This document shows, piece after piece, positions 1 through 64,000 of a DNA stretch of 64,000 nt. A program made the position numbers and the translations under genes. The notes under the pieces were generated by a model that was not told the DNA's origin, ran no database searches, and saw only the letters and a list, made by a program, of their open reading frames with translations. Numbering within the stretch: position 1 is the stretch's first letter; each line of letters opens with the position of its first letter. This stretch comes from Tribonema minus. Taxonomy: Eukaryota; Sar; Xanthophyceae; Tribonematales; Tribonemataceae. The stretch is from contig JAFCMP010000268.1 of NCBI GenBank assembly GCA_017506865.1, positions 186,001-250,000 of the forward strand, read 5' to 3'.

Positions 1-852
1 TCAAACCCTCCCGTGCTGGCAAATGTGAGCAAAAACACGAAGAGCAGCGCCGCGAGCGGAAAGCAAGCACATGAGGTGAGGTGCTGAGAATAGGATGCCG
101 GATACTAGGGTAACCCTCTTGCATTGCATCACATGAGCACATGACTGGTTTGAATAGGGCAGCAGGCACCGTGACACAGGCTGACTGCACCTGCTGCTTC
201 TGTTGAAGACCCGGAAAGTGTGTGTGTGTCACTGTCTGGTAATGTACATGAACGAACATACTTTGAGGAGTTCTGTGGCACTAAAGAGTAGATGAAGTCT
301 CTGGTAGCAAGCTTGACATCAAGGTGGAATACGGCGCGCCTGCATCAAGACACGAAAAAACAAGTCCACGAACGCTCATTGGCAGAGTGTTCTTGGGGCA
401 TGCATCACATCTTTGACAGGCGCTTGCACACGCGTTGTACTTTTAAGTTGAAGTTTCAAGTATGTACTTGAAGTGTGTGTTAGGACTCATACCACTGCTG
501 TGGCATCAGGCCGAGCAGTGTCGCATTGGCAGAACCATCGTGTAACCCTAACCCTAACACTAGGTGTTGTTACGCCACCAGCAGGCAGCCTGTGCAGATG
601 AATGAATCATATGAATGAATTGTGTGGTCACCCAGATGAATGAGTTGCATGGTCGCCTACGCGATGCTCCACGACAGTATACTCAGGTGCCCATACCAAT
701 GCTGGCCCTAGGAGCTGCATATGCAACATGGTCTTGGAACAAGAGCTATGAAAGAAGCCAGTGACACGACACCCATATGGCGCCCTCTCGCGTGCTTCTT
801 GTGGATTGTGATGGTTTCTACTGATAGCTTCGATTTCTACTGATAGCTTCTG

Positions 853-893
853 CTTACCCAGCATGATGTGGAAGCCGATAAGCTGTATCATCA
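853..893 (-). repeat. Degenerate copy of a zDHHC exon 3' end with its splice donor
   Basis: This stretch repeats the last part of exon 978-1072, including the GTAAGC donor (GGCTTCCACATCATGCTGG then GTAAGC). About 27 bases are missing from its middle relative to the exon. It lies downstream in the following intron. It could be a decoy or alternative exon end, or simply a relic of tandem duplication. Confidence 0.7.
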
Positions 894-977
894 CCGCTAG
901 TAACGTAAGATAAACATTGTGTTACGTGCTTTGTTTGCAGTGTACTGATTTTCACTGAGACTGAGACCTGGGCTTAC

Positions 978-3900
978 CCAGCATCATGTGGAAGCCGATG
1001 AGCTGTATGAGCAGTCCCACAAAGGGCAGCACCATCACCGCAAACACATAGACGATGATGATGTACCCGTCGCTGCAACAGCAAGAACAGGGGCAGTGCA
1101 CAGCATGTATACTCTATCAAGCATTAATACTCCATCAGAACATCAAGGCACAATTCAACCAGTAGTGAACATGCAAGCTTCGTGCGGATCTGCCCAGAGA
1201 GGGAGCTGCAGCTTTCAACAGATCCACAAGATGCCAGTAACGACGTGGGCAAAGACTGGAAGATAAGCCGGTTATTGAGCTGAGACAGACGCGTCAACAG
1301 ACATCAACACCGATAGAAGCACGGCTACTTTGTGCTTGATTTGAACAAGAACTGAGAATGTCATTGCATGTGAATTGCCTTATCGGTGTTCAGCTCAGTT
1401 CACTTGCAACGTCAGATGCTCAAGTAATGTACACCTGTCCCATCTGCTGAACGCTTCGCTTTCTACCTGCAAGCATCATGCTGCAACAGCGCTCAACAGT
1501 GCTGCTCACCTGGACAGGCTACCATACCGGTCGTCAACTGCGGCGCACAGCAAACGCAAGTCGAAGTTCACACAGACAGCAGCGCAGCGCGAAAAGCGCG
1601 TTAAGACTCATGACAAGACTCATACGCCACAAATCTGAGTCATGCGAGCTCTGAGGAGGCGGGTGCCGCTCATAGTGTATTTGAAGGGAGGGGGGGGGGG
1701 CATTTCAGTGAGCAAGTGGCGCTGAACCTGTCCCAGATGTGCCAAACGCGGCCCACAGAAACATACGCTCTGAAACGTGATGCACGTGTGCGCAAATGCC
1801 CGGTGCACTTGGATCATGCGGTCATGCAGGACCTGCACATGCTCACTTAGGCTTCCGAGACCTCATCGTTTGCACAGAGCGATGGCACGCTGGTATGGAC
1901 CCGCTGGTCTTGTATGCACGAGTTCTTTGATGCGTACATTGAACACACATGGGACTGCACATGAGGCCACTTCAGAAAAGTACACGAAAAGCGTTGCTTA
2001 GGATTACGGTCAGCGCACTACGCAGCGTGCCAGTCAGAGGTGAAATGGGGCCCTGCGCCATCAATAAAGTAGCGGAACACAATACACTGGCAGCAGCACA
2101 CGATGATGTTTATACGAGAGGCAAGTGATGGCTTACTTCTCTTAACGACACGTCGCACACACCGCAGGCAGCAGGCAATGTCACTGCAAAGGGTAGCGGG
2201 GACTCACTTCGTTGGTAAAGCGGGTCCCCTTCGCTTTGTGTGTGGAACAGCACTATCAGCCAGATGCTGAGGGCCAGCTGCAGCCCCGTTAACCCCAGGG
2301 TCGACACCAGCAGCATGACAAAGTAGCGGTAGTTGGTCCCCCCAATGCAGTTGTTGAGCCACCGGCAGTGGTGGTCAAACCTGTTGCGCGCAGTGGACGG
2401 GAACACCAAGTTCAAATGCTTGAGCTTGTGTTCACCGGCTTGTGGTGCTCTTGTTGAAAATGATCACTGCAATGGAAATTTGCATGTGCTTGAATATTGT
2501 CCAGACCACACACACGTATTGACAGAAATGCGATTGGGTGAAGGTCATCACTTCATTCGTTTGACGTCGAAGTCTTGCACTTGATAACCCAACCCTAGGT
2601 TAGTTGAACACCATGCAAATCCTGACAATGGTTGACATTGCGCAAGGGTCAGGGCACACCGCGGAAGTTCAAAGCAATCAGCCCTGGGTTCTGGGTCGAG
2701 CATTATTCCTAGATGTGCCACGACAACAAGCACTGGGATCAGTTTGGCTCTTGCCACCATGCACTTGCATGTGTGGCATGCCGTGGCAGCAAGAGCATAA
2801 ATGTATCATGCACGCGCATGTCAACGCTCAGCCAGAGTGCGTACATTGCCCTACTTGAGCTGACATTCAGGTCACTTCACCACTCAAGGGCACAACGACC
2901 ATGGGTCATGATTGAACTACAACTATATTTCTTTAAGTATGACTAGTCCTATTGCTGTCGGGCCAAGCTGACGCAAGATCATGGCGATGGAGTAAAGCAC
3001 GCACTTGTATAGCCACACCACAGTGCTTTGGCTCAAGTAGGGCTCAGGCTCGATCAGTGCGCAGGCGACACCAGCACTGAGGCTACATCAGTGCCCAGGC
3101 TACATCAGCGCTCAGGCTTTGTCAGCTCTCGAGTTGCACCAGTGCTCAAGAGCCATCATCTGCAGCGCTACACCAGCGCTCAGCATATGCAGCTCTCAGG
3201 CCATGTTGCACTTCAGCTACATCAGGTTCGGGCTGCATCAGAATGCAGGCGTCCACAGCCCTACATCAGTGTTCAGGCTACATCAGCGCTCAGGCTGCAT
3301 CAGCGCTCAGGCTGCATCAGCGCTCAGGCTGCATCAGCGCTCAGGCTGCATCAGCGCTCAGGCTACATCAGCGCTCATGTTGAGGCTGCATCAGCGCTCA
3401 GGACGCGTCAGCGCTCAGGCTGCATCAGCGCTCAGAGTGAGGCTACGTCAGCGCTCAAGCTGCATCACCGCACAGCCTAGCTCGTATGCATGACACTCGG
3501 CTATACCAGCGTTCCGGCTGCATCAGCATGCAGGTGACCGCACTGCTCAGGCTATGGCACAGTATGTAGATTCAAGGCGATGTCACCGTGGGCTCACCTT
3601 GCTACGCATTTGTCGCAGTATCGACAATGCCGGCTCCCCTGTGCACGGCAGACAGACCACAGTAACAATCATCAAATGCGACAATGAGGATCGCAGCACA
3701 AAAGTAAAAGAGGCGTCTCAGTGCATTGCTGCAAGTAATGAGGTCCCTCAGGAAGCACAGCGAGGCTCTGTGTCAAATCCCTGTAAGACAACATGACTTG
3801 GCCTCCACAACAGGTAGCGGTTGCTGCCATTTCTGCATGCGCAGTTGCACAGGCGCAGTGAGACCAGCTTCTGCCGTCAGCATGAAAACCCAGGCTAAAA

Positions 3901-6846
3901 TCTCGCGGGGGCACAGTCATTTGGTATCAACAATACAGCTAATAAGCGCAGCATGTTTTGCCATATGCAGTTGCACAGAGCGAAAAGCAAAAGAAACTAC
4001 AGAGGACTAAGCAAAAGAATCTACAAATAAATCTCTGGGGAATTCACTTCCTCAGGATCAGCGATCCTTTCAACAAGTAGCCATTGGCCTACATGCCCTG
4101 CACATTGTTGCACACGAGAGTAGCGTGATATTGGTTGCACCATCTTCAACCCTGGTTGAAATAGGGGTGCGGAGCAGTCAGTCTACTGCCACTCAGGCAT
4201 GAAGCTGCAGTGTTGAGCCATGCCAGGCATGAGAGGCATGCGAGAAGGGTCCTCACCTTGTTGACGTGCACTTGGCACAAGAAGCAGAATGTCCGCTCCT
4301 GAGTGGATGACCCCGCCCCCGCCTGGATCAGTCACGATGGCACAAGGCATCAGTCACGATGGCACAAGGCGTACATTCATGCTTGCAACACGTGAGAAAA
4401 TATGCTCTGTGTAGACCCCAATCACCAGCACAGGACGCGAGCCCTAACCCTATATGTATGCAGAGCTGGTGAGCATACGCCCCGCTGACACTCCATATGC
4501 GGGACCTCACAACTGGCGTGCCGGCACTGCGTGCTGTACAACCATGTCCTGTACGAATGTATGCATGTACGGAAGTATGTATGTAGGTATGTCGGTGTGA
4601 CTGCCGCCAACTGATCCGCACCCTCACACGAAGACCCTACCAGATACGCATGTACCCATGATCTGCATGGTCGGACAACGGAACAGCACAGTGGCAGGCT
4701 GCCACAGGTTGTGGCACTGGTGGCACGCTTTCGTGACAAAGAAGCACATGATGCTACACGGACAGCCATACTCTTAGTGTACACAGCGCGATCCAAAGCA
4801 GCTACCACGTGTCATGCCTTAACGGCCGCAGTTGCAGTACGACGCGCAAATGGCCTCATGTATACATCAGCGTGTAGCACGTCAGCACGCACTGAGGCCT
4901 GTGTCTCACTCATGTGCACAGTGCCGGCAGTGCTGTTGAGCGTTGTCACGTAGGTCAGCGCAAACGAACCACGCCTACCGGTCGTACCCGATGTCATGAA
5001 AACATCAACACAGTGACGTGCAGCATACTTCAAGTGCACTGCAGCTACTTCAAACTTGTGCCTTGACGCTCAGGAGAATCGTAGTACTGATGGCTTTGCA
5101 AAACGGCACCTGTGATACAGGTCTCAATTGATGAATCAGCACATGAAGAAGGTCTGATGCCGTATTAGCATCACATAGTGCAGGATTGACAGTTTGCTAA
5201 GGTCATGGACTTTGCCGCTGCGTTCTAGAGTTAGGGTTAGAAACAGTGTAAGGGGCTGTTGATACTTACGTGTGCACCCACGTTGTGGTCCATTGGGTCC
5301 ACCTGTCGATCCCCCAGAGCAGAAGCAATGGCGCCGAGCAGCACATGCGTGGGGCAAGCAGAGAATCAGCAGCAGCGACACTGGTGATGAAGAACTCGGC
5401 TTGAAATTGTGGATGTGCAGTGCTCAGCAGTGAATGCTATTGCAGCGCTCAGCAAACGTTACGTGTCGTGCAGTGCTCAACGTAACACGCAAATTGTGCA
5501 GCAGTGCTCAGCAGTGACAGTGGGCGTGCAGTGCTCAGCAGTGATGCTCACCGTGGAGTGCTCAGCACAGATCAGCACCATGCATACGCTCGGCTCGCCA
5601 CAGCAAAATGTTGTGCTGATCAAAGTTGCTGGCGCCATCCTTGCGAGCTGATGCCCCCACAACCGAAACCCCTACAGCTAGCAATGGTGTCGCACTGGGA
5701 GCTAAGGGGTAGGGTTTAGCATCAGCCGTACCCTAACCCTAACCCTATCATGTGCTGTCAGCATACAGGGAACCACTCAATGCTCATGCCAGCTGCTAAT
5801 TCGTCGGCTCGCCATGTATGGCTTAAGGTGGCGCAGTTCGGCTCTCCGCCTATTCGGGTTGCAAGGTGTGTAGTTCAAGACGTACCCTAACAGGTGCATG
5901 TCTGTACGCTGATGTTATGTGCGCAGAAGGTGCCTTAGTGCGGCTCGCAGTGGCACCGCACTTCAACCTCAAACTTCAACCTGAACTTTCACTTGCATCA
6001 TCGCCACGGTATGCAACGATACATTAGCTGTACCGGTAAAAGACAAGGCAGTCAAACCGGCGGCATGTGTGAAATTGGCAAGAGCGCCATATGGCCAGGG
6101 CCTGTCTGATGAAGTAAGTGCGAATCGGCTGCAGCCACCGCTTGAACAATTTACAGAGCCAGAGAAGCCGACCGCAGCCGTAGGAAGTGACAGTGTCAGA
6201 TAGCGCTGTTGCATCATGTGCTTATCACAAAAGGCAACAGCGACAAGATTGACCACCAATTCACTCCCAACTTGAACTCAAAATTGGAGGATTTTGGAGG
6301 TGAAAATGTGATGTGAGTGTCACCTTGCATGCCATGAAGCCCATGATTGTGCACCCCACCGCAAACACCCCATATAAGCAGCCCAGCCCTATCGCTGGTC
6401 CTCTCTGCAAGGCCCGCAGGCAGCAACAGACGAAAATAGTGATGGGCAACGTGTTAATGAAGGTATGCAGTTGGATGCGCAAAATTCATCGCATATCACT
6501 GGCACCCCTTAGATTTCTGATAATTTACTGCTAGCAGGCACCTGACAATACTGTGTGCTGCATAAAACACAAAGGCATTTGGTTTCGCAGCGCGTGCCAG
6601 TTATACAACTTACCTCTAGACCTGGCACCACGATGGCATAGAACTCCACGATCATCACCAGCAGCAGACTCCACGTGAAGACCTGCAAAGGCTCTAAGGG
6701 CTGCGCCAGCACGCATAAGGGACGAAAAGGGACACATAGTCAGGTGGTGCAACTTGCTGCTGCCGTAATCATAATGGCGGCTCTCGTGTTGTGCCGGTCA
6801 CGTGCTCGACCTATGCGCTTACCATCTGCAGCCCATTCCGCCTCAT
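978..6846 (-). CDS. zDHHC protein S-acyltransferase (ZDHHC1/11-like), C-terminus unresolved
   Basis: Palmitoyltransferase that would attach fatty acyl groups to cysteines of membrane-associated proteins at endomembranes. Exons read on the minus strand: 6823-6846, 6614-6700, 6324-6404, 5270-5302, 4257-4298, 3598-3638, 2208-2380 and 978-1072. The ATG at 6846 has an in-frame TAG 27 bases upstream and encodes MRRNGLQM, followed by [10 protein letters not shown], the family's usual entry to TM1. Exon 3 supplies TM2 and exon 4 the post-TM2 motif VDPMDHNV. The Cys-rich domain is split over three exons ([29 protein letters not shown]) and contains the catalytic DHHC cysteine; TM3 follows. Exon 978-1072 gives TM4 ending in GFHMML. 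Exon phases match up to 2208, but 2208 ends in phase 1 while 1072 needs two carried bases, so one small exon between them is missing. A competing donor near 2131 is also possible. The tail beyond 978, including the TTxE motif, was not found. Confidence 0.88.
3040..3550. repeat. 17-bp minisatellite in a zDHHC intron
   Basis: Roughly twenty imperfect tandem copies of GCTGCATCAGCGCTCAG. They are most regular from 3270 to 3370 and diverge outwards. They lie in the intron between the exons holding RHCRYCDKC and FDHHC. Long open frames here are by-products of the repeat. Confidence 0.9.
5409..5580. repeat. GTGCTCAGCA-rich degenerate repeat
   Basis: Several copies of GTGCAGTGCTCAGCAGTGA and variants at irregular spacing in an intron of the zDHHC gene. 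The core CAGTGCTCAG/CTGAGCACTG also recurs elsewhere, for example around 27270-27350. Confidence 0.7.
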
Positions 6847-7171
6847 GCTCTCACCCCTCACTGCGGGGACGCGCTATGGTGCCTTCGCCACTCGAGAAGA
6901 AATATCAGCAAAGAAGGTTTCAGCGTGAATGAATGTAATTTTTTCTTTTAAGGTCATCACGAATTCATTATTGTGGTTTCGAGTCAAAGCACGCGTTCTT
7001 TCCCGGCCTTCAGGCCAGAGGCATATGCCTACACACGAAACGTGGTTGCGCGTGCAGGCAGCAGTGGCATTTACAACAGCAGCGCAGCGATAGAAAATCT
7101 ATCAGCACTTGTCATCTTTGTACAGTCATATTTGCCTCGCTCACGTGCTGAGCACTGCCGCCATACCATAC

Positions 7172-10078
7172 CTACCCTACGCGCGCCACGTACGAGCTCG
7201 ACAGTGTCACGTAGCGCACCCATCGGTACGGGTTATACGCCTTGCCGGCGTCCGCAATCTTCAAGTACCGCACTTGAAGTCCGCTCACGCTGTACATGGG
7301 AACTTCAAATGACGCGCTAATGGGCCCGAGCTCCCTGCGTGTGGTCGCAGTGCACGGCTGCGTGAGAGTCACCCGCACACGCAGCGACTGCTCCGTGCCC
7401 CCCTGAAACCGCTTTATCGTCCAGTCAACGCGTTTGGCGGTGGCGTTGTACTCTGCTGATTGGCCGGGGAGTGCGCGCGGGTCGATTTCGGCGCTGACGG
7501 TGCCTGCGGCGCGAGGCACTGGGACGCTGACCACGACGTTGCTGCCGTACTGCGGGGGGGGGGTGGCAGGGGAAGGGGAAAGTGTGCTGTGAGAGAAGTA
7601 TTGGAACTTGAAGTTGATGCATGCATGAAGTAGGAGCAGGGGGGGGGTCGTCAAACAACGGGTTGACTGTTGGGACAACTACTCTAGCACACACCTCAAA
7701 ATTTCATCAATGTCACTTCTTGAAGCAATGCTAAGGGCAGCACTCACCACATCTTGCATGTCTACAGTCACATGTACATACGCACGCAAACACCTATGCG
7801 CGCGCATGTTCATGCATGCAAATTCAAGTATTTTGGAGTCAAAACGGGGTAGGTGCTGCTGGTATGCATGCATGTATGCATGCCCGCACCTGCGCCTCCG
7901 GCATGTCGGCGCGGACCAGCAGCAGAAGTTCAAGATGCAGAGCGTCCGTCTCCGTGACGGACGGAAACATGCGGAACGGCGCGCGGAACTCCGCCGTGAT
8001 CCTATAGTTCAATGCGACGAACTCCCCGTCCGGGGGTACCAGCGTGAGCTGGCGCCCACTTTCGAAGTCGTCCAATCGGACGCACTCGTGGAAGTTGCAG
8101 TCGTCGAGGACGACGGCGCCGTAAGTTGAAGTTTGGCCCCTGCCGATGACGAGGTCCTCGTTGAGTGCCAACTTCAACTCCGGGTTCCCACTGAGGTACG
8201 ACTTCATCTGTATGCAGCCGTCGATGCTGGAGTTGAGGATCTGGCCGTTGGCGCCAAACAGCACGTTGAGACGCTCCAGTATGTCCACAAAGATCTCGTT
8301 GCGCTGCTTCGCGCCGCCGGTGCTGCCGGTGATGGGCTTGTGCGCCGCGGAGGAGGGGTTGGTTTTGGCGCCGAGGGTGGATGGTATTCGCAGCGACTTG
8401 GACGGCTCCACCGCTATGGGCTCGTTGTACACGTAGCTCTTGAGGCTCTCCGTACCGGTGGTCTGTAAACGCGGCAGGCACACCAGCAGAGTTGAAGTGC
8501 GCAAGAAGTTAAAAACATCCTGGCCGCTATGGGCTCGTTGTACACGCAGGTCTTGAGGCTCGCGGTACCGGTGGTCTGGACACGCGGCAAGCACCAACAC
8601 AGTCTGATTGGTATGCATAAGAATAAAAAGATCTCGTTGTTTGCCAGCGTCAAGCGCTTGTTGAAAACGCAAGAAGCTCTTAAGGCTCTAAGCATCAATC
8701 AGTCTCCATGTCCTGTGCCTTGTCGCAAGCTACGACTTACTGCAGGTGAAGTACACTGAAACTTCAAGTAGCACTGCGCTGCGAACCGCACTTAATTCGG
8801 CAGCTCACCCAAGGGCGCGCATTCAAGAAGCACAACATCAATCCCCTTAGACCTCTTTAGTGCCCTCATCCTCTTGAAAGCAAAGAAAAACAGAGCCCCG
8901 GGGCACACTGACCTGAGGGTATCCATAGTCCAGCATTTCATCCAGCAGCTCGTAAATAAGTATGAAGTTTTTCCGTATTGCCTCCTCAGTCAGCGTCCCG
9001 CAGTAGTCCTTGAACACCTTGGCCAGCCTGTGCAGCAGCTCGATCACCTGCACAGGCGAAGGGGCACAATCAGACACGCAACGCTCATCACATGCACTGT
9101 ACAGGCAGCGTGGGGCACAAGCAGCGGGGCAAGCACCGCGATCGCGTTGCAATGGCGATCCTTCACAGCACTTGTCTCTATCTCCCTGAGATGAAGATTT
9201 TGAGCAATCCCTTGCATAAGCAGCTTGTGTCACAAGCGCAGACCACAAGCACTGCACGGGCAGCATGTGGCACAATGCAGAGGAGCAAGCACTGCGGCTG
9301 CAGCGCAATGGCAGTGGCGGGCGGCACTTTTCTATCAGCCGAAGGTACATTTTGACCTCCTATACTTCTTGAAATAGTACAGTTCAACAACGTGCGTGAC
9401 CCACTTGCACAGGCAACAGGTCAAAGCAGCAACTGGTCCAGTCCAGCAACTGAGACTTCCGCATGATAATTGTGCGACCCTGTACATGTACTATAGTATG
9501 CTTTTGCAATGTTTGCCATCCGGTGGCAGGAATTCCAGATGAGCAGGCACGGCCGCCAACTATGCTCTGAAAAAGTGCACGTTTGGTACGGTAGTGTTGC
9601 TTACCTGACTGGGGGAGCAATTCCATCGGGTCGTCACTCCAAATAGCAGCCCATTTTTCCGCACAAAGAGGTAGTTCACGCCATCTATGTTCATGCATGG
9701 CGGGGGGTCACCGCCTTCAGTGAATTTGACCTGCAGCAGCATGAGCACCAACATCCGCCATTGATAGATAAAGACATGAAAATCACGGATTTGCAATCGT
9801 GTCACCACAGCTGTATAGCGCCATGTTCATGTGGGTGGAACAGCATTGTGCCAATGACCCTGTCAACAACAAAAGGCGAGGTGGGACCTCGTGGGACATT
9901 CGTTCATTTGCCACAAGCTTGCAAAATGGTCAGCGTAACGTGGCATCAGAAGATCCCTCACCTTCCTGAAAAAGATGTCCGTTCCTCCGGGCACCACATC
10001 TCCTCTGTAGTCCTTGCTGATTATGGTGTCGCCACGAGGACTGAGTATGAAGAAATGAGAGATCGGGGCTATGCTCAT
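7172..10078 (-). CDS. AP4M1: AP-4 complex subunit mu (adaptor medium chain)
   Basis: Cargo-binding medium subunit of the AP-4 adaptor complex, which sorts cargo at the trans-Golgi network. Five exons on the minus strand, all introns phase 0: 9962-10078, 9605-9730, 8913-9047, 7890-8462 and 7172-7549. They give 442 residues, close to the plant protein as I recall it (about 450). Residues 1-39 (MSIAPISHFFILSPRGDTII) begin the longin-type N-terminal domain, and IYELLDEMLDYGY follows in exon 3. The mu homology domain begins around residue 170 with RNEIFVDILERLNVLF, then IQMKSYLSGNPELKLALNED, DDCNFHECVRLDDF and LVPPDGEF. The C-terminus has GLQVRYLKI and YNPYRWVRYVT before ARVG and a TAG stop. These last motifs fit AP-4 mu better than the mu1, mu2 or mu3 chains. 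The start ATG at 10078 is 262 bases from the divergent plus-strand gene. Confidence 0.95.
8524..8600 (-). repeat. Degenerate copy of the AP-4 mu exon 4 acceptor edge
   Basis: This stretch resembles 8403-8480, the start of exon 4 with its acceptor. Shared elements are GCTATGGGCTCGTTGTACAC and, about 20 bases on, GGTACCGGTGGTCTG, as seen on the plus strand. The copy lies upstream of the exon, in the preceding intron, and preserves several codons of VYNEPIA. Confidence 0.8.
9046..9312. repeat. Repeated acceptor-region sequence in AP-4 mu intron 2
   Basis: About 60 bases recur at 9097-9150 and 9251-9312 with the pattern ACTGYACRGGCAGC, GGCACAA, GCAAGCAC and GCAATGGC. A shorter match (CTGCACAGGCGAAGGGGCAC) abuts the exon 3 acceptor at 9048. 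Confidence 0.55.
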
Positions 10079-10340
10079 TGTGCGATGTATTGCTCTCGGG
10101 CAACCTGCGCGAACTGGATGCGAAATGTGTATCACTGTGCTGAAGCCTCGTCAGACTTCCAGCATCACTCGCTGCTGCTGACAATAGTTCTTGCCTGTGG
10201 AACGGTGAGGCACAAGATCCTGCACCAGTGGGCCAACGCCAAGGCACCGCACTCTCTCTTTTCTTTCGAGTTGCGAAACTTCAACAGATACTTCAACCGG
10301 AGAGTTGAAGAAAGTGGTGCAGTGCATGCACGTGTGTAGC
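10079..10340. promoter_or_regulatory. Divergent intergenic region between AP-4 mu and the plastid protein gene
   Basis: The 262 bases between two head-to-head start codons must hold both 5' leaders and, if no upstream exon exists, both core promoters. I see no clear TATA box. A bidirectional promoter is inferred from geometry only. Confidence 0.4.
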
Positions 10341-11750
10341 ATGGCGCCCTCCTGCTGGGCCGCATGCGCCCTGCTGCTGGCATGCAGCACCTGCCTGCTG
10401 CGGTCAAATGCGTTCATGGTGCTGCCGCAACAGCAGAGCCTCGACACTCGATCACACAGTATGAACCTCTACACCAGGAAGCACGATAATCGGGCAATCA
10501 CAGCACTGTCCATGGCTGCAGAGGGCAAGAAAAAGCGGCGAAGGAAACGCGAAAGCAGCGGCACCCGCGAGGAAAGCGGGGAGGCGTCCAGGGTCGCAGA
10601 TATTCAAATGACGCAGGACACCGGCTTCAACCCGGAATTGGCGGACCTGTTTGTGGATGACTGGTCAGGCATGCAGGCCCCACGTGGCATGAAGGACAAG
10701 AAGGATGCAAAGGAGCCCTTGCCTTCGAAGGACGGAAAGACTGAGCTGCCGGATCTGAAGAAGTTTGAGTCACAGCTGACTCCTATCAGCGGCATGAAGC
10801 CTGAGGTGCGTGCAATACATCATGTGCACGCATGTCATTACAAAATCATTGCTTGCTTGCTGTTTGAATCTCACATGCATAGGCTGCACAATATAGAGAG
10901 CGTGGTGCGGCAAATAAGACACAGTCCATGTGGACGATGCACGCCACGAAAGCTCACCTCACGTGAAGGCCCTGTCGACTTTCGCGAGCAGCGCACAAGC
11001 CTTGCATATTGCGGCACGGCACCACAAGAGCGTAAGATCACGGTTGTGTTGGTCCTCAATGAGCCAACCATGGAATTGGGCCTCGCCTCATGGGCTTGGG
11101 TGTAGAGGGCACGCACAAATGCACTCAAAAGTTTCAGTGCAGTCGAGCATCACTCCTCCTCAACTTTTCAAATGCTACATCACACAAGCTCAGCAGCATC
11201 AGACTGACAGGATGGCGCACTATTAATCTTGGAAGGCTTTTGTCACCCTTTTGTTTGTGAGGTCACCTGATTAAAGCACTGGCTTGTGCGTCACTTGTGT
11301 TTTGAGTGCCAGTCCAATCACCGCATCCATGTTGCTTCATCGGGATCAATTGCAAGCTAGCTTTCGAGCTCTCATTCACGCAGCGTTGCTCAGCGCCCTG
11401 CAGGCAGGTTACGCTGCTGAACCTTGGGGGCGTTCTAACTTAGAACCGCACCTCAATAATATGGCTTGACATCCATGTATGAGCAGCATCTTGCTTCTTG
11501 TTAGACCCACCATGATCCCAGATTGTTCAGACGCAGCATCCACTCACGACAGCACGCTGCAAACACATGCTCTTTTGTTCTGACATCCTCTCTTGTGCCG
11601 CAGGTGAGAGAGCTCACTGCGGCGGAGCGCTTCCAGGAGGGCAATGTGGTCAAAGCGATCAAGGCGGCCACCTGGTTTGCGCTGCTCTCGCTAGTCGCAT
11701 GGGAAATATACCTGCACTCCCCCTTCTTCAAACCCCCCGGTCAGGTGTAG
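10341..11750 (+). CDS. Putative plastid-targeted single-pass membrane protein, unknown function
   Basis: Two exons, 10341-10805 and 11604-11750, joined in phase 0, encode 203 residues. The N-terminus MAPSCWAACALLLACSTC is a signal peptide followed by SNAF-MVLP, matching the Ala-Phe cleavage motif of bipartite plastid presequences in algae with secondary red plastids. A second processing site may lie at ALSMAAEG, before a very basic KKKRRRKR stretch. The middle is charged and without recognised domain. The second exon begins VRELTAAERFQEGNVV and carries one membrane span (WFALLSLVAWEIYL) close to the C-terminus FFKPPGQV. An in-frame ATG at 10326 is an alternative start that would put five residues before the signal peptide. 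I do not recognise the family. Insertion in a plastid membrane is inference. Confidence 0.78.
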
Positions 11751-13354
11751 ACTGCGCGCACGAGTACATGGACACACACCGTGGAGTTGTGTGTGGTAGG
11801 TATCCATCACAGACAGTTTCAGGGAGCCGCCAGCGCCAATGTGTATGTACCGAGCCATGCACGTGACGGTCAAACCCATTGCTCGACAATACAAGCTCTG
11901 TATTTTTTTGTAATGCATTTTTCGTCTGATGTTGTAATGCTTTTTGCTCGAATGTTGCTGGCTGTTCAGTATACACTGAAGAGTGCATTCGTATTTGCAA
12001 TGAGATGTAGAGACTCACCATCTTCAAAAAGTTGAATATTGAACAAGAGTGGTCGGTGCTACCTATTCTTTAAACAGCAGATGTTGCCAAGGGACATGAA
12101 TCGTCCACACAAGGCTGATCACCTGCTTGGAGTGATCCGCAATGGCAAGAAGAGCAAGCAACCAAGTGGGGGGAGGCACACTCGCTTTTGAAGTTGTGAA
12201 GTTGAGCAGTAATCTGTTTACAGGACGTTGGCATTTGAGAAGCATTTCAATCACGCATTCGTTCATGGGCATGTACAAAAGCAGATGCCTGTATGTAGAA
12301 ACACGGGGCCTCTCGGCCCACAGGAGGCCCACTGGCCAGCAAGGAGACGCCCCACCACCAGATCCCATGCAAGAGTGGTCCATTGTTCAAGTGCCAAGGC
12401 AGGTGACACCCCCACTTGTCACTGCTCAGCAAGCCCTAAGCATAGGGCACACGCAATGCTACCACAAACCCCCCCGGCTCCTAGCGGGTCGCATCGTTCC
12501 AGCGAGTTGCATAGGAGACGCTCAAACCAGTTGTCGTACCAAGGTCCTGAATGCGCTATGCTGGGCTGCGAGCATGCAAGAAGAAACTGGCAAGGATAGG
12601 CCTGGAGCACATCCAGAACACCCACATCAGCCAGCTGTCACTACCAAGCCCGAAACCACTGCCACTATGACGACCGCAGTGTGGAGTAGCAACGTGAAGG
12701 TCGTGTGAGCAGTGTGGCGTGTAGTCGCAACAAGTCAAGGGCGACAGCGCGTGAGCGCGCGGCCGCCTGCTGCGTGCGCAGCGACGCGTAGGCGCGTCGC
12801 ATGGGGGCAGCAACGCTTACGCGCGGAGCCGCCGAACTCCAAGGGAGGCAGCGCGAGAGCGCGCCGCCGCCTGCTGCATTTGCAGCGAGGCATAGGCGCG
12901 CCGCAAAGTGTGGGCAGCGACGCGACGCGTGCGCGCGCCGCCGCCTGCTGAATGCGCAGCGACGCGTGGGCGCGCCGTCGCGAAGAAGGCAGCGATGCGT
13001 GTGCGCGCTGCCGAAAAACTTTAAGGGTGGCGCAGCGGTGAGCGCATGAGCGCGCCGCCTGCGTTCATCCACTTTCTATCAAAAATGTTGTTTCCACTAC
13101 TTCTCACGTCCGTTCACGTGCGTTTCCATACTCAGGACTCGACCACTCGCAGTGGGGTCCTCTCGCAATCATGCATTCGCTGAGTACACACCTGGTTGAC
13201 GCAGGGTTGACAACTCGTGGGCATATACATTGCCCTTCTGCTGTCAGATCGGCGGACGATGTGCAGGCCTAGATTAAGGTCAGCGAGCACTAGCAGAACG
13301 TCCTGCTGCTGTTGTCCCGCGTACGAACGGCCTCGCAGTGCGACCCGGCTCCTG
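11751..13354. other. Intergenic region before the PPR gene
   Basis: No convincing exon was found. Open frames at 12142-12708 and nearby lack any family motif or codon bias. The right half holds the GC-rich repeat described separately. An in-frame ATG at 13217 could lengthen the PPR protein by 46 residues. Confidence 0.5.
12762..12980. repeat. GC-rich imperfect repeat with internal dyad symmetry
   Basis: Three units of about 40 bases at 12762-12800, 12861-12904 and 12934-12980 share GCCGCCTGCTG, a short loop, GCAGCGA and GCGTRGGCGCGCCG. Spacers are also rich in GCGCG. The CTGC/GCAG arms could form small hairpins. It lies a few hundred bases upstream of the PPR start, so a promoter role is possible but not shown. 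Confidence 0.65.
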
Positions 13355-16300
13355 ATGGCGGCGTGCATAGCGGCGCAACGCTGCCAGGCGCTTGCGCTGC
13401 CTCCCGGTCTGAACGTTGGTTCTTCCGCTCACTCCAGCGAGCCTGCACGTGTGCGCTGTGCCTTCCTGGGGCAAGCAACACGGTGCCCGGGGATGGTTCG
13501 ACCCAACAGCTTACGCACAGGGCAGGTGGATGTTGGCAGGGAGCAACGATACGCGGTGAGAAGCAGCGCTGCAGAGCGCCAGCAGCCGCGGAGACAGCGG
13601 CGTGGTGGCGCAGAAACACCGGCGCCGAGGCCCAACTACAGCTCCAACAATGGAAGCAGAGCTTACGGCACTGCGGCTGCATTCGCTTACGGACATGCAG
13701 GTCTGGAGGCTTCCGCATCTTCCAGTGCTGCCCTCAAGCTAGCCCTGAGGCAAGGGCAGGGCGGCGCTGCTCTATCAGCCTTGGAAGACATGCTCCGAGT
13801 GGGGCAGCACGTTGACATTAGCGCCTACGAAGCGGTCATCTCACTGTGCGTCGGCACCGGCGACTGGCGTGCCGCTTTGAAAGCTTTCGAGAGGTATCTG
13901 GAAGGCGTGCGCTCTGCAGGCGCGCTGCCGCCCCTAGCCACCTTCAGAACGCTCGTTCGGGGACTTCAAAAAGCCGGACAGGTGGACGCGGCGGCGGCCA
14001 TCCTGCACATCGCCTTACGCGGCGCTTCCAGCAGCAGCAGCAGCGGCGCCGCCGCCCCGAGTCTGCCGGTGGCAGACGAGCAGCTGTGCAGCGTGGTCCT
14101 CGATCTCTGCGCGGAGACCGGCCGCATGACACTGGCGGAGACCATCGTGGACGCCATGCACGACCGCGGCGTTCCCGCCGGCAACGTCACCCACTGCATC
14201 CTTGTCAAGGGGTACGGGCGGCAGCGGCGCGCGCACAGGGTCGACGCGGCGCTGCGCGGCATGCGGCGCGCGCGCGTCGCGCCGGACGTGGTGACGCTCA
14301 ACGCCGCCGTCGACGCGTACGTGCGCTGCGGCGAGCTGCGCCGCGCGGAGCAGGTCGTGCGCGCTATGGAGGCCTCAGTGCTCAGCAGCAGCGGCGGCGG
14401 TGGCGACAGCGGAGCCGTGGCGCCGAACACGCGCACCTACAACACCCTTATCAAGGGGCTCGGCAAGGCGGGCCGCCTGGATGAGGCGTTTGCGACACTG
14501 GAGGCGATGGCGGTGAGCGGCTGCGAGGCGGATTCCGTAACAGCCAACTCACTGATCGACGCATGTGTGCGCTGCGGCCAGCTGGACCGCGCGTACGCGC
14601 TGCTGCTGCGCTCGTTCTCTGTCGTCAGCGGCGGCAGCAGCAGCAGCAGCAGCAGCATCGATGTGAGCAGCAGTGGCAGCAGCAGCAGTGGGGGAGGTGC
14701 CAGTAGAGGCAGCATCGGCAGCAGCGGCAGCAGCAGCGGCAGCGGCAGCAGTAGCAGCGGTGGCGGTCTCAGCTTTGCCGGCGGCGCAGTGCCCTCCGTG
14801 CACGCCTTCACGGCGGTGCTCTCAGGGTTTGCGGACGCCGGCGACATGGCGCGCGCGCTGACCGTTCTCGAGCTCATGGAACGTTCCGGCGTAACCGCCA
14901 ATCTGGTCACGTACACGGCGCTGCTGGGCGCGTGCGTAAAGGCGGGAGCGCTGCCCGAGGCGCGGAGGCTGTTTGAGGGGTTGCGGGCGAAGGGGCAGAG
15001 GGACCCTGCGCTGCGGCCCAATACGATCACGTACAACACGCTGATTGTGGGGCTGTGTCGGCTGGCGGAGAGGGAGGAGGCGGACATGCGGCAGGAGTGG
15101 GGGGGCGAGGGGGGTGTTCAGGACAGGGCTGACAGGTGTGTGTACTTGTTGTGTACTGTACTGTACGGTGAACTCACATCTTCGTGCTGAAGAATAGCAG
15201 GTGCACGCACGTGTATTGATGCCTCAGTTGTGTTGTACACATGGGCGCGCTGATGAAGTCTAAGTGCATGCAAGTCTGTTGACGCCCAAATAGTCGCGTA
15301 CGGACAGGCAGGTGTGCATGTATGGCACTTGTAGTCATGTGCAGTTGATGATGTGGCTTCAGCAGCTGACTTTATTTCATGGCGGCAGCACATGCGCAGC
15401 ATTTAGCTCAGGCGGAGCGCCGCTGGCTAAAGTATGCGTCGAATGCGTGGCCCAGTTTGCGCAGAACGCGCTGTTCCGCTTCGGTTTCCATGGAGGTGGT
15501 TCGAATTCTTTGTGACATGGCTCTGGCAATGATGTGGTTCTCACCATCAGTGTCAAGCGGCATTCAATGCTGCGCAGAAGTTGCAGTTGCAGTGTGCTTT
15601 GCCATGTATGTGGAATGCGAATCAAGAAGGATTGCAGCGTGGTACAGGGCAGAGTCTACAGAACTGCTGAGTCCTGGTCACACCGAAATATAAGCAATGA
15701 TCAATTGGTGATCAGTTTACCCAGTGGTTTGTTGAAGCACCCAGGTTATCTTCCAGTTGAAGTTAGCTTCATGAGTTGAAGTTGGTGCTGTGGCTGACCT
15801 ATGGGGCCTGGCTTTTCGTGCAACTTGCCCCATTTCATAGTGCTTGTATGTCGATGCTGTCACAGCGCTCATATGGTCACGTTGCCGAGTGTGCCTATGA
15901 CTGTACACACCACAGCACTGTGGTGATGACAATATGGACAGCGTGTTTGCAACGCTCTTGGCAGTGCACAAGCACGTCGGTGACAACTGATTTTACCATT
16001 GGTAGAAGTAGCAGAGCATCAGGCTCATCACTCCCTTCCTACGCTGCTCGCACACAGCCCCCCTCAGTGGGGGTTCCATGCCTGGCCCCTGCTTGAGAGT
16101 GATCTGACCCCCTACTTCACCCTCAGGACGATGTGGTAGCGGTTTCATAATAAGAGCGGGTACTGCGTGCGTGTCAAGGGAGGAGGCCATACATACTGTG
16201 TGTAACCAGTACTACTGGTATTGTATGATATACAGCCCTAACGACAGCCTAGCCCTATGGACATGTGTATACACATGTAAGTGTACAGGCCGACCTGCAT

Positions 16301-18268
16301 GTCCATAGGCCTAGGCTTGTGCTGGCTGTGTGTATGTAGCATCAGTAGTATTGGTGCCAAACAGCTATGGCCATGTCACTTACACGCACGCACGACAGAC
16401 CCGCTCTTGGTATCGCCCCCCCCCCCCACCCCATACCGTCATGGATTAGTGCTCTTTGTGTTGTTGCCCACCACTTCGGTGCATCAGCAGACCCCATTCA
16501 AGCAGGTGACTCACTCACTCACTCACTCACTCACTGGTGTCCCAATGCGTCCTTAATTCTGCAGAGACATCATGGCGCCCGTGTGCGCCCTTCCGAGCGG
16601 CATACAGGAGGCACTCAAGCTGCTGCTAGACATGAAGCACAATGGCGTTGCGGCATCGGAGACGACTATTAACTCCATACTCGATGGAGTGGTGTCGCTC
16701 ACGCCGCCGCGCATGGCGGAGGCAGAGGCGATACGTCAGCTCATGACGCAATTGGGTACGTATTGCATGTATATATGCTCACATCACAAGTTCAAGATGG
16801 TGGATTTGAAGTGTATTTTGAGATGAATCAGCACTGCTCATGCTGTTGTTGTCGCAATGACTTTGTGATTTTAGGAGTTGCTCTTGCGCACTGAGGCTCG
16901 CAGATATCCTATGTAGTGAGGCGCTTGACTTTATGATCGAACACGTGCTCATGCCAGTGCCTTTGTACTGAATATGCACTCATCTTGTACTTTGAGCTGC
17001 AGTGTCTTGCCCAACATTCGCGCCACGCGATACGCATAGCATTGCACTATGATTACGGCGTTTGCTTTGCTCGCATGACCAAGTGCCCTGAGTGCCATTG
17101 CTGTTTGATCACTTGACCTGCCCGTTGGCCTGCTAGTCAACAGACATGACTTACCACACCAGCATGGAGATGCGACATGATTTGTGTTGATGGTCACCTC
17201 CACGTAACTGTACCAATTGTTTTTCTCTTGCGCGCAAGTGTCTATGATCATTGTCTCCCTCAACTCAAATCATGAACACATTCATCACATTCTGATTCAA
17301 GTCATCGCCTCGGTTCGCCATCACCTTGGTGAACAAGCTTTAGTAAACCCCCCTTCCCCCCCCCTCCCCCGCCCCTTTCTCTCTCTCACCCCCCAGGACT
17401 CATCCCCAACTCCGTCACCTACAGCATCATGATCAAGGGCTATGGGCGCGTGGGCAACCTAGAGGCCGCACGTGCTGCCTTCGGAGCACTGCTGCGCGAC
17501 CCCCGCGCGTGCCCCGATGTGGTAGCGCTCAACTCCTACCTGGACGCCTGCGTGCGCTGCGGTGACCTCCCCGCAGCGCTGTCTACGCTTGACGCCGCTG
17601 CGCAGAACCTTGCTGTCGGCAGCAGCGCCGCTGCCGCCAGCAGCAGCACCAGTGCCAGTAGCGGCGGCGCTGGCAGCGCTGGCAGCAGTGCCGCAAGCAA
17701 CAATGCTAGCAACAGCACTGGCAGCAGCAGCGCCGCCGGCAGCAGCGGCGCCAGCACTGGCAGCAGCAGCGGCGGCGCTGGAAGCAGCGGCGGCGTCGAT
17801 GCGGCGGTGCTGGCAGCGGCGCTCGACGTGCGGCCGAACACGGTATCGTACACGACAGTCGTGCTGGGGCTCGCGCGCAGCGCCAACGTCTACGCAGGCC
17901 GCAAGGCCATGGCGCTGTACTACGAGATGCGCGCACGCGGCGTGCCCCCCGACGCTGTGCTCGTAGACGTGCTGCTGCGCGCGTGCTGCAATGCGCGCGC
18001 ACGCGCGGGGGCGCTGTCGCCGCAGGACGGGCGACGCATTCTGGCGGATCTGCGTGCGCTGGGCTGGGATGAGGCAGTGCTCGCGGAGAAGGCGGAGATG
18101 CTGAGCGCTGTTGTGCCCGCGATTAGCGAGGTGTGGAAGGAGGGGGAGGAGGGGGGGGGAGGTGCTGATGAGCAGCAGCGGCAGGCGGCGCGCGAGCCGA
18201 CTGCGAGCTCCATGCTGTTTGACAAGTACGGGTGGAACCGCATTGAGAGCCGCTTCAAGCTTTTCTAG
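13355..18268 (+). CDS. Pentatricopeptide repeat (PPR) protein, P-class
   Basis: Helical-repeat RNA-binding protein, by family expected in plastid or mitochondrial RNA processing. Exons 13355-15135, 16565-16755 and 17397-18268 join in phases 2 and 1 and give 947 residues (993 if translation starts at 13217). The N-terminus MAACIAAQRCQALALPPG and the Arg-rich stretch after it look like an organelle transit peptide. About fifteen 35-residue repeats run from residue 153 to near the end; clear ones contain TYNTLIKGLGKAGRLDEA, VVTLNAAVDAYVRCGELRRA, LVTYTALLGACVKAGALPEA and SVTYSIMIKGYGRVGNLEAA. Low-complexity Ser/Gly or Ala/Ser/Gly insertions (about 14386-14410, 14625-14770, 17620-17805) separate some repeats. 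It ends FDKYGWNRIESRFKLF. No DYW or SMR domain is seen. Confidence 0.93.
16507..16537. repeat. CACT tetranucleotide microsatellite
   Basis: Tandem CACT units just upstream of the acceptor of PPR exon 2. No other feature was recognised in this intron (15136-16564) or in the next (16756-17396), which ends in a strong polypyrimidine tract. Confidence 0.8.
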
Positions 18269-19311
18269 GGGGCGTGTGGCGCCGCCCCGAGTTGAAGTCA
18301 ATTAGGCAGGGGGAGGCGGTTGGTGACTGCGGTCGGTATACATGCGGGGACGTTGGTTTTCTGGCGCGATCAGAGCACAGTGGGTGCTCTGTGCTAGCTC
18401 GGCCACTGCTCGAGCCCACCTAGGCAGTGGTTTTACAACACACGCAAACGCACTCAGACGCGCACACACAGGGGTCACAGCACATACAGATCAGTGAGGT
18501 TTGAGGGTGTTGTCAGTTTGTACAGGGTAGAGTTGCATCGATCGACAGACTTAGTTTATTGGCACATATTGCATAGGGACAGCGAGCAGTATTATTGACT
18601 TGCAGTGTGAGCACACACACATCAAGTAGTCTGTTGCCTGTGCAACGAAGATGCTTCATCAGTATTGGTCTGATGATAGCTTAGCTGCTTCATTATGACA
18701 ATGAACTCTTCCAACACCTGCCAATGTTCACTGATGTGAGGTTCATGCTTGGCGCATAGTTGCCTGCGCTTGTGCGCACTCGTTGTGCTGGCTAGGCAGT
18801 GATCACCATGGGCACGCCAGCAGTTGCGTATGATCCCTTCTCCGCTGTGATGCCACAATGCAAGGCCAGCTTGGCCAAAGTGTTTAGCAAAAAGGTCATG
18901 TGAGCATCAGGACATCCATGCGCGTGAACAATCAAGCCATTCTGCCGCATGTCACTGACTGCTCTTTTACAGAGCATGTAAAACAATAGTTCTTCAAAGC
19001 AGAAGTGCCTTGAGTGCCGACTCGACATGCAGTCGGTTTTGCATCGGCCCGATATACCGGCCATTCCGCCTCACTCACCAGTAATCTTGCGACCCCTCGA
19101 CTTCAGGCCCCCTCATTTATGGAACTTCCGGCAGAACTCACCAAATGCGTTGATTTGCAAACTGCTGGTTGACTCGACGTGTGTGTTGCAAGCAGAAGCG
19201 CGGACGCGCGTGGATAGAAGGACGGAGACAGTGGTGAGGGCCTTCGTCACGTAGCTGTTGCGCGCACGAGAGGCTGCTACACTTGCACAACGAACCCGTC
19301 ACTCTCCGAAG
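18269..19311. other. Intergenic region between the PPR and LNR receptor genes
   Basis: Presumed 3' flank of the PPR gene and 5' flank of the receptor gene. No coding or repeat structure that I can support. Confidence 0.5.
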
Positions 19312-22300
19312 ATGCGGTTGCCCTGGCTTCTCGCTGGCAGCGCTGCCATCGCACATGGCGCGCACTACATCCGCGATCAGGAAATCTGCCGACGGGAAAG
19401 CGCGTTGTGCGAGTCCACTTTCGAATGCAGCAGGTGCTCCAGAGCGGCTGCCGTAGCGATTAAAGCAGCGGGTGCCGGCAGGCGAAACGAAGACGTTGTG
19501 GCTACCTATACACGGCACTTCAGCGAGGCCACTGGCTGCGATGCATCGTCTGGAGTGCTGGGGTCGCTGGCTATATGCGTTGCACTCCATACTGCAGCTC
19601 TACAACTGGCTATAGAACCATCCAAATCACGCGCCTGCGCAGCCTTCGAGCCCGTCGCTGTGCTAGGCACAGGCACAGCCGCAGACGGCCTGTACACGCC
19701 AAGCAGCAGGGGACAGGTACGCTAGGAATGTATCAATGCTGTTATCTATAGTATCAGTTGCAAAGAGCCTTTGCAGTTTCATCGCGCGTAACGTGCGCAC
19801 AATCAGAGACGCTTCGACTCTCCGTTGTGTCTTGCCCGCCTAGGGCATGCCTATCACATCAGGTTCAGCAGCGCTCGCTTTGCCTAGGCTTTTTCTTCTT
19901 CCCTGAAGTCGGCCTATAGTGCAACCGTCTGATGTAGTTCCAGGGTGCAACCTCACTTGACAAACGTGGAGTCTCATCGGCTGCTTCCATGCAGCACTCT
20001 TACCAGGCGACATCAGTACGCTTATTGTGCTGCAAAGTTTCTGATTACGTATATGCAGTCACGATGATGTTTGAAAATATTGCTGCCACATGGTAGCTTT
20101 GCTGACACATCAACTGCTTGACCAAAGCCCAGGGTCCTTCTGCACATGCTCAATCACCGCAGCAGCATGGTAATTGTGGACACATTTCAGTTTTTTTGCC
20201 GGCATTTGAAATACCTGGCCATGTCCCTCCTGTGGAGATTTGTTACCTCTGGCCGGATTGAAGTATCAAGAACTCAACACAAATAAATTCAACACATACA
20301 CGTAAAGTCACTGAGAGTTTGATCTGATTGCCAGCAGTACAGTATGGCGCTTGCGTACCTCTGCACACTTCCAGTGCTGGCTCAGACTTGCTCTTTCGTC
20401 CTCGCCCTCTCAGAAATCCCAATTTTTCACAAACTCACCTGCTCTTGAGTTGAAAATGCAAATGCAATTGTTGGAAATCCGCCCCAAAGTGCTCCTGGTT
20501 TCAAAACATGGGTTCCTCAACATTTCTGACTGACCCCCCCTGCGACACCTGCCCCCCCCCCTCAGAGCTGGGTCAAACGCGTACTCCCGACCCCCCCGTC
20601 CCCCTCCTGTGGAGCGCTGCCGCTGGTCGGCGACGGCATCTGCGATTCCGACGCCAACACCCCCGAGTGCGGCTTTGACGGCGGCGACTGCTGCGCAGCA
20701 ACATGCACAGCCTGGGGGGAGGGGGGGGGCGACGACGAAACCCCCTCCTGCGAGCCCCTTCAGAGCGCTGGCTGCATAGAGCACGCCAGCGCTCAGTACG
20801 AGCTCGCCCTTGTGCGCGATGACCACCATCATGGAAGCAGCGCTCAGGCTTCGTTGTCGTCGTCATTCTGGCAGCTGGCCACGTGGACGCTGAGCACTGG
20901 GATGCCGAAGCGCCGTTCGCGTTACTGGCGCGCCGCTGCGACCAGCCCCCTCGGGGTCACGGAGGCCTGGCAGCAGTGCTCAGAGGAGGGGTGCGCGTCT
21001 TCGCCCGTAAATGTGTGGGTGGGGTGTTTGGGAGACAGGCCTGCGGAGCCGGAGGCAAAGGCGGCAAGGGTGCTCAAGAAGAAGAAGAAGGGGGGGAAAG
21101 ACGACGGCGGAGGTGGGGGCGGGGGAGGAGATGGGGGGGGCGGTGGGGGAGGGGGAGGAGGGGGGGGTGATGGGGCGGATGCGCCAACCGATGGACCCAC
21201 GGTGAGTGGTCATGGATGTGTGTTGGTATGGGTTGGTGATAGTCATGTGCTGGTGGCGCAAATGCTGCAGCTTGCGGAACTTGAAATTGAACGCAGACTG
21301 ATGTCGCATGTGCACTATGAAGTGCTTGGATAACATGTGCAGTGTCGAGAGTTCAAGTGTGCTAGTCGTAAACAACTCTGATTATGGCAGCCTCGCTTGA
21401 CATTATGGCTTAGAGCTGTGATAAACTTCAACTTTGACCTTTGGGGGGTGCACGCAGTGTGCTGTGAACACCTAGGAAATGGTTGTGCTACAGAAAGCAT
21501 AATTGGCAGTGGTTCAAGTGATGCACATCTATTTGAGTGACATTGCGTTCTTCAATGACCACTGTCATTGTGTGCCTCAAAGGGCGAACACTTTGCTCTG
21601 AGTTTGGGAGGCTCAGAGACAGTTGAAATGAAGCAGCGGCCATTGCCATTGACAAACTACTATATTTCCTTCGAGCCTGTACTGACAAGAATCTATTTTT
21701 TTGCAGCAGGCTAGGTGATGCGCGAGGCAGAGGCCCTCTCGTGCTTATGCGATTGGTCGTAGGGTCGCTTTGCCAAACCCTAACCTTGATTCAATCCCTA
21801 ATGATGGTACTGCCCTCACAGTACGGCCATACAGGGTAGCATGGTGGTCCTTTGCAAGGAAGAAAGTTGCCGGAAGCATACGCACGTACCGCACAGCTGC
21901 GCTCGTTACATCTGCCGTAACTGTCGTAACTGTTGGGACTGACTGACTGAATTTTGAAACTTGACACTTTGTAGCTCATGTGCAACTTGGAACATTCGTT
22001 GGCGACACATGCACTCAGTGGCTCTAGCTGTGTGCCAACACGCAGGAGCTTGGTATCAGATGCTAATGCTGCCTTCACATCAGTACTCGAACCACGGCAA
22101 AAAGCATTCACATGGTTGTCTGAGGAACCAAGACACACCACACCAGCCCTGGCTGCGAATCACTTTGACTCAAAGTGTCTTTGTTGTATGAGCAAATGCC
22201 TTGTCGTGCAGCTTGATGTACAATCTACATACATGCGTTGTTTCTTCAAGTACTTCAACTTTGACTTTCAAGGTGATTGCAATTGCAATCGAGGTGATCG

Positions 22301-25300
22301 TGAGTGCGACCAAGACTCAGGGGCTTTGGATAGCGACTACAGACTGCACTCCCTCTTGTCAACACTCAACAATCGCAGTAATGGCTGCCACTGCGGCAGG
22401 CAGCGTGTAACCCACAGCTAATTGAGATCAGCCAAAGCGCTCCAGACTTTTGGCTGTGGTCTTACACAGTTTTCATGGCATCGACCTTGGGTTAGGGTTA
22501 GGGTTAGGGCTTGTCTATATGCCGATGCTCAGCTAAACACTTCATGGTATGGTAGCATGGCGGTTGTCGCAGGGAATCCGTTTTTTTGGTTTTCTGATCT
22601 GTGTACTTAACCATGGCTCACATATCTCCACAAGCAGAACGAGAACATGCGCCAGTATGAGAATGCCCGCCAGTGTGCTTCAATGTCCCCGTGTAATGCC
22701 GCGCACTGAACCTGCTGTCGAAGAGCATACGCGCCAGTGCATGCACCAATAGTTACTCTACCTACCATACATACTAGCCATAAGTGTACTTCAGTGAGTG
22801 ACCCTGTGAGTGATGCTGATGCTGTGCACTGACGACCAGACACCTACGGCAGTAACAGTTTCCACTCTTACGTAGCAGTCATGATTGTACGTCTGTGAAT
22901 GACCCTGGGTGATGCTGATGCTGTGCACAGACAACCAGATACCGCACATTGGTAACCGCTTTCACCTTGCGTAGTAGCCATGATTGTATACATACGGAAC
23001 ACGTGGGACGTTTCCATACTGAACATCCATGCCTCGAACGTTTAAAAGCTTGCACACAGAAGTCTGTTTGCGTACTGTGGATATGGTGGCACTGTTTGAC
23101 TCGTGGCCAATGACTGCAGCAGCGGCGACCACGGGCATTTGTGGAAGGCATTCAATTTGACGGCTAACCACACCTTGTCACGTAGACCTCTACGGTCTTT
23201 TGATTCGTTTTTCATGCATACTGCATTGATTCTCGCTGAGGGCGCAAACAAGCTCATGAGTGTCCTTCTGTGAATGACCCTGTGTGGTGCTGATACTGTG
23301 CACTCACAACCAGACGCCGTATGTTGGTAACTGTGTCTACCTTACATGATAGCCATGACTCTACTTCAGTGAATGACCCTGGGTTATGCTAACGCTGTGC
23401 GCTGACGTTTAGCAACCTACAGTAGCAACAGCGTCCACCTCATACAGTAGCCATGATTACACTTCGGTGAATGACTCTGTGTTATCTGATGGTGTGCACT
23501 GACAACCAGGTACCGACGTTGGCAACGCCTGCGCCAACGCCGGCGCCCTCCAACGAGGGCGGAGGCAATGGCGGCGGTGGAGGCGACAACAATGGCAATG
23601 GAGAAGGCAAAAAGGACACGCCTGCGCCAACGGTAAATCCTGTCTACTTCAACTGTTTGCCTGTGACTTCAACAGTGTGACAGTCTAAGAGCCTGATAGC
23701 CTGACTTTGGCCCCCGTCTACGACCGTGAAGTATAGTATCTAGTCATGACCTGTGTTTCTTGTGCCCAATTTTTCTTTCTTGCGGATGTCAGTTGATGTC
23801 TTGTCCTGGTGTCGGGTGTCGCCTGCCTATGCGGTGTAGTAGTTGTGGCAGTGCTGCTGTCAAGTTACGGCACTTGTTTGTGGTCGCCCGCACCAGCATC
23901 GTCACTGTACGCCATCAAACGTCAGGCCCCTTGCTCCACTAACCAAGAAATAACTTGACCTTAATTTAAGCAACATTCATCATCTCTCGCTCTACTTGCA
24001 GGAGGCACCAGCGACACCAGCACCCACGCAGCCAGACAACGGGGGCAACGGTGGGGGCGGCGGCGGAGACGGCGGCCAGACGGAGCTGCCGACGCCAGCT
24101 GTGGTGGGTCAACTTCAAACAATTGAGCTTGTTCTTGATGTTGTAGATGCCTGTGGTGCGTCAACTTCAAATAAGCGCCAACTTCAAACAAGCGTCAATC
24201 TCAAACAAGCTTCAACCTCCAACAACCGAGTACCGCGCCGAATGTGGAAGCAGTGTGACGGCACTGCGACGCAACTGCCTTGAACGATCATGAAGCGGGC
24301 TAAGACAGGAATGTGCGGACGCCTGCTGCTCATGTCAACTCAAGCCAAGGAGCATGCGCCATCTGTCGTCACCTTATTTCAAAAGTTCTAAGTGCATCCC
24401 TACATACCATTCGTACGTGACACATGCTCTCTGCCACAAGGTGCACAAAATTGTTTGAGACGCAGCGGAACATGACTGGCATCACCATTGCGCAGTACCT
24501 TGCAAAAGCAGATGCTCTCCGTGCGAGCGCCGTGGTTACTACATACGACAACTCTACGCAGCAGCCTTGATTTCGGATAAGCTGAGCCTCAGCTGCACGC
24601 CATGCACATGATCAACTCCAACTTCAATCTGTACTTCAAATCTGTGATGCAGACGAAAGCCCCAGGCGACCCACCCAAAGATACGCCGGAGCCTGATGGC
24701 CCGGGCAAAGGCGACAAGGTGCGTCACCACTGACTCACCAGCCTTCACTTCAACTATAAGTTCAAGTACAAGTTCCTCAAAAGCGACAAAAGAGAGGGCG
24801 CTGGTTGAGCATGAACATTTATCTGGCTCCAGAAAGTAGTGATTCAACAAATTGGGATGCCTTGCCGCTCTCTTGTGGGGAGCTGCGGGCAGGCAGTAGG
24901 GATGTTGGAGTTGAAGTTGAGGTTGGTGCATGAGCACTGTCACGCCCGCCACAACGCGCCCCAGTGCAGTGTGCGCTGCATATCACTGTACGCTTCGCGT
25001 TGGTGCTTGCAAAGATGAGGCGTTGCCCATACTGCATAGCATTATGAGGGCTAGGATTAGGGTGAGGGTTTAGGTTAGGGTTCTAGGTCGGACCTACAAA
25101 GGCACGCGCATGGCGTAGCACTTGAAGTTAAATCCTTCAACTGCGGCCCAGAAGTAGGTAACACCAGCATAACCGGTGCTTGGCGATTTGACTCCCAGCA
25201 CACGCTGCGTGGACAGAACAGGCACGGCCCTAGGTCTTGCGCCGATACCGCCCCTCCCCCCCGCTGCTGTGCCAACAGACACCCGCTCCTACAGAGCCCG

Positions 25301-28300
25301 TCGACAAGCCTCCAAAGGACACGCCAGCACCGACCAAGAACCCCGACAAGCCAGACGATAAACCCCCCAAAGGGGATAAGACGCCAGCGCCGACTGAGAA
25401 ACCTGGTGATAAGCCTCCAAAGGGGGGTGGGGGGGATGGCAAGCCTCCAAAGGGGGATGGGGGGGACACGCCCGCACCCACGAAAGACCCTCAGGGGCCT
25501 GACAACAACCCCCCAAAGGTGGAGCTGGGTTGAGTGTACTTCAAGTTGAAGTATGTAGCTCTCTGGAGGTCACACGAGGTGTACCATGCCTCGTGCAAGA
25601 CAGCTAGTTGAACGCTACACACTGTTGCTCTGGTGCCTGTTACAACCTTACTTGTTCTGTGAGTAAAAAGCTACAGTACTCTAATTCAAGCGCAAAAACC
25701 TACAGAATGGAGTAGACAGCTAGCAGGCATGACATTCGTCTACCTGTGCTCACTCAGCACAATGAAAGAGAGCATTCAAGCCCACATGCTTGCAATGTGA
25801 GTGCTTGGGTTTGCAATAGTAGCAATACTGTTTGTGTTAGATGGCGAGTCAGGGCCATCTCTCTGACAACGTCATCTTCCACCAGGCTTCAGAGAAAGTC
25901 AGAGATCAAGCCTGCACATTTTTAATACAAAGATCTACAAACTCACCACGCCACACTCCGGACCATTCAGTCAGTTTCGCCACGCAATAGTAGGAGTTGC
26001 CATTGCTAAGCATCAACACAACTATACAGCTCGGCGCATCAGGATGGGTGGTGCTAATGCCTATTGCCTGTTGTTCCCCCGCTCGCTGCGCTGTTGCTGC
26101 ACGCTCAATTGTCCAAGCAGACTCCAGCACCGACACCGTCGCCTAAGGACCCACCCAAGCCGCCTCAGACAGACCCCCCTGAGGTACGCGTATATCATGT
26201 CTGTTTTATGTGTACATGTATGTATCTCTGAGGTATGTATGTATATGATGTCTTTATCACGTATATGTGCATGTACCCCTGAGGCACGTATATATCACGC
26301 ATGTACTACGCATGTATGTTACATAGGGTTGGCACGTGCGTAGATAGTATATATACGGTATATTGGTACATACGCGTATATATACGCGTAGACGCCGAAA
26401 CGGGGCGTATATTCGCGTATACGCTTTTGCACCGCTGTGGTGCTCACGAGCGCTGCCCGTGGCCCAGCGCATGCCAAGGGTAAGGTGGCTAGGGCTATCT
26501 GGGGGCCAGAAGCGGAAAGGCAGGGCTGAGCGGTGGTCTCAAGCCACAGAAGGCGCCTGCACAGCCTGAACTTGGCAATTCAGTGGCTCAGGCAGCTTCG
26601 CACCTGGCCAGCAGAGCCTGCATGAGCCTTCACGGCTTGTTCTGTCGGTGATGTGGAAGAGGACGATGGGAAGGGAGTCGCTGCACATGCTGACAGACAC
26701 GCTGCCCTCTGACGAGGCGCAGCTTTTCAGCGGCACCATGCGGTCGGCGCACTCAGGCCGTAACCAAGCTTCTTTTGGCATTTCGGCCAACTTCAAGAAA
26801 ATCCCACACTTCAAGTGTTGCTCTGATGACACTTTATGAAGGCAATTATTTCTAGTGTCTGCATGTCTGTAATCAGCACCCTGAGCCCGTTCGAATGCAC
26901 CTGGTTTCAGAGAAATCTAAAGACGACAAGTCGTCGCAGCGAGATTTGGCTTTGTCAGATACGCTAATATACGCAGTATATACGTATTGTACGCCAAAAA
27001 TACGTATATATGCGGGTATGCAAAATCCAAATATACGCAATGTGCCAACCCTATGTATGTATGTACCCTTGAGGCGCGTATATATTATGTGCATGTACTA
27101 ATGCATGTATGTATGTACCCTTGAGGCGCGTATATATTATGTGCATGTACTAATGCATGCCTGTGCCCCTGAGGTACGTGTATATCAGGCATGTGAGGAG
27201 GACCGCACTGAAGTTTGTATGCCCCTGTTACCATATGTGGTGGTGTCTGGGCACTGCAGGCGCTGTTGGGCGGCGAGCACTGCTGCGTGCTTGCGGAGCA
27301 CTGCTGCACACGTACACTGAGCACTGCTGCTCGTTTGCGCTGAGCACTGTGTATGGCGGCACTCGCTCCTGTCACGGGGACCTCTTCACTGTACATGTGT
27401 GCATGCGTGGCGTCAGAGCGATCGCTGCCTCTATATACGTATCGTATGCGCTGAGCCAAGCTGCAGCTACGCTGTTGTGTTAAACACAACGGGCCATCAA
27501 TTCTTTTTTTGAACGACAGGATCAAACAGCGGACCACCCGCCTTTGCCAGTCCAGCCGGGCAAAGCCAATCAGCTGAAACAGAGCAGGGTCGCAACTCTA
27601 CGTCAGGTGTAGATAAGTTCAAGACCTTTACAAAAAGTGCTCACCCTGTTGTATCTTGTCTGCGCTTGCACGCTTGTCAACAGACTCCCGCACCGACGGC
27701 GGCAGCAACGCCGCAACCATCTGCCATAAAGACGCCAGCCCCAACGGTGGCAGAAACGCCGGAACCAATTGCGGCAAAAACGCCTGCGCCGACAGTGGCA
27801 GAAACACCGGAACCAATTGCAGCAGAAACGCCTGCACCGACTGCGGCAGAAACACCGGAACCAATTGCGGCAGAAACGCCTGCGCCGACAGTGGCAGAAA
27901 CACCGGAACCAATTGCGGCAGAAACGCCAGCGCCGACGGCGGCAGAAACACCGGAGCCAACTGCGGCAGAAACGCCAGCGCCGACGGCGGCAGAAACACC
28001 GGAACCTACTGCGGCAGAAACGCCTGCGCCGACGGCGGCAGAAACACCGGAGCCAACTGCGGCAGAAACGCCAGCGCCGACGGCGGCAGAAACACCGGAA
28101 CCTACTGCGGCAGAAACGCCTGCGCCAATGGCGGCAGAAACACCGGAACCTACTGCGGCAGAAACACCAGCTCCAATTGCGGCGGATACACCAGCACCGA
28201 CGGCGGCAGAAACAGCAGCAGCAACCACAGCCGACCCCGTGGTAAGTGCGGAAGCCGTGTGCTGCACAAAGCAGCGCTCTGCTGCTGCACGAACGTGGGG

Positions 28301-31300
28301 CCCGATCTTCTGCAACAGCTGCTTAGGGTTAGGGTTAGGGTTAGATCGTTGTGCAAAGGCTGGTTGCGGAGGTACATCACACACCTCCCCATGTTTTGTG
28401 GTATGGGCGCAGCGCAGCTCAACCATGTGAGTGCAGTGCCTAACCCTCTCTTGTTTGGTGTGGGTGTGTGCTAGCTACAGAGGGTTAGGGTTTGGCAGGC
28501 GCCACAGCTCCGCCGCCTATACCGACACTTCAACCGCTTACGCTGACACTTGAAGTGCTATTGTATTGTGCGTCATTGCAGAAACCTGGGCCCACGACCC
28601 CTGTGCCCACGTTCCAACCCGCTACTCTGCAGCCCACCGATCCACCGCCAATTACCAAGGTGAGATAACATCATGACCACCCATGCCCTCGAACGCCAAA
28701 AAGATTGCACACAGAAGTCTTTTGACTACTGTGGATATGATGGCACTATTTGACTCGTGGCCAATGACTGCAACAGCGGCGACCATGGTTTTTGGTGGAA
28801 GGCACTTGCGGCTAAGCATTCCTTGTCACACGATCTTTTGATTCGTGTCCATATGATGACGATCATGATGATGATGGGATCATGTTTTTTTTTCATGTAA
28901 CACTTGACGTACAGATCAAAAGCACTTCCGCAAGGCAAGACCTGGGGGTACATTGTAGTGCGCGGCTTGGTAGTTAGGGTTAGGTTTAGGCTGGCTCGTG
29001 AGGCAAGTCATCGTTGACACTCAGTACACATAGTGCTCGCATAACGCTAAGTGACAGAGGTCAACACTGAGGGAGAGGTAGTCAGATGCATGCAAATTGG
29101 TATGTTCATGCTACAAAGTGTTTTGTTTTGCAAAATTGGTGCGTTCCGTGTATGCATTGTCCATGCCTGTTGCTCGCATGCCTACTTTTGACTTGTGGAA
29201 AAGAGAAGAGGTATCTTAGCATCGTGAAGTGAGGATATTGCATCGCACCAATTCACTCGTCATTGTCAGTTTCAGCTGTGAGGCCGTACTTGATGCATGT
29301 CATGCATAACATCATCAAATGTGTGGGCGAGGCATGTGCCTCCCATTCTCAAACAACCACCATGTAGAGAAGTGAACTTCGGCCTCACATTCAACAATGC
29401 TTCCCGCACTTGCCTCCCCTCCCATGTCATCTTGCGTGCTTCAGGGTTAGGGTTAGGGGTTAGGGTTAGGGTTAGGGTTAACCCTACCCCTAACCCTCCC
29501 GTGCTTCACCTCAACAACACCTTTTGTGCCTTTTGTGCTGTTTTTCTGTTGCAGGCGCCTGTGACTGTCCCCCCCACCCCCTCCCCCACCGCCGCCCTCA
29601 TAACCCCCGCCCCAACAGCGGCTGACACCACACCAGCCCCCACCCCAGCCCCCACTACAGCCCCCCCCACTCCTCCCCCCACGGTACCGCCAACGCCAGC
29701 CCCTACCGCACCGCCAACTTCACCACCAGCAACGCCCGATCCGAATGGCAATCTGTACACGTTGAAGATGATATCAACGCTCGAGGGGCAGACGGCGGAT
29801 GCGCTGACGGATGGGCAGCAGGCAGCCTTTACTGATGCTGTCGCTGCGTCTGTGGGCCAGGGCAGCGGGGACATCAAGGTATGTTGGTATCATTGCGTAT
29901 CCCCACCTGTCATGTCACCTGTAGCCGTTGTTTGGAACTGCCACCTATAATCGTTGACGCATTGCCGCAAGTGATGGCCATAGACAATGACCCAACTCTT
30001 TTGAGACCTATCGCTCTGCGCCTCACCTTACACTTGTAACTGTCACCCTGCAACTGCCACCTGTAACCGCCACCGCAGGTGGTGGTAACCGACAAGACCA
30101 CAGCCACGCGTCGCCGCAGCCTACGCAGAGGCAGGGCACTGCAGGCCACTGGCAACGCTCAGCTCACATACGAAATCCAGAACTTCGTCAGCCAAGACGC
30201 CGCGTTCGCCGCGTCCGTGGGACTCGTTCGCGCCTCTACCAACGGAGCGCTGCTGCAGGCGACACAGACGGCGGCAACTGCCACGGGTGACGCTCCCCTC
30301 GACGCAACTGCAATAACCACGATACAGAGCCCCGATGCCCCGGTGTCGGTGCAGGGGGGCGATTCGCAGGTGCTGTCGACGCCCGACATTATTGGAATTG
30401 CGGTCGCGTGCGGCCTGGCGGTGCTGATGGTGGCGTCGTGCGTGTGCATGCGGCGCAAGAAGGCTCTGACAAGGTGGGTTTTGAGCGCGCGTGTGAGGTG
30501 GCCGGGCAGTGAATACTCGTTCTGGCCGAGTGCAGTGGCTGGTAGCTTGTGCTGCTCATTCGCTCGTGCACCACGGCATATGGTTCAAGATGTCATTGAA
30601 GTTTTGACGCTGGTTGATGTTATCATTGAAGTTTGTGAGGCACCTCATCACTCAAGAGATGGGGCAAGTTCATGAGGTAACTCAACCCTGAAGAGATTGG
30701 CCGCCTATGTACTGAACCGTCTCTTGAGCAACCATGGCTGGTATCTTGCTCATCCATTCATTTTTTGCAATATTGTGAACAGTTTGGTAGCTGCTGCGCG
30801 CTTGCGCGGGGCAGCCCAGGCATCCTCTACCTGATAAATGGCCCTGCAAATTTGAAGTGGATGTTGAAGTTCATGAGTGCGCATCGCCCACCCCTTGACA
30901 GCACGCTGCTCTCCAAACTCACCCCCCTTTTTCCCCCTTCCGCCGCGTGCAGGACCGTGCGCGAACGGCTGACGCCGCGCAGCATGTCTCAGCGTGACTT
31001 CAACAAGGAGAACTCGCTCTACGAGATAGGCAGCAACGGCACCCCCGCAGGGCCCGCCTGGGAGCCCCCTAAGAAGCGCGCCGCTGCTGCCGCCGCCGCT
31101 GCCAACGGCTCTGCCATCAACAGCAACGGCAATGGCAATGGCGGCACCAACATCGACTTTGACATCAACTTTGCGCACTCCACCGGTGCCGGCGCCAACG
31201 GCCCGAGGGCAGTGCCTGTGGCGCCCTGGGAGGCGACGCCGACCGACGGTCAGCAGTGGTCAGCAGTGGAGAACGGTCCTCCGAGCACAGCGGCGAGTTC

Positions 31301-33583
31301 CGCGGAGAACGCGCCTGGCGACGCCGCCGCGCAGGATGTAACCGCCGTAACTGCCGCAACCGCTCCCGCCAAGCGCATACGCCAGGCCAGCAACGACGAG
31401 GCCATCTGGGACCCTTCGATGGGGGGTACGGGGGCCGCTACCCCCGGGCGCCCCCCCCTGAACCCTCACCCCACCGTCATCCAACTCGATCGCTACGACT
31501 CGTTCCTGGCGCTGATAGGGGGGAAGCCGGGGACCAACCCCCTTCCCGGGAGCACCCCCGGTACGAGCCCGGGGGGGACGCCCGGGGGGAAAACCAGGGG
31601 GGTTTCGCTGGCGTCGCCGGCGAGCACTGCTGGGTACCCTAGCGCGCGCAGTCTGGTTGAGGCGGATGCGGTGGGGGGGTTGAGAGCGGGGGCTCCAGAC
31701 TGGGCTCAGGATCTGCTGGAGATGTGCGATAATCTGGCGCAGCTGTTTGGTACGGCCGCGGATATTAGTCCCAACTGCCGGAGCATTGCGTGGTGGGCGA
31801 CGGACGTGCAGGTGGGGGCATGTATGTATGTGTGTGTGTACGAGTGTGTGTGTGTGAGTGTGTGTGCAGGTAGGCATGAATGCATGCATGCCCGGGGGGG
31901 GGGGCAGGTACGCAGTATGTATTGCATGTACCATCATGTGTGCACAAAGGATATGCGTGTACATCCATGTGTGGACAAGCAGCATCTGGCAGTCACCATG
32001 GTCTGTACAACCAGCACATGTGGAGGTCGCCTGAAGAGTTGTGTTTTTGCTTGCCTGCACAACAACATACAAGCATGCGATGTGTTTTGTAGCGTCGGCA
32101 GGGCGAGCGACGGGCGTGCAGGTATGAAGCAGGCATGAAATTCTGCAGTACTCTGCAGCTTGACTCAAGTGCTCACAACAAACTCTCTACCGTCTCTCGG
32201 CACATGCGCAGGCGGCGATAGAGGGCCTCATTCTGCGGCCCAAGAACGACGCCGGCGCACTGGGCCGCGGCACTGCTGACCTGGGCGCCTTGGCGCGTGC
32301 GGAGGATCTCATGAATGAGCTGCTCATCATATCAGGTAAAAGGAGTGGAGCGTTGCGCTTGAAGTTAAGCAGCACTGATAGATACCAAATGACTTATTGT
32401 CAGGTGGGGTGGAGCGTTGCACTTGAAGTTGTGCAGCACTCCGCCTACATGGCGTCAGCGCTCGAGTCACAGTGATATTGGCATAGCTGACTTCTTGTAC
32501 GCGTCACTACTGTCAAAAACTTACAGTACACGTTTTGGATGTGCATGCGAGAGTCAACCCTCAACCCCCTTCATCCTATCTCAGACACCTTCCTTCTTTT
32601 TTGGCGGGGAAATGAGGGGCAGAGTTGTGCATTTTCAGCAAAAGTTCTCCCCAAAGCCCTTCAAACTGGCGAAGCACCTATTCCGAGGCTGTAATCTCCT
32701 CTCTTGCACCTTATCCTCATGCTCCGCATCTCAGGCCACCACCTAGAGCGCGGCACGCTGCCGCTGTACGTGCAGCTGCGCCAAGCTAAGGACCTGGTGG
32801 AGGGTGCAGCTCGCGAGCTCACCATTGGCCTCGCAGGGCTGAGCCTCACCACCAGCGACTTGGCCATGATCGCGGCGCCGCGGCTGAGGCTGGACAACAG
32901 CGTCGCAAGCACTATCATGTGAGTGCGCAGCGGAGGCGTGACAGAAGGCAGCGGGGGGTATTGTCTGCACGCTTGTATTGGTGGCCGGGCGCTGCCAGCA
33001 CAGCGTTTGTCTCTGTTTTGGCGACCGTTGTCTGTTCGACAGTCACCACCTACAGTATGTATATTTTATTGACTCTCGCTGAGGGCGCGGAAACACCCAG
33101 ACGGATCATGTCAAGCATGCCATCATAAAGTTGATGTAGCTTGCGACGTGAATTGTGTCATCGCGCATCCAGGACCTATGTACTTGTTATGTTGACTTGA
33201 CTGTTGTAACGCTGGTGCTGTATGGTACCAAGGCATTGCCGGCAGGACTGGGATGGCCATCAATGATTGCTCTCGAAGCATGACGTCTGCAACTGTACTC
33301 CCATGAACCGGTTCTACCTATCATACAGTATGTACCAATGTCAAGCGCAATACGCACGACCTTCACCCTACAGTATGCCGCACGTGCATGCGTGCCGCAC
33401 TTTCACGCGTGCACACGCAGGGTTTGACTTTTTATGTCAATGACAGACACTGCACTCACGCTGACGCGCCCCCTCTTTCCATGCTGTGGGTATGTATGTA
33501 TGCATGACAGACCCGCGACGAGCACGCAGCCATCCTTCAACAAGCTGGCGCCGCCCCGGAAGTCCTTCAACCAGCAGTTGTAG
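19312..33583 (+). CDS. Surface protein 1: LNR domain, Thr/Pro stalk, single TM, cytoplasmic domain
   Basis: Sixteen exons: 19312-19716, 20566-21201, 23510-23632, 24002-24100, 24653-24718, 25279-25518, 26121-26183, 27520-27606, 27684-28241, 28582-28659, 29555-29878, 30079-30473, 30953-31811, 32212-32335, 32735-32918 and 33511-33583. Joined phases give 1437 residues. A signal peptide (MRLPWLLAGSAAIAHGA) precedes a Cys-containing region. Exon 2 holds one Lin-12/Notch repeat at about residues 149-175 (GDGICDSDANTPECGFDGGD) and a poly-Gly run. Exons 3-11 encode a Thr-Pro-Ala-Pro-Thr stalk, the largest part being a 16-residue repeat. An extracellular domain (about 850-980, from NLYTLKMISTLEGQ) precedes a membrane span near 997-1017 (IIGIAVACGLAVLMVASCVC) and MRRKK. 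The tail of about 420 residues ends in a conserved helical domain. Exon 8 is the least certain, and further small exons may be missed. LNR proteins are known from brown algae, but this architecture is unfamiliar. A cell-surface adhesion or sensing role is inference. Confidence 0.82.
22600..23509 (+). repeat. About 100-bp repeat carrying copies of the exon 3 acceptor
   Basis: Degenerate tandem units share GTGAATGACCCTG, GTGCACTGACAACCAG and TAGCCATGATT. Copies begin around 22824, 22923, 23298 and 23397. The last unit, starting near 23494, contains the real acceptor of exon 23510, and earlier units also preserve the first exon bases (for example ATACCGCACATTGGTAAC against GTACCGACGTTGGCAAC). 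A dispersed repeat interrupts the array at 23028-23209. Confidence 0.82.
23028..23209. repeat. Dispersed repeat, copy A
   Basis: About 180 bases matching 28682-28847 over most of their length. Shared blocks include TTGCACACAGAAGTCT, ACTCGTGGCCAATGACTGCA and CTTTTGATTCGT. No terminal repeats or coding potential are seen. It lies in an intron of surface protein 1. Confidence 0.8.
24087..24230 (+). repeat. Repeated splice-donor region after exon 4 of surface protein 1
   Basis: CTGTGGTGGGTCAACTTCAA at the exon 4 end (24099-24118) recurs as CTGTGGTGCGTCAACTTCAA at about 24152-24171. Further CAACTTCAAACAAGCG variants follow. The donor is placed at 24100 or, equally in phase, 24103. Confidence 0.6.
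26178..27190 (+). repeat. Minisatellite built from the exon 7 donor, split by a TIR element
   Basis: The exon 7 edge CCCCTGAG with donor GTACGCGTATATC recurs downstream at about 26276, 27067, 27118 and 27166 with variants such as CCCTTGAGGCGCGTATATAT. Two copies of about 51 bases at 27065-27165 are nearly identical. The array is rich in TATGTATG and is interrupted at 26326-27051. Confidence 0.75.
26326..27051. mobile_element. Non-autonomous TIR DNA transposon with TA target duplication
   Basis: The ends are inverted: GGGTTGGCACGTGCGTA on the left and the complement of GTGCCAACCC, preceded by ATACGCAAT, on the right. Both flanks carry TA, as after Tc1/mariner-type insertion. About 100 bases inside each end are rich in TATACG palindromes. 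The 450-base centre is GC-richer, with a plus-strand frame containing MGRESLHMLTDTLPSDEAQL that I do not recognise; it may be a captured host fragment. No transposase is visible. The element sits inside a minisatellite in an intron of surface protein 1. Confidence 0.65.
27730..28220 (+). repeat. 48-bp coding minisatellite (TPAPTVAETPEPIAAE)
   Basis: About ten tandem 48-base units inside exon 9 of surface protein 1. Each encodes TPAPTxAETPEPxAAE, extending the mucin-like stalk. Because the unit is a multiple of three and lacks stops, several other frames are open by accident. Confidence 0.93.
28323..28344. repeat. Interstitial telomere-type repeat
   Basis: Three to four TTAGGG units in an intron of surface protein 1. 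Similar short arrays lie at 5730-5748, 22489-22509 and 38334-38359; more degenerate ones are near 548-560, 25057-25082, 35861-35875 and 42906-42926. Confidence 0.85.
28682..28847. repeat. Dispersed repeat, copy B
   Basis: Second copy of the repeat at 23028-23209, starting 22 bases after the exon 10 donor of surface protein 1. The two copies are clearly diverged, with several indels. Confidence 0.8.
29444..29499. repeat. Head-to-head interstitial telomeric repeat flanked by direct repeats
   Basis: A TTAGGG array meets CCCTAA units at GGGTTAACCC, giving a palindromic junction. The nine bases CGTGCTTCA stand on both sides (29435-29443 and 29500-29508), like a target-site duplication. It lies in the intron before exon 11 of surface protein 1. 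Confidence 0.85.
32325..32445 (+). repeat. Duplicated donor region after exon 14 of surface protein 1
   Basis: TCAGGT followed by GGAGTGGAGCGTTGCGCTTGAAGTT and GCAGCACT at the exon 14 end recurs about 66 bases later as TCAGGTGGGGTGGAGCGTTGC with the same continuation. The second TCAG-GT is a potential alternative donor. Confidence 0.75.
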
Positions 33584-33682
33584 CTGCAGCAGTTGTAGCT
33601 GCATTGGCAGTTGCGCGCGCGGTCGCAGTGGTAGCTGCAGCAGTTGTAGCTGCATTGGCAGCTGCGCGCGCGGTTGCAGTGG
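33566..33682 (+). repeat. 51-bp tandem repeat starting at the stop codon of surface protein 1
   Basis: Two copies, 33581-33631 and 33632-33682, nearly identical and beginning TAGCTGCAGCAGTTG. The first three bases are the stop codon of the final exon, and CAGCAGTTGTAGCTG recurs three times. Confidence 0.85.
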
Positions 33683-34672
33683 TAGACCCCACCACCACCA
33701 ATGTCTTTTTGTGCTGCGTGTGTGCCACACATACACCGTCACGGCACGTTGTGTGTCGTTCCCCTTTTTATCCCCACGATGATTATTCTCCCCCCCCCCC
33801 CCCCCCCACCCCTCCTCCTGCCACCAAGCGCTGGGCTGTTAAAGCCCTAGCTTCGACAACGGCTGTTGAAGCCCTAGCTCTGATAACTGATGTTTTGTGG
33901 TCCCTTGAGCTGTGCATCTGTCAGAATCGCATTACCATTACTGCAGTATGATCTACATGTCAAGCACTTTTTGCTGTAATGCAGATGTGAAAAATCATGG
34001 CTCTCTTGCCTGTGCTCTCTTTGCTCAGCTCCTCTTCCTGAAATATTCCTGCTGCGACCACCTATCATATATGGTTTCCTCCTTCATCAACCACAAGCCT
34101 TTATGTGTCAGCGCTGCCATGCCCACACAGGAACAAATTTATGTGTGTGTAGGGTGGGCTGAGCGCCACTTTCAGCATATCGTGTCGTATCACATCCAAC
34201 TACGCTACATGAGCTTCATGCGTGATGTTACAACCGATCTTGCGATCATCAAGGTCGACCGCGATAGTACCGGCACATCTGTCGACATGTCACATCCTTC
34301 GGCTCTTTTCGTTCTGAATCGTGCCGAAACGAAACGTGAAATTCAATTTTGCCGTAAATAAAAATTCACGCAGACCCAACTTCAACACCCGGTGAACCGG
34401 CGTGCGTTGGGCGAGCATCCCCCTTCAGCAACGCTCTGCATCGCCATCTGGCTCGGCGCTGTTTTGATTTGTAGACGTCCGAAGGAGCTGTATCCTGGCG
34501 CCTCTCGGTGTACCGCAGCAGCGAGCAGAGCAGATCTCGGACTGTTTATTTCTAATTTGGCGACTCGGAGGAGAGCCGACTGCGGGCTGTGGGCACAAGC
34601 TGTGAGCCCCGTGGCTGCCTGCCTCAGCCAACATTTAGCAGCAACAAAGTCTTGTGCAGGAGCAGGTGGGCC
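33683..34672. other. Intergenic region between the two paralogous surface protein genes
   Basis: Contains a poly-C run near 33791-33807 and otherwise no structure I can support. It should hold the 3' flank of gene 1 and the promoter of gene 2. Confidence 0.5.
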
Positions 34673-36857
34673 ATGGTACCAGCGCGCTTCCTGCTGCTTG
34701 CAGCTTCCACGATTTGCTGTTGTTGCACTGCAGCGGGTAGTATCCAGCTAGATCCAGCAGCACCGGCAGCAGGAAGGCAGCATAGACACCTCGGCAGCAA
34801 TGCCAGATCCCCACAAGCAGCACTGTATGCCTTTTTGCATGGCCACTCCGCTGAGGCTTCACCTCAACGACAACATGCACGACCGGTGAATAGTGCCGAT
34901 ACCGGTGAGTCAACACAACACCATGAGCGTCAGCAGGAGCCGCTGCAAGAAAAGCAGCAGCTGCGGCAACTGGATGCTTCCGCTCTCCGCCGCGTGGCCG
35001 AGTTGCCGCCGCCCGCAGTGGTGCCATTGTCACAGCCAGCGGTGTTTGCGGCGAAGGACGGTGGCGATGGCAAGGACAAGAAGCCCACGCAAAAAGGGAA
35101 GAAGGATGCCAAACCCACCCCCAAGCCCACCAAAAAGCACAAGGACAAGACGCCTCAGCCCACAAAAAAGAAGCAGCCCAAGACAGATAAGCCCACCAAG
35201 GCCCCTAAGCCACCGCCAGTCGACAAGACACCGGCGCCTACGCCTGCACCGACGCCTGCACCGACGCCTGCACCGACAGCGGCAGAAACGCCGCAACCTA
35301 CACCGGCTCCTACAGCGGCAGAAACGCCGCAACCTTCACCGGCGCCAACTGCTGCGCCAACGCCAGCCCCAACGGTGGCAGAAACGCCGGAACCAACGGG
35401 CGTGCCAACTCCTGCTCCCACAGCTGCTGCAACGGTACGGGATGTGATTTGCTGGCAAAATGCCACCAACACATTGCCCGCAATCCACAACTATATAGAC
35501 TACATGAGATACTTGTGAAATATTGCGAATATGAGTAACAGTACATGGGCTAGGCTGCTGGCGCTTGAGCGCTGCCATGAGCTCTGTCATTGCAACAGCG
35601 GCTCAGCCGTCTGCCAAATGGCGTTGCCAGCCGCAATGTTTTATGTAGCACACACTTTTTTCAAGAGTCATTGCAACAGCGGCTCAGCCGTCTGCCAAAC
35701 GGCGTTGCCAGCAGCAATGTTTTATATAGCGAACACTTCTTTCAAGAGTAGGAAGTTCCGTGTATAGTCTGCCTGTTGATGCGGCGTGAGTAGTGCATCT
35801 GCGTGATTGCAGCAGTTGCTCAATCAGCTGCACGCCACACGCCGCTGGCAAGTGCATACTTAACCCTAACCCTAAACTTTAAACCCGAAACCGACTCTCA
35901 CGAGCCCGCCATCATGCGGACACCAGCGCATCGCCACACAGCTCATCCGCCTCAAGACCGCCTGCCACTCATAATGTATGTTGGCAACAGGAATGCCTAT
36001 TTTCTTCAGCACACGCCTGCACGCCTGCTATCATTTGCGCTGTCACATGGTTCAGGCATAAACCACGCATTGCCAGCTTGACTCAAAACATTCTGAAAGT
36101 CAGACCACGCCGCAGAGCATCGCTGCCACAACAACTCTCACGCCGCCGTTCGCCCTTTACTCTCTCCGCAGACACCAGCCCCGACCCCCGCCACCACCCC
36201 CGCCCCCACCCCCGCCCCAACTTCACCGCCAACATCACCTCCAACCCCTGCGCCAACACCAGCACCCACGGCGCCGCCAACGCTAGCGCCGGTGGCCGCG
36301 ACGCCGTCGCCGACTCTTGCAGACACGCGTCCCGCATACACGGTAGCGCTGAGCACTGTGCTGCAGGGGCAGGACCCCGACACATTCACCTCGCGCGCGC
36401 AGGCGGCGTTCGTGGCCACGGTTCAGGCCGCGATTGGCGAGCCCGCTAGCGTCAACGTTACCATCACCGGCATCTCCAGCAGCGCTCGGCGGCTGCAGGA
36501 GGAGCGTCACCGCCGGCAGTCACACGAGGAGGAGGGGGGAAATGGAGGGGTCGCGTTTGTAACTGAAGAATGGGCTTCAGGCGCGCAGCGGCGGCGGCTG
36601 CAGAATGCGGGCGGCGTGACGGTGGACTATTCGGTGGCGAATGTGAAAGGTCAGCAGGCGGCGGATGTTATTTCGCAGCGCATGGCGGAGGTTTCGGAGA
36701 GCGGCGATTTTGTGAGGCGGCTGGAGGTGGCGAGCGGCGGGGACATCGACGCGGCAGTGGCGGTTACAAGTGAGCTGAGCGCTGCTGCCGCGTAATCTGT
36801 ATATACTGCACGTGTTTTGATATAGAGTTTGAAGAAAACACCATACACACCCGCATG

Positions 36858-36890
<33 letters not shown>

Positions 36891-39800
36891 GCGTTTGTAT
36901 ACCTCGGAAGCGTGTAGCTCTGAGGCAGTTCATGCCCAGACCGGAGGTTTGTCACATCTGTGCAAAACGCAAACAAATATCTAGAAACGCATCCTTCACA
37001 GTATGCTTTAGAATAAATGGCGCATGCACATACCTGACATAAGGCATAACATGACGTCAAGATTGTAGAGTATTGCAACTAGACCTGGCTGCAGGCGTGG
37101 TTGTGCACATGGCAAGAAGTGTTGTCGTTGCGGTAGCCTTTGTGCACAAGGGTTGTCAGCAGAATGCCACAGCCAGAGTTCTGACCTTTTGTTATCAGGC
37201 AACCGAATAACCCTGGGCAGGCAGAAACTCATGCGGCGGCATATGCAACGTCAAAATGGAAGCAATTGTTGAGCATGGACTCGAATGTCTTTTTCAACAG
37301 CAGCACCTGATCCTGGATGGTGATCGGTGAAGCGAACTGTAGGACACTTGAAGTATGTGAACTGAACTGTACAAGACTTTAAGTATGTGTATGATATGAT
37401 GGTGCTCCGCTTGCATGTGTTGTGGTTAGCAGAAGGCACAAGGAGAAATCAGCTGCAATGGCATCATTGCAGTGCAATGCAGTTTTGCTGCCGTTTCTCA
37501 CGAACGTACAATCCCGACCCCCCCAATTGCCAAGTTTTGTACCAGACTCATGCACTTTCAGCCACATCACTTCTGTTTTTTCATGGACACTAAGAACATA
37601 TCTGTTGAAGCAGCATTTGACGTCAGGAAAGGCTTACTGCTTCTCTGTTGTGAGTGTAGTCAAGTTCGTGCTGGTGCTGCTGCTGCCGCTTTGACCAGCT
37701 TCAAATGAAAAGCTACACAGAAGGCAAGCTGTGTGTCAGAGCAATAATATCGCTGCCAATGGGGTGCAGTTTTCTCCAAGATGGTATATTGACTTTCACA
37801 GTATTTTGTTCGGTGTGGCGAAACCCAGTGCTGTGCTTGTCATTACATGTTGCGAATCATTGATTTGCCGCAAGAGCAAAATCACTTTTGAGAACAAAAG
37901 ATGCTCTTGGAGACACTGCTGCGACCAAAGCGCAAAATTACTTTTGAAAACAATAGATGCTCTTGGAGACACTGCTGCGACCAGCGCAATGCCACAGCCG
38001 CCTGTGAAACCTTCACACGACACCACTGCTAAACCACTTGTATGCTCGCATACACCAAAGTTTAAGAATGTATACTTCAAGTAGTAGTTTTTGCACAGTA
38101 AGTATGCTTGAACGGACCTCCAGTGAAGCTTCTGTGACCTCTTGTGATGCACCTGCATGCTTTTGATTACAACAATAGATGGCAGGAGATGTTCAGGAAG
38201 GATGTGGCTGACATGAGCTGTGCTCCTTCCATACATGCACTTTTTGTGTAAAACAACAAGTCCTACCTCTACTTACCTCTGCACTGTCCTGGTAGAGGGG
38301 AAAGGCCCCGTTGACAAGCAACGAATATTGACTTAACCCTAACCCTAACCCTAACCCTATTGGCGCTCGCTGAAGGGCCACAGCAGGAGTGATTGCATTG
38401 ATCAGTACGTGTCGGCATAAAGAAGTATATGCGACCGCTTTCAGGGCAACTGCCTCGAAGCTCGGCGCAACTTATGCTATGAGTCAATCGGCATCAAAAG
38501 TGTTATGAATAACTAAATGCTTGATGAAAAAAAGATTGTATGCCTCTGAATAAGGCGAGGAGAGGCTTACAATAAACTATCATCATACATACTTCGAAGT
38601 AGATTTGTATTTGTTGACAAGTCTGCATGCAGCAACGACATCACATGCAGCAACGACATCACTGATCTTCTCATACTCAGAAGTATACCAGATCATGTGA
38701 TGTGTCACGAAGTATAGGCAGTGCAGCTTTGAGCAGCTTTCAGATGCTGCGCATCTTGAGGACTGGTACTCACGACATACGATTTAAACACTGAAGTGAC
38801 TCTACTCATACGGTAAGTATGTATGTATCACTACACTTCAGTGTGCGCAGCAGTTCACTGCGAACTTGCTGTGCACATGTCTCGACCAAATTCAAACACG
38901 TGTGCACAGGTGACACATGCAAGAAAAAGAAACGCGCCATGTCCCACAGGTCTCATGGCCTCAGGTTAACCCCCTCGGCTATTGTCCAAAACAGCCAATG
39001 CTGCCTTAGGGTCAGGGTTAGGCTGCTGCTTCACAGCGCTCAGCTCTGCAGCACACAGCCCATCCACCAACGCATGAGAAACCTAGACACACGCCCCTAC
39101 TTACCTACCCTACACACACACTCACGCACACACACGCTACTCCCTAACCCTCGCAGGCACCCTGGCGATCGTTCCCGAGGCAGGTTCCCCGCCCGCGGAA
39201 CCCTCCTCCCCCTCCTCCTCCGACAGCGCCAGCCCCGTCGTCATCGCGGTCGCCGCCACCGCAGCAGCGCTCATCCTCATAGGCGCCGCGAGCTACGCGG
39301 TGTCGCGCAGCCGCAAGCGCAAGCGCCGCGCGGAGGCGGACGCCTTCGCCGCGCTGCGCCCCACGGAACTGAGCGCTGCTGCTGCTGACGATGACCCGGA
39401 GTCAGCGCTCGGCAGCAAGGGGCGCGAGCTTCGCGCGTCGTCTGGCTCGCAGCTCTCGTGGATATCCCCCACTCCCGGGGTGGGTGATGGGGACGCTGCG
39501 GCGGGGGGCAACAGCACGGGGGGAACGGGATCGACGCAGCCGCTGCTGGGGGCTGACGGCGCCCCCGCGCGTGGGGGCGTGGAGCTGTCGAGCACTGACG
39601 CCGCGGCGACGAGCGCGTACATACGGCACCTGAACCAGCTTCATGAGGCGACGTCAGGAGGTCAGGACGCGCTGAGGGCGGCGGATGACGATGACAGCGA
39701 TGCTCAGCGCGCGGCGCGGCAGCGCTCGTTCCTGGGCAGCGACGACGACGACAGCTTCGGCGCCGGCGCTGCCGATGGACAGTTTGCGCTGCACGCGGAC

Positions 39801-42358
39801 GGCGGCGAGGACGCGGAGTACGCCATGGTGGTGCCGCCGGCCGTGTCGGCGTTCCTCAAGCAGTCGCACTACGCCCGCGACGCAGAGGAGGACGACGAGC
39901 AGCTGAGCTACGGCACCGCGTCGCCGCCGCTGCCCGAGGAGGAGGAGGAAGGGGCGGCGGCGGCGGCGGCAGCGGCGGCGGTGGCAGCACCGGCGGCGGC
40001 GCGCGCGGCAGCGATGGATGGTGGCGCGGAGGCAGCGTCGGGGCAAGCGGCAGCGGCTCCTGCGTCGCCAGCGATGACGGCGCCTGTGGTGCAGCCCATG
40101 CAGTACTACGGCGATGGAGGCGGCGGCGCGGCGGCGGCGGCGGCGCCCAGCGGCGGCAGCGCAGCGGGCATACTCGTTGCGTCGGCGGCGGTGGCGTCGA
40201 CGGCGGCGGCGATGGTGACCATGGCCGCGCTGTCGTCGCAGCGCAACAACAACAGGGCTGCTGCCGATGCGGAGCAGGCTGATGCTGCCGGCGCTGCTGC
40301 TGCCGACGACGCAGCAGCGGCGCTCAGCAACACGACCGACGAGGCAGCGCTCAGCCCGCTGGGCGCGGCAGTGCTCAGCAACACGACGGACGACGCAGCG
40401 GCGCTCAGCCCCGGCGGCAGCGGCGCGCTGCTGTCGCCCGTCTCGCCGCCGTCGCTCGCGGGCTCGCTGCACTCGGGCTCTGCGGCAACAGCGCGCGGCG
40501 ACGCCGCCAGGGCGGCGAAACCGGCGGCGTCCCCTGTCTACTTCTTTCCGCCGGACGTGGAGATTTCCGACGCCGCTGCGGCGCGCCCCGTGGCGTCGCC
40601 GCAGCCCGCAGGCGCGGCGGCCGCGGCGCGGCGCGCGCGCGGCGGAGGCGGCGGCTTCGGCGGCAGCGCCCTCGGCGGCGGCAGCAAGCTGTACGGCATC
40701 GTCCCCGTCGCCTCGAACCCCGCGTCCGCTGCGCAGGAGGGGGACATCGAGAGCTTCCCGGTGGGGGAGGGGGAGACGGAGGCGGCGGGGGACATGCCCG
40801 CGGCGGCGGCGGCGGCGCTGGCGGCGGGGCCTGCGGCGGCAGCGGCGCTGCAGGCGTCGCCGCCGGCAGTGCCGCAGGACGCCGCCAAGCAGGCCGCGCG
40901 CGCCAGCACGATCGCGGCGGCGCGGCGCCAGCGCGAGCTCGCGGCGCTGCGCCTCAGCGGCAGCAGCGGACCGCTATACGGCGCGGACATGCCTCCGACG
41001 CCCGAGAACACAAACTTCAACTTCAATTCCACCAACTTCAACTCTGCCCCCAGCGTCAGCACCCCCGGCGCGAGCACGCCCGTGGGTGCCGCCGCCGCTG
41101 CTGCTGCCGCGGACGGCGGCGGCAGCGGCAGCGCGACGCCCAGCAGCAGCCTGGGGGGCAAGTGGGGGCTGTCGGCTCCGCTGGCGACGGTCGCGTACGA
41201 CACGGGCGGCTCCATGTCGTGGTCAGACAGCACGCCGACGCTGAACCGCGGCAGCAGCCGCGCGCTGCTGACGGAGGAGTGGTCGGAGAGCCCGGGCGCG
41301 GTGATGCGCAGCGTGCACGCTACGGTGGAGGCGCTCAGGCAGGCTGCGGGGCAGAGCGCGCGCATAGGGCGGCTGTACAAGGAGGGCGCCACGGGGAACG
41401 TCAACGGGCTGTCGATCGCGGCGTGGGCGTCGGGTGCCAATGTGAGTTGGGGTTGGTAGTATATGTAGTGGGCATGACCAGGGTTGGTAGGTATAAGGTA
41501 TAACCAATGCTTTGTTTGGTATGGTGGGTATCACCAGGGGCGGCGGGTGCAAACAGTGCTTCTGGATATGTAGAGGTATGCTGGTGCTGATTCAGCATGC
41601 GCCGGCTGTCTGAGGCGAGCGGGGGATTTTGCGCATCAGGTGATATGTACTTCTATGTATTAATTGGAAATTGTTTGTTGCTCAGAGTTCGGTGCCGTTG
41701 TGAGTTTTGTACAGTAGGGTTTGGTTGCATAACGAGGGTCTGTCTGTATTTTCTTGGTTTCTGGTCCTTATAAGTTGAAGCTATTTGAGGGCTGCCGCAG
41801 GAAAACACCTCCATGCGCATGGACATCTGGCGACATGGACTCGATGGCTCAAAGACTTCATTTGCGTTGCAACTTATGGCCCAGACCGCTGCCGGAGTGC
41901 GCTGCCATGCAAAAGCCTGCCTGCCGCATCTGTACTTCAACTTTAGTACCTCAACTTGACGTATGCTTCACCTGCTGCCCCCTTTCACCTATGCACACTT
42001 GACACCAGACCCCCCCCCCCCCCCCCCCAAAAAAAAAAACCGCCCCTTCTCCAATCAGGCCACCCTTGACGCAGCGGCGGTGCAGCTGTCCCAGTCCTCA
42101 GCGCAGGGCGTCAACTGCGATGCGCTCAACACCGCCGCGTCCACCCTCTCCCAGCTCTACACGGCGTCTCGCGCGCAGAAGCTGGCGGGCACGCTGCCCG
42201 CGTTTGCCATGTCGCAGGAGGCCTGCGATCTTGTGACTGCCGCGGGGAAGGAGTTGTATGTGGCCATGGCGACGGCGCCGGTGCTGGAGCTGTCGCACTT
42301 GAGCGCGCTCAAGGCGCCCAAGCTGAGGGTCGCGGGGGCGACGCCGGAGAGCAAGTGA
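34673..42358 (+). CDS. Surface protein 2: Thr/Pro stalk, single TM, long Ala-rich tail
   Basis: Four exons, 34673-35434, 36172-36769, 39157-41441 and 42059-42358, with junction phases 0, 1 and 0, give 1314 residues. The signal peptide starts MVPARFLLLAASTICCCC. A Lys/Pro-rich segment (about 34,050 Da is not calculated here; roughly residues 125-185) leads into a TPAPT stalk. The extracellular domain (about 310-450, from AYTVALSTVLQGQ) matches the one in surface protein 1. The membrane span is near 479-501 (VVIAVAATAAALILIGAASY), followed by SRSRKRKRR. The cytoplasmic tail of about 810 residues is acidic then Ala/Gly/Ser-rich, ending in the same helical domain as its neighbour (SIAAWAS, AGTLPAF, DLVTAAGKEL, LKAPKLRV). 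No LNR and no catalytic domain are seen. Orientation, adjacency and shared domains mark the pair as a tandem duplication, with the stalks since diverged. Function unknown; surface signalling or wall adhesion is inference. Confidence 0.85.
35588..35749. repeat. 81-bp tandem duplication in surface protein 2 intron 1
   Basis: Two adjacent copies, 35588-35668 and 35669-35749, beginning CATTGCAACAGCGGCTCAGC and differing at few positions. Confidence 0.93.
36859..36889. repeat. AC dinucleotide microsatellite
   Basis: About fourteen AC units in the second intron of surface protein 2. Confidence 0.95.
37876..37990. repeat. 56-bp tandem duplication in surface protein 2 intron 2
   Basis: Copies start at 37876 and 37932. 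Both contain GATGCTCTTGGAGACACTGC followed by TGCGACC. Confidence 0.9.
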
Positions 42359-42755
42359 ATGAAATGACCAAAGGTCAGTTTGGCTGTTCATATGTTAACA
42401 TTCATCACTCATAACTTAAGTTGAAAGTACAGAATCATGTATAGTGTGGTAGCAAGCTTGACGTCCACCGTTTGGGCTCTTTTGCGCCTCAGCGAGGATT
42501 ATCAAAAAGCACTGGGACGTATCGTTATGATCTTGAGTGCGCTTAAGGCCCCCAAGCTGAGGGTCGGGGGGCGCATGTTAGAGAAGAAGTGGATGAACAA
42601 GGTCAATTGGGCTGGTTGTTGGCTTCAGAAAAGGAGTGATTGAGCAAGGCAGATTTGGTTGTTGTAGGCGCTGGTAAGGAAGTGAATGAGCAAGGTCGCG
42701 CTTGTTCGCACAGACACCACAAAGTAAGTGGACAAGCAAGGTCAATTCTGCTGCA
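42344..42755 (+). repeat. Degenerate copies of the surface protein 2 terminus and 3' flank
   Basis: The sequence around the stop codon (AAGTGAATGA, then AAGGTCAGTTTGGCTG) recurs in varied form near 42587, 42632, 42680 and 42722 as AAGTGGATGAACAAGGTCA and similar. The copy at about 42533-42570 also repeats the codons for SALKAPKLRV. Confidence 0.78.
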
Positions 42756-44510
42756 GTGCGGGCTGCGTTGAGCCATGCAGCGTAATGGTCATCAGCTAGG
42801 GCTAGGGTGAGCCGTGGTGGCAACATGCACTGCGTGTACAAGTAGATGAGTACATGGATTCTCAAACATGGTGCGCCTGTGCTGCAGTGGCCCGTGATAC
42901 GCTTAGTCAGGGTCAGGGTTAGGGTTAGTCATTTAAACTCTCACACCATCCCACTAGGAGTTTAGCAGGTGGGAATGGTAGACAATTGCTCACCCTGAGT
43001 AGAATCCTTGAGCGGAAGCCGCCATAATCAGTATGTAGTGACAAACTATATTGTAGTCGAGGAGTTCGCAAGCCAGGCTTGTCCAGTCCAGATTTGTGAA
43101 ATTTGCCTTGCGTAGTCCACGGTCCTCATTTCAGAGCAGCTGCAGATGCAGAAATGGGGGCTTGGGAGTATATTAGTTGCTTTGTGCGCAAAGTTGCACG
43201 CTGACTTGCTACACCGAGCTCGCAAGATTGCGCATGCGCTGCGCTCACTTGCTTACCTGTTGTGACTTGTTGCTTTCGTTGCAATGATCATTTGCGCAGA
43301 TACAATGACCAGTGCCCGAGATGCAACGGGCACGCACCGGTGACGTGCCGCAGAGCGCTTCCAATGCGCTCGACAATTTGCCTCTTAGGGTTAGAAATGC
43401 AGCTTCAGGACATGTTCCTCGTCAACGGAATGCCGTGAGCGCGCTTGACAGTTACGAGTGTAACCGACCGGACGCCTACGTGTAACAACAATACTTTATG
43501 CATCGCCTCCTGGAAAGAGAGACATGGGTATGTATGGCAGCCGAGTGCTGATATGCTCCATACCTACCTACCTACGCTACTGTGCATCTTTGTGGCCACC
43601 ACATCTGCCGCTCCTTTGGACGGCAGCGTTACCCTTGTGTTCTTGTGAGTTGGTTAGTGCCGTTGCTACCAGTAGTGCCCCCCGTATCGCTCCCCCTTTC
43701 TCCCCTGTCCCCTACCCCTCGAATGCTCTATTGTTTTTGTCTTCACCCCCACGCAACCGCACCATCAGTGCGCGCGCGGCTGTGTCACAAATACAATGTA
43801 GATGTTTTGGTGTCAACCTTGAGAGCAGCAGTCATGTCTCTTGTGCATTGTGCGCTTCGCTGGCTTCCGTGGCGTTGAGGAAATTGGTTATGATGGGGTG
43901 AGGTCATGCAATGCTTTGTGTGACTGAGCTTGTTTTTTTTTAAATGGTGTGCGTGGTGCTTGCTGCAACTCGTGCGCAGACTTGCTTTCCTGAAGCATTG
44001 CGAGCTGACTGTGTCAAAGGGGCGTTGCGCGACAATGTACTGTGAACGCGGTCGCTGCTGCAATCAATTGTCTACGTGATACCTCAAAGTATACCCCATG
44101 TCGATGTTCTAATGTGTGAGTTCAACATATGTCGTGGACGCTCTAGCTTGCCACAAGCTCGGTTGTAAAGCGTGCCAAACAGAAGAGCTCACAACAAAAG
44201 TTGGTCAATTGGTCGGATGAGGATGAGCCAGGTGGGGCAGGTGCGATCAGCAATGACTTATCAATGTATGCCCAGCACTGTGAAATTGCCAGCGGTTTGT
44301 GATGAGTACCATACATAGTGAGAGGTGAGCCCGTTACATTCGTCCATGAAGAGATGGTAATTACGCTTATATAGGATGCGACTGTAATACACAGCCTTGC
44401 TGTGCAATGTTCACATTTCAGCTTCATACAAGCGCCACAGATGCTCCCTGGTTTTCAAGAAGTATTCACCGCCAAGACATGAGCACCAAATTGCAAGATG
44501 CGCGCCCTAA
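42756..44510. other. Intergenic region left of the retrotransposon
   Basis: No exon, RNA gene or mobile element that I can support. A short degenerate TTAGGG tract lies near 42906-42926 and a TACC microsatellite near 43562-43574. Confidence 0.5.
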
Positions 44511-45379
44511 CCTTGAAGTTGTATATTATGTCCTGGACCGCATGGGTTGCGCGCACGATAAATCGGGCTTGCAATAACTAAATCTACCTGGCCGGCGAGG
44601 GCCGCGGCACTTGCAACAGTGCGATGCGGCGGTAAGCGCTGACGTCGCCATCAGGGGCAATGACTGCGTTCCAGTTGTCGATCACGACACGTGTGAGCGC
44701 GCGCTGTAGCGCGAGGGAGGTGCGGCGGCACCAGAAGGCAACGCGCTGCGCGAGATTGTAGCTGCCCTGCGAGCTCTGCTCGGCGAGTGCGTGTAGCAGC
44801 GCTTGGGTGTCGCGTGACATAGCGCCGAAGTGGTCAAAGGCTGCGGAAAATAGGGTGTGTGTAGTGGGGTCCAGGGCCCCTGAGACTACGTATGTGTCTA
44901 TCTTTTCCTGCGAAGCCGATTCAAGCACGCGCTGCACCTTGAAGTTGTATATTATGTCCTGGACCGCATGGGTTGAGCACACGATAATCGGGCAATAACT
45001 AAATCTACGGAGGGGCCGGCGGTTCGGCGCTGGCCGGCGAGGGCCGCGGCACTTGCAACAGTGCGATGCGGCGGTAAGCACTGACGTCGCCATCAGGGGC
45101 AATGACTGCGTTCCAGTTGTCGATCACGACACGTGTGAGCGCGCGCTGTAGCGCGAGGGAGGTGCGGCGGCGCCAGAAGGCAACGCGCTGCGCGAGATTG
45201 TAGCTGCCCTGCGAGCTCTGCTCGGCGAGTGCGTGTAGCAGCGCTTGTGTGTCTCATGACATAGCGCCGAAGTGGTCAAAGGCTGCGGAAAATAGGGTGT
45301 GTGTAGTGGGGTCCAGGGCCCCTGAGACTACGTATGTGTCTATCTTTTCCTGCGAAGCCGATTCAAGCACGCGCTGCAC
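44511..45379 (-). repeat. Tandem duplication of the retrotransposon 3' end
   Basis: Copy A is 44511-44937 and copy B 44938-45379. Both start CTTGAAGTTGTATATTATGT on the plus strand and end GCGCTGCAC. Copy B has about 20 extra bases near 45008-45030. Copy A is open through the region where copy B has a stop codon. Confidence 0.92.
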
Positions 45380-48300
45380 ATCGCGCGCGCCCCCCTGAGC
45401 CTGACGGAGGCGGGAGGGACATGAGCTGTCACGTATGGTGACGTCTATGCAACAAGCTACTTCAAAGCCGCCGCGCAGTTTAGTGCACCGGCCTGCCGCT
45501 ACCGCGTCAGCGCTCGGCTGCACTTTAGGGACTGGAAGGCAGATCTGGTTGCTGCCGAAGACGATGTCCATGAACTTGTTGAACCCGTGGCGCGCCGCGT
45601 AGCGGCGGAAGGGGGCAAGGGTGTCCCGGTCGAGACCGCGGAGGTGGGCCACCTGCTTGAGCAGCTGAAAAAGCGCGTCTGCGAGCGAGTTGTGTTGCGT
45701 GACGTTGAGCCCTTGTGTGCAGCGGCGCAGGTGGGCACCTGACTCCACTGTTTTATGACACTTAGGGCACCGCGCCGCAGCGGAGGCGGGGCGCTCCACG
45801 CCCAGGTGGCGCCGCAGCGTCTCGCGGAATTCCGGCGGCGACATGGTCTCCGCTGGGTCAGTGCTCGGCAGTTGTGCCAAGAAACCCATGGCCCCCTTAG
45901 AGGCACCGCTGCGCCACGCTGCGACTGCTTCCAACGCATTTGCTGCTTCAAGCCGGCGCAGCTGCGTGGCGGCGAGCGCTGCGTCTAGCACCCGTGATAG
46001 CGCGGCTTGACGCCGCGGCAGCACGGCGGCCGGCGGGGCCTGGGCGGAGCCTGGCTCGCGCGCCGCCGCTGGCGCAGCGCGGCGCGCGCCGGCGCGAGTC
46101 CGCATGCCCAGCCCCGCAGCTCCGCCTGCCCGTTGCAGCAGATCGCGCAGTGCTCGCCACGCGCCGTCGTCCTGGCGCCAGTCCTGGTACCAGACCGAGG
46201 GCAGGAGCAGTGCGAGGGCCGCTGCAGCATCATCGCTGCCGCTGCGCAGCTGCTGCAGGCAGGTAGCTATCTGAGTGAAGGTGAAGCCGTAGCGGGCGTG
46301 CTCTAGGACGCGGCTGCGTGCCGCCACTGGAAACGCCGCCAGTGCCGGTCCCATGCACTCGAGGGTACGCGCAGCAAATGCGGCACATGCACGCGGCGCC
46401 GCGCCCAGCACGCCAAAGCCGCCGCTCCCCAGCCGCAGATGCACGCGTACCTGCTGATGTGCTAGTAGCGTCACCGGGGCCTCGCCACCCCAGTCGGCGC
46501 CGCGTACCCATGCCACTGCCGCCGCCCACAGAGAGGGCGGTGCCGCCGCCGCCGCAACCGCCGGCGGGCTGCGGCAATTGCCACCAGCCGCCGGCGCGCC
46601 CTCGTGGGCCGGCGGCGTAAGGCCCGCCGATGGCTCCTGCGCCAGCGCAGCCACGGCCGCCAGCGTGATGGCGTCGAAGCGCCGTAGCTCCTCGTGCGTG
46701 AGGGATGGCGCCGTGTTGCGCGCGACATGCCCTGCGCGGGCGGGGACAGCAAGACGCAGAATCGAGAAGGCAGCCTGCACATCCTCCATCTGCACCAGCT
46801 CCGCCACCAGGCGGCCGGTGCCGGGGGCACGAAGGGTCGCCGCTACGTGTGTGCGCACGAAGTCCTCGGTGCCCACCGGCACCCCCATCAGCGTGACGCC
46901 GTCGTCACATACTGGTACGGGGACATCGGCGGCGGCGAAGACGGCGGCGGCGCGCGCGCGAGCGCCGCCTGAGGCCGGCACCAGCGCTGCGCATTTCGTG
47001 ACGTTGACCTGAATGTTCAGCTCGCTCAGCGCCTGTTGTATAAAGCGGAAAGCGCGGCCAACGTGGCCGAGCACTGGCGCGTCACAGCTGGGCGTCATGA
47101 TGGTGAGGTCATCGAGGTAGCCCGGAAGCGCCAGCTGCGGGAACTTGGCGCGGGCAGCCACCATGGTGCCGCGCAGTGCCAGCGCGAACAGCAGCGGCCC
47201 CAATGGGTCGCCCTGCTGCACGCCCTGTTGGGAGAGGATGATGGCGGCGTCGGCGTGCCCATCTAGGCCAAATTGTAGCCAAGGGGCCCGCCCGGGGCCG
47301 TAGATGTGCTCGACGTAGCCGTACAGGCCAGGCAGATGCTCGGCCACCGCAGTGAGGACTGCCGAGCGCGACAGCGCGTTGAAGGCATTACTGCCGTCAA
47401 TGGCAAGGAGCACGCCGCCGCACTCATGCGTGAGCTGCGCCATGAGCGCCACCCTCTCCGCGCCCCCCCGCGCGCCGATCCCAAACTGGCCAATGGGTTC
47501 TAGCAGCGCGGAGACACGGTCTCGGGTGTCCGTGCAGAAGGTGCGGGCGAACAGGCGGCGGATGGTGTCGCCGCACGCGATGGGGCGCGCCTTCTCACCC
47601 ACAGCGCTGAGGCGCGCGGCTGCGTGGAGGCGCCAAAAGGGGGCGGGCAGCGTGGCGGGGGTGGAGTACGCCGTGATACCCAGCCACGCCAGTAGCTCAA
47701 GGAGCCAGTCAACCATGCGCCCCGACGTGTGCGCCGTGTGCCGGACGCACTGCTGGAGGTGGGAGTTGCGCAGCCCAAAGGGACCGGCGGCCGAGCCAGG
47801 GTTGGCGGCGAGGATGGCCTCACGTAGCCCGTCCGCTGTGAACGAAGCGCAGTTGAGTGGTGCCGGCGCCGCCAGCGCCGCCGCCGCCACTGAGCTGCGC
47901 GCCCGCGATGCCGCGGCATCCAGCTTCGCACACGCATCGCCAGCTGGGTGTTTAGCCTGCAGTTTATGCAAGGTAGCGGAGTCGCGGGGGGCAGATGTGT
48001 CAGCACCCTCCGCCAGCAGCCGCGCGGCGCGCCTGACGCCGCCCGGCTGCCGCGCCGTCGCCGCCGCGCGCTCGCGGACTGCCGCCGCCGCCTCCGTCAT
48101 GGACCTAGCGCGACGCGCGCACGCACGGGCGGCGCCACGGCGGCAGAAGGCCAGCGCTGTGCGCGTGAGTAGCTCCAGCTCGCCTGCCGCGAAGGCCGTG
48201 AAACGGTGCGCCCGCGGCAAGGAGCCGTCGGGCACTAGCAGCAGGCACGGCAGCAGATGCAGCAGCTTGCACCATGCACCCGCTGTAGCGGACGCCTGCG

Positions 48301-49186
48301 CCGCTGCCTCGGCACCGTGCGCCTGCGCTACCGCCGTTTGCGCCTCCCGGAGGCCCGCCAGCGTGGCCGTCAAAGCGGCCGTGAAGTCTGAGCGGTGCTC
48401 CAGGCGAATGCGGCGGCCAACCACCAGTTGCTGCTGCAGTACGTAGTCAAAGGAGAGTTCGTCCAGCGCTGCGCGCGCGGGCGAGAGCGGCGCGAGCGTC
48501 CAGAGCGGAAGCGCGCTGCGCCACGTTGGCCCTGCAGCAGCCACCGCGGCAGCTGCGCGGGCGCCGGGGCCGCGCGTGCCGCCACTGGCTGTAGGGAGGG
48601 GGAGAATGGGGGGCAGAGGCGCGACGCCGCGAGGCAAGCGCGGCCGCTGCGTTGTGCTCGCGGGCCGGGATTTGTCGAGGTGCTTGCGCAGGTGCAACTT
48701 CGTGAGCACGCACCCGGGCTCGCCGCACGAGACGCATGCGCAGAGTACCAGCTCAGGTTCCACGGCGCGGTAGGTGCCCTCGCCAGCGCGATGGAGGGTC
48801 AGACACTCGGCGTCAATCACCTGCATACGCGTGAGGAAATCGGCAGGCATATCCGGATGCTCGCGGCGCTGGTGATCCGCCAGCGCCGTGGCGACCAGCG
48901 CCGTGGCGATGCGGCGCGCCAGCGCCGGCGACGCTGATGTCTGCGCGGTGAGCGTGTGCGCCTCCCTGTTCCTGCGGAGGCGCGTTTTGGGCACTGGCAC
49001 CCGAAAGAGGCAGCCAGTGTCATGTAAAGGGCAGCGCGGATAAATGGCAGCCGTTGCAGGCTGAGCGGGCGCCTGCACTGCCTCGGGCTGCGCCGGATCT
49101 GTGCCCGCCGCGGCAGCCGCTGCTGCAGCAGCAGCTGCCGCAAGGGCCGCTGGTGCGGCTCCCCCTGAAGTAGAGTCGAACATCAT
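45254..49186 (-). CDS. Retrotransposon ORF2: reverse transcriptase and endonuclease polyprotein
   Basis: A 1310-residue protein that would copy element RNA into DNA at the target site. Cys/His motifs near the N-terminus include CVSCGEPGC with HLRKH (C-x2-C-x10-H-x3-H). Reverse transcriptase motifs follow: AIDGSNAFNALS near residue 594, GVQQGDPLGPLLF near 657 and the catalytic YLDD near 688. A second Cys/His cluster (CPKC then HLRRC) lies near residue 1140, followed by a region with FEVACCIDVTI, consistent with the C-terminal restriction-like endonuclease of R2/CRE-type elements. The reading frame ends at a TGA where the duplicated copy to the left has CGA, so this copy is probably cut short by one substitution. 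The start ATG follows the ORF1 stop by 33 bases. Confidence 0.9.
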   Translation of the reverse strand: MMFDSTSGGAAPAALAAAAAAAAAAAAGTDPAQPEAVQAPAQPATAAIYPRCPLHDTGCLFRVPVPKTRLRRNREAHTLTAQTSASPALARRIATALVATALADHQRREHPDMPADFLTRMQVIDAECLTLHRAGEGTYRAVEPELVLCACVSCGEPGCVLTKLHLRKHLDKSRPASTTQRPRLPRGVAPLPPILPLPTASGGTRGPGARAAAAVAAAGPTWRSALPLWTLAPLSPARAALDELSFDYVLQQQLVVGRRIRLEHRSDFTAALTATLAGLREAQTAVAQAHGAEAAAQASATAGAWCKLLHLLPCLLLVPDGSLPRAHRFTAFAAGELELLTRTALAFCRRGAARACARRARSMTEAAAAVRERAAATARQPGGVRRAARLLAEGADTSAPRDSATLHKLQAKHPAGDACAKLDAAASRARSSVAAAALAAPAPLNCASFTADGLREAILAANPGSAAGPFGLRNSHLQQCVRHTAHTSGRMVDWLLELLAWLGITAYSTPATLPAPFWRLHAAARLSAVGEKARPIACGDTIRRLFARTFCTDTRDRVSALLEPIGQFGIGARGGAERVALMAQLTHECGGVLLAIDGSNAFNALSRSAVLTAVAEHLPGLYGYVEHIYGPGRAPWLQFGLDGHADAAIILSQQGVQQGDPLGPLLFALALRGTMVAARAKFPQLALPGYLDDLTIMTPSCDAPVLGHVGRAFRFIQQALSELNIQVNVTKCAALVPASGGARARAAAVFAAADVPVPVCDDGVTLMGVPVGTEDFVRTHVAATLRAPGTGRLVAELVQMEDVQAAFSILRLAVPARAGHVARNTAPSLTHEELRRFDAITLAAVAALAQEPSAGLTPPAHEGAPAAGGNCRSPPAVAAAAAPPSLWAAAVAWVRGADWGGEAPVTLLAHQQVRVHLRLGSGGFGVLGAAPRACAAFAARTLECMGPALAAFPVAARSRVLEHARYGFTFTQIATCLQQLRSGSDDAAAALALLLPSVWYQDWRQDDGAWRALRDLLQRAGGAAGLGMRTRAGARRAAPAAAREPGSAQAPPAAVLPRRQAALSRVLDAALAATQLRRLEAANALEAVAAWRSGASKGAMGFLAQLPSTDPAETMSPPEFRETLRRHLGVERPASAAARCPKCHKTVESGAHLRRCTQGLNVTQHNSLADALFQLLKQVAHLRGLDRDTLAPFRRYAARHGFNKFMDIVFGSNQICLPVPKVQPSADAVAAGRCTKLRGGFEVACCIDVTIRDSSCPSRLRQAQGGARDVQRVLESASQEKIDTYVVSGALDPTTHTLFSAAFDHFGAMS

Positions 49187-49219
49187 TACGATGAATGAGG
49201 GGAGCGCCGCACCGGCGGC

Positions 49220-50692
49220 TTACAGGCCCGAGGCGCCGCCGCCTCCCTCCGGTGGCGGCGGCGGCGCCGTCAAGGTGGAGAGGAAGCGGTCGGCGGCGGA
49301 CTGACCCTGAGGCAGCCCGCGCGCAGGGCGTGCAGCGGGGGGTTCCGCCGCCGAGCTCGGCGTGCGCTCAGCAGCCGTGCGCTTGCGGCTGGGGCGGGGT
49401 GTGCCACTGTCGGACATAAGCGCGCTGCTGTCACTGGCAGGCATGGGGGGCTGCCCGCTGCGCGAGGGGGAGGCGCTGCAGCCGCTGCCGTGCCGAGCCG
49501 CTGGCGACGATGCGCGCCGACACCGCGAGCGCCCGCGTGAGCAGGAGCGCGGCGGCTGCCGCGGCGCCGCCGCTGCCTCCGGTGCCACCGCGGGGTCTGC
49601 TGCCGCACGTGCGGCCGCTGCCGCTGCCGCGCCGGCAGCACCTACAGCAGGCGGCGGCGCGCCCGCCGCCTCCGCCGCGGCGGCGCCCGCCGCCGCCGCG
49701 CCCGCCGCCTCCGCCGCGGCGGCGCCCGCCGCCGCCGCGCCTGCCGCCTCCGCGCCCGCCGCCGCCGTTGCCCCGTCCGCCGCCACCGCCGCCGCCGCGC
49801 CAGCCGCTTCAGAGCTAGCCTCAAGGTCTCCCGCTACGGGCATGGTGGCCACCGCGCCGGCGGCGTCCGCCGCCGGCACCGCCACGCGCGCAGCGCGCGC
49901 CGCTTCCGCTGTCAGCTGCGCCTCGAGTCGAGCGGTCGCCGCAGCGTTGCGCACCTGCTCTCCTTCGCGCAGGCTCCGTTGAAGCGCCGCCAGCCGTTCC
50001 GCACGAACTTGCTCTGCCAGAGACCGGTCACGATCGGCCTCAGCAGCCCGCTTTCCCGCCGCGGCGGCTGCCAGCAGTTTTGTCAGTGCCTTGACCTGCT
50101 GCTGCAGCCCCTTCCGCGCGGTCCTCCCCTCCATGATGGTCCCCTGCAGCTGCTGAATGCGCTGCTCCTGGCCCAGCTGCGCAGGGTCCGCGTCGGCCGC
50201 CGCCGGCGGCGGCGAGGCGCCCGGCGACGCGCTCGCCCGCGCGGGTGTCGAGGCGGCGGCAGCGTCCGTCGCGGCGGCGCCGGTCGCCGCCGGCGCTGAA
50301 GGCTGCGAGGCGGCGGCGCCGGTGGGCGCACGCTGTGTCGTGGCGGCTGCCGCCGCGGCTGGAGCCGCGGCTACCGCAGGGTCACCGGCAGCTGTGCCAG
50401 TGGCGACAGCTGGCGTGGTGCAGATGGCGGGGAGCGTGGTGTGTGCGCAACGCGCTGCCCGGCACTGCTGACCTGGGCGCGTGAAGTGCCGTCGCAGGCA
50501 GGACGGGCACGCCGTCAGATTATCTGGGCCCAGCAGCCGCAGCGCTACTTCCGTGCCGTCCACCGTGCATAGGACCGAGTGCGCGAGTTGCCGCGCCACG
50601 CCGCGGGCCACTGTGAGCTCCCAAACACCAGCGGCGCCTGGCGACGCCGCCGACGCCGGCGCCGCGGATGAGGCCGCACCGCCAATGCCCAC
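49220..50692 (-). CDS. Retrotransposon ORF1: zinc-finger, coiled-coil protein
   Basis: About 490 residues, Ala-rich. A Cys/His cluster near residues 57-82 (CPSCLRRHFT then CRAARCAH) would bind nucleic acid. A Glu/Arg/Ala-rich stretch around residues 190-270 with RKGLQQQVKALTKLL and heptad spacing predicts a coiled coil, as in chaperone-type ORF1 proteins of LINE elements. The frame stays open upstream to about 50780 without any ATG, so translation either starts at a non-AUG codon, the 5' end is truncated, or the start has mutated. The next ATG in frame is well inside, at MEGRTARK. Confidence 0.75.
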   Translation of the reverse strand: MGIGGAASSAAPASAASPGAAGVWELTVARGVARQLAHSVLCTVDGTEVALRLLGPDNLTACPSCLRRHFTRPGQQCRAARCAHTTLPAICTTPAVATGTAAGDPAVAAAPAAAAAATTQRAPTGAAASQPSAPAATGAAATDAAAASTPARASASPGASPPPAAADADPAQLGQEQRIQQLQGTIMEGRTARKGLQQQVKALTKLLAAAAAGKRAAEADRDRSLAEQVRAERLAALQRSLREGEQVRNAAATARLEAQLTAEAARAARVAVPAADAAGAVATMPVAGDLEASSEAAGAAAAVAADGATAAAGAEAAGAAAAGAAAAEAAGAAAAGAAAAEAAGAPPPAVGAAGAAAAAAARAAADPAVAPEAAAAPRQPPRSCSRGRSRCRRASSPAARHGSGCSASPSRSGQPPMPASDSSALMSDSGTPRPSRKRTAAERTPSSAAEPPAARPARGLPQGQSAADRFLSTLTAPPPPPEGGGGASGL

Positions 50693-50827
50693 GCCGCAGG
50701 TCTTCAGAGCGCTGGCCAGCAGCAGAAAGGCGGCGGAAGTACCGCCGCCGCCTTGAAGTTGAAGAACGCGGTTGTAGGCGGGTCATGTGCTGCAGAAACG
50801 GAGTTTACCTTGCACACGCACGCGCAC

Positions 50828-52533
50828 ATGCCATCATCCGTCAAGGCACACATGGCAGCGAACATGCGCAAGATGCTCGGCAAGACCGGCTTGTGCAACC
50901 GCTACAACACGGTCATCACTGGTGAGTATTTGACGGACAGAGGCTTTCTCATCAGAAGCGGATGTGCAGGCTACGCTTGCAAAGAGATTGGAGCGCTGCG
51001 TTACGCAGGTGGCGACTGCAAGTCTAATGCTACCAGCGAAGCAGATTTGAATTGTTGCTGCATCGGGTGCCTGGCGGAAGCGTACCATACCAGGAGGTTT
51101 CCGTGGACAGAGTCCATACAGTGTTTTCGGTGTCTGATCACGGTAGAGCCGCTCGTAGCCCATAGTGCGCTAAGCAGAGGGTGAGCATGCAGGAATAGTG
51201 TCGAGCAGCATTCTACGCTAAAGGACACGATGAGCACGCTTTTGCGACATAGTGACACACAATTTGTGTCACACAAAGTAACAGCAGTGAGGCATGATAA
51301 ATGTCAGCAGTTACAGAATCGGTTCATTCATATGCAGCATTGTGGAGTATGGAAGGAAACACAGAAAATTTGGTATCATTACCATGAAAACTCACCTAAC
51401 TTCATCTCTCATGAATGCACGCGTCGCTGATTGTTCAAAAATCTGCCTGTTTCTGCAGTCAACGGGATTCGAGTGACCAGCTTCAGCGTCGTGAGCAATC
51501 TCTACGCAGAGCACACGACACCGGACCATGTCGCCAAGCGCTCCCAGCTACTGGTGCACCTGGAGGATGAAACCGCCCCCCCCAAACACCAGGGGGGCCA
51601 CCGCCGTGAGCTCAGTCGCCATTCCAAACGCATCGGCCAGGCGCTGCTTTTCGATTTGAGTGACCCTGCTATTGGAGAGTGGACGCTTGAGCCCGATGGC
51701 AAGAGTGCAGTGTGGCGGCCCCGGGACGAGAGGTCGCCGTTGAAGCTCTGTCTGCCACCCAGGTACTTCAAGTGTTTGGAGTCGCGCTTTGAACCTCACG
51801 GCATGGCCGTCATTGCGCATCTGTAGTGTTGCACTGCTGCAGTGCAGAGTAGCAAACTTGATTGCATGCAGTGGGTACTGGAGCCTGATGACAGAAGCAC
51901 AACCCCAGGATGAAAGTTCGCCGTTGTTTGCGACCAGAGTATTTAAGTTCGCCGTTGCTTGCGACCAGAGTATTTTGGATGTGCGTTGTGTCGTGCCGTG
52001 TGTCTGTATGTTGTGCAAGTCGTGTTTCTCTGTGTACACACGGGAGTACCCGGCCTCCATTGGGGCCTTCATAAACACAACTCAAGAAGTAGTAATGTGT
52101 CTTGTGTATGCCTGTATCATAGCTAATTCACATAATGCAGTTGCACGCCGGCAGAACCATGACACAAAACCTTCATTGGAGGTACTCTTTCAGTCTCGCC
52201 ATCCCCATATTCAGGAACGACAACCATGTCCCATGTACCCCGTTGCCACATGTCAATCTTCCCCCCAAAACAACTCACGTCATTTCCGGGATGATTTCCC
52301 TGCGCTCCCGTTGCAGGTGCGGCGATGAATCCAAGCGGTGGGCGAGTCTGCACTTTCAGGTTATGCACACGCGGCTACAACAGCCAGAGGCCAGAACCTG
52401 CACAGCGTGCCCGCTGCCGACTGGAGCTGGCGAGGAAGTGGAAAGGGAGGATGACATCACAGGAGATGACATAAGGTATATGACAGAAGGTGGCTGGCAG
52501 TTGGATCGTGCTTCAACGGACTTGCAAAACTAG
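50828..52533 (+). CDS. Unrecognised three-exon gene
   Basis: Exons 50828-50921, 51459-51762 and 52317-52533 join in phases 1 and 2 and encode 204 residues. The start is the first in-frame ATG (MPSSVKAHMAANMRKMLG); the retroelement ORF1 frame begins only some 70 bases upstream on the other strand, so the promoter may lie in or next to the element. Exon 2 contains VNGIRVTSFSVVSNLYAEH, QLLVHLED and EWTLEPDGKSAVWRP. Exon 3 begins CGDESKRWASLHFQ and has an acidic tail. No signal peptide or membrane span is seen. I do not recognise the family. An alternative donor at 52474 (ATAAG-GTATAT) would make exon 3 internal and the gene longer. Confidence 0.6.
51870..51976 (+). repeat. Degenerate copy of an exon 2 end plus a 32-bp tandem duplication
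   Basis: At 51870-51912, GGAGCCTGATGACAGAAGCA and CAGGATGAAAGTTCGCCGTT echo the end of exon 2 (GAGCCCGATGGCAAGAG and GGGACGAGAGGTCGCCGTT) downstream of its donor. A 32-base unit containing AAGTTCGCCGTTG and TTGCGACCAGAGTATTT then occurs twice in tandem (about 51912-51976). Confidence 0.7.
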
Positions 52534-52824
52534 ACCGCATCCTGCGTAGGTCGTAAACTTGAAAGTCACATTGAACATCCTGCCTGCCTCGGGGACTTGA
52601 CTTGAAAAATACGAGTTCTTGAGTATTCACCAAAGTGATAGCGGTCCTTGTGGGCGGTGCATGCATGTTGAGTGCTTTTGTTGCAAAGTAATCAAGTTTC
52701 CAGACGTGCTTAGTCACACACAGAACTGCCATGGACGTATTTCTTTATGAGGCTTACAAGTGCGCTATACTTCAACACATCACCTTACATGCCTACCCGA
52801 GAACCTCCCAAGACTCAATTTGGA

Positions 52825-53187
52825 TTTGTCACCAACTTGTTCTACGGTCAACAGCATGGCGGATCAGGCTCTTGGCAGTGTCTCCTTCTCATTTTTCTCG
52901 CGGTGCCTTTTGTAACCCTAACCCTAACCCTAACCCTAACCCTAAGCCGCCCAGATCGCCATCCCAATTGTAGTAGGCTCTCCATGCAGCACATCCGGCT
53001 TCTGATCAGTGTGCGTCGACTATAATGACTGGCTAAGGCGCTAATCAATCGCTGGTGTATCACCCTGGCCAGGTAAGTGAAATCTGAGCGCCAAGTATGA
53101 AAGGCACCGCGAAAAAAAATGAGAGGGTGACACTGCCAAGAGCCTGATCCGCCATGCCGTTGATCGTAGAAAAAGATGGTGACAAGT
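52825..53187. repeat. Inverted repeat surrounding a telomere-type array
   Basis: The left arm (about 52825-52911) and the reverse complement of the right arm (about 53099-53187) share GGCGGATCAGGCTCTTGGCA and CGCGGTGCCTTT, with scattered differences. The spacer begins with about five CCCTAA units (52913-52944). No open frame or terminal TSD was recognised. Confidence 0.88.
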
Positions 53188-55278
53188 CCACATGCACCGT
53201 AGGGGTACTTCAAGTTGAAGTTCACCAAGGTTGGATCTGGACTTCCATGCTTGCGTCATGCAGGGGCATCGCAACTTGAAGTTGCTGATACCCAGTAGGG
53301 TCGTTGAGAAGTCAACTGCACTACAATTTGTGACGTACTGAACGCAGTCCTATGTCTTGATGCTTCATTGACATCCACAACAGTGGTCGACCAAGTACAT
53401 ACCTAGCAGGCAACACAGTTCCATCAGCTCTAGCTGAGATCATCGCACCGCCTACCTGTCCAAGCAATGCCACCTTGAAACACATGGCGCAAATACGATC
53501 AGTTCGCTCATCAGCACGATTTACTTGCATTTCGTGTGCCCTCCTCAGGGTCCAAATACGATACACCCTGAGGCGCGTTCACGAGTCTCGTGCACCTTGC
53601 GCCTAGGCCATCTGCTACACATCACCAACGTGGCGCTGCGCACGGTGATTCTGGGCAGTTGCCACTAGCAGCTGCAAAGCCCTGTCATGGTGGGGGCTTT
53701 GCTGGTAGTCTGGAATGCGTTTGAATTGGCATACATAGGTCACTCATACAATGGGGTGCTGCGATAGCACACATAGCGCACTAAGCTCGTGCACTCCTTG
53801 TACATACGTGGACAGCGCAAAAATGTGCTACATGAGGCATGAGTGACACGTGCTTTGCACGTGTGCCAATAGCGGATGGTGTAGGCGTCAGGTCCATGAG
53901 TGTACTGTAGCAGTGCAGTGTTGAAAAACAGTGACAGACAGAGTTGCTTCCAGTCGTCAATGCTCTGTAGATAGAGGGTACCATACATACATACCCTCAG
54001 GCTGCCAGGGCCTCCCTGCTCTGCCATCGTGCTGTGGCACTGTTTTTGTTGGTGCCTCAGGATCACACCGCCTCTCAGCATGATGCTTCAAGCGGTGACG
54101 TGCTAGTCAGCGTAGCTTTGAAACAGAACAAGCGGGCCACCACACTCATACATATCCTGTGTGCTTAGCTCTAAGATAGATAGGCTGGTTAACAGCCTGA
54201 AATTGCATCTGGGCAATAAGACGACACCAAGGCGCAACCCTGTGCACGCTCGTCTTGCTGATGCTTCCGTGCTGCATCTGATGTTGGCTGATGTTCAGGT
54301 GGCCATGACAGCAATTTATTGCGAGCAATTACATTGACATGCTCTACGTAATTCATCTTTGATGTAATTGGCCTGTCTCGTCAAGGAGCAAAGCGGTCGC
54401 ACCCCATTGTCAAGTTTCTGTCAATGCCATTGCAATGTCTTCTTGACCGCTTCGCACACATTGGAAATACGACCTAGCGGCACATGAATCAGTGCATTGC
54501 ATTGTGACATGTCAATGAAACGTGCATATTCCTTCGGGCGCAGCTCATGTTAACATACAGAAATGCAAGCAGTAAAAAGCATCAAATATGTACCGGTATG
54601 GACACGCACTTTTTTTTTTATGCATTTGACTACGAATGCTTGTGTCATGTTGACAATTCATGGTCCACATGGCGGCAGTTGTCGGTTGCCGGCCACTGAG
54701 AACATGTGCGCATGGTGGCAGATGCCGATGATCAACACACACTATGACGAGAGCAACGCAACCATGCATGCTATGAGGCAGACATGAAACTGCCCTGACA
54801 GCTCGAAGACCAAGAAACGGTCTTCACCATTCCTCAAAGCAGGCTGTGTAACAACACTACACTACACTGCCAGAAAAACCTTGAAACTAGGCGGCACGAC
54901 ACCACTGCGCACTTTTCAGCAGGGCCGAAAGAGGGGCGACGCTGCCCCTGCAACCTAAGTCACGATGGCCAAATGTGCCACAGTGGGGTATGCATAGGCG
55001 CTGCCTGGCTTGCAATTTGTGTATGCGAGTACGCTGCGAATGATCCACGCGTATGTACATCAAGCTCTTCAGCTGGTTGACAGCTTTTGCCCTGGAGGCA
55101 CGGAAAGTGGGGGGCTGCAAAGCGTCCATGTGTGTGTGTGTGCTGTTGTGGTAGGTAACTACGCAGTTCGCCCTCTGGGCTGGTTGCTGTTCACAAGCTG
55201 CAACTTTGAGAGTCGAGCTCCACATGCCGCTTTTCATCAGTCTTGTGATGCCCTGATGATTTTGGGTGCAACATTACT
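53188..55278. other. Intergenic region left of the carotenoid oxygenase
   Basis: No gene recognised. Minus-strand frames around 53321-53566 have splice-like edges but no family motif. Confidence 0.45.
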
Positions 55279-58200
55279 TTAAGCATGCTGGCTCTTGATC
55301 TCCTGCTCCGTCACATGGAGGGCATGGAACCCCAGAGGCTGAGAGATTGCAGAGAACAGAAAATTATGGCATTGTGTGATGCGAGTGTAGTGGGTGGGCA
55401 ATGGCAGACTGATGCAGTGCCGCAGTTTCTGTATTTGTTTGCCCATGTACACTTCTCTGAGGGGAATGGGTGTATGTTCCTGATATAGCACTCCAAGCTG
55501 GTGCACAACATTATGGTCTTCAAGTTGCAGTTCAAGCATCGCTTTCTTCGCGCATGGTCACGTGGCTGCAAATTAGAGTTAAAGAAGCGCCCCAAGTGCT
55601 GACATGCGACAATGTGTGCTGCAGAACAGAAGTGTTCATGTGACCAGCCACTATGTCAGATCATGATTTGCATGCGCTGTGGCCATTTGCAGTGTTAAAT
55701 TGCGTGTTTGATGTGTGCATTAATGCTGTCAACTCGAAGGACGTTGGTACTGCGTGTTCACGTAATGGCAATTTGCGCTCCTGGAAGGCGCATTTCCCAC
55801 ACAAACAAGGTGCAGTGCTGCAGGTCAACATGTGCACTACGTTAGCAAAAAATTCAAGTTGCATCACCATTCGTGACCGTGTCTTAGTGCACACTAAGTC
55901 AGCAGTTTTGTCAAAGCTGACTCACAACGCGAGTCGGTATCTTGATGGTAGCCACGGGCGTGGCGTTCATGGTCTTGGCGTTGTAGATATGCATCTCGGA
56001 TGCGTTGTCGGAGTTGGTGTCCACCACAAACACCAGCAGGTAGCCGTCGTCCTCTGCCAGAGCAGTGCTGCATGGTTAAGCAGCAATGTGTACTCGCGTT
56101 GATCACTCTAGATGGGAATGCTGACACACAATATCAGTCATTGGCATATTGGCCTTAGGTTTGTCAGTGTTGCAATTTAGGGGGGTACTTGAAGATGTGC
56201 TAGCGGTGCATCTACTATGTAGTGGCACAAGACGTTACATGCCACGCTTGCCAGTTGATTGTTGACTTGCATGGTTGTCAGTGTTGCAATCCAGGGGGGT
56301 ACTTGAAGATGTGCTAGCGGTGCATCTACTATGTAGTGGCACAAGACGTTACATGCCACGCTTGCCAGTTGATTGTTGACTTGCATGGAGCAAACATTGC
56401 AATTGCATGAACCAGCAGAGCACGTGCACCCGGCCCGAACTGCTTGCGCTGAATGTAGAGTCTGGACTTTGCTTCTGCCTGCAAGGACAGTAAACACTGC
56501 AGATACTGGGCTGTGTTGCGAAGCCCAAGCTCCTAGGGCGAAGTGCAGACCAGGCTGCTGCATGCGAGTAAATCCTAGGAGTCCTATGCTTGGCCTCCCT
56601 CGATACCTTCATTTAAATACACTTCCAAGTCCATACTCACAGTAAACACTATTAGTTTAACGCAGAGCAGCACATATCTATACATGTGCATGTGTGCGGA
56701 ACTAGAAACCTCACCCGCTGACGCTGGTTCTTGGCACGAAGATGGCTTCACCACCATACATACCCTCGCCAAACATGACACTGCCAAGGTTGGCAGACTC
56801 AGGCGAGGTAGCCTCCAGGTCCTGTAACAATCAGGGGTCAGGGCTCAGGAATGAGTGTGGAGACAGTTGCAAAGGAGAGGTTCTGCGAAGTTCAACATAA
56901 TAGCGTCTCAGGCAGGGCTGGCTGAAAAGGGCAGATGTGGCTCTGCGTTTGCCAACTTGAGCAGTTATGGTACGATGTGGACTGCAGCTTATGCTGGTCT
57001 GCCAATCGCATGCAGCTAGACCATTGTGGCAATGCGGTCATGATGGTACATGCCATCAGTGCCGCCCATGTGGCAATGAAATAAATCTGGTCGGGCATTG
57101 TGTCATTTCCTGATAAGCTTCATCTGAGAGCGGGCGTGATACTGAGCCTTGCGGCGTTTGTGCCTTAAACAAGCATCAATGCGTGCTTGTGCATATATTG
57201 ATTGATTGCATGCCCTCCTCCTTACATGACTTGAAAACACGGTGCATCCCAGGGGTGGGGCCGTTCAGGTCTGCAGTGGTTGGGGTCAGCGGTGGGGCTG
57301 GATTGGGGTATGAGGACTGACTTCGGGTTGGAGTTGGTGTGGGAATTTGTCACACAAACTTTATGATACTTCGAAGTATGATTTAATTCAAGGCCTCCCG
57401 GCAAAGTACGTCATCTGTGCACATGGCGTGGTGGATGTGAAGGTCATTATGCTTTCTTTGTTTATGGTGAGAATTAGGGTATTGGCCAGGTTAGGGTGAG
57501 AGTCGGCCTTGCAAGGACTTTGCGTGCATTCCTTCAGCTGCATGTACTCTCTTACTTCCTATATGTGTTGGGCTCAGGGTTCCCTCTGTCTAGCTACCCA
57601 ATGGATAGAAACCACTCCAGAATGTTGTCATGACCTGTGTCATTTATTACAACACTCCAGAACATACTGAGAAGCAATGCATTGCATTAAGGCTGGTTTC
57701 ACATTACCATCTTGATCAGCCCAACAGGCATGAGGGTCTTGGGCTCAAACTGCGCCCAGTAGCTGTAGCGACAGGGGCGTCCCATCAAGTCCTTGTTCCT
57801 GCACATTTGCGAGGTTTGCGACAAAGCACATTCAACACACCAACCAAGCCTGGTAGTTCCAACGTCACGCCACTGTTTGGGGGGTACAGCACATTCAGTG
57901 CAGTAACCAAGCCTGGCAATATGAGCATCAGGCCGCTTTTGTAACATACATGCATACATACAAGCAGCACAGCTCATGGTCCAGACCAGGGGAAGGTCAG
58001 GGGATATTGAGGTGTGTAGCAAGACAAGGTGTTGGAAAACTTCAAGCTTGAGCACCTGCGCCCCCAGTGAGGCAAAAGTTGTGCAAGGGTTAGGAGTAGA
58101 ATCAGCGGTATAGGCCACGGAGTAGGATTGGGGCCAGGCCTGCTGAGCTAAGTGCCTTCAGTGCTGCGCAACTTGAGCATCTTCATGATGAGATCCAGAC

Positions 58201-61200
58201 TGATAAAACATGCTTTTTAAGTACATCGGCTTGCGGGGCACAAACTGTCCGAACTATGCAAGATATGCAGCTCTTGTGCTTGGGCAACGCCACCCCCTGC
58301 CTCTACCCCTAGCCCTAACCATAAGTGCTCACAGCGCGTGTGTAAGCTCAGCTGCAAGCAAGCGCTACCTACGCTCAGCCAGGCCAGCTACGCAAATGGG
58401 CGTCCAGAAGGGCTGTACACTAAACACAGTGCACGTGCATCGATCTGTCTCGAGCTCAGATGAGACAATGACATGAAAACTTGAAACTTGCTGGAAGTGT
58501 TACTTGCACAAATGCAGCATTCGTTCAGCCTGCGTTGCACCCGTACGACACCAACGTATAAACAAACAAAAAAAGATGCATCTGCTCAGACTTCCCTATA
58601 GTACACCACACGATTTGTAAATGCGCTAGTGCCTTGCGCTTGCAGTCCTCAAGATCACCTGCGCTATACAATAATGTGGCTTGCTATACAGTACTTGCAT
58701 GTAAGCTGCTGCCATTCAACTAGAGTAATGAACATTAAACCTCATCTGCACATTGCTCCAGAAACCTCAACATAGGTTGGCACTTACAGTTGAGGGAAGT
58801 CGACCGACGTGTCGAGCTCGGCAACCACCGCGCACTTGTTCACCGTCTTTGCGGCCAAGTCAAGGGTATAGCGCATGGCGCGGCCCTTCTGCGAGCCACT
58901 GTCGTCGCCAATGAGAGTCTGTGAGCAGCAACACAAATGAAACACTCCCATGAGGAGATAGTATTGAAATTGAAATTGAAGTGAACCACTGTCCTTGCGA
59001 CAAGCACCCGTGAGCTGCAAGGGGGAAAGAAACCTGTTATGAATGAGTTGAAATGAAAGTTTGCCATCCCAGTATTTTGCTGTCAATGGCGCTTGACTTG
59101 ATGTCTGGTGACAACTACTCGCACACCGAGAAACATGGGGATGCCAGGACTGCACCTGAGTACACATGAGTACTGACCTGATCCCATCATACACACACAA
59201 AGGGTGACAATGCAGGGGTGCAATGCCAATGTCGAAGCTATTTAGGCGTGTTGAATGAGTTTTTGGGCACACAGAATTTGCATTTTGACGCCAAACAGCG
59301 GCTTGAGGCCAAGGGCCTCAAAACCTGCCACAAGGAGAAACCATCAGTGAATTCAGCCCTCACACTTGCTAGAGTGTGGAGCTAGTCAATGCTTCAACAA
59401 TCATCTTGTGTCGATCTTGCTGTGCAGTGCCCTACATTTTTGGCAATTGCCTGGCGTGTCTGGTCTGCTTTGGCAGATCAAAGCGTCGTTTGCGACCACG
59501 CTGAGAACTAATGCATGATCACGATGAGATCTGATGCAGTGCCATGCTTAGTCACAGCCGATAGAAAACACGAGCATACAGCACGAGTCACAGTCACGAG
59601 TCAGAGTGAAAAAAAAAGTGAGTCAGAGTAGACCGCGCCCATTCGAGCGTCAACAAGATCTGCTCACCGAAGAATTTCAATTTGAACAAACATCATTGAG
59701 CGGCGCACATCTCGCACCCACAGTAAACCTGATTCAGATGGTGCCTACTTGAGTACATCATTGAGGTGCTGATTTCTTACTACTCTGCTTATTGAAGCGT
59801 GTTGTAACTTCAAGGAACCACACAGGCCCGCCACTCACCTGCAGGCTGAGGTTGGTGTACTCGCTGATGACAAGTTCAACTTGGGCGACGCTCCCCTCGC
59901 CTTTGCCGTCGGGGACTTCCCACGCGTTGAGCGTGTGGAAGCACGCCACGGTCTCTGGCAGCGTGAACCACAGCATCTCGCTGACGTGGCAGGCAACACC
60001 GCACGGCGGTCATCAACATCAATGCATTTCAGACATGTGTGTGATAGTCAATGTTTCGATGAACGATGTGCACAGTGAAAAATCAGGGCCTGCACAAATC
60101 TTCGCCCGGCGGTCCTGTGAGCAACAACAGTTCAACTTGAAGTTCATGTGGTGTGCGTAAGCGTGCACGACAATAAATTAAACATGTGCCTGTGCCATGG
60201 CCTCGCCTATTTCCTGCAGGCTGATGATTCAACACGCTGACAACGTACAGCATGCAATCAGATGCGTAGGTACAACATGAAAAGCATTAGATTTGTGCCC
60301 CTCCAATTGAGCGTGCAAGTCGGTTGTGAGCTGGAAGTTCAAGTCACAGTAAAGTCGAAAGGGGCTAGGCCGGCTAGATCGGGGCTTACCTGTCATCGGT
60401 GGCATCGAGACGCAGCAGGCCCAGCCTGGCAGGGAGAGTCTGTCACAATGAAGAGCATACAGCAGGAGGCAACAGCATGAAGATGGTGGTTAAAAGTTGA
60501 TCATGTCCAGATAGACATTATCTTGATGAAGGCCTAGAGAGAGGCATGCTGTTAGTTGTGTACAGATTCCGGAGTAGGTTGATTCCAAAGCAGTTTGCAA
60601 CGCCAACAACCAGATGATGACAACCTCCGTGCCGTTATTTAAAAGCAACAGAAATGATCAGCAAGCCCTCGATCAACCTCAGATCTGAGCATACCTTTGC
60701 AAGTGTTCACAGATGTAAGCTTCTGGGATACCATTTGGCGTGTGCATGGAGCCATCAATGCACTTAAAAGTATCATGTGATAATGTTGGCATTGCGCTTG
60801 AACATGTGCTCGCAGCGCTGTTCAGAGGAAACTCTGTGCCAGGTGACACAATTAAATTCTTAGATACACCGATCAGCAGCTTAACTTCAATTAATGAGAG
60901 CATGTCTGGCAAAAACAATTGCCAATCGAGTCATGCAATTGATTGTGCTTGAGGACTGCTGGCAGAGACACTAGGTTCAAGCTGAAGTTGTGATGTGTAG
61001 GCTGCTGAAGAAGGTGCAAGCATGCTGCCAGCACATATGCGCTAGCAATCGTCTCATGGCGCCAGTGAAAGGGATTTGCGCAGCTTCAAGTGCGTTGTAT
61101 CACCATCAACTTTTTTGTTGGCTCGCCACATCGCCATATCGCCATATGGAAGCACGCTGCTGGCATTAAACTTACATAGAAACACATTCAGCCTGCTAGT

Positions 61201-63736
61201 GCCTAGTGTCAAGGCGATCACCACTGCCACGAGCAACAACGAGGCACCAACATTTTCATTCAGCCAACATTTTTATTCAGACCTTGGCGGGTTTACATGT
61301 ACCTATTTCGACTGGTGTGGGTAGGGCCATCAGAACTTGAAGTTGAAGCAGCAGCCCACTTGTCGAGCTGCAAGGGTACGAATTGCAACTAGTATAGGTA
61401 TCAAAGTCAGGAGTTGAAGTTAAAGCAGCTCACCTTGTCAAGGCAGAAGGGCAGCTCCCCCTTAGACATGACGCTCCCGTCAAACTTGAAGGGAAAGTCC
61501 ATGAACACAGCGTAGCTGCACAAACACAATGAAAACCAGAATGTGCTTGTTAGGCCAGGCAAATACACGGGGGCAAGAATCAAATCCATGCCAACAGATG
61601 TAGGATAGAACTTTCACACTACACCAGTTTTGGGGCGTGAAGTACAATCGCAAACATCAGAAATTCTGGCGTTCTTCTCTTGTTCGTGCCAATCGACTTG
61701 GTGAACTGCGGTTCTGTTAAAGGCCACAATAGGATACCCGACTGCGCCGGGGGCGCACTGCGCAAGTAGTGGGGGCATACCATTCCATCATGCTTGAAAG
61801 CATTATCAAAACATGACACACCACGCTGATTTGATTCTTATGTACTTGCGCACCATGGCAGCTCTTGTACAAACGTTCATATGAGGGGGGCATGCTGAAT
61901 GACTCTGAGCCTGTGCGCCAATAATACACATGTATGTTGTGGAATGATATTACACGAATATCACAAATGCAATGCAGGCCATAGAGAGGGCTGCCACACT
62001 GTGGGGTATGGCATATCATCAAGTCTTGCAACGTCGGTTTCGAGCGCAGTTTGGCGCTGAGATGACCTGCAGCCAGCCCATGACAAAAAGTCCATGAAAC
62101 ACTGTCATGAGCTGGTCTACGAGTACACCAACTAGCATATGTTGGTGCTCCAATGACAACAAGTTGATGAAGCTGTCATGTACGAGTACATGTCAAGTAC
62201 ACAATCAGTGCACAACGTGACTACAGGCTGCACACTGTACATCCAGCCGCAGACTAGGCTGCTGCGTTGACGCAAGCTTTTCGATTGCATAGGCAACCCG
62301 GCCTCCCTTGGGCCTTTATAAATACAAGTCCATACGTACATCCAGCCTCTCTCAAAAGCCTGTGTAACTGCCAGTCCATGGGTACTGTGCCTTACCTCTT
62401 GGTGATTGCAAAGTCGTGCATCATGATGGGCTCCTTGATGCCAGTGATGGCCACGGATCTCAGCAGCTTGCCCTCAGGGTTGATCACGTGGAAGGTGACG
62501 CGTGGCAGAGCGTTCACCTGCAGCAGTGCTCACAGATTCGATTCATGTTATTGCCGTTTATTGCTGTCGCATTTTCATTCAATGAGATTGACATTTTCAT
62601 GCATGGATTTGAAGCCACGGTGGGGCTGACTGCGTCACAGTGGAAGGCGACTAGAGAGTGGAGACATTGCCATCAATTCGCAACAGCGCTCAAAGATTGC
62701 ATAGCAGCCAATCAGTTTTTCATTCATGCTTCGAGGTCTACATTCATAAATGTGAAGCAGCCGGTTGCTCCTCGAGGCTGACTGCATGGAAGGTGACACG
62801 AAGCATGGCATTCAACTTCGCAGCTTCCATGCATGAGTACCAAAACAGCTGTGTGGAAGGTGACGCATGGCGTTCGCCTGCAACAGTGCTCAGATAGTGC
62901 TGAAAGGGCAATTTAGCACCTCAGTCATGTATGTGTGGTATTGCTTTACAAGTTAACACGGATGTCAGCACTCAGCGTTCCATTCATGAATGCATGTTGA
63001 AGTGTCTGGAGTTCGGCAATGCTCATTGGGGCAAGCAGGTAAAATTCTTGTTGGCTGAGAAATCCATGCAAATGTGCTGAACGCAAAGCACCAGTTGTGT
63101 TGTTGTACAGTCCCCACCTGATAGCCGAAGGCATACATGATGCTGGTAGCGGGGTCGACCTTGGGGTGCGCGGTAAAGGGGGTCTTCAGCTTGCCATCAT
63201 ATGTCACACTCCCTGCAGCAGTGCAAAGACGGCAGATTGTGGTGGAGTGGAGGACATAGTCAGAGGCCTTGTCAAGGGGGTCTAGTGGTGACACAGAGGC
63301 AATGGATCAGTTGCGTATTGCGGAGCAGCACTGGCACATGCATATGGAGACGGAAGTACACGAGATGCCATTTGGCGGCGGCGGCGTTTGAGTAATTGTC
63401 GTTGCGACACTTTCAGACTGTCATATGACATGTAGATTCCTTACTGCTACATGCCAATCATCTGGGCTTTTTCGCGCCCTGAGCGAGAATGAATAAAAAG
63501 TACATGGATAGTGATCCGAAGCATCTGAAAGTGCCACCTGCTGGTCAAGGGTAAATGTAGATATAAGGTTACTCACCGATTGTCTCAATGACTCCATCGC
63601 ATAGCACCTGTGCAACAGCACCACGCACATCAGGAGCAAAGCAAAGCAGATGAGGTCAGCAGCGCCCAGATTTACAGGCACACTCTGCAACATAACATAC
63701 CGCTGTGTAGGTCAGTGTTCCACGCACAAGTGAGCT
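55279..63736 (-). CDS. Carotenoid cleavage oxygenase (RPE65/CCD family), N-terminus missing
   Basis: Iron-dependent dioxygenase that splits carotenoid polyene chains into apocarotenoids. Minus-strand exons: 63701-63736, 63577-63607, 63118-63212, 62396-62517, 61434-61515, 60390-60439, 59839-59980, 58788-58918, 57708-57798, 56715-56821, 55926-56067 and 55279-55338. All phases agree and give 362 residues with a stop. The four iron-ligand histidines are present: FTAHPKVDP, MMHDFAITK, CFHTLNAWE and, in the last exon, PLGFHALH. Other family motifs are GRPCRYSYWA, GGEAIFVPR and EDDGYLLVFV. The family usually has 450-600 residues, so 100 or more N-terminal residues lie in exons to the right, partly beyond the window; the first listed exon is the least certain. 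Sequence alone does not separate the bond specificity (9,10; 11,12; 15,15'). Confidence 0.93.
56161..56388. repeat. 114-bp tandem duplication in a carotenoid oxygenase intron
   Basis: Copies 56161-56274 and 56275-56388 begin TTGTCAGTGTTGCAAT and differ at about two bases, so the duplication is recent. Confidence 0.95.
57828..57920. repeat. Short duplicated segment upstream of a carotenoid oxygenase exon
   Basis: AGCACATTCA followed by AACCAAGCCTGGYA occurs at about 57829-57858 and 57890-57918, just outside the acceptor of exon 57708-57798. Confidence 0.75.
58895..59025 (-). repeat. Degenerate copy of a carotenoid oxygenase acceptor edge
   Basis: GAGCCACTGTCGTCGC, then GTGAGCAGCAA at the start of exon 58788-58918, resembles GAACCACTGTCCTTGC, then GTGAGCTGCAA near 58983-59022 in the upstream intron. 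Confidence 0.5.
62485..62900 (-). repeat. Several copies of a carotenoid oxygenase exon start and acceptor
   Basis: The start of exon 62396-62517 with its acceptor (plus-strand GTGGAAGGTGACGCGTGGCA, then CGTTCACCTGCAGCAGTGCT) recurs near 62628-62700, 62790-62830 and 62853-62895, the last as GTGGAAGGTGACGCATGGCG and TTCGCCTGCAACAGTGCTCA. All copies lie upstream of the exon, in its preceding intron. Confidence 0.8.
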
Positions 63737-64000
63737 CTGATGATCACGTACTGAACAGCATCAACATGCGTGCCACAACCCTCCAAAGACAGGTCGATGT
63801 GCATAGTGGGGGGGCAGCAAGCCCTACTTGACAGGTTTGGAGGCTTGACTTTCGGGCCATTTTGTGCAGTAGCGTCGGCATGTCGCCACAAGCAGGAATT
63901 CACGGGAACTGTGGCAAACACCAACTACTGAATGAGCTTCGTGGATGACAAAGGGCTAAACTCTGTCTCTAACCCTGGCACTACCGAGACCCACCCACAA
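63737..64000. other. Right edge of window, inside the carotenoid oxygenase gene
   Basis: Presumed intron of the oxygenase gene. No further exon could be fixed before the window ends. Confidence 0.4.

Follow-up and report, generated by a model that had tools for sequence, protein, structure and literature searches.

Are exon edges in this genome repeatedly copied into the DNA beside them and, if so, does such copying need a mechanism of its own? The question comes from a sequence-only reading of the window, a stretch of 64,000 nucleotides (bases 186001–250000 of contig C268) in a genome of 158 Mb and 554 contigs. That reading listed 13 duplicates of exon edges, stop-codon regions and a retroelement end, and considered a special mechanism behind them. 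We analysed a sample of 304 kb, composed of the window, the 40 kb downstream of it and an unrelated 200-kb block of contig C112.

The genome contains 92 matches to light-harvesting proteins (PF00504), and the host is a photosynthetic eukaryote. For one protein, comparison with solved structures gave matches to chains labelled ACPI, CAC, FCPI and similar, which we take to belong to red-lineage algae. Two fragments resembling the RuBisCO large subunit (L037; C112:516888–517037), each with a stop, are situated in large contigs and are possibly plastid-derived nuclear DNA. We counted 126 occurrences of the heptamer ACTTCAA/TTGAAGT in 104 kb and 99 in 200 kb; uniform random sequence would give 13 and 24. 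Host introns start with GT, usually followed by G or A, have a G five bases in and mostly end in TGCAG. Exon maps of the extended regions were made with a small purpose-written gene finder, which is crude and merges adjacent genes. Tested on 78 hand-set edges, its first settings recover 44 and its later settings 60; results for both are reported below.

For 12 of the 13 items on that list, the alignment was compared, under a strict and a loose scoring, with 300 alignments to a shuffled copy region; the 13th, the retroelement 3′ end, was aligned separately, outside the shuffle test. Ten of the 12 pairs exceed all 300 shuffles in both scorings, which rules out chance similarity for these ten. 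The copying of exon edges and stop codons is thus real for most of the listed cases and, as shown below, recurs outside the window, but two items are weak: 9097–9312, paired with edge 9047 (p 0.083 strict, 0/300 shuffles loose), and 58983–59022 (p 0.077 and 0.013 in the two scorings). Four of the ten solid pairs have eight or fewer exon bases or end before the splice site, so that the set comprises six good duplicates of an edge or stop codon, three with at most eight exon bases and one copy of an exon interior.

A solid donor-edge copy belongs to a zDHHC-like gene on the minus strand, whose exon 978–1072 has splice sites set by eye and a DHHC domain match nearby (2218–2382). Segment 852–888 matches 972–1008 at 35 of 37 positions (31 exon and six intron bases), lies 120 bp downstream of it and keeps the GT. 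Two acceptor edges on the same strand are copied upstream into their introns, with the AG kept in both. For the exon of an AP-complex mu gene at 7890–8462 (PF00928), 8524–8594 matches 8411–8481 at 64 of 71 positions (52 exon and 19 intron bases; 113 bp upstream). In a carotenoid oxygenase gene, 62853–62892 matches 62488–62532 around edge 62517 at 37 of 40 aligned columns plus a gap, 360 bp upstream. The exon edges of the last two genes are secure, since their exons, once joined, form open frames that match PF00928 (1.7e-69) and PF03055 (8.1e-55), respectively. Both stop-codon copies, on the plus strand, are confirmed. A 51-bp unit is present 2.2 times at 33574–33685 across stop codon 33580–33582, with a copy at 33625–33651 (26/27), and 42532–42614 repeats the end of a last exon with its stop codon (42298–42386; 69/82 aligned).

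Further copies lie in the gene called surface protein 1 (plus strand). A tandem array of approximately 100-bp units at 22762–23526, also a solid duplicate of its edge, ends across acceptor 23509/23510, an edge set by eye, and its best copy matches at 52 of 60 positions with 17 exon bases. The three copies described as donor duplicates are real similarities, but contain at most eight exon bases each. The first, 24151–24174, has five and starts a 17-bp tandem array (24151–24225) grown from just inside donor 24103. The second, 27166–27187 (21/22, eight exon bases), sits in a 52-bp array among intronic repeats at 26216–27194 that resemble donor 26183. The third, 32406–32440, is an essentially intronic copy of the intron start beside donor 32335, beginning 6 bp inside the intron, and reaches into the exon, by four bases, only with the looser scoring. 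Likewise, the similarity at 51870–51912 in another gene is real, but what is matched is the interior of an exon: segment 51861–51926 resembles 51671–51742, and since the match ends 20 bp before donor 51762, it does not demonstrate that a splice site was carried along. Donor copies do lie downstream and acceptor copies upstream, as had been pointed out; this layout holds no clue to mechanism, since it follows from calling the copy intronic, the other side of the edge being exon.

The retroelement 3′ end is doubled as described, with 44510–44937 and 44936–45379 (minus strand) 92.65% identical over 449 columns. The element (44510–50700) contains a reverse transcriptase frame (PF00078), and 40 or more further long matches share 94–99% identity with it, so the family is apparently recent. 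Among eight copies examined (L001–L008), the 0.4-kb tandem doubling is found only in this one (L001); in L002 that end has a partial repeat of 55–72 bp, and in L006 a second match is set apart from the first.

Duplications away from edges served as controls, such as an 81-bp tandem duplication that is all noncoding (35586–35749, plus strand) and a 114-bp one that is all intronic (56161–56388, minus strand). The clearest local inverted duplication of the window is the pair 52818–52910 and 53100–53193, with 89% identity over 94 columns at a distance of 190 bp.

Edge-spanning duplications recur in conserved genes of the next 40 kb and of the unrelated C112 block. In the latter, copies straddle splice sites at 118476, 124013, 128717, 153514, 163404, 165537, 183157 and 188953, and the copy at 118476 is identical at 47 of 47 positions. 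Genes of this block match Helicase_C_2 (2.5e-42), Pkinase (5.2e-56), GSH_synth_ATP (3.8e-43), DENN (6.4e-18) and zf-CHY (1.5e-16), and two further segments match uDENN (4.5e-4) and Hemerythrin (5.5e-4) below the curated cut-off. A stretch beyond the window's downstream end, at 73,328–88,924 on the window's numbering (C268 coordinates are 186,000 higher), stands out most: we labelled 16 events there by hand, of which 12 span an edge and several are present in three copies. One exon there matches ABC_membrane with 28.3 bits, barely above the cut-off, and other parts presumably read like an ABCC transporter. Telomere-like interstitial stretches of the TTAGGG type are present at 19 sites in 104 kb of C268 (e.g., 38334–38359, 52913–52945 and 29443–29480) and at six sites in 200 kb of C112; judged by eye, one abuts a duplication junction near 80130 (window scale).

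Exon edges are therefore repeatedly duplicated locally, and the copies are duplications at the DNA level, since intron sequence is carried along with exon sequence. In all 23 pairs that we aligned across an edge, exon and adjoining intron belong to the duplicated segment, and both copies are on the same strand. The two parts diverge asymmetrically. Exon columns are identical at 905 of 997 positions (90.8%, divergence 9.2%) and intron columns at 850 of 1,023 (83.1%, by printed rates; divergence 16.9%), and the resulting ratio of 0.54 fits a situation in which selection maintains a single exon copy per pair and acts on no other part. The perfect copy at 118476 is included in this divergence set, but is missing from the event lists, where it gave no pair after filtering.

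By sequence, many of the copies would still pass for splice sites, as had been proposed: 18 of 23 keep their GT or AG (pair 77851, scored with a misplaced boundary, was dropped from this count), and in a purpose-made splice model nine of the 23 equal or exceed the score of the true site. Such copies could be retained as alternative splice sites, but we consider this very improbable. The fraction expected from intron identity squared is 0.69, so the 18 of 23 are near neutral. Moreover, the distance between copy and site is a multiple of three in only four of 24 cases (eight expected), so that most uses would shift the frame, and frame-preserving alternative splicing finds no support.

Repeated copies with intact splice signals in introns are also what a mobile intron-like element (introner) spreading between genes would leave behind. 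The copied sequences, however, differ from gene to gene. Two copy-bearing regions, those of the AP-mu and the ABC-transporter-like gene, each occur at a single place in 158 Mb with no dispersed match (very common words were skipped in this search), and a dispersed element is thereby rejected for the regions searched. An introner is accordingly an extremely remote prospect. The same search with five inter-copy spacers found no other place in the genome, save one local inverted partner; these spacers are not dispersed, and a mobile spacer inserted between target-site repeats was rejected.

Some pairs are adjacent, with 149 bp copied at an offset of 146 (79984), 75 bp at 73 (128705) and 75 bp at 76 (165523). 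Others are spaced: at 852 the offset is 120 for a segment of 37 bp, at 8411 it is 113 for 71 bp, and at 123984 it is 257 for 56 bp. Approximately half of the pairs are not strictly adjacent and have an unlike spacer between the copies (e.g., 852–1008), which counts against simple tandem duplication unless deletion or insertion followed. The many pairs with such spacers (852/972, 8411/8524, 123984/124241), which are not dispersed repeats, would suit copies made as patches from nearby DNA during break repair (templated insertion). In that case exon interiors should be copied as freely as exon ends, yet only 13 of 2,598 interior windows on the window contig and two of 2,622 in the C112 block have a copy in the flanks (15/5,220 in total; first annotation). 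Inverted copies would be expected too, but are fewer, with about eight loci with separate arms (counted by eye in a list unfiltered for low complexity) compared with 48 direct events at the same score. Templated insertion is thus an unlikely source. The rarity of exon-interior copies instead fits duplication next door, followed by selection that clears exons.

To what extent are edges enriched? We scored 60-bp windows for a local copy at a strict score of at least 50. On the window contig, the first annotation gives copies for four of 65 edges compared with 84 of 3,951 noncoding windows placed at random; in the C112 block, the figures are seven of 358 and 22 of 3,984. The second annotation gives 11 of 159 compared with 109 of 3,939, and five of 545 compared with 16 of 3,971. 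A matched control used windows inside the same introns, 100–300 bp from the edge. At an example cut-off, 16 of 704 splice edges and 26 of 2,777 intron-interior windows have a local copy (bootstrap 95% interval of the ratio 1.2–4.3). Over five cut-offs the ratio is 2.0–2.4, with bootstrap 95% intervals spanning 1.04–4.34; in a block bootstrap, the probability of a ratio of 1 or less is 0.0005–0.02 and that of 1.2 or less 0.0045–0.07. The excess peaks at the splice edge and drops off within about 60 bp both ways. The comparison of edge windows with intronic ones, which the sequence-only reading had put forward, hence came out positive.

The enrichment is weaker when events rather than windows are counted (low-complexity pairs excluded throughout). 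The share that spans an edge was 0.50–0.53 in one count compared with 0.35–0.39 for a rotated exon map (p 0.015–0.083), and 0.53–0.60 compared with 0.42–0.46 with the second annotation (p 0.068–0.162). The plain number of edge events exceeds rotation with p <1/400 to 0.010 in the former count and 0.028–0.082 with the second annotation. Among 44 events labelled by eye, 26 span an edge and 18 do not, so comparable duplications in noncoding DNA are frequent as well; not included in this tally are the stop-codon pair 42298 and three arrays confined to exons (27684, 95378 and 153722). In summary, edges are enriched roughly two-fold, an excess of no more than moderate certainty.

The edge copies are probably best accounted for by ordinary short local duplication combined with survivorship. 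Short direct duplications of about 30–200 bp arise at many places in the genome. Those within exons would mostly be cleared by selection, and those in noncoding DNA would be tolerated and then fade. A duplication across an exon edge would be tolerated as long as the outermost splice site remains in use, since the redundant exon end, with its splice site, is then part of the intron. Selection would hold the used copy, and the spare would drift as a decaying look-alike splice site. Such a pair should remain recognisable for longer than an intronic one, because only one of its copies is unconstrained instead of two, and survivorship of edge pairs could produce an apparent edge excess without any mechanism aimed at splice sites. 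Here we infer the order of events, that the spare evolves neutrally and that the whole excess stems from survivorship.

How large an excess would survivorship produce? In simulations with substitution alone, edge windows are 1.19- to 1.23-fold easier to detect; by argument rather than computation, deletion of copies as well can push the advantage towards two-fold. Survivorship alone thus predicts a 1.2- to 2-fold excess, and a mechanism that seeks out splice sites is not required. The edge share is lowest among the youngest events, with four of nine at 90% identity or more, nine of 15 at 80–90% and 13 of 20 below; this is the direction that survivorship predicts, although the trend is not significant (p 0.118). 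Two further observations count against the survivorship account: the measured excess of 2.0–2.4 is larger than the 1.2 from substitution alone, and in one gene-sized stretch downstream of the window as many as 12 of the 16 hand-labelled events are edge-spanning.

Splice junctions might instead be true hot spots of duplication, for example if exon ends were prone to R-loops or to breaks linked to transcription. The sharp peak of the excess over same-intron windows and the raised edge share of events (0.50–0.60 compared with 0.35–0.46 when rotated, p 0.015–0.16) are what hot spots would produce, but survivorship predicts an excess of similar order, the four of nine youngest events at edges are near the rotated expectation, and copied segments begin and end at many distances from the splice site. 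Taken together, these points make hot spots rather improbable. The same low likelihood applies to the idea that introns grow from their ends by recopying their own exon edges at such junctions and leave behind graded series of fossil splice sites, for which the ABC-transporter-like gene downstream would be an example. For an excess of about two-fold, and with a divergence pattern that points to survivorship, the special copying mechanism considered at the outset is not needed.

The edge copies form a dense natural series of duplicated splice junctions of different ages in one genome. This may be useful for studying how introns grow and how the spliceosome separates a true site from a near-identical neighbour some 70–360 bp away. 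It is also a warning to gene annotators that both copies may be called exons, as our gene finder at times did. Edge hot spots, if true, would tie transcription or splicing to local genome instability, but the present data do not require them.

In a literature search that covered few subscription papers, genome-wide surveys of exon edges copied locally did not turn up. Precedents are described in PMC4974935 and PMC3443670. In the potato RdRp gene, such a duplication crosses an intron–exon boundary, a new intron resulted, and relatives date the event (PMC4974935). As in our pairs, the duplicated segment runs from the last part of an intron into the exon that follows, and the splice site is doubled; here, however, the copy lies within an intron, no intron gain is demonstrated, and a single genome contains numerous cases of varied age. 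A survey cited in PMC4974935 and PMC9860276 is described there as likewise dealing with small intragenic duplications that carry splice signals. The tandem-duplication class of intron gain, as outlined in PMC3443670, also doubles splice-like sequence, but in that model an exonic segment is duplicated and the new intron lies between the copies, whereas here existing junctions are copied into existing introns. Introners (PMC9860276) likewise multiply splice sites within one genome; they are dispersed mobile elements, whereas the edge copies described here are local and gene-specific.
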